Shown piece by piece: positions 1 to 64,000 of a stretch of DNA of 64,000 nt (position 1 is its first letter; each line of letters starts with the position of its first letter). The position numbers and the translations under genes are program-made. The notes beneath the pieces were generated by a model. That model saw only the letters and a list, made by a program, of their open reading frames with translations. It was not told the DNA's origin and made no database searches. Where the stretch lies: positions 651,975 to 715,974 of the forward strand of contig JAQOTA010000068.1 of assembly GCA_029532415.1 (NCBI GenBank). Reading direction: 5' to 3'. This DNA comes from Marasmius tenuissimus (taxonomy: Eukaryota; Basidiomycota; Agaricomycetes; Agaricales; Marasmiaceae).

Positions 1-999
1 CCTGCATGCTCAAGCTGTACAACTTGTCTTTTTTGAGGTGAGTTCCGGTCACATCCAGTGCGCAAATTGTGTGTAAACTTTGAAATGGTTATACATGCAT
101 TCATTTAACACCCCCTAAAGCCTTGAGTGCGATGTGAGCTGGGGCAATTGAGCGTTGGACATACCGCGGCGTGGGTAGGGTTATATTTATACTTCATTTA
201 ACCTACCTGTTGAGTCTCAACTAGCTTCACAGTTTCCGACGTCTGTAATGGCAAAATACCGCCAATTCCCCTCAACCACAAGGTAAACTAGAGCTGACTG
301 TTAGTGACTGGTGAACCGGTGGCTCACTGCATTAAAGTATAACCTGGGGATAACTGAACATATAATCTTATGCTGAGTATTACAACAGTGTACGAATGAC
401 AGCAGTGGCCACAGGCTTGTTGATCAAGGGATACCAGCCACAGGGGCTGGATGTCAGTGAGGGGTCACTAAAGCACTAGGGATGAATACCGGGTCTACCC
501 CAAAATGATTGACCCACATTGGCAAAGTACCGGTGGATGTTACTTCCAATCAGGCTAAAACTGTTAGTGATGTCTTCAATGTACATTCTGAAGTGATTGG
601 GACCAGTGCGCAGATTTGGACTCTGAAAGGTATATTAACAATGGGTAAAACATCATTGTCAACAGCGGAAGCCTGGATGGTGTATCTGAACGGATAGGTA
701 TGTCATCTCGAGGGATAGGGAACATTAATGATGGCAGAGGCCCACCAAAACTGGGATCTGATTTCACTAATGGAGGCAAAAATTGGGACGGAACAAACTG
801 GGAGAGACTGTTAATGAATGGAATCATGGCCCGAGAATCAGATACATTAATGAACGCCAAGGCTACTCATGTGTATTCATTAACAAAGAGAGGAGGGACC
901 ATTAATGACTGGGCCTATCCGACCTGTCGTGCCAATATCTGTTGTTCATTATGATTAAACGGGGTATAATTTGTGGGGATCATTATGAAGATACGAGGT
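1..999. other. Left edge, no recognisable gene
   Basis: No long coding frame that I recognise lies here. Short frames at 509-697 and 700-954 (+) have no motif I know. The stretch may be the decayed 5' part of the LINE that follows, because the reverse-transcriptase frame is closed by TGA only at 986-988, but I see no endonuclease motifs. Confidence 0.4.
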
Positions 1000-3202
1000 C
1001 TCCTACGCTGATATTGCGAAGATGGATAGCAGTCTCATATGCGAGCTTGTGAACAAATGCTTGGTTCAAAAGGATAACCCGGTAGTATGGGTGACAACTG
1101 TACTTGTAGGGGTTCTCAAGAAGAATAAGGTGCCAGGCGACCTGGCGGGATACAGAGCAGTGGCCCTACAAAGCTGTATGCTCAAATTTGTCACCCTCTT
1201 ATTTCTCATTCGGTTGGGTACCTGGGCAGACACTCGGAGATTCATACCTCCTTCACAGAATGGGTTCCAGAAGGGAATGCATACAGGCAACAATGTATTC
1301 ATTCTTTGTGTGGCTATCGAAAAGGCACGATCAATGGGTAAAACACTCTGGGTTGCAGGGGTCGATCTCACCAATGCCTTTCCTTCAGTCCACTGGGCAA
1401 CTCTCTGGCTGAAGCTATGGCGGCGGGGAGCTGGAGGTAAAATATTTGACTTCCTGAGGGCAATTTACTGCAAGATGAAGTACAAGGTGCGCCATGGCGA
1501 GAGTATCTCCGAGGAATTTCTCTCGGATATGGGGATCCTGATAGGGTGTACTTTCTCACCCCTCTTGTGGATACTGTACTTTTATGACTTTGCGATCCCG
1601 CAAACAGAAGATGATGTGGAGCTATTTGGCACGTTCATCTCCCACTTAGAGCAGGCGGATGATCTACTACTTCTAGTACTCTCTCCCGAAGGGCTCCAGC
1701 GCAAAATGGACCTCTTCTACTCTTGGTGCTCGGTAAACTTCATGATCATTAATGCAATCAAGTCCTTCATAGGTTATCATGGTTCTCCCCCACCTATTTA
1801 CCCGGTATTCACATTTGCGGGAAAGAAAGTTGATATCATCAATGAATATACATATGTCGGATCAACATTCCGGTCAGGGGGATATACCTCCTTTTCAACA
1901 GCGGTCGAGCCTCACAATTGATCAAAGGCAGCAAAGGCACGTGCGGTGGCTAACGCAGTTCTACATATCGAGTCCATGATTGGGCAACTACCCCCAAAAG
2001 GGGGCCGCATACTCTACATGGGGTGTGTGGATCTGCACTTGATATTTGGATGCGAAGTAGCTCTTGATACCTCAGAATCAATGGCAGCAGAGATCAAAGC
2101 TGTTCAGGAGAATTTTTTGAGGTGGATACTCAGGCTAACTAAACATGCCTCGACCGTCGTGTTATTCACGGAAACTGGACTTACTCCCATTTTATATCGC
2201 CGGATGGAGCTTGCACTCAGGTACTTCAGCTATGCAATCAACCGTCCGACCGGCTCATATGTACATGCTGCAGTCAACGAGAGCATTGCCCAGTGGGAAA
2301 AAGCGGGGAAGGGCTGGTTGGCAGACCTACAGACAGTACTGCAGAAGCGACTACCGGGGGGACTACTTCCTGTTCCCACAATTTGAGAGTTGCGGGATGG
2401 GGATGCCCTCCCCGAGTACCAAAAGCAAATCTCCAAAGGCTTCCGAACACTTCTCGAGAATGAGTTGGACAGGACCGAGCGCAAGACATACCTCCTGCGC
2501 CTGCGAGAGGAGCCCCCAATAAAGGATGGTAAATCGTATTGCTACCGAACAGCATGCGTGAGAAGCTATCTTGGGGAAATATCCAATTCACAGCACAGGA
2601 GGGCTTACACTAGAGTTCTTGCAGGGGATCACATCCTGGCAGTGGAACGTCTAAGATGGGTCGACAAACATCGTGTAAACGTCCCGTACGAAGAAAGAGC
2701 ATGCAGATTCTGTCGCACAAAGATAGAGACTCCGGAACATGCGCTACTCAAGTGTATGCATCCGCCACTGACGCATCTTCGCCGGCAGTTCCTCTCTCAC
2801 CTCGAAGGCCAAATCCCAGACTTCTATCGAAAGGCTTCACAGTGTGCCGATTTATTGAGTCTATTGGGCATGATACTATCTTGGAAGTCAACTCTCCAGC
2901 TGACAGCGAGATATGTACATGAGGTGCTAAAAACCTATAATAAAGCTCCGCTGTACGTGCCTCCAGAATATAGGCGATAATACTCAAGAGTAGATAGAGA
3001 GTAAGTCTTAGTTAGTATTTGGCTGAACTATGTGATGTAGATCTACCGCGAACCTCGTGAGTCGTGAGCTCGTCTGCATTGTGTGGGGAAGTCCCGGGGT
3101 CGATAGGGTACATAATAGCTGCCAAGTACACTTAGATAAATCCCGGAACCGGCGTTCAGTACGTGGACCATGCCGTGTAATAAATCCTTCCTTCCTTCCT
3201 AC
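1000..3202 (+). mobile_element. Degenerate non-LTR retrotransposon (LINE), 5'-truncated
   Basis: A reverse-transcriptase coding region on the plus strand is followed by about 200 bp of non-coding DNA and then a short run of TTCC repeats at about 3187-3201. Simple repeats of this kind are common at the 3' ends of non-LTR elements. The upstream endonuclease and ORF1 regions were not recognised, so the copy is probably truncated at its 5' end, as is usual for LINE insertions. The left border is a guess; no target-site duplication was identified. Confidence 0.7.
1022..2980 (+). pseudogene. LINE reverse transcriptase with two in-frame TGA stops
   Basis: One continuous frame of 653 codons is broken only by TGA at 1919-1921 and 2384-2386. 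Motifs in order are a fingers motif (YRAVALQSCMLK), the catalytic region A (VDLTNAFPSVHW), region B (GCTFSPLLW), region C with QADD in place of the usual YADD, a region-D-like NAIKS, and the turn YTYVGSTFRSGG. After the RT comes a helical connection and a C-terminal Cys/His motif (CRFCRTKIETPEHALLKC), the zinc finger often found at the end of fungal LINE polymerases. The first ATG at 1022 is not a true start, since the frame opens at 989. The element cannot make an intact enzyme from this copy unless TGA is read through. Confidence 0.85.
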
Positions 3203-3289
3203 ATGGACTCCTCGTGTCTTGCATTCTGTATATCAAACGAAAAGTGGAGACACGACAAACCCCGGTTCGGGGCGTGGTGTGTCTCGTGA

Positions 3290-3810
3290 ACACTTCTTGA
3301 AAACAGCCCTCCAACGTGGATTGACTCTCAACTTCTCATACCCGATGCACATCTACCAATCCCACCTCTTAGAGAGACCTCCCTAATGGACGTTACTCCT
3401 CGTAGTAGCGATGGAAAGACAAAGTTCAAACCGATGATATCGGTTCGGTTGATGTCCCGAGTGGAATTAGGGCCGAAGAGGAGGCATACGCATCTGCCCT
3501 TCGAGGTGACATCGACGTTGGAGAGTACTTCGAACGCGATGAGCTTACAATATAGGTACGTCTTACCCTTACCGAAGTCGGAGAAAACGAAAACTGACGA
3601 ATGTGTTCATAGCGGAAACTCTTACATCGGGACTGACGATTCGATTCGAATGCGTCTCGAGGGAAAACTGGGGAAGCCTCAAGAAGAGTGTGTTATTCAA
3701 TAGGATGACCTACGTGCATTATTCCCTCTCGTCTGCATTTTATGGTGGATCTCGCCAACATTATTGTACGATTAGATCTATTAAGTTTTACTTTGATACC
3801 CTGTGTATGG
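3290..3810 (+). repeat. Block R3, first copy (remnant of a type-II 7TM gene 3' half)
   Basis: This block recurs at 11840-12090 (+), 20690-21200 (-) and 57960-58520 (-). Shared landmarks are a stretch around GGACGTTGCTCCTCGTAGTA, a GATATCGGTTCG-like segment, and a coding-like end reading ERDELT followed by a stop. At three of the four loci it lies just downstream, on the same strand, of type-II seven-helix gene remnants. I infer it is the decayed 3' half of that gene. Frames are interrupted, so no protein is predicted. Confidence 0.5.
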
Positions 3811-4030
3811 TTCTCAGTCGACCTCAGGCTTCGAGTTTATCTGATGCAAAGATTCCTCCGCCAATGCTCTGGGCAAATGGGCTCTGTCCCATAACCCGCA
3901 TTTGTGACCCATTGGGAGGAGAATAGATAATAATATTGGTAGCATCCGAGCCGGAAAAACATTCAATAACTACGTATTTGCCGGGAGTCGAACCTGGCTG
4001 TCCACCATATCTCGCGCGGCGTAGACTCGC

Positions 4031-5787
4031 TCACTGAGCCGGATTCTGTGACTTGTTCCTGCGCTCTAAACCTGCGAGACTCTCATCATCCGAAACGCCC
4101 GTAACCACGACCAGCTCGGACTCGTCCCGTCTTCTAACATCAATAACGCTATCAATCATTCCACGAGCTCCCGCGTTCCAATCGCCTTCCCCTAGAACAG
4201 TCGCTTTATAAGAGTTCTTGTCCTTGATTGTGATTCCCAGTGCCGAGCGTACAATAATTAAGGTGGAAGCAATCCCCTAGGTGTATTGTCAGCATCTACT
4301 CAGACTGATGGACTGCAAATGACTTGCTCACCATAATCGGTACAAAAGAGGAATATAGAGCCCTAAGTCCCAAGGACATATCATAAGGGATAAACCTGTC
4401 TTCCTCGTCTTGATATCCCACGATCATCAAGACTGTAAAAATCAATAGAACCAGCGGGTACAGTACCCCCGACTCGAGTCTTGGTGGGGTATTGTGTGAG
4501 TGATAATGAGCGACCAGACACTGAGTCTACACCTACGAAGCATAGATGACCGTTTTATACATCCTATGAATGGGTTGGTTGAGGACCTTAGCCACCTGGT
4601 GGCTGATGTAAAACACCCGTCCAGCTGTCATTTGGGAGTTGTCAGAAGGAACTTGAAAGGGAGAGGAGATAGAGAATTACTGATCATTGAGGTCAACAAG
4701 AGATTACTGCACATGTTCCCAACAGAGGAACATAGCAGAAGAATTGACTCAGGCACGGGCGCTACAACCCAAGATCCATCTTTCAGGACTCGGAACCATA
4801 CTTTGAAGAAATTATCAAAATCAAAGAGGGGGTTGACTGTTTGTGTGAAATGGGCCATGGTAAAGCAACCTAAAACTAGGGTTTTGAGAGGTATCAGATC
4901 CGAGTGGCTCTGAGGATGCCTAAGGAACTCACTTGTGTTGCAAAAGCAGAGAAGACCTGGAAATATGATCACTCGCACTCGGGCTCCCCAAATTGAATAG
5001 CATCTCCAGAGCTTATTGAAAAATGTTGAGAAGTGAGATAGAAACAGCCGCTGAAGGAGACAAACATGAGCTTACAAGGATAATATCAGTGAGGACACTG
5101 GGAGATTAGAATGACTTCAGTAAGAGGAGTTTAAGCAAGGTATTAGCCATGTGCAAACCCACTTTGAGACTATTGTAATGGCTTGAACTGCATGTGCAAT
5201 ATGACTGTTCATGACAACCATTGTGAGCAGGCAGCGGTGTTGGAGAGGAATGGGAGTCATAAAAACTCACTAAGTAGGATGCTCCAACTGCTCAGACTCA
5301 TAGAGTTCCTGTTGGCTAAGCTCCTCAGGACCAAATTTTTTTTGCCCAATACCAACATAGGCATGGGCTGGCTCGGATATAACAAATGGCGTGGAGATGT
5401 AGGTAGCATTCCTCCGGAGGCTGAGAAAAGCCAAGTATGTGTTGAGTATGACACTTGTGGTGCTCGCCACAAACAGGCCGGTGATGAGAAGACAATGAAT
5501 ATGAAATCGTTCAGCTCTTCGCTTTAAGAGCACAGTGAAACAGACACTATAGAGAATTAGGTGTATACCTAAGGGGAGAAGGTTTGGTGAGCTGTAGAGT
5601 CAAGTCAGAGAGGAGGAAAATACCATAAGCAAGAAATATAAGCTATAAGTATCATTGGGCAGTTAGTGCATGAGGCAAGTCAACCAGAGTAGCCACTGAC
5701 GCAGCATTGAGCTATTGTGATGCCTATAACTGAGTTACAGACATCTCCACAGCCGCCAGAAAGGACAAGAGGTTCATTGGACGCCAT
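4031..5787 (-). CDS. Seven-transmembrane receptor-like protein (type I), copy A, 407 aa
   Basis: Ten exons on the minus strand join in frame: 5701-5787, 5624-5642, 5271-5568, 5163-5204, 5076-5097, 4933-5011, 4681-4875, 4537-4624, 4332-4479 and 4031-4276. The protein has seven hydrophobic segments. Landmarks are KRRAERFHIHCLL after helix 1, RCYSIWGARVRVIIFPG between helices 3 and 4, GNMCSNLLLTSMI in helix 5, ESGVLYPL at helix 6 and STLIIVRSALGI at helix 7. A polar tail of about 70 residues ends the protein. Basic residues sit in the predicted inner loops, giving an N-out, C-in topology. The family is widespread and unnamed in Agaricomycetes, and no ligand is known. At the exon 7/8 join codon G is replaced by A, giving Thr where paralogues have Ala. 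Exons were set by phase and paralogue comparison. Confidence 0.85.
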
Positions 5788-5852
5788 GCTAAAACTGTAG
5801 TTGCGCGAGCACAGACTGGGAAGATCAAAGAGTGACTTGCTCTCTAAAGACA

Positions 5853-5867
5853 GAGAACTCTATTTGA
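5853..5867 (-). promoter_or_regulatory. Conserved TATA-like core promoter of 7TM copy A
   Basis: On the minus strand this reads TCAAATAGAGTTCTC, about 65 bp before the ATG at 5787. Equivalent boxes precede the other type-I copies (consensus near TTTAAATAGAGCTC). Conservation at a fixed place between otherwise drifting flanks suggests a core promoter; no experiment supports it here. Confidence 0.5.
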
Positions 5868-7550
5868 AGGAAAGGCGTAATCAAACCTGCCTCCCCAAGT
5901 CCGTCTTGACCGCCCGCATAATATCATCATCATGTAAGAGATTGATCCCGGCGGCGATTTGTGGATTAGTTGACGGGCCACGGGGATCAAGTTTTTCACC
6001 TGGTATCATATTCATACACTACTATGTTCTTGAGCTCTTTGGGTCTGACCTATTACAGTGCAACATAGGTAGGTGTTGCAGTGGGTTAGCCAACCATCGG
6101 GAGAAATGGGGCTCAGAGATTCCTCGCTGTTCATATCCTATTGTAGCCAACGAGACGAAATAAATGGGAGTGTAAGGTTATTGATTGACTTCAGATTGGA
6201 CTTCAGATTGTTGGATGATGAGCGGGCACCGAACAAACCTGTAGTGTTACCCACGGAGCCGCGGCGTACGGCTCGGCTCAACCTTCAACCACCTCCCCTA
6301 AGCGCGGGAGGGACTAACTACCGTCCGGGATAGTCCAGTTTCCCGAAGTTGTAATTGAGGGACCTAGACGTGACTTCTGACTCACCAGTTCATAAGCCCA
6401 TGAGGGAAGACTGCATAAAGTAAGCTGAGCCGATTTCACGGCTTGGCTGGCAAGCCAAGCCAAGGCATAGGTAACACTAAGCCCAGGTAAATACTTTTGG
6501 ATCCACATGTCACGCAAAAGAGGGCTTTTCGAGCATTATTAACGTGGAAACAGCTTGAATGTACCCATTCAAGCCCAAAAACACCAGCCCGAGAGGCTCA
6601 AGCCAAGAGCTACAAGCGTTAGTCACATCGTCTGTTTATCATAGTCTATAGAACGAGACGACGAACACGGGACGCATCAAAGAATGATCTAGCATAGTCC
6701 GAACGAGCATCACGCGTGATCAAAAAGCCACTTACAAGAACGAGACGACGAGCGCACATTGGAGCTCTGTCAGGACCTCGAGGCAAAAGATATGACTCTC
6801 CGAGTTCCCCTCCTTCTTATAATAATGTATATCGTTTGCTTGTCTCTCTCCATTGATTCCTTTCACCGTCGTCGTCGTCGATTACGAGTGCCGTGAGAAA
6901 GAACGGAAGTTTTTATACAGGAAGGTCGAATGCTGGAGCGAGTATTATAATGGTTGCTGGTTGTCGGGATTGCGGTAATCGAACGTGACGAATTTACCTT
7001 AGTTATGCGCGTGAGTAGCGGGGGAAGACTGAAGAGTCAAAAGGTCAGTACTTAGGGGAACAGAGAGGTTTTGGACGGCTGGAAGGAAATCGACGTGGTG
7101 AGAACATCGAGGTTGTTAGACAAGTGAGACCGTTTCTTCCCAGAACAGCATTTTTTTCGCCGGCCGCAGGAACTGTAAAGTACCGTCGGCAAGCCTCAGG
7201 GGTGGGTTTTGGACAACAAGTTTGGCTGCGATGATTCATGTTCTTGCAATCCTCGGGACACTGTGTCCATACATCTTTCTTGTCGCATGGACACCTAAGT
7301 AAGCTCCCTTTTTGATAATCTCTGCGAGCCATGTTCAATGGATAATGCAGTCATTTGGAAATTGAGTTGTTCGACGCCATGCACCTATGCGCAGGTTCCA
7401 CCATAGGATATCCTGAGTGCGCACGCCGGTCTTTTGGACTCCTGAAGCATGAATTCAATGAAGGTTCAACGGAGCAGCTTGTGAAAGGTTCGCAATAGAA
7501 TAGTTATCTGGTATTGACATTCAACGAGCAAAGAAAAATGTTCCTTCCAC
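5868..7550. other. Intergenic region without a supported gene
   Basis: The first 300 bp resemble the upstream region of copy B (9430-9720). Between 6230 and 6620 there are short palindromic stretches such as GGCTTGGCTGGCAAGCCAAGCC. A minus-strand frame at 7045-7338 is cysteine-rich but matches nothing I recognise and is probably chance. I see no intact gene. Confidence 0.45.
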
Positions 7551-7555
7551 AGTGT

Positions 7556-9338
7556 CTACAGTTCTAGATTGACTCGTTCGTTGAGTCGGGCTCTTTGACT
7601 AGGATGTTCTTCGTCCGAAATGCCCATAACCAAGACCGACTCGTCACGTCTCCTAATGTCAATCACACTTTCAATCATCCCACGAGCTCCTCCATCCCAA
7701 CCGCCTTCCCCTAAGATAGTCGCTCTGTAAGAATTCTCGTCATTGATTGTGATTCCCAGTGCCGAGCGTACGATGATTAAGGTCGAAGCGATTCCCTAGA
7801 TACATAGTCAGCGACACACTGGCCGAGTGACTTACAGCCGAAAGTAAAGGGTTTGCTCGCCATGATGGGCACAAAAGAGGAATATAGAGCCCTGGACCCC
7901 CAGGCTATACCCGACACAATGTCGTTGAGTGTCGAGTCGTCTGGAAATGCGATGGCTAATTTGTTGTAGGAATTATTGACGATCAACAAGACTGTAAAAA
8001 TTAAGAGGGCGAGGGGGTACAATACCCCCGATTCGAGTCTCAATGGAGCTTTCGTGAGGGGCAAGCGACTATCAGGTGCTGAATTTACACCTACGAGGCG
8101 TAGATAACCGTTCTATACATCTTTTGAATGGGCTGCTTGAGGACCTTAGACACCTGATGGCTGATATAAAACACCCGCCCAGCTATCATGAAAATAGGAA
8201 TGTCTCTCAGAAGTGCTTACAAGCGGGAGCGGAAATATAAAGTCACCTATCATTGAGCTCAAGAACAGATTACTGCACATGTTTCCTACCGAGAAACATA
8301 GCAGAACAATTGACTGGGGCGTGAGTTTCAGATTGTCCGAGGATTCAACGACAACATCAGTGAAGCTATTGAGCGAAAAGTTGTAGCTTTCCCCCGAGAA
8401 ATGAATCATTGTAAGGAAGCCTAAAGCTGGGGTTTTTTATAGAAGTTAATTCTCAATGTGGACATATGATGAATGTCATTGAGCTCAGTACTTACTCATA
8501 TTGCCAAAACAGAGAAAACCTGGAAAGACTATTGTCCGCACTTGGGATCCCCAGATTAAATAGCATCTCCAGAGCTATATAGATGTCGCGGAGTGAGCCA
8601 GGAGCAATTGATCAAGATAAGGACCAACTTACAAGCGTAGCATCAGTAAGAACACTGGCAAATTGAAGCGAATTCAGCCCGAACGAATTATCAGTTATAT
8701 TCAGACCTACTTCGAGGCTATCGTGATGGCTTGCGTCACGTATCCGATTCGACTGTTAATGGAAACCATCATTAGCGGGCAGTGGCCTCATTGAGGGCTG
8801 AAAGTGACCGAAACTCACAGATAAGAACGCAACAAGAATTTGTACTTGTTTTCGATATCCCACCAATCAAGCTCCTCAGGGCCATACCGTGTTGGTCCAT
8901 CATAAGCGTTCGCTGGCTCGGATATTACACTTGGCAAGGTGAAGATGACATTCGACGTCTTGAAAGCAAGAACAATAAAGTATGTGTTGAGTACAACACT
9001 TGCAGTGCTCGCCACCAATAGGCCAGTGACAAGAAGGCAGTGAATGTGAGATTGTTCTGTTCTCCGCCTCATGAGTATAGTGATGCAGACGACCGATAGA
9101 ACCAGGTGGATCCCTAAGAGAAAGTCTGGTGAGTTGTAGAATCAAGTTAAAAGGGACAAAATACCATAAGCAAGGAACACAAACTGTAAGTATCATCAGT
9201 CAGCAAGTTTGGCGAGGCAAGTCCGTTGGGGTGGTGACTGACGCAGCATTGAGCCACCATAAGGCTCATTGTCAGATCACAGTAGTTTGGGTCATCGAAA
9301 CAGCCATTAGAGAGTATAAGAGGTCCATTAGATGCCAT
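7556..9338 (-). CDS. Seven-transmembrane receptor-like protein (type I), copy B, 412 aa
   Basis: Ten exons join in frame: 9243-9338, 9165-9183, 8819-9113, 8711-8752, 8633-8654, 8496-8574, 8247-8426, 8095-8182, 7861-8038 and 7556-7795. The seven-helix pattern and all family landmarks are present, including RCYLIWGSQVRTIVFPG and STLIIVRSALGI. Two oddities stand out. The last intron begins GC (GCGAGC) where every paralogue has GTGAGC, so it must be a GC-AG intron or it fails to splice. A short deletion in the last exon shifts the frame after SDEEHP, replacing the usual Cys-containing end with about 14 different residues before TAG at 7556-7558. The gene may be functional or newly dying. Confidence 0.8.
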
Positions 9339-9419
9339 GCTAGCTGCCAAGTGCTGGAGCTGTTGTTGCACCAATAAAGACTGAGAGGATCAGAGAATGC
9401 CTTGCTTCCCAGATATGGG

Positions 9420-9432
9420 GAGCTCTATTTGA
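9420..9432 (-). promoter_or_regulatory. Conserved TATA-like core promoter of 7TM copy B
   Basis: Minus-strand TCAAATAGAGCTC lies about 85 bp before the ATG at 9338 and matches the boxes upstream of the other type-I copies. Confidence 0.5.
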
Positions 9433-9869
9433 AGGAAAGGTATAACTAACACTGCCCTTCAAAGTCCGTCTTGACCGCCCGCGTACTCAGAGATTGATCA
9501 CAACGGCTGTTTGTGGATGAATTGATGAGCCACCGGGATTTTGCTCACCAGGTACCACCATATTTATGCATCGCTACGTTCGCGAGCCCTTGGAGTCCGA
9601 CCTATTGCAGTGCGGTATAGGTAGGTGTCGACCAATTATCGAGAGAAATCGGAACCGGCGTCTTGGATAAAAATGATTGTCGATGCCCTACTGTAGTCAA
9701 GGTATGACTATCATGGCCTGTCTGGGTCGCGGGCTGGGGTCCGGCTCGTTCTACTCAAATATGGACCTTCGGTCGATCAGAGACACCAAAACTGGACCCA
9801 AGATCCACAACTTTGGCGGGTGGGCCCCTATCAACCCCAGCTCCGACCTGTATACCGAACAGGCCGAGA

Positions 9870-10125
9870 AGGTCTGGTGAATCGTGAAATCAAGTTGGAG
9901 AGGACGGAATACCGTAAGCAAGGAACATGTACTGCAAGTTCATCGGGCTGTCAGTGCGGTGATGCGATTCAACTGGGGAAAGTACTCACGCAACATTGAG
10001 CCATTGTAATGCCGAAGAGTAAGTTACAGTAATTTGGCTCATTAAGACAGTCCGCTGTAATGACAGGGAATTCTTCGAAGTCAATGGCAGCTGAGTTTTG
10101 GAGTTGTAGTCGAACAAGTAAAGGT
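9870..10125 (-). pseudogene. 7TM type-I fragment, first exons only, start codon lost
   Basis: Minus-strand sequence matches the promoter, exon 1 and exon 2 of the type-I family (EPNYCNLLFGITMAQCC can be read), but the ATG has become ATT. Homology stops near 9870, just after the start of intron 2. The upstream flank (10126-10210) still shows the family promoter region. No downstream exons follow, so this is a dead 5' fragment. Confidence 0.75.
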
Positions 10126-10569
10126 CGGGAAGATTGGAGAGTGGGTTGCTTCCTGAGAAGAGAGTGCCCTACTTAAAGGAGAGGCGAAATAAAGACTGGC
10201 CTCCACGGTCTATATTGACCGCCTGGATCTTCTGATTATCACTTGAAAGATTGATTTTGTGGCGGCTGATTGACTAGCTGATGAGCGACTATGATTCGCT
10301 CCCCGGGGCCATACTCACATATAATGTTCACGAGCTCTTGGAGCTCAACCTATTACATCGCATGTAAGTAGTCGGATAGGGAACATGGTGCCTCCACTGA
10401 GCTCCACACAACTGTTGGATCATCGGATTTCCGCAATTGGAAGGCTGCGTGAGGATATCAACATCAGAAAGCCCAAAAAGTACAAGTTCGCTGAACCAAG
10501 GTTAGCCTTTCTGTCAAACTTAGATAGCGAGGTGGAACGCATGACAAGCAATTCATAAGTAGGAAGATA

Positions 10570-11360
10570 ATTTTGGTGCTCACAATTGGATGCACACGTG
10601 ACACAACTTGCAATCTCCCTTTCCGTAGCAATACCATGGACGTCGTAAAGCAAAGCCTGTTGAAGTTGCTGTGGCACCAAAGTGGCGCGGTACTAGGATC
10701 ACACTACGGCAATTACCGAGCCGGCAAAGCCCAGAGTGGGATCACGCACTCCGCTCAAAGTCACACTCCCTGTCATATCCTGTCATCATCGTCCCGTTTC
10801 CAACCCGTTTCATGACGGTCCGGGTCATCTCCCCATCGCCCCCGTCAAAGGTGTACATTGTCTCTCTGCGAATCTGCCAGCGTGGGTCGGTCGACATGCT
10901 ATATTAGAATACCGGCTCAGCCAGCGCTTCTTTGTCGGTGGTTTATTTTAGGTTGGAACCTCCCCGCCCCCACGTTGAAAGGGTGTGGACGATCTCATCT
11001 CATTTCTTCTCTTCCATTTCTTTTTATTCACAGCTCTCTTTATATGGTCTGTGGACTCTCATTTTACTTATCAAGAATCAAGGTTCATACACTCAAAATT
11101 GTCTTGGAGCCTACGCCGTCCCCTGGACCCCTGTAGAGTCTGTGTATCTGTTCTCCGCTTTCAGAGACTTAGACTTTCGCATTACTATTTCTACGTCGAA
11201 GCTGCCATATCGCTATTCGCGCTCGATACTGGTCAGTTTGTCCTTTAGCACGCTTATTATCGTTCATGAATCATACGGCCAAGCTGTCGTCGATTGTCTT
11301 GACCTTTGTAGAGAGAGAATTATAATATTTGGGATTAAGAACGATGCTGATAGTGTGTAG
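10570..11360 (+). pseudogene. Type-II 7TM pseudogene, 5' half
   Basis: This is a plus-strand copy of the 5' part of the type-II gene at 14916-16787. It shares the upstream region, exon 1 from ATG at about 10812, the exon-2 region and most of exon 3 (the segment around CACGCTTATTATCGTTCATG). It is damaged. Exon 1 has a four-base insertion near 10850, exon 2 is shortened, and the AG acceptor before exon 3 is lost (GTCTTGGAGCC where the intact copy has CTTGTAGGAGCC). Remnant R3 at 11840-12090 probably continues the same dead gene. Confidence 0.7.
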
Positions 11361-11470
11361 AAGGATGTATTTACAGCCCTTTGCTAAAAGGACGGCACAA
11401 GCTGGCAGATGAGATATATAGGAAAAAATGAATCAAGAAGGGCTGAGCGAGGGGAAGAGATACGAGCAGC

Positions 11471-11582
11471 AGTAAACCCGCTCCAAACACCTCCAGGTCC
11501 GCCCCAAACATCTCCGAATCTACTCCAAACACTTCCGAGTCCACATCAAGCATCTCCGAGGCCACATCAAACGAACCTCTCC
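11471..11582. repeat. 21-bp minisatellite, about five units
   Basis: Units resemble CCACTCCAAACATCTCCGAGT and run head to tail. Because 21 is a multiple of three, both strands read as seven-residue repeats (PHQASPR-like on plus, GVDSEMF-like on minus). No gene context supports translation. Confidence 0.65.
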
Positions 11583-11839
11583 CGTAAAATGTCCGAAACA
11601 TCGACTGAATGGGCGGCTGAGTCGCTGTCTACGTTTACCATTCTATTTTTCTATATCTACAACCTGCAAAATGTGTGCCAACCTTTTGGCAATGGGTTGT
11701 AATACCGTTTGCGCGGCATTTGTCCTTGGTTATTGCGAATTACTTACGGGCTCACTTCATGAATGGGGAGTATGTGGCTAGAAGAACGCACTATATTTTC
11801 GTGCCTGGTACCTCTTCCTCTCTGAGCGTGGATAGTAGC

Positions 11840-12090
11840 GTGGCATGTCTCCTCAAGACAGCCCTTCAACGTGGATCGATTTGCAGCTTCTCATACTCGA
11901 CGCACACTTACCGATACCGCCTCTCAGGATAACATCTCTCATGGACGTTGCTCCTCGTAGTAGCGACGGAAGAATAAGTTGAAACCTACGATATCGGTTC
12001 GACTCATTCTCGCGTCGAATTAGGGCCTCAGGAAGTATATACCATGCATCTACCTTGCGAGGTGACGTTGGCTGTTGTTGATCTACAGGA
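11840..12090 (+). repeat. Block R3, second copy
   Basis: It matches 3290-3810 through the landmark GGACGTTGCTCCTCGTAGTA and the CTTGCGAGGTGACGT end, and follows the type-II remnant at 10570-11360 on the same strand. The frame is broken by TGA shortly after the landmark. Confidence 0.5.
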
Positions 12091-12285
12091 ACCAGAAGAC
12101 TCGTCAATTTCATAACTATGCAGTAATGGTACGCAGAAGGAACATGCAGTATTCATACAATGATGACATGAATCCACTTGAGTAGGTATCGAAAAAAGAA
12201 ACATAAAATGCAACCGTCGAACGACGGAAGGTACTCAACCCGACAACACGGAAATTACAACATCAAAAGCATAACTCACTACTTT

Positions 12286-14145
12286 TTACACGGCCTGAGC
12301 ACCGGGAGTGACGGTAACCCCACCACCTACGCCCACGGGCGTATCCATAGTACCCACACCCGCACCAAAAGCACCCAAACCCGCAGCTACACCCGTACCC
12401 GTACCCGGGACAGCACCAGCACCTACACCACCAGCGGTTGCAGCACCCGCAGCGTCACCAAACTCATAAGAAACCCAACTATTCTCAGCTTCCAACTTTG
12501 CCCGCGCGTGCATCATCGCGAATTTCTAGTAGAATGTTGAGCTTCGAGTCTACGAAAGAACGAGACTACTCACAGCTTGTAGCTCGGCAGATAACACTTC
12601 GTGGATTTCAATCTTCGGTTCTGGCTCCTGGTCTGGTTGGACGGGAGGGGTGGGGGTACCTTCGTCGGAGGTGGTACCTGGGAAGTTGAGCTTCGATTCC
12701 GAGGGAGCAGTACTAGTTGTCCTTGTCAAACTAGTGAATGAGAATGAGAGGGTTAGCAATCAAGCCTGACCGCTGGGTTAAGAGAGGAGGGATCGCTCAC
12801 TCTGTTTGTGTCTGTGTCCGTGAACGGGCTCGTTCGGGTGACGCCAGCGGTGTAGGCACTTGTCTCAGTCTAGTCATACGAGTCCATGAATCAGTTCGGG
12901 AGGAATACAAAGAGAACCAAGAGGAAGCAGGAGAAACGTACCCGACGGGTTCCTCGTCAACGACAGGCGACTTGCGTTTCCTTTGACGCTTCGCCTTGGG
13001 TTTAGGTTGATCATCCGCATTTGTATTTTCCTTCGCTTTCGTATCGGATCTGGTCGTCATTGAGCTCAGCGAACGGTGAAAGAAGAGGTATGACCTACTG
13101 CGGATCATCTTCGTGGGGTGACTTGGAACCACTAGCAGTGGGCGTACGTTTGGTTTTCGTCGGGGCTTTCCTTTTCCGCTGGGGCTGGGGTTGCGTGCTG
13201 CTACTACCGGGCCTGTCGGGTCTATCAGGAAAAGGAAGATAGACAGAAATGCAGGGAGAACGAACCTAACTTGGCCGACACTGTCAACGGAGAACGAAGA
13301 GCGTATGATCCTCATGGATGACGACGCAGCAGCACCGCCAGTACCAAGCAGCGGATCTGAGGCAGCCTTTCCAACCGATACCATGGGTGGAGGCGGAGGC
13401 AAGGGTAGGGGTAAGGGAAGAGACATTCGTCTACCGTTCGAAGCGAAATCATATCCCTGGTTCAAAGTGGCCGACGAAGGTTGATGCTCGTAATAGTGCC
13501 TATGAGGACCCAGACGTAAATACGAGTGCGAATTCGAATGACTCGGTTCCGGTGGCGAGAACGAACATGACTTTGGAGAGGTATCCGTAGACGTCGAAGC
13601 AGAAGCATTCGACACCGGTTTCTTATCGAAGCTCGCCGGCGTTCGTAGTACGAATGAGGGCATTTGTTTTGGTACCGGTTTGGGTTTAGGTAGAGAGACC
13701 GGTTGAGGAGGAGCTTGTCCATGATATACCGGGTCCGGGGGTAACACATCTTCGAGAGTAAACGGCGAACTCGGAGGGTCCGGTTCCTCCTCATCCCTGT
13801 CATGGTTATGGTTCATGAAGGCATCCATAAGACCTGGTTGATTCCAGTACTTTGCAGAGTCGAATTTCTCCTTCTCTTTTCCCTTGCCCTTGCTCGTCTT
13901 CCCGGTCTTCATCGTCGTAGTAATCCGTCGTTTTCGTGCTGGAGATCTGTTACCGTAAGTTCGAATTCTAACCGAGCCGTTCTGAATCTGAGAGTTACTG
14001 ACCTGACAGAGCTGCTGCTACCCACGACCCCTTGCCCTCGCTCATCAAGATCAAACTCAACCCTCCGTCTCTTGATCTTACATCCCTCTGCCATCCCATC
14101 CAAAATCTTATCCATCGGCATATGCGTAGGCGTAGCGAGCATCAT
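12286..14145 (-). CDS. Disordered Pro/Ser/Lys-rich protein with Gly-rich C-end, copy E
   Basis: The function is not recognised. The main frame starts at ATG 13912 and runs uninterrupted to 12797 (371 aa), with a basic start (MKTGKTSKGKGKEKEKFDSA), proline/serine-rich blocks and a lysine/arginine-rich segment near RQRKRKSPVVDEEPV. Paralogue comparison suggests that three or four short introns lie in the 3' third and that the last exon is 12286-12520, ending in VGAGAVPGTGTG-type glycine repeats. Exact joins are uncertain. A second frame, 13909-14145, precedes it (KIKRRRVEFDLDERGQ) and overlaps it by ATGA. The copy at 23798-23986 has the same overlap. The product is basic and disordered, so a nuclear role is possible but not shown. 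Confidence 0.55.
13270..13277 (-). other. Empty target site matching the giant element's duplication
   Basis: On the minus strand this reads CGGCCAAG, at the end of the main exon of copy E and followed by TTAGGT. In the paralogue the same octamer flanks both sides of the 20.7-kb element (24624-24631 and 45329-45336). Copy E therefore shows what the site looked like before insertion. Confidence 0.85.
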
Positions 14146-14149
14146 TTCA

Positions 14150-14910
14150 AGAGCGTAAGGAGCACAGTAAACAGAAACAGCGACACCTCATTGACGAGAG
14201 CGTGGGCTGTGTAGTGGTGTGGTCGTAGTGGTGGTGGGAAGGAAGACAAAAAAGGCCATGCACTGCGTGTCCGTCTGTCGTCAGCAAGAGGTAACGTGAC
14301 CGCGAATCCTCGTGATCGCGAGTCCTATTCGGCCGGCCGGGATTCTGCTTTGACTCACTCAGCCTTCAGGCACCGAATTGGACCTACTTACAGATTTCTA
14401 TGTACACTCACGAGCTGAATCGCTGAAGGCTCACTGGAGGGCAGAACAATCAAAAGGTGCGATTCGTTGCTACCGCAAAGTTGTATAAACTATCAATACA
14501 GCAGGTAAAAATATGTATGTGACATCGATATCATCAAAATCGTGTAAGAATAGTAGGTAGTTGAGGCATACTAGGTAAATAGCTGTAAAAGCTGTATGGA
14601 CAGCCTGTAGATAAAGTACGCAGGATGTGCTGCTGGGGCATAAACACACTTTCCAACCACACCGAGGAAGGAGTCATTATAGATATCCTCCGTTCGTCAC
14701 AGCACCACCCTCTTCCCTTCTTCGCAACCACCGGCCAGCCCGCCACGGAGACTCCTCATATCTGCTCCTTGAGGGCAGTTTCGAGTCTGCGTGAGGGGGA
14801 AAGAAAACCGGCTGGTTCCCTCCCAAACGTTCGTAACGAAGTCTATCCATCACAAGTATCATCCAACAAAACAAATCCGAACAAAAGGCACCCCTCCTCT
14901 ATCAGATATC
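14150..14910. other. Spacer between the disordered-protein gene and type-II 7TM gene
   Basis: No supported gene. It separates two genes on the minus strand whose order (7TM gene, then disordered-protein gene) recurs elsewhere in the window. Confidence 0.4.
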
Positions 14911-14915
14911 CAACC

Positions 14916-16787
14916 TCAGACAGGATGATCATGCATCTGCGTCTGAACATCAGATCCCGACTGCGAATGCAGATGGGGCGTTCTTTGTTGCGGATACGGG
15001 TACGGGCGCGAATACCGCTCCGAATCCACCTGCGAATCTGATCTCATCCGTTCCTCCCGAGATGACCTCCTCAGGTCATCCATCTGATACTCCTCTCCTG
15101 TACGACTACGCGTCTGATACCGCGGTAACACCGACGTTGATGGAGACAAAGGCGGCGGTGATAGCTGGGGAGGCTGAGGATGTGGATCTTCAATCGTGAT
15201 TCCCAATCCAATCCGTACGATGATCAGTGTCGGTGCCATGCCCTGCAAAACAAAAGGGGCATGTCAGTACAAGGAACCCAAGAGTCCGGCAACACAGGAT
15301 TTAGGAACGGGAAACCAAGGAACGAATAGGAGCTGGCAGCAAAAAGACCTCAACACTCACAACAAACTGCACCAACGAATAAAACATAACCTCCGCCATC
15401 GTCTCCATGATCTCGAACCTATCTCCAGGTTGCATCTCAGGATGAGGTCCCGAAACGTTCTCAATCTGAGAGTTGAGAGTCGCGGCGGCGTAAATTATAA
15501 TCGCAAACGGGAGGATCACCCCGGACTCCAAACTAGCGAACAGTCAACACGGCGCTGAGGGCAGTAATAGAACTACGCCACGTACGTGATAGCTATAGCC
15601 GTCTTATACATCCTCTGATAATCGGGTTCCAGTAGCGCCTTCGACGTGCGGCCGAGGTAAAATATTCTTCCGGCTACATATGAACGACAGCATGAACATC
15701 CTTCGGCGAATAAGGACTCGGAGGAAGGAATGGAGCGCACCTATCAAGACCGTGATAAACACATTCGAAAAAAGCGTCGCAAAGATGAACGTCGTGAAAA
15801 GGGTAGAGGTCGGGTCTGTATGAGGTATTTGGAAAAATTGTTCCGGACGGCGGTGACTGATGTATAAAGCGTTCGTTACGACACCCAGAACTGTAAGGAG
15901 AAGAATGAGGGGTGTGATGGGTGCTGAATTTGGGCGGCTTGCGTACCATTGTTCATGAAACAGATAACTGCTGGAAAAGCGACGACTTGTTTGTTGTACC
16001 CCCAAACGGTGTAACAGCGCCATATCTAGGATTGGAGGGGGTCTTCAGTTGGATTTGCGCCCACCTAGGACGTGAAGGAGGAGTAACGCACGAGAATCGA
16101 ATCCGCGATAAAGCTAACAGTGACTATGTGAGCAGTTTCTTCGAGATTTCCCTTTGACGAGGGGCACGTACTTTGCAACCACTAAAGACAAATGCGCAGA
16201 CGGTATCAGATACATTCTATAGGCCGTCAGCATACCGCACAACAATCCAGATTCGGAAACAAAAAAAAAACGCACTGTTGCGACGTAACACTATTCACAA
16301 TATCATCTCTCTCCACAAACGTCAACCCAACCAGCGATAACTTGGCCGTATGAACGATAATAAGCGTGCTCAGAAACAAGCTGACAGTAGCGAGCGCAAA
16401 TAGCGATGTGGCAGCTCCAACGTGGATGTAGTAGTGCGGCAGTTTGAGTCTTCGAGAGCGGAGAACGGATATGCAAACTCCATAAAGGACGGCGTAGGCT
16501 CCTACAAGACGTTTCTGAATGTAAAAACCTTGCTTCTTGATAAGATGAGAGTTCACAGACCATATAGAGCGAACTGTAACTATAAAAAAATAGAAGAGAT
16601 GAGATCGTCCACACCCTTTCAACGTGGGGGTGGGGAGGTTCCAACCCCAAAATAAACCAGAACTACGCACCGACAAAGAAGCCGCTGGCTGAGCCAGTAT
16701 TCTAATATAGCATGTCGACCGACCCAAGCTGGCAGATTCGCAGAGAGACAAGACCTTTGACGGGGGCGATGGGGAGATGACCGTCAT
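14916..16787 (-). CDS. Seven-transmembrane receptor-like protein (type II), 414 aa
   Basis: Ten exons join in frame: 16671-16787, 16561-16579, 16276-16501, 16172-16216, 16092-16113, 15947-16025, 15741-15890, 15586-15673, 15361-15532 and 14916-15242. Exon sizes and phases mirror the type-I genes, including the 19-nt and 22-nt microexons, although the protein is strongly diverged. Landmarks are GAYAVLYGVCISVLRSRR, ADSILIWRCYTVWGYNKQVV, ATLFSNVFITVLIAGRIFYL, ESGVILPFAIII and APTLIIVRIGLGITI. The tail is longer and unlike type I: proline-, serine- and arginine-rich with PYPYPQQ near the end. The extended cytoplasmic tail could be a signalling or phosphorylation platform (inference). Several broken copies of its 5' half are scattered in the window, but this one is intact. 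Confidence 0.85.
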
Positions 16788-16799
16788 GAAACGGGACGA

Positions 16800-18480
16800 T
16801 GATGACCTCAGGGTGTGACTGTGACTTGTTTGACAGCTTTTCGAAAGGTGACTGTGACTTTGAGCGGGGTGCGTGAGGCTTTCCATTTTGGGCTTTTTCA
16901 GCTCGGCAATTGCCGTAGTGTGCTCCTCACTTCGGTGCCACAACAAGTTCAGGCTTGCTGTACGACGTCCATGTTGTTGTGACGATTCGTGACAGGATAG
17001 TCGCAAGTGGCGAGTTTTGATGGTCAAGGTAGAAAACTATTATCCGCCTCGGGCCACTACCAATTTCAACCTCTAGTGCGTCTTGCTTGACGCACGGTCA
17101 CGACTCACTATCATTGGGGTGCATAGCTTGAATTGTCCGGAAATCGGTGGTTAATATCTCCGAACGCTTTTCCGCTAAATGGCTAAGGAATTACCTCGAC
17201 TACCTTCCAAGTCATCGGTTGGGCAGAGAGACTCGAAAGAACGAGTAATGGGGTGTTCGAACCGATATGACCTCCCGTGGGTTCTTTAAACTCGTCGCAA
17301 AAGAAGGAGAACGAGCCACCTATTGCGTAGTCACTCAAAAGGGAATGATGAATTGGGAGCGCAGGTCGAATTTCGAGGGACTTGGAGGTAGTATTACACG
17401 GGTTTGAACAAACCGGGTGGCACGAGGAGGAAAGTTTGTCCTGTGGGAAACTACCTATCTTCGCCTCCGGTTACCGGTATCATGTATGTGGTATCCCAGA
17501 TGACTCCACTGTCCAAACGTATATAGTATCCACTCAACTGATCTTCACGGATGATGAATCTACAAATAGCGCGGCCAAACTACATACTCCAGGTCCTGAT
17601 GCCCCTATATAATTCCCTGTGAATGGATACTCCTGGCCGTGGAATCCTCTTGGAACGCGTCGGAATAGGAGGCTCGGTTCTGTTATGTTCCATGTGTATG
17701 AGGAGCATGATGGACGCTGCGTGATTTGATGAGGAGGTTCTGAGCTTCCGATGTCAGCTCTATGGAAGCTGAGTGGGTGTTGTGCTGATGCCTCTGAGCC
17801 CCAACAGCCCTTTCACCTTGACGATTTCATCAGGAGTTTCGGACTTTGATGGTTGTGGATGGTTGCAGGTGGTACCACCCCAAACCATCAAAGAAAATCC
17901 GGGAATTGGCAATTGGCAACCTAAGTCAATTTTCCCAACAATCCGATTTTCTGGAGCTCTGTCAAAGTACACTTCCACTGAGTTTTTTATACAAACACCT
18001 CCAGTTAGATCCTAAACTTACCTTTTCAAGCTCTAAAGCTCATTTTCTTGCCCTGTGCATGCTGCACAACACCGACAACATTGCCTTTTTTGCCGGACCA
18101 TCAGAAATCTGGCAATCAAAGTCAGAAAATACTGATGTTGATGATTCATTCAGATTTATCGGTAGGTACGTAGACTGCATTGACCGGTTTTCCAGCGGCC
18201 AGCCAGGACTTTCCACGTGGCATAGACAACGCTTAGTGGGACCAAAGTGGGACGTGAGCAATCGTGCTAATCCGAGTCGCCGAACTGTGTGGCACTGTAA
18301 GGAATTGATCTCCAATGGCTCACAAATGTGATCATCATTTAATATGAGACCAAAAGAGTTGACATGCAACTCACGAATTCCCATTGGTCCATCAACTAGT
18401 CCACAATCAATCCTCGAAATCCCTCTCGGGTGATGATCAGAAAATACAGGTGGGGAAGATGAATGATGTGGAGGCCAATC
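16800..18480. other. Spacer with duplicated non-coding segments
   Basis: The 16800-17040 part is the type-II upstream region, repeated at 10570-10810, 59010-59280 and partly at 50460-50640. The 17050-17700 part is related to 59270-59690 and 61075-61260 (shared string CAAATAGCGCGGCCAAACTA). From about 18300 the sequence is the type-I upstream region, shared with 51400-51820 and 61510-61870. I see no gene. Confidence 0.5.
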
Positions 18481-18496
18481 TTGATTATGCCTCCCC

Positions 18497-18510
18497 TTTA
18501 AATAGAGCTC
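18497..18510 (+). promoter_or_regulatory. Conserved TATA-like core promoter of 7TM copy G
   Basis: TTTAAATAGAGCTC, 86 bp before the ATG at 18596. The region upstream (TGATGATCAGAAAAT onward) is also shared with the copies at 51823 and 61877. Confidence 0.55.
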
Positions 18511-18595
18511 ACTGGATTTGAGAAGGCACCCACTTTCCAGTCTTCCCAGTCTTTACCAGTGCAACCACAGCTCCAGAATCAAGACCTCAACTGCC

Positions 18596-20396
18596 ATGGA
18601 TCCTGAAACCCCTCTTGTCCTCTCTAATCAATATTATGATACTCCATATGAGGTTAACTTTGCGCTAGCCCGTGTGGAGACTCAATGTTGTGTCAGTCAC
18701 CATCCCAAACAACTTGCCTCACTGAACTGATGGATCATTGATCCCTATAGGTTTTGTTTCTGGTTTATGGTGATTTTATTGGTTTTGGCTTGACTCTACA
18801 ACTCACTGCACCTTCTCTCCTTAGGAATCCACCTGGTTTTATTCAGTGCATGTATGAGCATGCTTGTGAAGCGGAGAACAGAGCGATTTCACATTCACTG
18901 TCTTCTCATCGCCAGCCTATTTGTGGCAAGCACTGCAAGTGTTGCACTCAACACATACCAAACTTTGTTGAAGTTTCAAATGGAAAAAGACGTCTTCATC
19001 ATACCACGCATATCATGGATACCACATGAACCAGTTGTGCCAGCATTCACAGTATTGATTGGTCCTGAGCAAGTTGATGCATCTATATTATATGAAAAAG
19101 CCATGTTGCCACAGCAAACTATTTTGTGAGTTTTGATTCCTCCCAACCCTCACCAATATCACTGCCTGCTCATATCAATTCCCAATAACAGGCGGACCAG
19201 ACATGCAGCCCAAGCCATCACAATAGCCTCAAAGTAAGTTTGGATGTGACTAATACCTTACTCAAGCTCTACTTGCTGAATATGTTCCAGCACACTCACT
19301 GACATTATCCTTGTGAGCTTGCCTTCACCTTGTCCAGTTGTTCCTGCCTCACTCCGCAACACCTCAAAAGCTCTGGAGATGCTATTTGATTTGGGGAAGC
19401 CAAGTTCGGGTGATAATCTTTCCAGGTTTTATTTGCTTTTGCAACACCAGTAGGTTCCATATTCTATCATGTAGCCTCAATCAGACCTAGTCTTTATTGC
19501 AACTCCAGTCCTAGGTTGCCTTACAATGATCCCTTTTATGGGGGGTCAACATTTCGGTAACAAGTCCTTCACCAAACTTGCCACACAGTATACAGGTTCT
19601 CGTCATACAACACTTATGCCTGAGGCACTTGTCCTACTGTTTTTCTCCATTGGGAACATGTGCAGCAATCTCTTGTTAACCTCAATGATAGGTGATTCTG
19701 CTATCTCCCTCCCCATTTTCTCAAGTCCTTTCTGAAAGACATTTCCAACTCTACAGCTGGACGAGTGTTTTATATCAGTCACAAAGTGGCAAAGTTTCTC
19801 AATCAGCCCATTCAGAAGATGTACAGAACAGTTATTCATGCATCGTAGGTGTAAATTCAGCACTTGGTTGTTTCTTGTCACTCATAGAAACTTCACTTAG
19901 ACTTGAATCAGGGGTACTTTACCCCCTGGCTCTGTTAGCTTTTACAGTCTTGATGGTCGTGGGTTATATCAAACGGCCCATGTTCTATGGCCCTGAATGG
20001 TCAGTGATTGAGGAGCATATAATAATTTCACTTGGTATATCCTTGGGGACTACTGTTATATATTCCTCTTTTGTACCCATTATGGTGAGCAATCTGTCTT
20101 TGGGTGTGATGTAGATTAACCTGCGCATGTTGCTGATTATGACCTAGGGAATTGCTTCCACCTTGATCATTGTACGCTCAGTACTGGGAATTACTATCAA
20201 CGATGAGAAGTCTTATAGGGAGACTGTGCTAGGGGAGAATGATTGGCAGGGGGGAGCTCATGGCATGGTCCGAATGGCCAATAGTGTAATTGACATCAGA
20301 AGACGTGATGGGTTGGTCGCAAGTATGGGCGCTTCGGATGAGGAGCATCCTATGTGTGTGGCGTGCAGGAACAAGCAGAAGGACTTGACCCAATGA
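18596..20396 (+). CDS. Seven-transmembrane receptor-like protein (type I), copy G, 420 aa
   Basis: Ten exons join in frame: 18596-18691, 18751-18769, 18825-19125, 19192-19233, 19291-19312, 19371-19449, 19509-19691, 19757-19844, 19901-20084 and 20148-20396. Approximate helices are at residues 30-52, 60-80, 143-163, 172-195, 226-247, 281-300 and 325-350. Conserved pieces are VLFLVYGIHLVLFSAC, KRRTERFHIHCLL, RCYLIWGSQVRVIIFPG, GNMCSNLLLTSMI and STLIIVRSVLGI. The tail ends with a CVACRNK motif. Inner loops are basic, while the loops after helices 2, 4 and 6 differ greatly from the paralogues. No lesion was found. The role is unknown; a surface receptor is the simplest guess from topology. Confidence 0.88.
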
Positions 20397-20399
20397 ACA

Positions 20400-20690
20400 G
20401 GTCAACACGCACGAGAAATGGCTGACAGCGAACTAGTCAATAGTTTTCTTGCTCGGACGTCATCAATATTTATTTTAATTCTAACATGTATACATGAGCT
20501 GCGCCCAGAAACCCTTTTGCCTGAGTAGTCTAAAAGACCCTGGACAACCTGCTTCTCCTAGAGCCACCCACCTCCTACGGTAAGGGATGATGATTTGAAT
20601 GACTGTGGTCCGAGGAGCACAACAACGTGAAATCTGGATAAGCGTCGGAGGATCTCGAACGTACCAAGTCTCAGTGAAACTCGTGAGATC
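20400..20690. other. 3' flank of copy G
   Basis: The first 100 bp match the 3' flanks of the other type-I genes (a CAATAGYTATTGA-like string and AATATTTATT). No gene is seen. Confidence 0.4.
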
Positions 20691-21440
20691 ATCTAATCGC
20701 ACAAATGACTCCAAAGCAAGATCCACTATAAAACAAAGATGAGATTATAAGAAACAATCATGTTTATAGGTTGATCCTATTAACTAACACCCTTCTTGAG
20801 GTTTTCCCCAGTGTCCCTTCGAGACGCATTGGTATCGGACCGTGAGTCTCCATTTTAGAATTTCTGCTATCAATAAGCCCGCTAGTTCGATCTTTTACGA
20901 CTCCAGAAAGGGTGGATCACACCTATACTGTAAACTCATTGCGGTCGGAGACGTCCGCATCATCTCGCAAGGCAGATAAATATGGTTCGGCCATAACTCG
21001 ACGCGAGACCTCAATTGAACTGATATCGTAGGTTGCAGCTTCATTTTTTCCGTTGCTACTACAAAAAGCGGCCTCCATGAGGGATATTTTCCCGAGCAGC
21101 GGAATCGACATACACGCATCAAGTAGAAGAAGTTGCAAATTACTCTCAACAAAGGGCTTTTTTCAAAAGTGTGAGCGAGACAAAGCACGCGCTCGGCGAC
21201 CACCGACCAGTGAGGAAAAACGACTACCCGCGAGGATAGTATCTGCAACAAAGCCCCAGAAATGGTCAGCTAGTGTGTTCTTCCAGGGGCTACTCCTACA
21301 AGATGTTTTTGAGTATAAGGTGCTTGACAAGATGAAGTCTTCAGATCATATAGAACGAATCATAGCTAAAAAGAAAGAGAGAAGAGGTGAGATGATATTG
21401 TTAACACCATTCAAACACGGTCGGGGGCTCCACTGACAGC
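20690..21440 (-). pseudogene. Type-II 7TM remnant with block R3
   Basis: On the minus strand, 21290-21440 resembles the exon 1-3 region of the type-II gene. It is followed downstream by R3 (20690-21200) with a coding-like end DDADVSDRNEFTV and a stop. Exons 3 and 4 are largely missing. A further conserved stretch reads VRLDDLTSFTETWYVRDPP at about 20630-20700. The order is the same as at 57960-59005 and 10570-12090, which supports one ancestral gene. Confidence 0.5.
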
Positions 21441-21508
21441 CCGAGATATACCAGCAACACATTGCAAGAGAAGCCGACGTGGTCGCTGAAGATACTCATA
21501 GAGGATTG

Positions 21509-21734
21509 CTTCCAGCCTAGTCATTGTACCCTCGGTACTGGGAATCACGATTCACAACGAGAAATCTATAGAGCAACTGTTTTAGGGGAGGGCAATCAGA
21601 ATGGGGGAACTCGTAGAGTGATCGATAGCGTTGTTGACATCAGGAGACGCGACGAATTGGTACTGATTTCGGATGAAGAACATCCTGTATCGTGTATGGC
21701 ATGCAAGGACAAGTCAGAGAACTTGACTCAATGA
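21509..21734 (+). pseudogene. 7TM type-I last-exon fragment with frameshift
   Basis: Only the last exon is left. It starts ASSLVIVPSVLGITIH and ends with CMACKDKSENLTQ and a TGA at 21732-21734. A one-base loss near 21568 (TCTATAGAGC against TCTTATAGGGC in paralogues) breaks the frame. Upstream lies unrelated minus-strand type-II debris, so no promoter or earlier exons exist. Confidence 0.8.
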
Positions 21735-21779
21735 ACGGGTCAATGCTCACAAGATATGGCGGACAGTCGGATTGGACAA

Positions 21780-23170
21780 CTAACCAATAGCTGTTGCATG
21801 TTTATCTTCTTGCTTGGAAGTCATCAATATCCATTCTAATTTTGATTTGTCGGAATCAAAGCTATTCCCACAAACCTTTATGGCTCGTCCGCTTCTCTTG
21901 AAGTCATCCATCCAGGACCAACTCATAGATGTTTTGCGTCGGGCCAAATTCCCAATTTCAGAAATTTGTTGGCCGCCTTGTAATGCCGACGGCCCTCCTG
22001 ACTGCTTATAAGGGCTGATTGGCTCCGTAAGGCTCCATAATACATTTGGCGCCGTAATTGATGGAATTGCCTCCACCTTGCAAGCACTCACAAGGCCTCA
22101 TAAGCGCACTGCCAGCATACAGAAGCACATCCCAAGGTACTGAAACAGGACAAGAAGTCAAAGTGAGTCGTCAATAGCTGTCCTAGTATACATCTAGTAG
22201 GATGTCATGCAATAATTCTGAAGTGGTTGAGGGATCTGTCGACCCTACCCACCTCTTGTGATAAGTCCCTATTTATGGTAAGCGCTTATATTGAATGTTA
22301 TCTTATCGAGCCTTACGGCCCTCATCAGTCCTTATCAAACCGGCAGGATTTTTCCGACAAAGAACCTTCGTTATACCGATGTATCATAGCTCGTATGAAT
22401 TGTAACCATCATCAAGAAAATTAAACGAGACAACTGTGCGATGAAAGGGACGGACGGTCGTGGTTCGAGCAGTGTAAGAATCATGGAAGAACGTTCGGAA
22501 TTGCCGTGGCCGTCACAGTCGAAAGACCCGCTGTTTGGTAGGTGGAAGTAGCGATAGAAGCCGGTTAGACCGTCTCTTATTTTTTACGCAGCTATCTTCG
22601 AGCTATGATTAGCATGGAACTGAGAAACTTGTCACCCAAAGGCAGCTAGAGAGTGGCGCTAGCAGCTAGCCTATGTACGTTCTTGGGCACGGCTTCTGCG
22701 GCCGGCAAAATATGCCGTCATGTCTCATCCAGCTGAGCTTTGTTCTCGCAACATTGCATTACCCTCTAGCCATCCAAAACCTCTCAATCTTCTCACTGTT
22801 GGCCTTTCAATCTCTCCAGTCCCTATTCTCTCACACACGTGTCTGCAACCTTGCGAAATTATACAGCAGCCCCGAGGACGAAGGGACCGGCCATTTATGA
22901 GAGCAACAAGCACCCACCCAGACTCTTCGCTTCGATTCCATCTTTAGGGTATATATTCACCCAACGCGAGTCTTCCTTCGACTTCCACTCTCGCTTGTAG
23001 TCACTGACACCAAACTCAAACACAAGAACCGAACGGAACTCAAACACCATGGAAGTTATCTTTCACAATATTTCAATAAAAGCAACGTTCCCTGCCAAAC
23101 TCCACTACCCTCGACGCCGTCATCTACACACACGAAACCATGTATGGTTTCCATGGCCCGACGTATTACA
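21780..23170 (+). repeat. Flank block R4, first copy
   Basis: This block follows a type-I last exon here, at 46800-48330 and at 53590-54640, and its beginning is also seen after copy H at 63700-63930. It includes a shared 350-bp stretch (22680-23050) with TATA-like sequence and an ATGGAAGTTATCTTTCAC-type start at 23049. Three copies keep this start only partly, so it looks like the 5' end of another gene lost before duplication. Confidence 0.55.
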
Positions 23171-23797
23171 ATCCTCAAAGACCCCAATCCTGCTTTTGAT
23201 GAGCCGGCATGACGCCTAGCGCAGAGGACTACAACATGGCTACACTAGTACTTACCAGAGAGGAGTTTAGAGAGGTTAGAGGCGAGACGTAGAAGCTCAA
23301 GCACACTGTAGATTCAGGTAGAGAACTACGAGCTTATATACATGAAATTACAATAGAGTTACCATATAGGGACGACAATAGAAAATTGTACATATGAGCA
23401 TATAGAACAATGAAGAATGGAACAATAGAGAATGTATTGTCCCGCATAATACAATGACAGGAAGTATGAACCGGGACTTCGGATATACCGGGATCTAATT
23501 ATAGTCCACGGATTCAACAGCTTTTGGCTTGGGCTCGTCAACCGTTGGGGCGATCAGCCGGAGAGAGAAAACGATAGAGGTGAATGGTGTGTGGAAGAAG
23601 GCTGGGACTTGAAGAAACGGAAGGGGAGGGGAGGAATTCTTAGGAATACGAGGTGTTGGAAGTGGGGTGCCCGAGTCGAAGCAGAGCACGGGATCACAAA
23701 GACCTGGTGCTGACAACAATGGATACGAAGACTCTGATGAGTTATTGCTTTTTTTCCGTTAAGCTCAAATGATACTGGCCACGCCAAGGAAAGGATT

Positions 23798-24623
23798 TTG
23801 GATGAGATGGCGAGGGGATGTAAGATCAAGAGACGGAGGGTTGAGTTTGATCTTGATGAGCGAGGGCAAGCGGGTATGAGCGGTAGCAGCTCTGCCAGGT
23901 CAGTTGCTTCAAGACCTAGAACGACTCGGTTTGAACTTACGGTAGCAGATCTCCAGCACAAAAACGACGGATTCCTACGACGATGAAGACCGGGAAGAGC
24001 AAGGGCAAGGGAAAAGAGAAGGAGCAATTCGACTCTGCGAAGTACTGGAATCAACCAGGTCTTGTGGATGCCCTCAAGAACCATAATCACGATAGGGATG
24101 AGGAGCCGAACCCTCCAAGTTTGTTGTTTACGCTTGAGGACGTGTTACCCCCAGACCCAGTATATCAGGAACAACCTCCTCCTCAGCCGGTCTCTCTGCC
24201 TAAACCCAAGCCAATGCCAAAACCAATGCCCTCGTTCGCACTACAAACGCCGGCGAGCTTCGATAAGAAACCGGTGTCGAATGCTTCTGCTTCGACATCT
24301 GCGGATACCTCTCCAAAGTCATGTTCATCCTCGCCACCAGAACCAAGTCATTCGAACTCAAACTCGCACTCGCACTCGTATTTACGTCTGGGGCCTCATA
24401 GGCACTCTTACGAACATCAACATTCGTCAGCCACTTTGAACCAGGGATATGATTTCGCTTCGAATGGTAGACGAATGTCTCTTCCCTTACCCCTACCCTT
24501 GGCTCCGCCTCCACCTATGGTATCAGTTGGAAAGGCTGCCTCAGGTCCGTTGCTTAGTGCTAGCAGTGCTGCTGCGTCGTCGTCTATGAGGATAATACGT
24601 TCTTCGTTCTCCATTGACAGTGT
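23798..24623 (+). pseudogene. Disordered-protein gene F, 5' half, split by the giant element
   Basis: The main exon begins with ATG at 23983 and is almost identical in plan to copy E (MKTGKSKGKGKEKEQFDSA, then FTLEDVLPPDPVY, QPVSLPKPKP and YDFASNGRRMS). It runs to VDSVGQ-equivalent residues and is cut at CGGCCAAG by the element at 24632. The preceding frame 23798-23986 (KIKRRRVEFDLDERGQ) overlaps the start by ATGA as in copy E. The rest of the gene resumes at 45337. Before insertion this was probably a working gene. Confidence 0.8.
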
Positions 24624-24631
24624 CGGCCAAG
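24624..24631. repeat. Left target-site duplication CGGCCAAG
   Basis: CGGCCAAG stands directly before the element and is repeated exactly at 45329-45336. The unoccupied paralogue at 13270-13277 carries it once. Confidence 0.9.
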
Positions 24632-24745
24632 CAGATAGCCGTCGAGTTATAAGTAGTCAAACTGAGCCATGCCGTTAGCCCAATGAAGCACCGCCATTAA
24701 CTGTATTGCGGTCCGCTGTCAAGACGCACGTGACCTCGTCGATGT
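24632..24745 (+). repeat. Left terminal inverted repeat
   Basis: It begins CAGATAGCCGTCGAG and pairs with the complement of 45215-45328. Exact shared blocks at equal distance from the ends include AGTAG, CAAAC, TGCCGTTA and, further in, ATTG and CCGC. By eye about two thirds of roughly 110 positions match with only one or two gaps. Confidence 0.75.
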
Positions 24746-24829
24746 TTGAGTTCAACAATTGATCTGAATTGATCTGGCTTCTGCGCTTTGTCAGTCATCC
24801 ACACTTCAGTGATTATTGTGGTGAATCTT

Positions 24830-26130
24830 CCTCGTCGGCGACCAGCTGGGAAGTGAAGGGGGAGATTTCCCCACCTATGTCTATAGTAATAGACTATCCT
24901 GCTGGGCCATACACACGAGTGCTGGATGGGGAATTCTCACCACCGAGGCCGAACTCTGCCTGAGGGGGAAGTCTCAACAATGAACCTGAACATGGCTGAC
25001 GGGGAATAATCCTCCCAGGTGAGTGAGCGGTGAATCTTCCCTCACCAGAGTCATGCTCTAGAAAATTGTGCTCACGGGCCGCCTGGCGGGGAACTCTCAC
25101 CGGTAAGGTTGAACTATGCCCGAGGGGGAAACCTCACCGATGGACCTGAAGGTGGGCTGACAGGGAATAATCCCCCTGGGTGAGTGAGCAGTGAATGTTC
25201 CCTCCCGAAGTCACGCCCAACGAGATTATGCTCGCAGGTCGCCTGGCGGGGAATTCTCACCGATGGATGTGAAGAAGGGCCGACAGGGAATAATCCCCTA
25301 GGTGAGTGAACGGTGAATGTTCCCTCTCCAGAGTCACGCTCAAGGAGATCGTGCTCGCAGGTTGTCAGCGGGGAATTCTCACCAGTAAGGTCAAACTCTG
25401 TTCGGGGGGGAAGTCTCACCGATGGACCTGAAGATGGCCGACAGGGAATAATCCCCCAGGTGAGTGATCAGTGAATTTTCCCTCACCAGGGTCACGCTCT
25501 GAAAAATTGTGCTTGCGGGCCGCCTGGCGGGGAGTTCTCACCAGTAAGGTCAAACTCTATCCGAGGGGGAAACCTCACCAATGGATATGAGCACAAGCCA
25601 ACAGGGAATAATCCCCCTGGACGAGCGGTGAACTCTCCCTCCCCAGAGTCATGTTCAAGGAGATCGTGCTCGCAGGTCGCCTGGCGGGGCATTCTCACCG
25701 GTGACGTCGAACTACGTCTGACGGGGAAATCTCACCATTGGGAATGGACCCGAACCAACGGGGAATTACCCCTCCAGGTGAGTGAGCGGTGAATGTTCCC
25801 TACCCAGGGTCACGTTCGCTGGAGACTTCTCACCGATTTCTCACCGGTGATATCGAACTCTACTCGGGGGGAAATCTCACTGATGGACCTGAAGATGGGC
25901 TGACAGGGAATAACCCCCAGGTGAGTGAACAGTGAACGCTCCCTCTCCTGAGTAGCACTCAGCGAGATCGTGCTTGTTGGCGGGGAATCCTCACCGGCGA
26001 GGTCCAACTCTGCTCGAGGGGGAAATCTCACCGATGGATATGAAGATGGGCCGACAGGGAATAATCCCCCCAGGTGAGTGAGCATGTCTGAGGGGGGAAT
26101 ACTCACCATCTGTACTCAGTCACAATGGGG
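24830..26130. repeat. Left subterminal tandem array, ~150-160-bp units
   Basis: About eight imperfect units run from 24830 to 26130. The marker GGGAATAATCCCC recurs near 25003, 25163, 25286, 25443, 25594, 25756, 25903 and 26055, spaced 123-162 bp. Each unit also holds GTGAGTGAGCGGTGAA and GGGGAATTCTCACC. The many near-palindromes of the form GGGGA-N5-TCCCC are the striking feature. They may be binding sites for the transposase (inference). Confidence 0.85.
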
Positions 26131-26262
26131 AGAACCCACTACTGATGTATCAATCCCGCCCTCAGTGATTATTTTCTCTTCGAGATAGAAAATGTAGCGT
26201 CGACAGGTCCATTTGCCCTGCAATAAGATTCGTGACTCATGAACTCTACACCCTTTTTCTAA
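26131..26262. other. Short spacer between left array and first cargo gene
   Basis: Contains CTCAGTGATTATT, also found at 24800 on the far side of the array. No gene. Confidence 0.4.
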
Positions 26263-27378
26263 CTACTTTGCTACAAGCTCCAATCCCATGTTTGTGATTG
26301 CTCTCCGCTCCTCAGGACCTGCATATGGAAGAGAAATGGTCCCCTTCTCCAATGCGACCTTCCGACCCTGCTCGAGGAATCTCTGTACCGCATTCAAATG
26401 ATGTGTGGACGGCTGGAATCCCCATGTCAGCTTGAAAGTGTGCAACTGCTGGCACTCCAAATCATCCAACAGCGCCACGGATGTCGAATCCACACTCCTA
26501 CCATTCACCTTCATTCTGAAAACCTTCAAACTCCCAAGTCCAAGTACCCCTTCTTCCCGCTAGAGGTCTTTCAGAGCCCACTTCCTTGTAGTCCAGATAT
26601 AGTGCCACGAGCTCACCCTGGGGCATCAGCGCAACATCCATAATGCTGTCGCTGGGGTGCATAGAATGTTCAATGTCTGAATTCCCAACTGGACTGAAGA
26701 TGCCGAGGCCCATCGTAGACTCTTCGTTCCCCAACTCCACACATTTCCATCCCTGATTGGACCCAATGTGAATGTCAGCCCCTTCAATGAGGGCAACTCC
26801 TTCAGCTTGGCCATCATATCCCACATTGTCGACCCCGTTCCAATCTCGTAGTCGCTCATCGATATCACCAACCACTCAATTCCCTTAATCTGCCGTCCCA
26901 CCACGTCCATGACAGAGCACGAGAACTGCACCTGCACTTGGTCATTGCCAATGTAGTGGAATGCTCGCCACCCAACCTGTGCAGCCTGCGACCGTTCGAT
27001 CGCTGGAGATCTAAGCCGATACCCGCGTCCATAAGCCTTCAAGATGATGCGAAACCCCCTTCCCTTCGACTCTGCCAAGTCCACTACGGCCTTGAGTGAT
27101 AAACTTCCTGGCGGCAATTGCAATGGAAAGACATTGTCATGGTATACAACGACATCCTGCCAGTTAGGAAGGTCGAGTACCACCGCTCGCCATTGTTGAC
27201 ACACATCCGAAAAGCGTCGCAAGTCGGAATCCTTCCAATCCCGTAGCATCCCATCTGTTTCTCTGATACGAACACTCTCTGTTTGGGAGTAGACCGTTAG
27301 TGTTTCGGCCGACAGTCCCTCCTCCATCACTTTGCGTACGATCTCCGTTGGGAGCCTGCAGCCTGTCAGAGGATCCAA
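26263..27378 (-). pseudogene. F-box-like cargo protein, interrupted
   Basis: The frame starts at 27378 and stays the same to 26263 (372 codons). It begins with an F-box-like segment (MDPLTGCRLPTEIVRKVMEE) and continues in the style of Agaricomycete F-box proteins, with DLRRFSDVCQQWRAVVLDLP at about residues 53-72 and weak leucine-rich repeats. Such proteins bring targets to SCF ubiquitin ligases. It is broken by TGA at 26626-26628 and TAG at 26560-26562. A frame change near 26700 or an unseen intron is an alternative explanation. Confidence 0.6.
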
Positions 27379-27775
27379 GGACTCAAGGGCGTTTGAGGTG
27401 TGTTGGAGGGAGACATGGTTGTAGAGTTTAGAGAGTTAGCAACACAATCGTCGTGAGCACCTTGCTCGATAAACAGATCAAACTTGTATGTCGACGGCCA
27501 GCACATTGCCTTTCTATTTGAAATTGCGAATACTCACCATTGTACTCGAGGTATAAGAAAAACAAATTGAGGGTTTTCACAACAGGTTGTAGCAGGATTA
27601 GAACATTGGGCTACAAGTCATATCGCTCATAGGGCGAGACCCATCAACTTAGCGGCACTACCACTCCGCCACCAACACATAAAAATTGAACCGGTTTATT
27701 ACAATCCAATCATCATAATATTGCATAGGATAGACAGATAAGCGAAAGCATGAATAACAGGTAATTATTACAAAA
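27379..27775. other. Spacer inside the element
   Basis: Upstream of the F-box-like gene and downstream of the next minus-strand gene. No coding signal seen. Confidence 0.4.
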
Positions 27776-30492
27776 TCAATTCTCGACCTTTGGGACATCC
27801 TCGAAAGTCAGTAAGTCCTCCAAACCAACCAAGCTCGACAGGCCACCATGGTTTCTGAGCTTCTGGAGCGAGGTCCTGACAGGCCCCTGAAGACGCTTTT
27901 GTATAGAGCGCTCAACATAGTGCCCATCCTTCAGCTCGTGTGTCCAAATGTCGTCGAGCTTCATCCCCCAGCGCTTGAGGCGCGTGATTTCGAAGCCACA
28001 GTTGCGGGGTGTCAGGGGGCTGTCGTAGGTCTCCGACCGTCCCTCGTACTCGATCTCGCCAGTTTTCCACAAGTATAACCCCCAGATCGCGTCTTTGAGT
28101 AGACAACCGCAATCACATACCTCTGCTCCTGACTCACTTCTCCTGACGCCGAGCTTAGCGTAAACAATACCCCCTGCACCCTTCGCATCGGCCTCTATCC
28201 GGCTTTTCACTGTAGCTGGATCCGTTGATTCGTATGGGGTGCCGGTAAGCCTACCCTTCTTCTCTGTTCCATCCCACTTCCTGCATGACTTGTCGTTGAT
28301 TTGGTGGTAGTTACACTTGAGGAGAGACGACTTCGTGATGAGGATCATGCGAGACAGCTCATAGCACGCCTTTTCTGCCCCAGGACAGTTCTTGACCGAC
28401 TCTCGGATGTGGTGTCATTGCTTCGTGTCGAGTCGATTCGCGGGGCAGGGGTTGTCCAGAAACTTCTGTATCGCCTCTTGGGTCTCCTCTGGAACAATGG
28501 GTCAGTTATGAACAAAACATATATTAAGGCCACGTACGTTCCAGTTTCCAGCGGGCCTCATTCTTTACGACCACCTCCTCATTATCTTCGATGTCAACGT
28601 CTTCTTCATCGTCTTCAACAGTGTCCTTCTCGCTACCTGACAACTTGGTCGATTTCCCTTTCGTCTTGGATGCGGCTGCAGCTGTGGTATTGCCAGCCGT
28701 TGGTTGCCGCCTTCAACCTTGTCTGGTAGACCTCGAACCTAAGGTCGACCAAGATATTATTGATTGGAAACCAATGATAGGCAATGAGTAACCTACCTTT
28801 GGCCTTGGCCAGATCTGATCCAGACTCCCCACCGCCCTCAACTGGCTTTTCCGAGAGCCGGAGGTGCTCGGTGGGCATACTATCAACCTTGTCGATTTCT
28901 GTGGGTGTACCATCAACCTTGTCGGTCTGTGTGGGCGTATCATCGAGTTTTTCGGTTGCGGTAGGCGTGCCGTCGACCTTGCCGGTAACTCAAGCGTTCT
29001 CAGATACAAACTCCACGGTCCCCTTGACTGCTGTGGGCATTTCCGAGTGCGGGAGGTTCTCAGTAGGTGTACTTTCGACTTTGTTCTCCAATCCCGACTC
29101 CCCGGTCCCGCTGACAGGCTTTATGGAGCCCTGCTGGCTCTCGTTAGGCACCTGCTGCGAGCCTGGATGCGATTCGGGGGAAGTGCCACTGGGTGGGATA
29201 GGCCCTTCCTCAGTAGATAGTATCCTTGTGGACATGCTGTTGGCGGCGGGATCTTGGACTACAGGTACAAGTTGAGACGATGCAGCAGTCGGCGTCGTGG
29301 GGATTGGGATATCGGGTGGGGTACTGGTACCCTCAGGTGCCTTTGGGGCCACTGGAGCGTCGACATCTACACAACCGGTATGTGAGGGATCACAAATAAC
29401 TATGAAATACAACTCACTTTCGTCTGGCTTAGCTGATGCCGGTAGCTCGGGCACATTCACTTGAGTTTGTGCCATCTCTCCCTCTCCCTCTCCAGGCTTT
29501 GCTATTGCTTTCTCTCGGGGTTTCGGTGGGAAATTGACTCGGGGGTTCGCTGTCGGTGTGGCAAGGATATTAGTAGTGTTCAATGACAATAAGAATTGGC
29601 CGGACAACCTTTTCATTCTCTAGCCCACTCTTTCGTCCATCCCAAGTCAGAGCCGTCATCTGTCATATCAGGTAAGAATGTGTCCGATTATCCAGGGGTA
29701 TTGGACGTGAACTTACCAATGACTGGCACAGGATCCTCCTTTGCAATTCGCCTTGATCGCTTCATTGGTCGGGTGCCTTGCTTTTGTGTTCTCGCTGGGG
29801 TAGTGCCTCCCTGTTGCTTCCAGGCTTGCTTCTTGCTGGAACTCCCACCACCGCTTCCATATCCCTGTGAAACTTTCCCTGTCTCGTCCTCCCCATCCGA
29901 CTCCGACAATTCAGAAAGGTCCGAGCTATCGAACAAGTCACCCACTTCTGTGCGCTTGCGCTTCTGATTCTTCTCTCCTGAATGAAAGACGTTATGAACA
30001 CGTCAATTATACCAAACTTATCAACACACCCTTATCTTGTTGCAACGACTGTGCACGCATTTGTATGTCGTCCTCGATGCCGCGAATCTGAGCTTCAAGT
30101 CCCTCGATAGCGGTTTGTCGTGTCGCCAACTCCTTGCTGCGAGTGCTCTTGTGGCTTGACCTCGTGTCCCGTTCAAACTGCTTCAGGCCCTTCTCGTGGT
30201 TTGCCAATTCCACCAGGAGCATTGATCTCTGTGACAATTGGACTGCAAAATAAAGTCAGTTCTCTCTAATGTCCTCAGATAACAAAGCCTCTTTACCAGG
30301 AGTACCATACTTCTCTAACGCTTTGGCGTCAATTGCTGGATGTGACATTGGGACGAATTCACAGAGAGTAAGAGCTTCGTGTGGAGGGGGAAAAAGTAAC
30401 CTGGAGTCTGTCAGAGGGACCATTCTCCCTCCACTTATATCTGAAAACTCACCCATCGGTCCCAAAGTGACGGCAAAAAGATAGAGAGACAT
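27776..30492 (-). pseudogene. Coiled-coil cargo protein with C-terminal Cys/His domain, four TGA stops
   Basis: Eight exons join with consistent phase: 30297-30492, 30030-30242, 29717-29977, 29609-29659, 29418-29549, 28797-29366, 28538-28738 and 27776-28488 (779 codons). The only breaks are TGA codons at 29613-29615, 28990-28992, 28713-28715 and 28415-28417. The protein has a coiled coil (about residues 66-135, LVELANHEKGLKQFERD), an acidic serine-rich stretch (SSDLSELSESDGEDE), repeats of the type KVDGTPT, and a C-terminal domain with CNYHQINDKSCRKWDGT and CDCGCLL that may bind zinc. No known function. It starts only about 50 bp from the divergent F-box-like gene, suggesting a shared promoter. 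Confidence 0.65.
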
Positions 30493-30544
30493 GGATATTG
30501 ATCAAATGTTGAACTGGTGAACCTCTGTAAAGTGCCGGCCGCTA

Positions 30545-31985
30545 ATGTCGGACCGCTCGGGTATTTTATTGACGCTCGAACCTCATTCGACGCGTTCACG
30601 CCACAACTTCTTCAGATCACCAACGTCAATGATGTTTGATTTCCAGCACCCGCTTGTTCTCTTTTTCTTCACTCTCTTCATTATATTTTGCAAATCCATC
30701 TTTTGTGCTATTCTCACTTTTCATCGCTTTCAAAACTCCCGTTCCTCCCGTCCTGTACAAAATCCCCTCACCATTGATGAAATCCAGCGCAACGTCCTCC
30801 TGTTCCTCCCTCAATCTGATCTTGTCAACGTCACAACCCTCTCACGTGTTTTCTACTCAACAGCCCACGAACTATTGGAAATGAGACTTCACCTGCGATA
30901 TTCGGATCGCAGTGTCGTCTGGGAGTACATGTTGCGACAAGGAAACTCGCCGCAAACAACACCCCGATATACCTCTGCGACCATCGACCTGGCACTCAAC
31001 CCAGGAGAAATTTTGTTGGTGTTGCTGCTCACGGGTTCGTTCGAAATCGAAACGGTTGAATTTATGTCCAGCGCACGGATCAGGGCGGAATGGGCCCTCA
31101 ACCTTGGCACCTCGTATATGCTTCCCACCATCATCACACAGCTACAACAGGCCCATCATTTTGTTCTTTTCAACATCTCACTTCGCTTTCAGTGGACCCT
31201 ACTCCATGCAGCAAAAGGCCAGATAACGACGTTGGAAATGCACAACCCCAGAATTCCATCTCACGGTTACACAGTCACCCCGGTTGTATTGCAAACTTTG
31301 CAGGCCTTACACCTATTTGATGACACCTCATCCAGTATCGATTTCCTGCTACGGGTCGTTCAGTGTATAGTTGCCCCAGGCCTCACTACATTGACAATTG
31401 GGAGGTGCTCATCCGGAGGTTCAACGGCAGTTCACGACACAGTGAAGGCATTCAGCGGAAACCTCAGGAGCCTACACATCTTGAACAAAATGCGACCTTC
31501 AGGTGAGTTTTCTGATCAAGCATGTGGACTCTACAAAATTCTGATTAGAAACAGACGACGATATCACAGCAGGCACACCTCTCCCTTCGTTGGCCGCCGT
31601 GCACCACTTGGAACTTGATCTGACCTGGGCCGGTCTCTATTTGTCTACGAGTGGTGAAACATTTCCCTCTGTCCGCACCATTGCGTTACATTCATCGCCC
31701 CTTCAAGTTATGGCAGGGCTGCCCGATCTTGATGCAGTCTGGCTTCGCAACGGCTTGCTACAAGTTGAGGGGACCCTCGAGGAGCTAGAGTTATGCTATC
31801 GCTCATCTCAACGCTATATTCGTGACTCCTTCCGGACCCTGGTTGCCAATCAGCTTCGCGAGGTGGGACCACCTCTGCCCGAAGGTTTGGTCATCATGGA
31901 AGGTTTGAGGGACTATATACCCATTTCACCCCCTCGCGGTGATGCCATAGAAATCGGCCGATTGTGGGATGGATTTGAGGGATGA
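30545..31985 (+). CDS. F-box-like cargo protein, intact
   Basis: Two exons, 30545-31502 and 31549-31985, join in frame (464 aa from the first ATG). A second ATG at 30629 gives 436 aa and may be preferred, because 30545 is only 52 bp from the start of the divergent neighbour. A hydrophobic stretch (VLFFFTLFIIFCKSIFCAIL) near the start could be a membrane anchor. The F-box-like segment follows: LTIDEIQRNVLLFLPQSDLV, then a helical and leucine-rich region. Such proteins usually act as substrate adaptors of SCF ubiquitin ligases. This is one of the few cargo genes with no lesion. Confidence 0.65.
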
Positions 31986-32274
31986 GCGACAGATAACTAT
32001 CCGCCAAAAGCAAGGTCCGGTGGCTTTATGTCAAACTCGTACCTATTTTTCTTGTATACACGATATAGCTTGTCTCTCCTCGTACTCTACGGCTCTACTA
32101 CACTCCATACATACTCTCTCACAGGATTAATCATACGCGTGGGTATATGCCTCAATTTAACCTCACACGTCCTAACTTCCCTCTTTTGGAGTTTGTCTTG
32201 AAACAACTGTTTCGCCACAGTCTCATTGGAGCACCACTGTATGATACTCAGCTCCAGCTCCCATTGCAGTCCAA
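31986..32274. other. Spacer between convergent cargo genes
   Basis: Holds the 3' ends of two converging genes. Nothing else seen. Confidence 0.4.
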
Positions 32275-32694
32275 TTACAAATGCTGAGGTGCTGGCGCAG
32301 AAGAGGTTAGTTCTAGAAATCTTGGTGACCCCTCATTAAACATGCACCAGTCCGAGAAAATGCCGACACGATATCCCTCAGTAACAACGAATCGGTCCTC
32401 CTTCTTCTCCGGCCGATTCAACCATTCGAGGAGCCCACACCTCTGACAAATCTCAAGATCGCGTTCGGCAGCCACGCGGTCCTTGTAAGATCTCACGAGA
32501 CCGTTGAGGCCTGGATCCTGAACTATCTCGTGACTGAGAGGTGAGCGTTTCGAAGCATGATGATGATTGTCACAAGCTCACTGAGTGTAAACGCCAGGTC
32601 TCGATCCCTGATAAACGAGCCATGGACCCTTGTCAATTTTATCGCGAAGGTGGGAGAGATCAACGACGGGTTTGGGAGGAAGTCTAAGGGGCAT
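32275..32694 (-). CDS. RNase H1 N-terminal-like (viroplasmin-like) small protein, 123 aa
   Basis: Two exons, 32582-32694 and 32275-32533, join in frame. Two segments share the pattern of the RNase H1 N-terminal (hybrid-binding) fold: WLVYQGSRPGVYT near residue 25, followed by VRSYKDRVAAERDL, and RFVVTEGYRVGIFSDW near residue 80. In known proteins this fold binds RNA-DNA hybrids or double-stranded RNA. There is no RNase H catalytic domain. The gene has no lesion. Recognition rests on short motifs, so the family call is tentative. Confidence 0.5.
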
Positions 32695-32994
32695 AGCACT
32701 GAGTGAGACTGAGTGGCGTCTCGGAAGAAAATGTTAATTTATAGATTTACATCGAATGACACAATACGTTAATCAAACGCAAATCGCTGGCTTATCAGTG
32801 ATTGACTTCGGAGTTCTGGAATCCGGAAAATGTATCTACCAAAAATTGTTGGGATGTTTTGTTGACGGTACCCAGGGATACCAGTCTTCAAGGTCAACTC
32901 CCCAGTGGTCCTCGAAGCAACGTTCAGATCGTTCTGCAATGCTGAGGTCCCCTGGACAGTGACAGGCTAAGCCCCTCACCCGGAAGTTCATCTC
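32695..32994. other. Spacer inside the element
   Basis: No supported coding region. Confidence 0.4.
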
Positions 32995-34209
32995 CTACTC
33001 CTCTGACATCATTCCCACATCCGCACAATGGATACACCCACCCTTCAAGACACAATCCGATCTTACCAAGAAGTTCCACACGCTCTCAGCCATCGCGTCA
33101 TCTTGAAAGCCCACCATTACACCAGGTGCACATGTGATGGATAACATCCACAGTCGAGGGCAGCAAAGGCCGTCGAACACCGTAAAGAGATCTGCCGTGC
33201 CTGTGCCTGAAGTAATCATGACGATGCCGAGCTCCTGAAGCGCCGTATGTCTCAGAATCTGGGGACGTTGCCATGTCGGAGTTTCATCTGCCGTCAAACC
33301 CGCGTGAACAACTTCGACCACAGGGCAAGCACCCAACAACAAGGAGAGGGCGGAAGGGGAGGAATGTTTAAGGTTGAGCACAGTGAGCCTACGCCAGATC
33401 TCAGTGTCAAGAGAGGGATGTGAAAGTGATAATGACCAGTCGAACTGCTTTCCCATATTGAGACCTAGATCCAAGTAACGTAGCTGGGGCGCTGAGCCGA
33501 GTCACTGAATGAGGTCGGATAGTTCTTCTGTATCGCGTTCATCAGGCCTGTGACTCCCGTGTCCAGCTGACAATAGCAAGTCGGTGATCTCTCTCCACCG
33601 CATTGAGTTCTGTAATTTTTTGACCAGCTCATAGACATGAAGCCAGCCATGTCCCGCAAGGGGTGCGCTGAGCGTAACGGAAGCCCAGGGTGAACTGGGC
33701 CTGGTTAGGAGGAAATCAAATAATTGGGTGTCGAAAACCTCGAAGAAGTAATCTTGATTTAGGACGACCTTGATGTCAAGGCCTCTGCCGCCTGCAGATT
33801 CCAAGCACTCTATGAGTCTGCTCTTCATCTCATCCAAGCGCTGCTGTGGTAATGCCACACCCCAATCAGGGACGTCCAGGTTGATGTCGGCCAGTCTCCT
33901 CCATTGCGGCCAGGCTGAATATCGAAATATAACTGAACAAGAGATAGGGAGCATTCCGCAAAGGGCCCGAAGTCGCCGCGAGGTATTAGAGAGACTGAGG
34001 AGGTCTGCGTGTGGAGACGAAATAGACCCAAGCGTCATGTTGAAAATCCATACAGCTCGATCCCCTAGGACCAATTGTAAGATCTCGAGCCATATCTTTG
34101 CCTCGACACTGTTCCGTAAATCAATCAGGGTTTGTCTGGGTGTATTACCGATCAACAATGCACCGCTCGATTGGATGAAAATTTCTTGTTGGCTGCCCTT
34201 CGTCGCCAT
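32995..34209 (-). pseudogene. F-box/LRR-like cargo protein with one TGA stop
   Basis: A single frame of 405 codons starts at ATG 34209 and is interrupted only by TGA at 33502-33504, where the sequence reads SDLIQ-stop-LGSAPQLRYLDLG. An arginine codon there would restore a normal leucine-rich repeat. The N-terminal half has SNTSRRLRALCGMLPISCSV and DINLDVPDW, typical of fungal F-box proteins that feed SCF ubiquitin ligases. The C-terminal half has weak leucine-rich repeats (ALQELGIVMI, RLWMLSITCAPG). No introns are needed. Confidence 0.6.
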
Positions 34210-34926
34210 GTTTTTTGAGGTGAGACCCAGAGTTGGTGCTGCAGTCGGTGGTGAGACTTGACATGCTCAAAGATCAGGAAGGCAGTTGAGTGGTAGCAAA
34301 ACAAAAACGCACGCAACGCTGGTCACCATAGGAGCTGTTTTCAATATCGAGTACGGGGGTCCAGGGAGGTGACTGCAAGTTCGTTTGACGTCCTTTGCAA
34401 TGTTGTTTCAGTCGGGCTGTGTGTCCGGGGAATGAACCAGGAATAAACCCGAACCTGCTGTTGTACTATGTGGTGACCAGTGAGTCTCTTACTGATTGTC
34501 TCAGCGACAGCCTTATCGAGTCGCCACACTTTCTTTGATATGTATTTCAATAGTGAATTTCATCAAGAGACTGAGCTTACCAGGCCACATCTATCGTGCG
34601 ACACAAAGGTGAGGAAATATGAAGACACCAAGACAGGAGTGGCGTGCGGCTACAGGCGCGTCTCTGATTCTCTGGTGTTCTCTCGGGTGACAACCTACTT
34701 TCCCACTTCGAACCTGACCAGAGTCTTTTGAGTCGAAATCAAAGGCTATATCTGAAGAGCGGTGGGTCAGCCCTGTCCTGAGTAAAGGTTGGAACCGATG
34801 GCAAAGCTGAGAAACAATGGACACCGACGCAACGGCAACTTGAAGGATTCACCTCTTACTTTCTAGTTCCTACCCTGATACAACCCAATTCACCGTCGAG
34901 TCATCATTTGAACCGCGAGTAAACAC
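34210..34926. other. Spacer inside the element
   Basis: About 700 bp with no frame I can support. Confidence 0.4.
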
Positions 34927-35610
34927 TTGATTTGGAGGGAGGGGACGAGTTTGGTTTTGAGCAAAAGGTTTGTGGACTTGCGCACCGGTATTGAAATTTG
35001 TCGTACTTCCCAGCTCCCACTCGAGTTCCAACCAATTGATACCCACTTGAATCCTACAAATAGTCAGCTCAGTAGAGTACGCAATCTGTATCTGGAGTCT
35101 GGCGCATGGAATTTACGGCAAGTAGAAGATTGGGAAGCTGCGAGATTCGAGAGGCTCGACAAGGCTTTGGTAGCGGAACTGGCCTTCTGCCGGGCTCCTC
35201 GTCGTGTCTGAAGTAAACCCCTGATCTTAAGTGTTCAGGATATATGTTAATTGGAGTAGGAGGAATCTGATGAAAAGGTCAGAATATGTGGAGAGATCCA
35301 GAAAGCCTTAGCGCACCGCTAGGTACAACATGTCCTTTTCTTCGAACTCAAGGCCCCATTCGAGTTTCAACCAAATCTCATTGATTACAAGTCCAGTAAC
35401 CGCTGGATAAAGTGTACAAGTAATTGAGGTAGACTAATCCACGAGTTCTGTCGAGAGCAGAAGGTCAGGACACTGCCAGAGGTTGACTTTGCGATTGAAC
35501 ATTCCGTAGCACGCGACAACTCTCGAAGTAGACTATTCCTCACGTCTAAACCTAAATGTCGACTTCTGGCACTGATCACGATACGAGGCAGCCGCAACGC
35601 ACCTAACAAA
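34927..35610 (+). pseudogene. Duplicated small coding remnant
   Basis: A frame at 34927-35211 (94 codons, containing VDLRTGIEICRTSQLPLEFQ) is followed at about 35290-35560 by a related but broken stretch in which FELKAPFEFQPNLIDY can be read. The two look like a decayed tandem duplicate, perhaps of an F-box C-terminal end. There is no clear start or function. Confidence 0.3.
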
Positions 35611-35741
35611 CTCTGTGCTACATGTCCTTATTCTACTGGTCCATGGTGGTTAGTTGCGGTTGAAGGCAAAGAGTCAGGAAACGGTTGTGTCAGTGATGTG
35701 CTATATTTATCACACATACATCTTCCTCTCTGCCCGTCACC

Positions 35742-36611
35742 ATGCCGCGACCGAAAATGTACAGAACAAAGGCTGAACATCGAGAAGCACAAAAAGCCAA
35801 GAGCCGTCGTCACTACGCTAAGTAAAGCTACATTATGTACTCTCTATATTTTGTTCAAGGTCTGATAATCTAGTATAGGCATCGGGATCAAATCCTCGAA
35901 TCCAAGCGAGAGAAACGAGATAAAGAACAGAAGGCACTGGAGCTCCAAGAGTGAGTCAACGCCAGGATGCTCTATAAATTACTTCTAAGTGAAGGTTTTC
36001 AGGATAGCCAATCGAAAATGGAGGCAGAAAATGAGGGAGAAAATGTCACCAAAAACTGAGAAGACCACCAATGATATCGAACCCATTCTCCCCAAAGACG
36101 ATATAGCTAGTCGCAAACTATGGCACAAGTGAGCTGAGGGACTGCCTCTTCTGACTACTGACTAACCCTTAGTGTGCACAGGCCGCTAGAAGAACAGAGG
36201 GAGGCACTGATCACTCAATATTGCCGATACATTTATCCTGGCCCACGCACATTCCTCACCCACATCAGCAATGAATTCATCACCTGGCGAGAAGAGAGCC
36301 TGCTCCACAGACCGCTCCATGATTGACCCTCCCGGTCTCCTCTCCTTGAGGTTAAGGAGTACGTTGAACATCTTCATCACGACCTTTACAGGCTGCAAGA
36401 CGAATACCTCTACTTGACGAGGGATTGGACAGGTCTAGACTGGCAGAGGAAGCGTAAACAGTTCACAGACTCGACGAGTAGTGTGTCGTTGTTCTTGGAC
36501 ATGGTGAGCAACATCATATATGCAGTAGACGATGATGAGCTTGAGGAACGATTGATTGAGGAGAGATTACACTACTTCACCGTCTATTCTGTCACGTCAG
36601 GCTATTGCTAG
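35742..36611 (+). pseudogene. Small basic cargo protein (MPRPK type) with one TGA stop
   Basis: Four exons join in phase: 35742-35821, 35879-35950, 36003-36128 and 36182-36611 (236 codons). The start MPRPKMYRTKAEHREAQKAK and the following lysine/arginine-rich helix are characteristic of short basic proteins found repeatedly near transposase-like genes in Agaricomycetes; a DNA-binding role is plausible but unproven. The second half has helical segments (EYVEHLHHDLYRLQDEYLYL). The only break is TGA at 36324-36326 (LHD-stop-PSRSP), where arginine fits. Confidence 0.6.
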
Positions 36612-36903
36612 TGTACCTACCGTTGATCCTGCCGTGGTACGGTTAGTGTTATCCAGTAAAAAAGATAACCTGTGATTGTCTCATTATTAAATGGAATAAT
36701 TGACGTATGAATAAGGGATCTAGTGAGTTCTGGTCGCCGCGAACGACCCCAATCTAGGGTGCTTGGGCCTGACTAATTTAAATCTTGAATCTTGACTCAA
36801 GTCAGTCAAGTTCCGTGACTCTGCAACCGGAGATACATCTGTCAGATTGGTTTCCAAGGTAACATAGAAGTACAGGGAAGTACACTAGGTATGCTACAGG
36901 CGA
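36612..36903. other. Spacer inside the element
   Basis: Lies between converging genes; no gene seen. Confidence 0.4.
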
Positions 36904-39082
36904 CTAATAGCGCGAGCCCGTGAGCTGGCCCACATCTCCACCCTGACTACTGACATATTCTATGAGCTTATCGATAAGGGCCTGTTTCTTGGCCACCTCA
37001 GTCTTGGCAGCATCCAGCTCTGCTCGGCATTGGCTGGCTTTGAGATGCACGTCAACAATATTCTCACGACGCACAGCCTTCAGAGCAGAGAACAGACCAC
37101 TGGTGGTGCTGTCAAAACGAGCCTGAGTGTCCGGCGGGAGGTCCTGTCTCATTGAAGGAGACATCCAATGTACATATTCACAATGTACATATTCACCATG
37201 TACGGATGGATGGTTGGCACCAATTTGAAGCCAACAACCGGTTTCATCTGCCAGTCTTTCACACTAACGGAGGACACATCAGCCAGCGAGAAATCGAGAT
37301 TGATCGTAAACTGTGCATACCTTGAGTAGAATACGGTCTAGACCTTGCATGAACCGCCTGTTCATGTCTTTCCTCTCGACACGCCCAATGAGACTTCCGG
37401 TGCAGACGACCTCTGAGAATGTGATATATCAAAACTTCTTCCGGATGACCAGCTCGGAAAATGTACCGTATTTCAATGAACCTTTGTTAGCAGACATCAT
37501 TCCAAAACTCGGATGGGCATGTGTCGGGTGCTCTCGTCGTCCATGCAAATAAGTGCGTGGATACCTTATACGAGAGGACTGAGATGGCGTGGATGGTGGT
37601 GAGCTGGAAGCAACAGAGACCGAGATGGGAGAATATGTGGGATTCGATTCGATAGACGAATTGGTTGTCGGCGATGGTACAGAGTTACCTGCTATTGAAT
37701 CAGTGAGTAGCCATGGATAAGCAAAAAAAAAGAAAAATTGAATACCATAAACATCAGGATGGCTGCTGGCAGAGGGACGGTCGACCTCTTGATGATTGGT
37801 TTGTCCTATGGCATCGACAAGAGGCTCCATGAAGGGCGTCGTTGCAAACCGAAGGCCATAGGGATCATCTTGAGTAAGAATCGCTGCCGCAGAAAAATCT
37901 CCCATGAGAGGTGGAAGCGCTGGAACATTCGAAAGGGGGTTCAGACGGGAAAACTGCTGCACAGAAAAAAACAAACTTACCGGGGGGCGATAAGCGTTCA
38001 GGAAAGGCTGTCATAGCAGAATTGGAAAAAAAGTAGCGTAAGCCTAAATCCCGGCGGCATTATTGTTGAGTTCGGAACGCACCAGACAATGATACCTGGG
38101 CCTGTGGAGGTTCAGTGCCGTGCTGAAATGCCCGGGACTGCTCTGACTGAGCTTGTGTCGGGGTGTTTGCAATATCTAGAGACACGGGAAGCATTGGAAT
38201 ATTCGAAACGGGGTTCAGACGTGAACACTGCAGCACAGAAATAAAATTACCTTACCGGGGGGCGATAAGCGTTCAGGAAAGGCTGTCGCAGCAGAATCGA
38301 AAAAAAGTAGCGTAAGACTAAAGTCCCGGCGGCATCATTGTTGAGTTTGGAACGTACCAGATGACAAAGCCTGGCCCAGTGGAGGGTGAGAGCCCTGCTG
38401 AGATGCCCGAGATTGCTCTGGCTGAGCTTGGGCCAGCGCGTTGGCATTCTCTGGAGAGACCGGCGGAGTGAGAGGTAGCAGAGAGATAGAAGAGTTTGTA
38501 GGAGGCGTGTGTGATCCTTCGGTCTGAGACACAACGGGGGAGAGAGGGTCGCCACTCTAAGAAGAAGTGAGCTCCTCGAGTGATGAAGTTGGAGGTAGTT
38601 GCTTACCTTACCAGCCTTCAGAGCGCGAGTTTGAGCACGCCGCGAGTGTATGGTACACTCTTTCTGCAGTGGGTGGGGTGGTGGACATTTTTTACAATGA
38701 TGAGGGCCAGTTGGTTGTTGACCTGTATCTGCTGCACCTTTTTTACGAGGTGAGCGGCGCGGCTCAGGGGGAGAGGGTACCATGAAATGCATCACACAAT
38801 CATGAGCGCCGTTTTTTAAGAGATTGGCACTGGCAATCGTGATCGAGATAAATGGGGATAATCAGGAATAATCTAGGCAGCAGCGTGATGAAGCATGGTG
38901 CTCTGGGATAACCTGTGATGAGCTGGAGTGGATTGGATCTCAGGACATGACAAATTCAAAATTGAGAGAATAACCTCTTTTCCCAGAAATATTTTTATCA
39001 TTAATTCCAAATATTGTGGCTCAGAACGAAGGGTGGCGGCAAATACGGCTTCCGAACCATCCGGTGGCATTACTGGCTTCAA
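36904..39082 (-). CDS. Multi-exon cargo protein with Cys-rich knuckle, structure partly resolved
   Basis: Exon-like pieces on the minus strand, in order, are 38873-39082 (MKPVMPPDGSEAVFAATLRS), about 38590-38790 (PHHCKKCPPPHPLQKEC, a possible zinc-binding knuckle), about 38370-38540 (Pro/Ser-rich), small repeated exons between 37980 and 38290 (PFLNAYRPP twice), 37740-37950, 37555-37690, about 37320-37440 and a last exon 36904-37164 with a helical end (VHLKASQCRAELDAAKTEVA). A 272-bp tandem duplication (37921-38192 and 38193-38465) has doubled two exons. Junctions at both ends are uncertain. Function unknown. Confidence 0.45.
37921..38465. repeat. 272-bp tandem duplication inside a cargo gene
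   Basis: Two adjacent copies begin GGAACATTCGAAAGGGGGTTC and GGAATATTCGAAACGGGGTTC, and both contain GGGGGGCGATAAGCGTTCAGG. The copies have diverged by about 15 percent by eye. Confidence 0.75.
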
Positions 39083-39134
39083 TTGGTTAGTTCTTGTTAC
39101 AGTATAACTGCGAAACGAACACTGTCGTACCTCA

Positions 39135-42100
39135 ATGACAACCGCCTCACTATTTGACGAAGTCTTCCGACACGAGAGTATTCCGGAGAAGAGAAGAGAC
39201 AGCAGTCTGTGGCATGGTGTGGGTGACCTTCAGAAGCACGGCAAAGATGGGAGGGGCATCGACAATGTGTGGGCAACCTTCAACAGCGGCATGGATCGAG
39301 GGGCCCTGATGCCGCCAACACAGGAGAGTCCCATGAAAAAGAGAAAAACTCGGGCTCCGAATACAGATGGGAGGCGGCGGACTCGCAAGGAGAGAAGGAA
39401 GCGTGTAGAACCTGAGGGTATATCGACAAACAATATGCAATTCGCGCTGACGACCACTACAAGCACATTCGATTTGGGGGAATATGACGACAGCCCATTG
39501 GCGCTGGGTAGTGATCCGTGTAGCGAGGAAGGGAGAGAGGAAGGGAGGATGGCAGAAGATGACAAGCTGGGGGAATACATGGAACTCTTCCAAGCTGGGT
39601 CTGTTGGATTCATCCTTGTTGGCACATATCTATATGTAGTGCAAGGTTGGGACAAACGAAAACGTGAACCTACAGTGAGAATCATGACTACTTTGGAAAA
39701 GATGGAATACTTACAATCTGAACAGGATAAATGGTATCACTTCGAGGCAAAAAGAGTGGGAGATGAAGTTTGAATCGTCTGCCTATGCCCTCAGGCCAAC
39801 AGCGATGAAACTTGTGTCCACAAGGAAACCTATCTGGAGTTCCGAGAGGAAGAGTTTCGTGCGCTAGAGGAAAGGGTTTTCGTCTGTAAGTTCATGATTT
39901 GGATTGTGGTTAGCAAACTCACTGACGCCAAGCGAAGCTGTACGCGTAGTTTGGTTCTGGAGAGTGCTGGAAGTCAATACACCTGACGAAGGGATGCGGT
40001 GGATCAACTGGTTTTCTGTTGGCTTGGGGCAGGAGAGAAATGCCGCTGTGAATACAAGAGTTATTGTGTCGTTCCTTGGCTCCGATTCAGGCTCAGGCGT
40101 TTGGGCATGCTCCGAATGCTCTGGAATGAAGTGTGTGCACAGGTCAGCTGCACGAGGACTTTTTGGCCGGGTGATGGGGATAGAGGATCTTTCGGATAAC
40201 CTCGAAACGTTGACGTTGGACTTGGACAAAGAAGAAAAAGAGGACGACGTAGTGATGTGTGAGTACCCGTCCTATTCGTGGGCATATCAATGATAACAGT
40301 GAACAATTTATATAGTCGCTGATGGGCATGGTGGTCGTCTCGAGGATGTCTCCATCTCCTATCTCCCAATCCGTCCACCTATCTGGGCCGAGCTCCCTGA
40401 TGATCACCCTCACTATCCAAGGCCGTCCTCGCGGGAGGAACATCCGTCACGAACTCCTTTGCTGGCCAAAAATCACAGTCTATGTGGGCGTGAGGAGTGT
40501 ACAATCGCAAGCGACCTGAAACTTGTCAAAAAATGCACCATTTACGACGTCAACAAAGCACATACCGCCGACATCGAGTTATCGCCTTGTAGTCTGTGTC
40601 CTGCCCGCAAGCATTGCTTCATTGGGCCAGAGACACGCGATGCTGGGTTATTCAACTACAACAACAGCGTGCTCTTCACCCATGACCTCCTTGACGAGTA
40701 CACGAGTCAGTTCACAACCAGCGAGACACCATTTGTTGCGTTCGTTGAAACAACAAAGCGGTGGTACGAGAGGAGTGGGTCCAGGTTTGTGAAGGAGGAT
40801 TTATTTCAGTCCACCTGGTTTGCCTATGTCAAGATCCAGGACTTTTCAAACGACATGTTCTGCAAATGGTGTGGCAAAGAGCCCGATTGCCTTATATGGG
40901 ATGGCGTCACTCTCGGGTTCGGAAGGAAACATTTAACAGACTCACTGAGACCTCCAATGTACACTGATGATCGGTCCCCGCAGCGAAGAGGGAAGTATGC
41001 CATCAAGCCACAGCTTCTAGCAGACCAGCAAAAGCTTCGACGCCTCATCAGAGGATGGGTGAAGCGGGGGAACAAAACGAGCGAGAAGTCAACACGTGAA
41101 AGGACAGATGGCGAGAACAGGGAGGCGGATGCATTGGACGTTCTGGGGGAATTCTGGAACATTGTTGGTCAATTGAATGGCTTGTCCTGTGAGCTGGCGC
41201 TGCTCTTCAATAACAACCTGTCCCCGACAACGGTAATCAGCCCAAGGCTAAGACAGGCGTACGTTGTATTCTTCGAACAGGTGAGTATGAATGACAAGTG
41301 TATGGAAGAGGACTGAAATAGAGACGGCGTAGATTGCTGCTGAGGAGTCAGCATTGCAGATGATCAGTGTAAAATCCCTGCCACTGCTCGGGGACTTCGT
41401 ACAGCAGCCGACATGGGAGATGGGATCGAAGCTTGTTGATATTCCGGCACTATACAATGTACTCGAGGTCGAATTCCAGGTGAACGGCAGGTATCCAACG
41501 GAGATGACGAAGGTAGTGCAGTGGTTATGCGAGAGAACGAACGCAGTGTGGATAGATACATGCAGTCGTGATAGTGGGCTGGGGGATGATGAGGTGATGG
41601 ATGATTCATGCGAGTCGAAATCATGGATGCAGGTGAGGTCGGCGATGTTCTCGCAGATAATTGAGCTGACTGTAGTACTTTTCTCCAGACCGGTTGCTGC
41701 TACAGCCTACCCCAGTTGCGTCGAAGGCCGGTATACAAATCATTAAGAAAAGACGGTGGGGTCGACAACGCCCAAGATGGTGAACGTGGAGGAAAGTGTG
41801 CGAAGTATTGCTCGACATACGGCGACAAACGGCTGACTGGGGGTATAATGGCAGTTTGGTGCACCCACAGCATCTGCTATGGGTTCCACTGTATCACCAA
41901 GGGGGAAGGCCGCAACGATGTGTTCTCCGCCATGTATACGCGCTGGAAGAGGGCTCCGAGATGTGTTATCTATGATTTCGCGTGTGCCCTGGGACCGTAC
42001 TGCATGTCAAGAGAACCTCATTTCTTCAAGGATATGCAATTCATGATCGACAAATTCCATGCACCTGGACATTCTAAATGTTCCTCAGCCTGTTTCCTCG

Positions 42101-42276
42101 CCAACTATGTCACAACGGACCCATCCTTAGTTAAGGTCAATAGCAGTGCAGCAGAGTGCGGAAATAGCGGTATAGGGAGAATCAGAAAGAGTGTGAGCTA
42201 TATGAGACAGGACAGGGCGATATTGTATACGAAAGTGTTTCTCTCGGTGTGGAATAGAGGGCAGCTAAGGAAATAG
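39135..42276 (+). pseudogene. KDZ-type transposase with SWIM-like finger and Cys clusters, one TGA stop
   Basis: Five exons join with perfect phase: 39135-39885, 39914-40258, 40316-41280, 41333-41632 and 41689-42276 (983 codons). The N-terminal part is basic (MKKRKTRAPNTDGRRRTRKE). A SWIM-like zinc finger follows (CLCPQANSDETCVHKE), then Cys clusters typical of KDZ-associated proteins (CSLCPARKHCFIGPE, CKWCGKEPDCLIWDGVTLGF). The C-terminal core has GGIMAVWCTHSICYGFHC, the acidic site IYDFACALGPYC, DKFHAPGHSKCSSACFL and SSAAECGNSGIGRIRKS, matching the RNase H-fold catalytic region of this superfamily. The only break is TGA at 39771-39773, just before the SWIM-like finger. The core is otherwise intact. 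Introns before 39700 cannot be excluded. Confidence 0.8.
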
Positions 42277-42539
42277 GGTTACTTAATTTGTTTGTACTCA
42301 GCGCCTACGCTCCCCAGCGCTTACCTAGGGTACTTGGCGCCTACTTAGCCTCCGACCTCATGATCAACGCGTGGTACTAGATATTGGTCAAGCATTGCGG
42401 AATGGTGTTGGGAAAAAAATCAAATAAGATTATTTATATGTTGTACTTCAACATTCACTCCGTATACAGAAGTCCATCGCCGTCTTTATCAGTAAAGAAA
42501 AGAAAGAGATTGCGGACCCAGAGCTCTGTCTCTCCGCCG

Positions 42540-43496
42540 TCATTTCTCTCTCCGATAAACTAGGTCCATGATACAGTCAGCCAGCAGTATGATATCCGAG
42601 GTTCGGCAAAAACATACCAAGGAGCTGTTGAGTGCGACGCGACCAGCCTTCACGTCTAATCTCATCTGCATAAAATTCATCCACAAGTGTCGTAAATTGG
42701 GATATCGTGCGAGGACCAAATCAACACGCTCCTCGGTCATACCCGGAAGGGTGATGAGCATGTTGCGTCTGATCTGACGAAGGAAAGGGGAGGGGCTATG
42801 GGGTTTCAGGATGAGCCGTGGGCCAGAAATCAGAATGAGAGTCACCTGTTATCAATGCCTGTCAAAATGTGTCAGCCTCGAGCGACGCGTACCAAAATCA
42901 AAGCGACCCACCATGAACATAAGAAACATCTGGCTAGCCGCCTCGGTGACACTGTTGGCCGAGCGGCGCATACATGGAAGGACAAGCTCCAATCGACACA
43001 TAGCCTCATCAATCACGTTTCTGGACCCAAGGGAGTTATGGTCATCGCGAATACCATATGTGAGGACGATTGTTCGTTGATGGAGCTTCTTCTGACGGCG
43101 CTCTCGGCGAAAAGCCTCTACAAGGCCCGAGAGGGTATCGAGCGCTACGTGTAGATCGGCATCGCCCTCGTCCAACCAGAGTAGAGTTAGCTGCCGGTTG
43201 GATTGTAGCCCAGGTACATTGAGAAACGAGACAGCGTTGAAGTTGTTATCTCGTCCCACAGTAACCTTGATGTGTGCACTGAGTTGTTGTTCATTGATGA
43301 TGTCTTTCAGTGTAGGTCGGAGAGCTGGATGGCTCGACTCCAGTGCGCGTGAGACTTCGATGGTCGCGGATGAAATGGTTGGGAGAGTGTATAGGGGGGG
43401 ATCGGAATAGATGGAAGAACAGAAAGAGTGAAAAATTGCTCTGGAAAAAGTTACTCCAGACATCACCGGCACCATTGGCACGTGAGTTGAAATCAA
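42540..43496 (-). CDS. Cargo protein, F-box/LRR-like, possibly partial
   Basis: Two frames on the minus strand cover 42852-43496 and 42540-42845. A likely intron with GTGACT and a CGTCAG acceptor separates them near 42780-42850, after which IRRNMLITLPGMTEERVDLV and YPNLRHLWMNF can be read. The pattern resembles the C-terminal leucine-rich part of fungal F-box-like proteins, but no F-box is seen. It lies between the transposase and the right array. Start and joins are uncertain. Confidence 0.4.
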
Positions 43497-43504
43497 ACAT
43501 CGAA

Positions 43505-45010
43505 TAAGGTGAAACCTCCCCTGCTAGGTCAGAGCTTGGTGACGAGTGAAAAGTCCCGCCAAAGATAACAACGCCAACGGGGAATCGTCTCCACTGAGCT
43601 CAATCTGCTGTGAAGAGGGAGCATTCCCCGATTACAACCTGGCTTCGACAGCAGCATGAACATTGCGTGCAAGAGGGAAAATACACTGTAGACTTACCTC
43701 GCAGTGAATCCTCCCCTCTCAGGTCAAACTTGCCGACGAGTGAAAAACTCTTGCCAAAGGTCTAACAACACCGGCGGGGAATTATCCCCACCGAGCCCAA
43801 TATGCTCTGAGGAGGGAATACTCTCCGACTACAAGCTGACTACGAGGGCTGCGTGAGCATTGTTTGCGAGGGAGAAAATATATCGTAGACCTACCTACGG
43901 TGAAACTTCCCCTCACCACTCAAAGCTTTCCAATGGGTGAAAAATCACAATCCATGGTCAAAAAGTTCCAATGGGGAATTGTCCTCGCCCCAACAACATG
44001 TTGTGAGGAGGGAATTCTCCCCACTACAGCCTAGCCATGACTCCAGCACCGTAAATATGGTGAGTGAGGGAGAAATCAATTGTAAAGGTACCTCTTGGTA
44101 AGCTCTCCCCTCGCAGCTCAAAACTTGCCAGCGGGTGAAAAATCCCCGTCGAATATTGAACAAGGTCAATAGGGAATCGTCCCCACCGAGCCTGATCTGC
44201 TGTGAGGAGGGAAGACTCTCCGTCTACAACCTCGCTATGAGAACAGCGTGAAGATGGTGTATGAAGGGAAAATATACCGCAGACCTACCTCGCGGTGAAG
44301 ATTCCCCGCCCAAGATCTAATAACGCCAACGGGGAATCGTCCCCATTGAGCTCGATCTACTGTGAAGAGGGAATATTTCCCGACCAAGAGGAGGCATTAT
44401 GGACGTGCTCCACAGGGAATTCTCCCCTCGCAGCTCAAAGTCTGCCGGTGGGTGAAGATTCCCTGCTCAAGATCTAACAATGCCAACAGGGAATCGTCCC
44501 CACTGAGCTCGATCTGCTGCGAAGAGGGAATATTCCCCGACCAAGAGATGGTATTATGGACGTGCCCCGCAGGGAATTCTCCCCTCCCAGATCAGAACTT
44601 GCTGAAGAGTGAGAAATCCCCGCCCGAGACCTAACAACGTCAACGGGGAATCGTCCCCGCCAAGCTCGATCTGCTGTGGGGAGGGAATACTCCCCGCCCA
44701 CAACCCAGCTACGGGAGCAGCGTGAACATAGTGTAAGAAGGGAGAATCTACTGCAGGCTTACCTCATGGTGAATTTTCCCCTCACAGCTCAAAGTCTGTC
44801 GGTGGGTGAAAAGTCCCCGCCCAAGATCTAACAGCGCCAACGGGGAATCGTCCCCACCGAGCTCAATCTGCTATGGAGAGGGAATACTCCCCGCTCAAGA
44901 GAAGGCATTATAGACGTACTTCGCAGGGAGCCCTCCCCTCCCACGTCAAGGCTTGTTGACGAGTGAGAAATCCCCCTCAAGGTTTGGGTCGTGAACGGGG
45001 TAGCCTCCCC
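43505..45010. repeat. Right subterminal tandem array, 157- and 196-bp units
   Basis: Nine units are marked by GGGGAATCGTCCCC at about 43579, 43776, 43973, 44170, 44330, 44488, 44644, 44839 and 44995. Spacings fall into two classes, about 196 bp and about 157 bp, differing by a ~39-bp block with GTGAACATTGTG. Each unit also carries GAGGGAATACTCCCCG. The motif grammar, read on the other strand, matches the left array, so the two arrays are probably inverted counterparts. Confidence 0.85.
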
Positions 45011-45214
45011 ACTAAACCGATACCTTGCGAGGGAAAACGCATTGCCCACGAGCCTATCTGGGCGCCACTGTGGATGAGAGCCAGAGGGGGAAGTCACCGG
45101 TAGATGTCAAAGGGGAAACCTCCCCATGCACACCTCTACCCAGGCAGGGAGAACTCCCCAAGACGGATGTGAAAAACGTAGCGATAACAGTTGTCAGTTT
45201 GATTACTGTTGGTA

Positions 45215-45328
45215 TGGGCTGTGCGATCATGTGTGACTTAACGGCGGGATGCAATTCAATGAAGGGCGGCATTACTTTGCGTTAACGGCACGGTTCGTTT
45301 GCTCTACTACACACTTGCCGCCTAGGCC
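45215..45328 (-). repeat. Right terminal inverted repeat
   Basis: Read on the minus strand it begins GGCCTAGGCGGCAAGTG and aligns with 24632-24745; shared blocks are AGTAG, CAAAC and TGCCGTTA. The outermost four bases do not match between the ends. Confidence 0.75.
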
Positions 45329-45336
45329 CGGCCAAG
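45329..45336. repeat. Right target-site duplication CGGCCAAG
   Basis: Exact repeat of 24624-24631, followed by TTAGGTATGTG, which continues the host intron as in copy E. Confidence 0.9.
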
Positions 45337-46345
45337 TTAGGTATGTGCTCCCTGAATTTCTGTCTATCTTCCTTTTCCTGATAGACCCGACAGGCCCTAG
45401 TAGCAGCACTCAACTCTAACCCCAGCGGAAGAGGAAAGCCCCGACGGAGAGCAGACGTACGCTTGGTTCAAAGTCGCCCCACGGAGATGACCACAAGCAA
45501 GACCCAAAGTGAGCCTTTTACCTGACTTTCTTCCCCCTTTCCGTTTCTTCTCGGTTCAAGCTCGGTACGACTAGGTCCAGCACTGTACCTGCACCCGACA
45601 CCAAGGATTAACCTAAACCCAAAGCGAAACGGCAGAGGAAACACAAGTCACCTGTTGTTGACGGGGAAATCGTCGAGTACGTTTACCTGTTTGGCCGCTC
45701 TCTGTCCTCTTCCTGAGCTGATAAGTGATTCATATGACTAGTGCGAGACCGATTATAGGAGTGCCTACGCCAATAGCGTCACCCGAACGAGCCCGTTCAT
45801 GGACATAGACATGAACAGAGTGAGCATTCCTTCCTCTTTTAACCTGGCGAGTCAGGCTTGATCACTAACCTCTCGTTTCCCAGTCCAGTCTGACAAGGAC
45901 AACCAGTATTACTCCTTCCGAGTCGAAGCTTAACCTTTTAGGTACCAGTGTCACCACCAACGAAGGTACCCCCACCCCTCCCGTCCAACCAGACCCAGAG
46001 CCAGAACCAAAGATTGAGGTTCACGAAGTGTTGTCTGCCGAGCTACAAGCTGTGAGTAGCCCCGTTCTTTCGTGAATTCGGAGCTCAACATTATACTAGA
46101 AATTCGCGATGATGCATGCACGGGCCAAGTTGGAGGCTGAGAATAGTTGGGTTACGTATGAGTTTGGTGACAGTGCGGGTGCTGCAACCGCTGGCGGTGT
46201 AGGTGCTGGTACGGATACGGGTGGGAGTGCAGCTACGGGTGTACTGGTGCAGGCACGGGTGTACTGGTGCAGGCGCGGGTGTGGGTGCTATGGGTACGCC
46301 CGTGGGTGTAGTAGGTGGTGGGGTTACCGTTACTCGATTGATACG
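45337..46345 (+). pseudogene. Disordered-protein gene F, 3' half
   Basis: Sequence resumes exactly where the 5' half (23798-24623) stopped, beginning with the first intron's pyrimidine-rich end and GACAG acceptor. Recognisable pieces are the AAGCGAAACGGCAGAGGAAA basic segment, an EVHEVLSAELQA-like exon near 46015-46050 and a last exon with MMHARAKLEAENSWVTYEFG from 46109. The glycine-rich end has a repeat-slippage frameshift and then runs directly into 7TM coding sequence at about 46346. Confidence 0.75.
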
Positions 46346-46798
46346 GTCTTATTGATCGTCAATCATTACTTTCAGCACGCCGTGGAGGACATGGAAGCCT
46401 CACATCCTGGAGACGAAAGCCTTTCATGGGACCTCGTGCGTATTGAATACGTACCTATCACGCTTACAGCTCTTTATTCATGTTTTGTATCCATTATGGT
46501 GAGCAAACCATTTACGGTGTGTGCATTAACCTGAGTTGGTCGCTGACAATGCACCTAGGGAATTGCTTCCACCTTGGTCATCGTACGCTCAGTACTGGGA
46601 ATCGCCATCAACGACGAGAAATCTTATAGGGCGACTGTTTTAGGGGAGGGTGATTGGAATGAGGGAGCTCATCGAATGATCGATAGCTATATTGACATTG
46701 GGAGACGCGATGAGGCAGTCGTGGTGACGGGCATTTCGGATGAAGAGAATCTTGCGTGTATGGCGTGCAGAAAGAAGTCAGAAAAATCGACTGACTGA
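46109..46798 (+). CDS. Chimeric frame: disordered-protein C-end joined to 7TM helices 6-7 and tail
   Basis: One open frame runs from 46109 to the donor at 46499 and then joins exon 46559-46798 in phase. The first part is the disordered protein's last exon (MMHARAKLEAENSW). From TVLLIVNHYFQHAVEDM on it is the second half of 7TM exon 9, ending ALYSCFVSIM, followed by the normal last exon (STLVIVRSVLGI, CMACRKKSEKSTD). The true 7TM N-terminus is missing. Expression is unknown because the upstream promoter was cut away by the giant element. Confidence 0.55.
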
Positions 46799-46799
46799 A

Positions 46800-48330
46800 C
46801 AGGTCAATTTGACACTCTGGACACGGCGAAACAACTGGGTTTGACGACTGGTCAATAGCTATTGAACTTTTTTTCTCCCTCGGCTGTTGCTGTTATCAAT
46901 ATTTATTCTACTTTTGTATCACAATCACGAGCTGAGATCGCGAGTCTTAATGCTGATGAGCCAGCATAGTTAAAGTGCACAGTGGGTATAACGAAGTAAA
47001 CCTCACATGGGTAATACACAGAGTGTTCTTGTAGTCTTGAGATGCTTGTGAAGAGGTGATAATCGAGTAGATTGTCCTAAGGCTTAAGGCCTTTTGTCCA
47101 GTCTTTTATACATAAGTTTCTGATACATGTAATGAGTATTACACTAACTGAAACTACTACTAGAAGTAGGTATTCGGCCCTAAAGGCGTAAAAGACATTA
47201 GTACTGTGTAAGTACTTCTACCATGAATGGTAGTATGCTTGGTGAGCATAGTCGTGTTTGCCTCATGTATTGGAGGCTCTACTTATGCTATTGGATAGCG
47301 ACTGTCTATAGTGTCATTTATGATGAAACTACTAGGTACGTAGTGAGATATGTAGACAGAGAGGTAGTACTTGCATGAGGACGCAAGTGTTCTAGAGGCG
47401 TAGCTCTATAAATAGTGTGACGCGTAAACAACACGTCAATAGTGTATCACATGATATTCATCACGTTCAACAAATGCCTCGCAGCCTCAGTACTGTAAAA
47501 GGCCCAGGACAGCCCACTTCCCCTGAAATCCTCCATGCATCATCTCTCATGCGAGAACCGACTCATCCGAGGTACGTCCACTGTTGTGTCGGGCTAGGTT
47601 TATCATGACTCTTATTTGACTAGCATCATGATCAAGTTGGTTGAACGAGGCAATTGTGCGTTGAGGGGTATGAACAGTCGTGGTCCGAGGGGTACAAGGT
47701 CTATGTGGCTTAAACCCGGATTTTTGTGGCTGTTGACGGTTGCAGTCGAGAAACGCGCTGTTTGTGTGGTTCTGAGTAGCGATTGAAGCCGACTGGACCG
47801 TCCCTTAGCTCCCATGTAGCTAAGTCTTCAAGCTATGATTGGCACGGAGTTGGGAAACTTGTCACCCAAAGACGACTATGGAAAGTGGCGCCACCTACAT
47901 AAGGTCTTAGGCCTGACGGTACATTTCCTGCCGCCAGCAAGAAATACCGCTGTGTGAAAGAATGGCCTTGTTCAGCCGAGTTTTCCTTGCTTTACAACGC
48001 CATGCATGTTCTCGTTGTATTGCCCTCTGGCCACCCAGAACCTCTCGAGTTCCTCACTATTAATCTTTAGATCCTGTGATCATTGCTCTCACGCACACGT
48101 GTCTTCCAGCTTGCAAAAACTTCGAAGGACCTGAGGACAAAGGCACCAATACGAGTATTTTAAGGCAGCAATGAGCAACGAGCAACGAGCAGCTAGACAC
48201 CTTCGACTGCTATAGGAGATATAATCGTTCGCTTGACGCGAATCTCTTCTCGGCGTTTACTTCTGGTCATCGTTGCCGTAACTAAAATCGGACACAACAG
48301 CGGAACGGAACCTAAAGACCATGCAAGTTA
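46800..48330 (+). repeat. Flank block R4, second copy
   Basis: Matches 21780-23170 and 53590-54640 in order, most clearly from 47550 on (TTGAACGAGGCAATTGTGCG, the CGAGAAACGCGCTG region, GCATGTTCTCG and the ATGCAAGTTACCTTACAC start at 48320). The stretch 46960-47450 is not shared and shows no gene. Confidence 0.55.
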
Positions 48331-48334
48331 CCTT

Positions 48335-48525
48335 ACACAGCTGGGGCGAAAACCTATTTTGATGCGGAATATGAAGCAGAAATATGACGCCTTACCTTTC
48401 CGGTGAGTAATTTCAAGCCAAATATGCGGAATCCAATTAAGTTTCGACTCTTTCCAGCCCAAATATGTGTTGAACTGTGAGGTGTCATATTCTTCTGGCA
48501 TATCTTCATGCAAAAATAACGTTCA
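48335..48525 (-). repeat. Paired repeat, first copy
   Basis: Similar to 61262-61460 on the same strand. Read on minus, a coding-like frame contains EEYDTSQFNTYLGWKESK here and a broken version there. Probably a fragment of an unknown gene duplicated twice. Confidence 0.45.
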
Positions 48526-48879
48526 CGCCCAGCTGTGTTAGGTTCCCTCCGCCTAACTCTGCATCACTCTCAACGACCCCGTTATCTGCACTCCCGAGAC
48601 CACGAATAGTCTCTTTACGATCGACAATCATTTGGAGGGAGAACTCAAGATGAAATAGGTGAAAGGTGTGCGTAGGAATGTTAAGGACTCGAAGGACTGT
48701 ATCTTCCGCCCCGCTATTGCAACGGAAAGACTGAAGCTGTGTGCTTAACAGCAGCAAAATCACGCTCGTTTGGGCGTATTCCCGTTTGTGCTCACTGCCC
48801 GTTCAAGCTATTCTCGGGCGGAGTGTGTGATGGTACTTTTACAGCTTTTCGAAAGGAGACTCCAGAACAATGGTCACTA

Positions 48880-50445
48880 GATTCTGACTGCTCACGAACG
48901 CCCAAATTGCTCGTGAGCGGTCATGAGCACTGTGAGCCTCGGGGCCGCTCACAAGTGAATATGGGACACCTTTTTTCTTGTGTGCACTCGTGAGCACTGC
49001 GAGGCTTGCAGTGCTCATGAGCAAACCAAATTTCCTGATTGTTCAGGAGCTGTACTGACTTCATATTCAGTCATGAGCATTTCAGGAAGAGAAATAAAAA
49101 AAAAAATGTTAGATTTTGAGTATATAAAACAAAGTCCAGATTGCATTAGCAAGAATACATAGGTAGATCATGATGTATGTTATCTATCAATACTTCTACT
49201 ATACACAGACACTCACGTCCATATCCTCTTGTTATCGGCAACCCGCAACCCACACCACACCAACCACCGGTTGCCATAGTCTAGATCATCAATCGTGCGG
49301 CACTTGTTCACCAAAGCGAAGCTATTGTCACAGTCAGCAATAATTTCGAATAATGAGGGGAACAAAATCATACACTCAGTCTGCGGTCATATTCTTGCAG
49401 GGACCAGTGGGGACGTTGGGTTAGAGTGGGGGATGGGGGATTAAGTCTAGGGAAACTGCGAGGTATTTATACATCTTAGGGATGGTCTGTGCGTCGTCTT
49501 TTCTCTTGCCTAAAAGAAGCAATCTCAGCCTGACCGGTGTCATGATGACGTTGACTCGTGCACGGACCATGATTAACTGATCACGTTCTTTGGAAGTGCT
49601 CGTCTGCGCGATCTCAATGATCCTGGCAAAAAAAAATCAGCTAAACTCGAAGAAGAGCAGAAAAACGGACGCATGCTCTTTAGTAGTGTCCACTCCATGT
49701 CTCTGGGCTCTAAAATTAGCTATCCACTCGAGAAAAGAAAATTCTCTTGCTATAGTATATCTTCTTGTACCAAATCTCTGTTGTAGACCCAGCAACCAGC
49801 CACATAGCAGTGACCTGAGAATTCAAGAGACACTTCTGACGCATGCTCATCGAAGCTAGAGTTCAAAAAACGGAATTCTTATTGAGCATGTACAAGAAAA
49901 AAAAAGCTCGACGACGCACCGTGCTATGAATCACACCAACAAATTCCCCACGTAATTGTCCCTACACCAATATGTTTGTATGTGCTTCGGCGTAGTTTTA
50001 AGCCAATATTGAGAGATTTACATTGTTGGTCATTGACAATAGTGCGATGGCGACGGTGAGATAGGGATGGTGGTTGCGGTTCAAAGGTGGGATGAGGTGG
50101 CTGTGCAGTCTGCGTGGCCGTGAAATTTTTCACGCAAGGTCCATTTCGTCTAACGCCCGGGAGAAATCAAGCGCCTGATGTTACTTTCGCTGATTAAACC
50201 CGCATTGGGCCCTTGAACAGGTCGTGGGCTTTCATGAAGCAACTATGAGGCTCAAGCCGGCTTCTGACAAATTATGAGATGATTGTGAGACTCACAGACG
50301 TTCATGAGCGCTTATGAACCAGCCTGAGCCTCACAGCTGCTCGCAAGCGCTCATGCACAGCCCGGCTGTTCAGGAGCGCTCACAATCAGCTCACCTTCTC
50401 GTATGCCCTCAAGAACACTGTGATCACTCACGATTCATCAGAATC
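48880..50445. mobile_element. 1.57-kb TA-flanked element with subterminal palindromes
   Basis: Ends are GATTCTGA and its complement TCAGAATC, each bordered by TA (48878-48879 and 50446-50447). Within 250 bp of both ends the sequence is crowded with variants of GCTCATGAGC and GCTCACAAGC. Outside the element, 48840-48865 and 50460-50640 match adjacent parts of the type-II upstream region at 16820-16990, which supports insertion into an older copy. No transposase frame is seen, so it would be non-autonomous, of Tc1/mariner type judging by TA. Confidence 0.55.
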
Positions 50446-50459
50446 TATGTACATATTTT

Positions 50460-50640
50460 CTGGTGCCGAGTGCGGAGTATGTGATGCTTGCTATTTTGGG
50501 CTTTATCGGCTCGGGAATTGCCGTAGTCTGATCCTACCGCGCCACTTTGGTGCCCTGCACGCTTGCTTTACAACATCCATGTTGTCGCCGCGGCGGCGAG
50601 ATGGTCGCAAGTGGGATGCATCACATCAGTTCTTATTCCT
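50460..50640 (-). repeat. Fragment of the type-II 7TM upstream region
   Basis: Matches 16850-16990 (ATTTTGGGCTTT, GGCTCGGGAATTGCCGTAGT, ACATCCATGTTGTC). No exon 1 follows on the minus strand because the 1.57-kb element intervenes. Confidence 0.6.
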
Positions 50641-50649
50641 GTGCCAATG

Positions 50650-51400
50650 ATCTTCAGTTTAGCCGGATTACATTCCCGAAGAGGAACGGGTGCGCTCATA
50701 TTTGGCTCATATGACATTTTTTGTGGTGAACTTGATTGTAGACGATGGCAATATTCGAATTATCTTACCAACGCCCATGAATCCGACACAGAGCTTGAGC
50801 CAAGTCAGTTAGGGACTGCCAAGCCTTAGATTTGAGTTATGTTCACTTCGCCGCACTCGCACTTTCCCCAAGGCTCGAGAGGCGGTGAAGTGCGCAGTTT
50901 TGATTGTAGCCGAAGCTAGAATTCAGAATACAAGTCCCCAATTACTCAGACACCTTTTCTGAGGCTGTCACCGTAGTCATTGGATTATTCTTCAGCCTGA
51001 GACAGTTTTGCCTTCAATTTGTACTCGCAACTTTGGAGTGAAACACGCAATGGAACTTGTTTTCTATCCACTGCAATGCCAACATCTATGATCTCTCGGC
51101 TGCTATCACTCGTGCCCTCACTGTTCAGCAAGTATTTCAAATAGGCGAAACAACAGAACCATTATGCTGGTAGACCATGGATAGGGAGACAGCCTGATAC
51201 AAGATTATCAAAACCGGATATATCAAATGATCTGGCAAGAACATAATTGCTTGCAATCTGTTGAAATAGGTTAGGGAGCTGTAAGTAGTAACGGGTGCAG
51301 ACTGATATGGTACAGCACAAGCGGAGGGTGGAGTGGAAGTAGTAGAGAACAAAAGGATAACATAGTGAAAGCTCTCCTTCAATGTGAATGTTCCCCAACT
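50650..51400. other. Spacer without a supported gene
   Basis: Only short frames; nothing recognised. Confidence 0.4.
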
Positions 51401-51712
51401 TTCATGAAGCTTGCTGTCACCTTGAGCTTTAGCTCAGTGGGACATGAACAGTTTGTTCAAATTCCTATTTGAATTCCCAGTTCATATCCCCTCACCTAAT
51501 TTAGGATACCTGCTTGTGTTGCACTGCAATAGGCTGAACCTCAAGGGCTCACAACCTGATTGTCTATTAAGAATATAGCACCCGGTGAGTGAATTCTCAG
51601 TGGCCCATCAACAATATTTCAGCCGACTGAAAATCAGCCTCTCAGAAGATGATCAGAAGATGTGGACAGTAAATATAAACCATGGAAGTCAGTCTTGATC
51701 TTGCCTCTCCTA

Positions 51713-51724
51713 CAAATAGAGCTC
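51713..51724 (+). promoter_or_regulatory. Conserved TATA-like core promoter of 7TM copy I
   Basis: CAAATAGAGCTC, about 100 bp before ATG 51823, within an upstream region shared with copies G and H. Confidence 0.5.
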
Positions 51725-51822
51725 TCTGAATCCTGATTTTGAGAAGCAAGCCACTTCTCATCTTCCCAGCTTTTACTGGTACAAATACACCTCCAGAGCT
51801 CTGTACTGAGCACTCATCTACT

Positions 51823-53589
51823 ATGGACTCCAAAGAGCCTCTTGTCATTACTAGTCCCTACTTCAAGAACCCATATATGTATGACTTAAACTTAGGCTTC
51901 ACAATGGCTCAACGTTGTGTCAGTCACTACTCCAATTGACTTGCTTCACTGCACTGACTTGACCCCAATAATGCTTACACTGTATAGTTGGTGTTTCTGG
52001 CTTACGGTATCTTTGTCCTTTTTAACTCAACTCTATGGCTCACTAGACCTTTACTTAGGGATCCACCTGGTTCTGTATAGTGTCTGTATTGCGATACTCA
52101 TGAAACGGAGAGCTGAAAGATTTCGGATTCACTGCCTATTTGTCACCAGCCTTTTTGTGGCAAGCACCGTGAGCGTCATACTCAACACATGCTTTGCTTT
52201 TCTCGATTTCCGGGCCAGTGATTACTTCTTACACACCCTATATGTCATGTCCGAGCCAGCAAATGCCTATGAAGATGGGTCACTTGTAAGGTTTGGTCCT
52301 GAGGAGCTCAGTAAGACAGATTTAGCTACCAAGCTGTCACTGTTGATGGATTCCACGGCTACCAAGTGAGTTTCAATTATTGTTCTGATACCCCTGCCTG
52401 CTCATGATGAAAGTTGTTATCAATAGTCATATCAGAGCTGCAGCGCAAGCCATCACAATATCCTCGAAGTAGGTTTGGATGCAGCTAATATCTCACTCGA
52501 GCTCCTCTTGCTGAAGTTGTCCTACTCCCCCAGTGTCCTCAACGATGTTATCCTTGTAAGCTCGCGTTCATTTTGCTCAGTTGCTCTTATCTCACTCTGC
52601 AAAGCTCTGGAGGTGTTATTTGATTTGGGGAAGCCGAGTACGAGTCATAGTCTTTCCAGGTCTTCTCTGCCTTTGCAATACCAGTAAGTTCCTGAATTCA
52701 TCCTACATTCTTGCTAACATCTGACCTCTCCCGAAACGCCAGTTTTAGGTTGCCTTACAATGGTACATTTCACAGTGGGGATCGTTGAGCGCTATGCTTT
52801 TGTCAGTCTTGTCTCAGCGGACGGCTACCACAAGACACTCGAGCCTGAATCGATTGCCCTGCTATGTTTCTCTGTCGGGAATATGTGCAGCAATCTGTTC
52901 TTAACCTCAATGATCGGTGATTTTTTATTTCTCTCCTCCCCCTAGGAGGCCCTTTCTGACGGGCATTGCAAATCCTGATTCTCATAGCTGGACGCGTGCT
53001 TTATATCAGCCATCAAGTAACCAAGGTCCTTAAGCAGCCCATGCAGAAGATATATAGCACGGTTATCTACGCATCGTAGGTGTAAATTCAGCATTCGGTC
53101 GTTAATTGCTGCTCAGAAGGAACCTCCATCAAGACTCGAATCGGGGGTACTATACCCCCTGACCATTTTTATTTATACAGTCTTGCTGATCATGATACCA
53201 AAATTCAATCAAGACGTATCAGGGAAGCTCAGGAGTTTATACTCTTCATGTATCACCCTGTATTCCCTATTTGTACCCATCATGGTGAGCAAACCATTTA
53301 CGAGTGTTGATTTCCATTGATTTGAGTGGGTTGCTAACAATAGATCTAGGGAATCGCTTCAACCTTGATTATTGTACGCTCGGTACTGGGAATCGCAATT
53401 AACGACGAGAAATCCTATAAAGCGACTGTTCTAGGGGAGGGCGATTGGAATGGAGGAGCTCGTGGAATGATTGATAGTGTTATTGACATCAGGAGACGTG
53501 AAGAGGCGGTCGTGGTAACAGGCATTCCAGATGAAGAGCATCTTGCGTGCACGGCGTGCAGAAACAAGTCAAAGAGCTCGATTCAATGA
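51823..53589 (+). CDS. Seven-transmembrane receptor-like protein (type I), copy I, 405 aa
   Basis: Ten exons join in frame: 51823-51918, 51988-52006, 52059-52365, 52427-52468, 52534-52555, 52605-52683, 52743-52916, 52988-53075, 53134-53284 and 53350-53589. All family marks are present: KRRAERFRIHCLFVTSLFVA, RCYLIWGSRVRVIVFPG, GNMCSNLFLTSMI, ESGVLYPLTIFIYTVLL and STLIIVRSVLGI. The tail ends HLACTACRNKSKSSIQ, close to the family consensus. Its outer loops (after helices 2, 4 and 6) differ from every other copy. No lesion was found, so it is a good candidate for a working gene. Ligand and role are unknown. Confidence 0.88.
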
Positions 53590-54640
53590 GCGATTCAATT
53601 CGAGACCCTGGGAACGGCGGAACAAACGGGTTCAACAACTGGTCAATAGATACTGAATGATTTTTCCTCCCTCGGCTGTTGTCAATATTTATTTTACTTT
53701 TAACATATCACAGCTGCGAGCTCACCTCCGAACGAGTGTTCAAACCTCAGTGTTATAAAAGACCCGGGAGAGTCTGCGAAGCCTCGAGTCTTCCATCTTG
53801 CACGCCAAAACCTATTCACAGGTACCAGTGTCACGTCGTGTCGGGCTAAATTGACAAAAACCTTCGTGATACCGGTTAATCATAGCTCGTATGAGTTATC
53901 ACCGTCCTCGAGGAAGTTAAACGAGGCAACTGTGCAATGCTCGGAGGGACGGATGGACCCGGTCCGAGAGGTGCAAGCTGAACTATGCACGCAATCGCGG
54001 TGGCCAGTGAAGTCGAAAGACACGCCGTTGTAGGGTTCTCCGAGTAGCGCTAGAAAACAATTGTCCCTTGACTTCCATGTAACTTCATCTTAAAGTTGTG
54101 ATTAGCACAAAGTCGGGAAACTTGTCACCCAAAGACAGCTATAGAAGGTGGGCGCATTCCCTGCCGCCGGCAAAATATGCCGTCGTGTGAAAGAACGGTC
54201 TCATCCAGCCAAGCTTTGCTTGCTCTACGACGCGCATGTTCTCGCAATGTTACATTACCCTCTAGCCGCCGAGAACATCTCAATGTCTTCACTATTGGGC
54301 TTCGTCTCTTTTTCGATTGCTACACACACACACACGTATCTGTGACCTTGCGAAATCTTTCAACAATCACGAGGACCCGGAGCAACCGATACGGTCAATT
54401 TACGACAGCAACCAGCAACCAAAATACCCATACTCTTCGCTTCAAATTTCGACCTGTTTAGGGTATATCAATCCAATGCGAGTCTCCCTTTGACTTCCCT
54501 CTTGCTCATAGTTACTGTGACCAAAATCGGACACAAGAACGGAACGGAGCCCAAACACCGTCGAAGCAACCTTCGACAACAAAAGCAACGTTCTTTCTAC
54601 CAAACTCCACATTACCCTCGACGACGCTCGCAATATACGC
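53590..54640 (+). repeat. Flank block R4, third copy
   Basis: Follows copy I and matches 21780-23170 and 46800-48330. Near 54560-54660 a frame with ATFDNKSNVLSTKLHITLDD can be read in part, related to sequence at 23060-23140. It looks like the 5' end of an unknown lost gene. Confidence 0.55.
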
Positions 54641-55264
54641 TCTCAAAACTACGTACGCCTTCTGTGGTTGACGTATCACAATTAGCTCGGAGCCTCGGAC
54701 CCGTCGACTATAAAGGCGATTAATTGGATCAAGAGAGCGATAGAGGTGAATGGGGTAAATATGGTGTACGTAAGGACGTCGGGGACCTGAAGAAACGGAA
54801 GGGCAGGGGAAGAATCCTAAGGAATGCGAGGTATTGACAGTGGAGTGCCTGAGTCGAAGCAGAGCACGCGATCACAAGAACCTAGTGGTGACGACAGTGA
54901 ATACGCAGACTCAGTGCTACTGCATGGCAAGACGGCTTTTTCTGTTTCTTCCTTCCCACCCATCGCTACCACCGCAGCCCTCGATGAGGTGTCGCCTTTT
55001 TCCTCTTTCCTTGTAACGCTCAAATGATACTTGCCACACCGACTCAAGTACTCAAATGCCGATGGAGAAGATTTTGGCGGGATGGTGAAGGGATATGACA
55101 TCGAGAGACGAGGAGTTGAGTTTGAACTTGTTGGGTGAGGGCAAGGGGTCGCGGATGGTGGTAGCTCTGCCATCGCCAGGTCAGCCTTACTTGAATCTGA
55201 AGCTTGGTCTTTCAGACTCAATCATTGTAGATCTCCAACACAAGAACAACGGATTACTACGACA

Positions 55265-57378
55265 ATGAAGGCCGGGAAGAAGCGCAAGCGCAAGGGGAAA
55301 GAGAAACTCTATCCACGAAGCGTTAGAATCAACCGGTTCTTGTGGTTGCTTTCATCAGTGATAACCACAATAGAGAGGAAGAACCGAATCCTCTGAGTTC
55401 TCCATTTACGCTGGAGGATGCATCACCTCCGGCTCCGGCGTATCTCGAACGAGAGCAACCAGTGCCGCAGAGATTACCGATGCCCTCATTTGCACTATGA
55501 ACACCAGCAAGCATTGATCAGTAATCAGTGTCGAATGCTTCTGCTTGAAGTCTACAGATATCTCTCCGAAGTCATGTTTGTTCTCGCTGCCCGAACCGAG
55601 TCATTCGAATTTGCATCTACGTTTGGGCATTCATGGCAAGGGGGCACACAAGATTGAATCCCTGACCAGGGGGTAGGAGGGAGGGGGGTCGGTGGGGGGC
55701 CGGAAAAAAATTTTTGGAACCCCCTACATCGTAGATTTTGAAGGCCTTGGGGAAGGTTTGATGAGTTTCCTGTGATATAAAACACAGTGATTGGGCTTGA
55801 TTTACACCCTGCAGCGAGGATAATACACCCTGTGAGTGTTATGGCTTACTTTCGGCCTAGGCTACATGTTAGGGAAAAGCGGCTGTAATTGTACGTTGGG
55901 CCCATGATGCCGTTGTTCCTGTACTGTTTTACCACTTAACACAGCGAGATCAAGTAAGATACCTCATTTAGGGAGGAATTGTGTTCGGAAGCTTGTTCCA
56001 AGGTTCATAATTGAAGCCAAGTTCAATACTGTTGACCGTCCACTCGAAGGCGTGGGAAAGTATCATGTGAAACTACTATATATGGTCCGTGAGAAGCTTA
56101 CGTAGGGGAGGGAGGGTCTTTCCTGAGGGCGGCTCAGAGAAAATTGACCCTAGGTCTTTTTTTTTCGAGGGTGTGCCCCCTTGATTCATGGTCACCAACC
56201 CCTCGCCTTTGGCGACGAACCGGGAGTATGATTTCGTATCCAACGGCGGTCTGGGTAGACAAATGTGTCTTCCCGTACCTATTCTCCATTCAACAGATGT
56301 CATGGTATCAACACGGAAGGTAACCTCGGACCCGCTGCTTGATTGCAGCAGCGGTGTTGTTGCGTCGTCATCGATGAGGAATATACATTCTTCGTTCCCC
56401 GTTGGCAGCATCGGTCAGGTGCGGTGCGTCCCTTGTCTCAGTGTCTTATCCTATAATCTGACAGGTTCGATGGTAGTGCCAGCAAGGAATCTCAACTTCA
56501 ACCCCAAGCCAACCCCAGTGGAAGAAGAAAGCCCAGTCGAAGAGCAAACGACATCTGCTGGTTCAAAGCCACCCCACAAAGGCGACCACGACCACAACCA
56601 AGAACCGCAGTAAGCGGTGCCTAATCTTTCTCGCCATTTGCTGAGTTCGTTATATCTCAATCAAGTACTCTGCATGATACGAAGGATCAACTCAACTCAA
56701 GGCAAAGCGACAGAGGAAACGCAAGTCGCCCGTCGTTGGCCAGAAACCCATCGAGTACGTTTCACCCTCGCTCCTCTTCGTTCCATCCGGCTGATATATC
56801 ATGATTAAGATCGATTCAGGAATACCTACCCTGCTGGCGTCTCCCGAACGAACTCGCTCACGGACACAGACACAGACCGAGTGAGTAATTCCTCCCATTT
56901 TCACCCGGTGGTCAGGCTTTCTTGCTAACTCTCTCGTTCACCAGTCCGACAAGGACAATCAATACCGCTCCCTCGGAGTCAAAAACCGACTTTGTAAGTA
57001 CCTCTACCCACGTCCCCTGCCCAACCAGACCCGGAACCAGAACCGACGAATGAGATCCATGAAGTGTTGTCTGCGGAGCTTCAAGCTGTGAGTAGTCTCG
57101 TTCTCTCGTTTGCTTTCGTGGACTAGGAGCTCAATTTCCCATATCAGATATTCGCGATGATGCATGCGCGGGCAAAGTTGGAGGTTACCTATGAGTTTGG
57201 TGACAGTTCAGGTGCCGCTGCTGCTATGGTTACGGGTGCCGGTGTTGGTGCTGTTGGTGCTGGCGCGAGCGTGGGTGTGGGTGCCATTGATATTCCTACG
57301 GGTACGGGCGTGGGTGTAGGCGTTGGGGTCGCTGTTACTTCCGGTGCTCAGACCGTGTATGGTGAGTTATGTTGTTGA
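55265..57378 (+). pseudogene. Disordered-protein gene, copy L, decayed and carrying a MITE
   Basis: It starts ATGAAGGCCGGGAAGAAGCG like copies E and F but loses frame within 60 bp. A 547-bp element is inserted at 55637-56183. Later pieces are still recognisable: the basic exon around 56700-56755, the exon ending GAGCTTCAAGCT near 57085, and the last exon with MMHARAKLEVTYEFGDSSGA from 57157 followed by valine/glycine repeats. The region before it (54730-55260) also matches the region upstream of copy F. Not expected to make a full protein. Confidence 0.75.
55637..56183. mobile_element. 547-bp hAT-like MITE
   Basis: Perfect 13-bp terminal inverted repeats, CAAGGGGGCACAC and GTGTGCCCCCTTG, are flanked by an exact 8-bp duplication ATTCATGG (55629-55636 and 56184-56191). 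An 8-bp duplication and CA-GGGG ends fit the hAT superfamily. There is no coding capacity. The interior includes a G-rich stretch at 55670-55700. Confidence 0.9.
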
Positions 57379-57379
57379 T

Positions 57380-57950
57380 TTTGTAGTGTCTGTGTCGTCG
57401 GTGGGGTTCGGCCTTTGCGTTCCGTGTTTCTTTTCCCAATACCTACTCAAGTGGACTTACGTCATTGTATGAATACTGACTGCATGTTGCTTCTACGTAC
57501 CATTGCCGCATACTCATGAAATGGACGTTTTCTGGTTTCTGGAGATCAGCAATCGTCGCCTCATGACCCAAAACTCGGACTGCTGGTGTCCCGTCATTTG
57601 AACGTACAAACATGTAGTCATGATCATAAATCAACGTGTAGGGCGACGTCTCTGCAGCGACAGAACCGAACCCTTTCGAGGGAAGGAAGCCAACTCTGGT
57701 GAGCCGAGAATGGGGTATGAATGATTAGAAACTCTACCGATGCATGTCTCAGCTACAAATGCTCTTCAACATCGTCAACTGACTGTCCCTATTCTGTTTA
57801 TGTTATCGGTGGAGATCGTTCAGGTTGGGCTATTGGAGTGGCTGGCGAGATTCTGGCCCTGCCATAGATTGCTAATCGAAACCAACGAATAATGAGTATC
57901 AGTACTGAGTGGCTCTCACCGCCGGGTACCAAGCACGTTGGAGCGTCTTG
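57380..57950. other. 3' flank of copy L
   Basis: The stretch 57445-57515 matches, on the other strand, 12110-12190 below copy E (ATACCTACTCAAGTGGA, GTATGAATACTG). It is a conserved downstream region of the disordered-protein genes. No gene is seen beyond it. Confidence 0.5.
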
Positions 57951-57959
57951 AACGTACTA

Positions 57960-59280
57960 ACCAAAACTTATTAAATCGTCTAATCGTACAATAACCTTGA
58001 AACGAAATCACCATGAAATGAATGAGACAAGGAACGATATCGGATGCATGTGGGTTCACCCTAATGAATAACACTTTCCCCGGCTGTCCTTCGAGACGCA
58101 TACGTATCAAATCGTCGTAGTGTCAGAAATTTTGCTATTGATGAACTCGTTAGTTTGATTCCTACGACTCCTGAAAGGGTAGATCGTACCTATACTGTAA
58201 GCTCATCGCGTTCGGAGACGTCCACATCACCTCGCAAGGGATATATCATGTGTATGCTTCCCCCGAGGCCCTAATTTGACACAAGATATGAGGCGGATAT
58301 CGTAGACTCCACCATTTTTCTGCCGCGACTACGAGGAGCAACGTCCATGAAGGATTTTGTCCCGAGAGGTGGAATCGGCAGACATGCGCTGGGTATAAGA
58401 ATTCGCAACTTGTTCCAGTGAAGCTAGGGAGCTGTTTTCGAGTGGTTTTAAGGAGACAGACCGCGCGATTTACGTCTAGCGAGGAGGAGATCCAACGCGC
58501 GAGAATAGAGTCTGTCATAGAACTACCGGCAATAGATAAGGTCCTGGTTAGCTAGTACATTCTTCCAGCCATATCCTCCCATTGACGCAGTGATCTAGTG
58601 ATCGGAAAGAGCCAAAGACAGATTGCGAGCGGTATCAGAAATATCCTTCCAAAAACTATCAGCATCGTTTCCAATCCCAGGTACCATACTAATGGACTGT
58701 TGCGACGTCACGCTATTCCGGCGTAGGCTCCTAGAAGACATTTTTGAGTATAAGATTTTTGATAAGGTGAGAGTCTACAGACCGTATGATAAAACGAACC
58801 AAGAGAGGAGATGAAATGAGATCGTCCACATCATTCCAGCGTGGGGGGGTTCTGACCCAAAATAAACTTGACTACGCACCAACATCATAGGAGCCGCTGG
58901 CTGAGCCAGAATTCTTATATAGGATGTCGACCAGCCCACGCTAGCAGATTTGCAGAGACAACACGAAAACACCTTTGATGGGGGCGATGGGAAGATGACC
59001 GTCATGAAACGGGACGATGAAGGACAATGATGACCTCCGGTGTGACCTCGAGCAATTGAGTTTCTGTTTTGGGGTTTGCTCGGGTCGGCAATTGCCGTGG
59101 TTTAATCCTACCCAGTACCGTGCCACTTTGGTGCCACAGCAACTTCAGGCCCGCTTTACGACGTCCATGTTGTCACGACGTTTCGTGACGGGATACCCGA
59201 GAGTGGCGAGCTCCCATACTCAAGCAAGAAAAATTTCTTCCTCCTCGGGCCACTGCCGTTTTTAACCTCCAGACGCACGG
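57960..59280 (-). pseudogene. Type-II 7TM pseudogene with block R3
   Basis: On the minus strand the type-II upstream region (59280-59010) leads to exon 1 at about 58880-59005 (MTVIFPSPPSKVF, STSYIRILAQPAA). Exon 3 is cut down to its first and last few bases (GAGCCTACGCCGGAATAGCG joins ends that are some 190 bp apart in the intact gene). A TDSIL stretch like exon 5 lies near 58500, and R3 follows to 57960. Dead gene. Confidence 0.65.
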
Positions 59281-59686
59281 CCGCTTTTGTTGTTTGTATA
59301 GCTTCTATTCAAGAACCGATGGTCATTTTCTCCGAATGCTTTTCTGCGAGGGAGCTGAGGGGCTACCTTGACTACCTTTTCAACCGTTGGTTACACATAG
59401 AGAGACTCGAGTGAACGAGCATTGGGCTGTTACACACCTGGTCGCCGTTGCCAGAATCGGTACGGCCTCCTGCGGGTCCTTTTGACTCGTCGCAGAAGCA
59501 GGATAATTATCATAGCCGTCTATAATGCGTAGCAATTTGAAAGGGACCGGTACTTCGGCGTAGGCTTAATTTCGAGGTGCCTGGAGGTAGTATTACGCAG
59601 GTATGTTTGAGTAAGGTGGAACGAGGAGGAAAGCTTATGGGAAACTACCTATCTCCACCTTCAGTATGTAATATTCCAGGTCATTA

Positions 59687-60534
59687 CATCTGGAATGAGG
59701 TTTCTGTCAAATAGTTTGGCCCATACTATATAGCCAAAGGTAGAATATAGAGCGCCATATAGCCATGGTTAACCATATAGCACTATATAGCCATCAGCAT
59801 ATAGCTGCGGGCTCAACCTCTAAATCGGGGTGAAATCGACCAGAACGACCAACATGGGTCACCATGACCCTTTCTGACCAGGGTTCTGTTGTGATAGATT
59901 CAGCCGGGCTTGCGGTCAAATACGGAAAAATGATCCTGATCCATTCAATGTTCAGGCCTATCGAGGTTTGTCGGATTATTAGCCCACTCTGGTTCTTACT
60001 TAAATCAACAGTCCCTCAGTATCTCGTCGCCGCTTCCCCCGCTGAACACGTCCACGATCCTGTTATAAGTACAACAGGATTTGTTGGACTTATAATTTTT
60101 TCCATTTCCTGGAAGGTACGTTCTATCATCTATACGCTGTCCATGAAATCTGTGTTGACTTTACCACTTTTCCTTTCCTCACCCTGCTTGTTCGAGTCCT
60201 CAGCCGGTGCACTGAGCTGTCATCCCTACTACTGTATGTATATTTTCCCCTCCGAGCAGTTGTAGCCCAGTGTACACTATGTACGGTATTACCAGTAATA
60301 AATCAAGAATTTGCCATTTTTACCCCCGAGCAAACATCCCGCAACGCGACAATCAAATGCAGCGATGCGTCGAGAATTCTTACGGAAAGTCCTAAATGGG
60401 GTGGCCCTGTCTATAGCCGAGAGAGCTATATAGCGCAACAGAGCCACTCAATTGGGGCGATATACAACTATATAGACAGGGGTCGGCTCTGCGGGCTATA
60501 TACTGCTATATAGCCCATGCACCATTTCCAGATG
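59687..60534. mobile_element. 848-bp TA-flanked MITE rich in CTATATAG
   Basis: Ends CATCTGGAA and TTCCAGATG are inverted repeats bordered by TA (59685-59686 and 60535-60536). The terminal 150 bp on both sides contain many TATATAGC strings. No transposase is seen. The related segment at 17450-17530 lacks it, which supports insertion. Confidence 0.6.
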
Positions 60535-60536
60535 TA

Positions 60537-61046
60537 GGTAGTTTGCGTGACATGGTTGGCGTGCGAAAAGCATTGCGTCATACGAACCATTCGATAATTT
60601 TCGGGATTTTGCGTTGCGTGAGGCAACCTTGAAACTCATACAATTCCTCTCATTCTACTGTAATCTCCCCGACACAAAGTTTCTGACAGTGTTATTTTGA
60701 GACACTCAGCCATTGGATGTATCACCAATAGTCGTTGGACCGGCTGGGAGGGCCTGTAGACTGGCAAGAAACTAGCCATGATGGCATCAGCCGGTACTGT
60801 TCGTACCGAGCATGCGTTGAGCAAGCATTGATGATGAAGCTAGCAAGAAAAAGGGAGAAATTCTCAATGGTAGGAAGTGTGATTGTGTCTCTCTGAGCCA
60901 TAAGCTGCCCATAAGCTCAATTTCTCATGGGAGATGCACGTAAAATTTGCAGGTGGTGGCCTCACGCAACGCAAAATCCCGAAAAATATTGAACGGTTCG
61001 TATGACGCAATGCTTTTCGCACGCCAACCATGTCACGCAAACTACC
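60537..61046. mobile_element. 510-bp foldback MITE with ~90-bp inverted repeats
   Basis: The left end GGTAGTTTGCGTGACATGG to about 60628 is nearly identical to the complement of 60955-61046, with only a few mismatches over about 90 bp. TA flanks both ends (60535-60536 and 61047-61048). It sits exactly at the right TA of the neighbouring 848-bp element. Likely of Tc1/mariner type; non-coding. Confidence 0.8.
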
Positions 61047-61261
61047 TATTTACTGTCCAGAAGTTAAATTTGTCTTTTATACAGCATTTACTCAACCGAT
61101 CTTCGCGGATTATGGATCTGCAAATAGCGCGGCCAAACTATGGCATATCCTGATGCTCCTAACCGTCGAATCCTCTTGATGGAGCTGAGCGGGTGTGATG
61201 CGGTGCTGATACCTCCAGGTACCCGTAGCCCTTTGACCTTGAGAATCCGACTCATTGGGAC

Positions 61262-61460
61262 TTACCTATAGATACCACAACTGGGGCAAAAACTTGTTGC
61301 AAGGAATGAAGCAGAAATATGATGCCTTGCTGTCCGGTGAGTGATTTTGGTGCCGAATATCTGGAAATCAATGCAATGTTGACTATTTTGAGCCCAGATA
61401 CCCGTCGAACCGTTGGGTGTCATCCTCTTCTGCGCACACATGTGCAAAAATAACTTCCAA
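61262..61460 (-). repeat. Paired repeat, second copy
   Basis: Counterpart of 48335-48525 (shared GAAGCAGAAATATGATGCCTT and TGCAAAAATAAC). The coding-like frame is broken by stops here. Confidence 0.45.
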
Positions 61461-61823
61461 GCTCAGCTGTGTATGTAGACTTCAAATTGGCCGATTCTCT
61501 AGCTAGGGCCATTCATGCGACGCCAACAACTCCTTGACTCAGTGGGACATGAGGAATCATTCTCATTTGAGTTTGGTCCCATTCTGTTTAATGATCAGCC
61601 AATTGAAGTGATCTATTTGCATCGCACTGTAAGAAATCAAGCTTTGAGGGCTCACAAATGTGATCATCAATAAATATGGCACCTGATGAGTTGATGAGTG
61701 GATTCCCAATGGCCCATCAACTAGTCCACAGTTAGCCATTGAAATCAACCTCTCAGATGATGATCAGAAGATATGGGTGGGAAAGACAAATATTGTGGAG
61801 ACAAGTCTCGGTTTGGCCTAGCC

Positions 61824-61839
61824 TTTAAATAGGACGCTC
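61824..61839 (+). promoter_or_regulatory. Conserved TATA-like core promoter of 7TM copy H
   Basis: TTTAAATAGGACGCTC, 38 bp before ATG 61877. The leader is shorter than in copies G and I. Confidence 0.5.
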
Positions 61840-61876
61840 TTTGTCAGTGCAGCCACAGCTTCAACACTCAGCTACC

Positions 61877-63613
61877 ATGGAAGGGCCTCTTTACATCTCA
61901 AATCAATGTCTTGACCACCCATTTGACTGCAACTTGGCCCTGGCCCTTCTGAAGACTCAATGCTGTGTCAGTCGTCAGTCACTACCCTGATTGACTTGCC
62001 TCACTGAACTGAAGAATTGTTAATACTTACAGGTTTTGTTTTTGGTCTATGGTATTCCTCCCTTCATGGCTTGGTTCTACAACTCACCAGGCCTTCTCAT
62101 CTTAGGGATCCACTTAGTTTTGTTCAGTGCATGTATGACCATGCTTCTAAAGCAGAAAGCAAAGCGATTTCGCATTCACTGTCTCCTTATCACCAGCCTA
62201 TTTGTGACAAGTACTGCAAGTGTCATACTCAACATATACCATGCTTTTCTCAGTTTCCAGATGTCAATGGACATATCAACCATACCATCCATAGACTTGA
62301 AACTGTCAGCACACATGACAGTATTGATTGGCCCCAAGGAGCTCAGTTCAGGTGATTTATATGACCAGGCTTTCTCATTGCAACACTCTATCTTGTGAGT
62401 CTTGCTTTTTTCCAACCCTACCAGTACCATTGCCTCAGGCCCATAGTGACTCCCAATAACAGTTCAACTATATATGTAGCCCAAGGGATCATGATAGCCT
62501 CAAAGTAAGTTGAGATGTGGCTAAAACCTTGCTCATGCCCTTCTTGCTAAAACTTTTCTAGCATACTCACTGACATTATCCTTGTGAGCCTGTCTACATC
62601 TTCTCTAGTTGCTCCAGTCTCATTCCACAATACCTAAAAAGCTCTGGAGATGCTATTTGATTTGGGGAACTCAAGTATGGGTGATAGTCTTTCCAGGTTT
62701 TCTCTGCCTTTGCAACACTAGTAAGTTCCTTAGTCTATTTTGCACCCTCACCCACACATGATCTTTAATGTAAATCTAGTTTCAGGTTGCCTTACTATAG
62801 TCTATTCTGTGGTGGATCCCCACAACAATGGGTCCTTCACCAGACTTGAGCCGCAGAACAATGAGAAACCCATGCCTAATTCAATTGCTCTGCTTTGTTT
62901 CTCCATTGGGAACATGTGCAGTAATCTCTTATTGACCTCAATGATAGGTGATTTTCAATCTCTCTTCCCTTGTCAGGTCCTTTCTGAAAGACATTCTTAC
63001 GTCTACAGCAGGACGGGTGTTTTATATCAGCCACAAAGTAGCAAAGGTGCTATATCAACCTGTTCATAGGATGTACAGGACAGTTATTCACGCATCGTAG
63101 GTGTAAATTCAACACTTAGCCGATATTTGCCACTCATAGAAACTTCACTAAGACTTGAATCGGGGGCACTTTACCCTCTGGCTCTCTTAGCTTTTACAGT
63201 CTTAATGATTGCGGATTATATTGAACTCCTCAACTTACAAAAAGGCTGGGAGATTGAAAAGTATAGGAGGATTTCAATTGGTTTATACGTGGGGACTACA
63301 GTTATCTATTCCTCTTTTGTACCCATCATGGTGAGCAGACCAGTTGCAGTTGTAATGTACATTGACCTGAGCATGTCACTGATAGTAAACCCAGGGAGTT
63401 GCTTCCACCTTGATCATTGTCCGCTCAGTGATGGGAATTGCGATCAATGATGAGAAATCTTATAGGGAGACTGTCCTAGGAGAGGGTAATTGGAATGAGA
63501 GAGCTTGTGGAATGCTTGAAAGTGTAGTTGACATTAGGAGACGCAACGAGTCAATTATGGTCGCAGACATTTCGGATGAAGATCATCTTGCAGGAGCAAG
63601 TCAAATACCCTAG
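61877..63613 (+). CDS. Seven-transmembrane receptor-like protein (type I), copy H, 397 aa
   Basis: Ten exons join in frame: 61877-61966, 62033-62051, 62106-62394, 62463-62504, 62562-62583, 62642-62720, 62780-62947, 63009-63096, 63153-63330 and 63395-63613. The protein keeps YGIHLVLFSACMTMLLK, RCYLIWGTQVWVIVFPG, GNMCSNLLLTSMI, ESGALYPLALLAFTVLM and STLIIVRSVMGI. A deletion of about 13 bp near 63597 removes the usual ACMACRNKS end and gives the short tail DEDHLAGASQIP. It is closest to copy G in the first loop. Probably expressed, since promoter and splice sites look intact. Confidence 0.85.
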
Positions 63614-63619
63614 CTCAAT

Positions 63620-63945
63620 GAATAGGTCAATGCACGCGCCATGTGGTATAGACAACCGGGATTAACAACTACTTGATAGCTACCGAACGTTTTTTATTTT
63701 CTTGCTTGAATGCTACTATCAATACTTATTTATTCTACTTGCAACATCTCATATTGACGAGTTGTGCCTACAAATCCCTAGACTTCATTAGTCTGAAAGA
63801 CCCAGGACTATCCGCTTCACTGGAGACACCCATCAAGTCTCACGCCAGAGGTTTGAACCGACTCATTCGGAGTTATAGATGTTTCGCGTCCCAAATTCCC
63901 AACAAACTTCGTGATACCGGTTGACTATAGCTCGTATTGATTATC
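63620..63945 (+). repeat. Start of flank block R4 after copy H
   Basis: Shares AAAGACCCAGGAC and CTTCGTGATACCGGTTGACTATAGCTCGTA with the R4 blocks elsewhere. Interrupted near 63945 by the next fragment. Confidence 0.5.
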
Positions 63946-63950
63946 ATTAA

Positions 63951-64000
63951 GTCCTATAGAGCCACCGTTCTAAGAGAGGGCTATTGGAATGAGGGAGCTC
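63951..64000 (+). pseudogene. 7TM type-I last-exon fragment, cut by window end
   Basis: The sequence AAGTCCTATAGAGCCACCGT onward reads KSYRATVLREGYWNEGA, which belongs to the last exon of the type-I family. Earlier exons are absent, since R4 sequence stands immediately upstream. The rest lies outside the window. Confidence 0.7.

Follow-up and report, generated by a model that had tools for sequence, protein, structure and literature searches.

A 20.7-kb multigene insertion with a CxC4-KDZ transposase and its relatives in Marasmius tenuissimus

Gene content and borders of the insertion

The window, i.e., the whole 64,000-nt stretch of Marasmius tenuissimus DNA that was analysed, contains an insert of 20,697 bp located between two copies of the octamer CGGCCAAG. 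Its genes are one for a KDZ transposase, which bears a CxC4 cysteine cluster, and about eight others, in line with the original prediction of at least eight. Features are given in window positions, with their basis in brackets.

12306..14113, minus strand: paralogous target sequence without interruption, lying outside the element, with the empty site at 13270-13277 (alignments)
24624..24631, plus strand: target site duplication (TSD), left copy CGGCCAAG (sequence and paralogue alignment)
24632..45328, no strand: entire element of 20,697 bp (breaks in the paralogue alignment, alignments of the joined flanks, and inverted ends)
24632..24741, plus strand: left terminal inverted region, starting CAGATAGCCG (inverted-end comparison)
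24928..26084, no strand: left subterminal tandem array, units of ~157 bp with a GGGGAAnnTTCCC-like motif
26266..27435, minus strand: gene A, F-box-like protein, extent approximate, exons partly resolved (F-box search; homologous in C65 and C22)
27779..28414, minus strand: gene B, conserved protein with no known fold; homology continues past an in-frame TGA at 28415-28417
30521..31982, plus strand: gene C, classed as F-box-like through homology (homologues in C65 and C22)
32090..32733, minus strand: gene D, small protein (homologous in C65, in part in C31)
32995..34209, minus strand: two ORFs, no family match over the cut-off, no counterpart in any of the three further elements used for comparison
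35709..35822, plus strand: fragment with homology to a small basic ORF in C22 (E 7.8e-5)
36907..38010, minus strand: gene E, multi-exon conserved protein with no assigned function (homology)
39135..42276, plus strand: transposase gene with SWIM-like and CxC4 clusters and KDZ domain, in-frame TGA at 39771-39773 (domain searches; PM082_015514, P0004)
42464..43496, minus strand: gene F, conserved protein with no assigned function (homology)
43508..44975, no strand: right subterminal tandem array, units of ~157 bp, same GGGGAAnnTTCCC-like motif as in the left array
45219..45328, minus strand: right terminal inverted region, starting GGCCTAGGCG read inward (inverted-end comparison)
45329..45336, plus strand: target site duplication, right copy CGGCCAAG (sequence and paralogue alignment)

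Taken alone, the octamer is weak evidence, as it occurs five times in the 64-kb window (both strands); at the empty site it is read on the minus strand. Strong evidence for the borders is instead given by the paralogue alignment, which breaks exactly at the octamer on both sides: the left flank (24631-23788) matches 13270-14113 with 87.0% identity and the right flank (46335-45329) matches 12306-13277 with 75.6%. The flanks were furthermore joined without the insert by a script and aligned across the junction to four uninterrupted paralogues, resulting in a single unbroken alignment in each case, namely with window 14113-12306 (80.8%, 1882 columns), L045 (79.6%, 1890 columns), L046 (74.1%, 1306 columns), and window 56302-57218 (66.0%, 1012 columns). 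These alignments bear out the predicted combination of defined ends, an 8-bp duplication, and a preserved paralogue without the insert. The region around the insertion is a dense array of diverged repeats.

The KDZ-type transposase expected inside the insert was recovered in the domain searches. PF18758 was matched in the ORF 41716-42273 (E 5.5e-8, 33.2 bits versus a cut-off of 26.6) and by six-frame search at 41842-42114 (E 2.6e-6), and CxC4 (PF18717) in the ORF 40459-41313 (E 5.1e-38). Both domains are present in the annotated protein PM082_015514, and the SWIM-like cluster was called by eye and from the names of relatives. Stop codons occur in-frame within the transposase gene and gene B. 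Due to these stop codons the window copy is probably not autonomous; judged from its sequence, it looks like a decayed, ageing insertion without an intact transposase ORF. The annotated proteome of a second M. tenuissimus assembly contained no close match to the window transposase, and NCBIfam yielded 0 families for P0001, P0003, and P0004.

The expectation of several F-box-like genes holds for the homologues in C65, whereas the window proteins themselves are borderline. The ORF of gene A remains below the F-box cut-off (E 0.0013, 19 bits versus 20.5) and that of gene C gave no F-box match, but their C65 homologues both pass (F-box-like, E 1.5e-7, and F-box, E 2.3e-4, respectively). All four elements read contain F-box-like matches, and those in only one exceed the curated cut-off. 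Gene D weakly matches the RNase H1 N-terminal (Cauli_VI) family PF01693 with E 0.01-0.02, below the cut-off. ORF comparison revealed no TET/JBP gene in the window element; the sister element C22 carries a TET/JBP-like gene, homologous to one in C65, with E-values of 0.012 and 0.007, likewise below the cut-off. A genome search with PF12851 gave one weak match, which lies 38 kb away from the closest CxC4 locus, and did not recover the C22 gene either, indicating low sensitivity.

For genes B and F, a word-based search among about 5.8 billion proteins returned, besides the window protein, one M. tenuissimus protein each, which indicates rarity at close range, not absence. The fold model of gene B was unusable (mean pLDDT 33.9). 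A reading of gene F by eye as an XPF/EME1-like nuclease with helix-hairpin-helix was dropped: phmmer gave two chance-level matches including FAAP24 (E 0.6), a three-sequence profile found no match, and the fold model failed (mean pLDDT 39.8).

Related elements and their ends

Twelve CxC4 loci were identified in the genome, or 11 elements if two overlapping contigs are counted as one, and 8-bp duplications flank five of the six bounded insertions, a set that excludes the element at C54:527352, the ends of C4:95324, C20, and C54:477258, and the left end of C3. Two copies on C31 (492824-514289 and 789209-810674) of 21,466 bp each are inverted on one contig. Since they differ at only 4 bases and sit in different exact octamer pairs, TGATAGGT and CTGAGCAA (read on the contig's plus strand), this pair is a recent transposition of 21 kb as one unit. 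The C10 element (5496949-5520912; 23,964 bp) has AATTTTTC on either side. In case of the C4/C65 element, ~21.4 kb from its coordinates, TCCACGAA is common to both flanks, but the duplication is ambiguous: the shared string exceeds 8 bases, its placement is one base off the conserved termini, and the flanks are on two contigs. At C22 the ends are as expected, but the flanking octamers do not match.

The inverted ends of the window element, predicted at about 110 bp, are identical in 71 of 111 columns over 110 bp (score 27), and none of 1867 random pairs drawn from the window was as good (maximum score -4). The element terminates in CAG..GCC. The CAGATAGCCG start of its left end is found identically at C65:204687 and near-identically at C22:53901, and the GGCCTAGGCG start of its right end also at C4:212269, C22:35146, and C3:4433664. 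All five bounded families carry CRGATAG at one end and GG at the other; this shared layout is partly circular, as the ends of C22 and C4/C65 and one end of C10 were picked by resemblance to known ends, and it is independent of such resemblance only for the window, C31, and the second C10 end. The CRGATAG end is far from the transposase in the window, C4/C65, and C22, and adjoins it in C31 and C10. Due to 19 occurrences of the short right-end pattern versus 25 of its reversed control, this pattern is meaningful only beside a CxC4 locus. On the matter of other copies with matching ends, raised by the original prediction, the outcome is mixed but favourable: in a search of the genome both 300-bp ends of the window element matched only themselves, whereas related elements with a similar terminal layout do exist, together with the duplications noted above.

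A gene set shared among CxC4 loci

Genes B, E, and F are shared with other CxC4 loci. All 15 matches of gene B and all 12 of gene E are located there and none elsewhere in the genome, each gene at 10 of the 12 loci and always upstream of the transposase on the opposite strand; exceptions are C54:527352 (neither gene), C3 (no B), and C20 (no E). All 13 matches of gene F likewise fall at CxC4 loci (6 of 12). Third codon positions are the most changed in 11 of 11 comparisons of seven genes (D excluded), e.g., 59/53/122 changes by codon position for B, 17/13/55 for E, and 114/103/155 for A, with dS saturated in most of the comparisons. Much of this content looks, from sequence comparison, like a conserved set that travels with the CxC4 transposase family rather than a random one, the F-box-like genes among it. 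Because B, E, and F had no matches outside CxC4 loci, the earlier label "cargo" is misleading; what seems to be cargo can belong to an element's own gene set.

Part of the content nevertheless turns over, as judged from the C31 element: no homologue of A or C was detected in it, F is matched weakly (27.6%, E 1.4e-5) and at a different position, and the F-box-like genes are others. These different F-box-like genes, the ORFs at 32995-34209 without counterpart in the elements compared, and four weak relatives of gene C (24-26% identity) outside CxC4 loci would suit a real transposon that has taken up host genes as passive cargo in the manner of Starships. This explanation overlaps the one preferred below and may apply to part of the F-box content. 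As an account of the whole set it is improbable, given the restriction of B, E, and F to CxC4 loci in this genome, the constant position and strand of B and E, and the codon-position constraint.

Classification, mechanism, and known systems

PF18758, the CxC-type cluster, the 8-bp TSD, and terminal inverted repeats (TIRs) place the element in the KDZ (Kyakuja-Dileera-Zisupton) superfamily. Kyakuja elements differ in their 7-bp TSDs, CA..TG ends, and lack of TIRs, according to the available text of PMC12730594. Very probably, the window element is a cut-and-paste DNA transposon of the CxC4-transposase lineage of this superfamily, inserted in one member of a repeated family. That the KDZ gene is instead a passenger in a larger element moved by another enzyme is highly improbable. 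The element does exceed the 9-11 kb of Cryptococcus KDZ elements (consulted parts of PMC12810828) and several of its genes are without assigned function, but the KDZ gene is the sole recombinase recognised in the subset of ORFs scanned, which gave no match to a tyrosine recombinase (DUF3435) captain. The KDZ exon is also the best conserved stretch between the window and C65 (87% versus 33-77% in the other genes compared), and the 8-bp TSD matches those given for Zisupton and a Dileera element (PMC12730594, in part) and for Cryptococcus KDZ1 (PMC12810828, in part). A rearrangement that removed 20 kb from, or added 20 kb to, one paralogue of an old duplication, without any transposon, as the surrounding density of diverged repeats might suggest, can practically be dismissed in view of the break exactly at the duplicated octamer, the inverted ends, and the sister copies inserted elsewhere between octamers of their own; the C31 pair speaks strongly against it.

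For the CxC4-KDZ transposon, we presume that the transposase would use its zinc clusters to bind the inverted ends as well as the subterminal arrays of the motif, excise the whole segment, and insert it at a cut staggered by 8 bp. The accessory genes (two F-box-like genes, B, D, E, and F, and a TET/JBP-like gene in some sisters) may have been retained since they help the element, with the F-box proteins perhaps steering a host ubiquitin ligase. It is tempting to speculate, albeit tentatively, that CxC4-KDZ elements are self-equipped multigene transposons whose kit, kept beside the transposase, comprises F-box proteins that turn the host ubiquitin ligase on factors of silencing or repair, as well as B, E, and F with roles in excision, the choice of target, or replication. 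If true, KDZ transposons would have recruited F-box genes more than once, both in fish and in fungi.

We infer that the window element is a complex multigene form of known KDZ transposons, with accessory functions that are presumptive. Borders and terminal repeats of KDZ elements are less rarely defined in print than originally supposed. The consulted part of PMC12810828 describes KDZ1-3 of Cryptococcus neoformans, observed inserting into a reporter gene, which like the window element combine a KDZ domain and a CxC cluster with long TIRs (139-241 bp); their TSDs are 4-8 bp, being 8 bp in KDZ1, as in the window, and 4-8 bp in KDZ2 and KDZ3. Unlike the window element, they carry CxC1, not CxC4, and that source, as far as consulted, mentions no extra genes, with "F-box" occurring 0 times in its main text. 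TIR motifs and TSDs of KDZ elements, and TIR motifs of Plavaka elements, were characterised in Marasmius oreades, of the same genus, and no gene set is described in the sections consulted of PMC8290104, which calls both groups understudied. TET-bearing fungal Kyakuja, Dileera, and Zisupton elements are likewise KDZ transposons with an accessory gene (PMC12730594, in part); in the present family, C22 gives a weak TET/JBP-like match with a homologue in C65 and none was recognised in the window element, and the main text of that paper contains "F-box" 0 times. Starships, in the excerpts available, are also large fungal elements with many genes, but belong to Pezizomycotina and are classed by a tyrosine recombinase, whereas the window element has a KDZ transposase with TIRs.

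Our literature search found no paper naming both CxC4 and KDZ. An F-box is tied to a KDZ-superfamily transposon in fish Zisupton as well (Bohne et al. 2012, via the consulted part of PMC12062965), there as a domain in one protein isoform, in contrast to the separate F-box-like genes of the multigene window element. The 2025 F-box gene study PMC12062965 noted the Zisupton precedent and, in the part consulted, reports no evidence for F-box domain capture by transposons; the CxC4 elements are a direct test case for such capture. In one large KDZ lineage, borders, end layout, subterminal arrays, and a conserved gene set can be read together, with evidence for the recent movement of a 21-kb unit.

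Borders of the insertion and its empty site

The insertion is located in the terminal 64 kb of contig C26 (positions 651975-715974) of a 71.06-Mb assembly in 70 contigs, and its transposase matches the annotated Marasmius tenuissimus protein PM082_015514. It is very probably a transposon carrying a conserved kit of genes; the analysis established its borders and inverted ends, the duplicated target site, the existence of sister insertions, a recent move of one sister family, and the conservation of the gene set. The insert comprises 20,697 bp between two copies of an octamer (window coordinates):

24624-24631, target site duplication, left, CGGCCAAG
45329-45336, target site duplication, right, CGGCCAAG

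The octamer alone is little proof, since it occurs five times in the window (both strands counted). In a neighbouring paralogue, 13270-14113 aligns to the left flank (24631-23788) with 87.0% identity through the octamer inclusive, and 12306-13277 to the right flank (46335-45329) with 75.6%, starting at the octamer. After removal of the insert plus one octamer, the joined flanks aligned unbroken across the junction at four places:

window 14113-12306, the neighbouring paralogue
window 56302-57218
C60:149001-152500, region L045 of another contig
C60:161501-166500, region L046 of the same contig

The target of the insertion is a member of a repeated family; neither the interrupted target ORF nor the ORF of the intact paralogue has a Pfam match at E 0.01. 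The inverted ends are identical in 71 of 111 columns over 110 bp with one end reversed, and none of 1867 random pairs drawn from the window scored as high.

Regions 3272-24356 and 45418-63594 of the window are densely packed with diverged repeats that run in either orientation and mostly share 65-80% identity; the element is inserted in one unit of this array. A reverse transcriptase ORF (RVT_1, 2.5e-16) is situated outside the element at 989-1918 (+). Part of contig C60 is 93.5% identical to 12.2-14.9 kb of the window, and approximately 13 kb beyond this part lies a relative of the target sequence (74-81%) without the interruption; this region is possibly the alternative haplotype, with its allele empty, or else a segmental duplicate.

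Sister insertions and their ends

The original prediction that the ends would recover further copies held in part: the 300-bp ends match themselves only, but related bounded insertions with 8-bp duplications do exist in the genome. A profile search with the CxC4 cysteine cluster of the KDZ transposase revealed 12 loci. In case of C4 (213124-233380) and C65 (205000-225256), the contig ends overlap within one element (20,258 aligned columns, 99.985%) and have a common flanking string, and therefore both loci probably represent a single element of about 21.4 kb, presumably left unjoined by the assembly in subterminal repeats. This string exceeds 8 bases and sits one base out of register with the conserved termini. 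Contig C31 contains two 21,466-bp copies approximately 275 kb apart in inverted orientation, one flanked by TGATAGGT/TGATAGGT, the other by CTGAGCAA/CTGAGCAA. As these copies differ at four positions and each has its own octamer pair, their comparison shows a recent transposition of the entire multigene segment. The C10 element (5496949-5520912; 23,964 bp) has AATTTTTC at both sides and long near-perfect inverted ends; the outermost 606 bases at each side are inverted copies of one another except for 6 mismatches, a much closer agreement than in the window element, and lead into subterminal arrays. The C22 element carries the expected ends, at 53901 and 35146, but these are not flanked by matching octamers. 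An 8-bp duplication is present at 5 of the 6 bounded insertions; published KDZ elements are reported to move with duplications of this length (PMC12810828, PMC12730594).

In all five bounded families (window, C4/C65, C22, C31, and C10) one terminus starts with CRGATAG and the other with GG, a layout that is partly circular because some ends were identified by likeness. The CRGATAG end lies on the far side of the transposase in the window, C4/C65, and C22 elements and on the near side in those of C31 and C10. The short right-end pattern by itself is not rare (19 genome matches versus 25 for the reversed control). The longer left-end pattern yielded 196 matches with up to 3 mismatches (control, 203), and its 3 exact matches are all located at CxC4 elements. 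Internal to each end of the window element is a tandem array of approximately 157-bp units. A GGGGAAnnTTCCC-like motif, picked post hoc from inspection of the sequence, occurs 24 times in the window, exclusively in six 1-kb bins covering both end regions (58 other bins, none); the C65 element likewise has the motif in its two end regions, and it was not found in the C22 and C31 elements.

The conserved gene set

Six-frame ORFs of the window, C65, C22, and C31 elements were compared (blastp, E 1e-4), with the following common gene order:

A (-), F-box-like
B (-)
C (+), F-box-like
D (-)
E (-)
transposase (+)
F (-)

Except for D, all are common to the window, C65, and C22 elements; D is common to the window and C65. 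The C31 element has B, part of D, E, the transposase, and a weak match to F at a different position. Genome-wide searches covered B, C, E, and F. All matches of B (15, at 10 of the 12 loci), E (12, at 10), and F (13, at 6) are situated at CxC4 loci, as are 5 of the 9 matches of C, the other 4 being weak. At each of their 10 loci, B and E are located on the opposite strand, 10.4-17.4 kb and 3.0-9.5 kb upstream of CxC4, respectively. KDZ matches in the genome number 165 when each exon piece is counted, which ties B, E, and F to the CxC4 lineage rather than to KDZ elements at large. Third codon positions change most in 11 of 11 comparisons (seven genes), as expected for genes maintained under selection; because dS has reached saturation in the majority of the comparisons, no ratio is claimed. 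At the CxC4 locus C54:527352, possibly a truncated or different element, neither B nor E was found. In addition to B itself, the C22 element contains a partial second copy of this gene (C22:49346-51081).

In C65, the homologues of both A and C gave F-box matches above the curated cut-off. The matches of window gene A and of the C22 homologues fall below it, and a profile scan of the ORF of window gene C gave none. Two other F-box-like genes of the C31 element score 20.7 and 20.1 bits (cut-off 24.3). Gene D weakly matches the RNase H1 N-terminal domain. One gene of C22 weakly resembles TET/JBP (E 0.012 and 0.007, under cut-off); C65 contains a homologue of this gene, and ORF comparison recognised none in the window element. 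For B, E, and F no Pfam match exceeds the family cut-off, and the structures modelled for B and F could not be used. A 552-aa ORF of the C31 element (1987-3642 (+) of its extracted piece L033) has no Pfam match at E 0.05, and the ORFs of the window, C65, and C22 elements include none homologous to it.

The zinc clusters would bind the ends and arrays, the F-box proteins would act on the host ubiquitin ligase, and B, E, and F would assist. The bolder reading, that the F-box-like proteins redirect this ligase while B, E, and F serve the element, is tentative and in our view rather doubtful. KDZ elements with terminal inverted repeats and 8-bp duplications, and others with an extra gene, are known already; for a CxC4-KDZ element this large with a conserved multigene set, no published description was found in a search of mainly open-access papers.

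State of the copy and relatives elsewhere

The transposase frame of the window copy contains a TGA at 39771-39773, a region omitted by the annotated model P0004, and homology to gene B continues beyond a TGA at 28415-28417. Both would be disabling unless introns remove them; relatives without the two TGAs exist. The element seems to be absent from the strain of the second M. tenuissimus assembly, AAF712, as its annotated proteins include relatives of the window transposase of at best 57-64% identity. This assembly has gene F of the C65-type element (99% in the first exon), and this gene and a transposase bear adjacent locus numbers (AAF712_005637 and AAF712_005638) on contig records of equal length. 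A search of the wider protein database with the window transposase yielded 184 relatives at E <= 0.001; the named ones among the 120 matches listed are, we presume, all Agaricomycetes.
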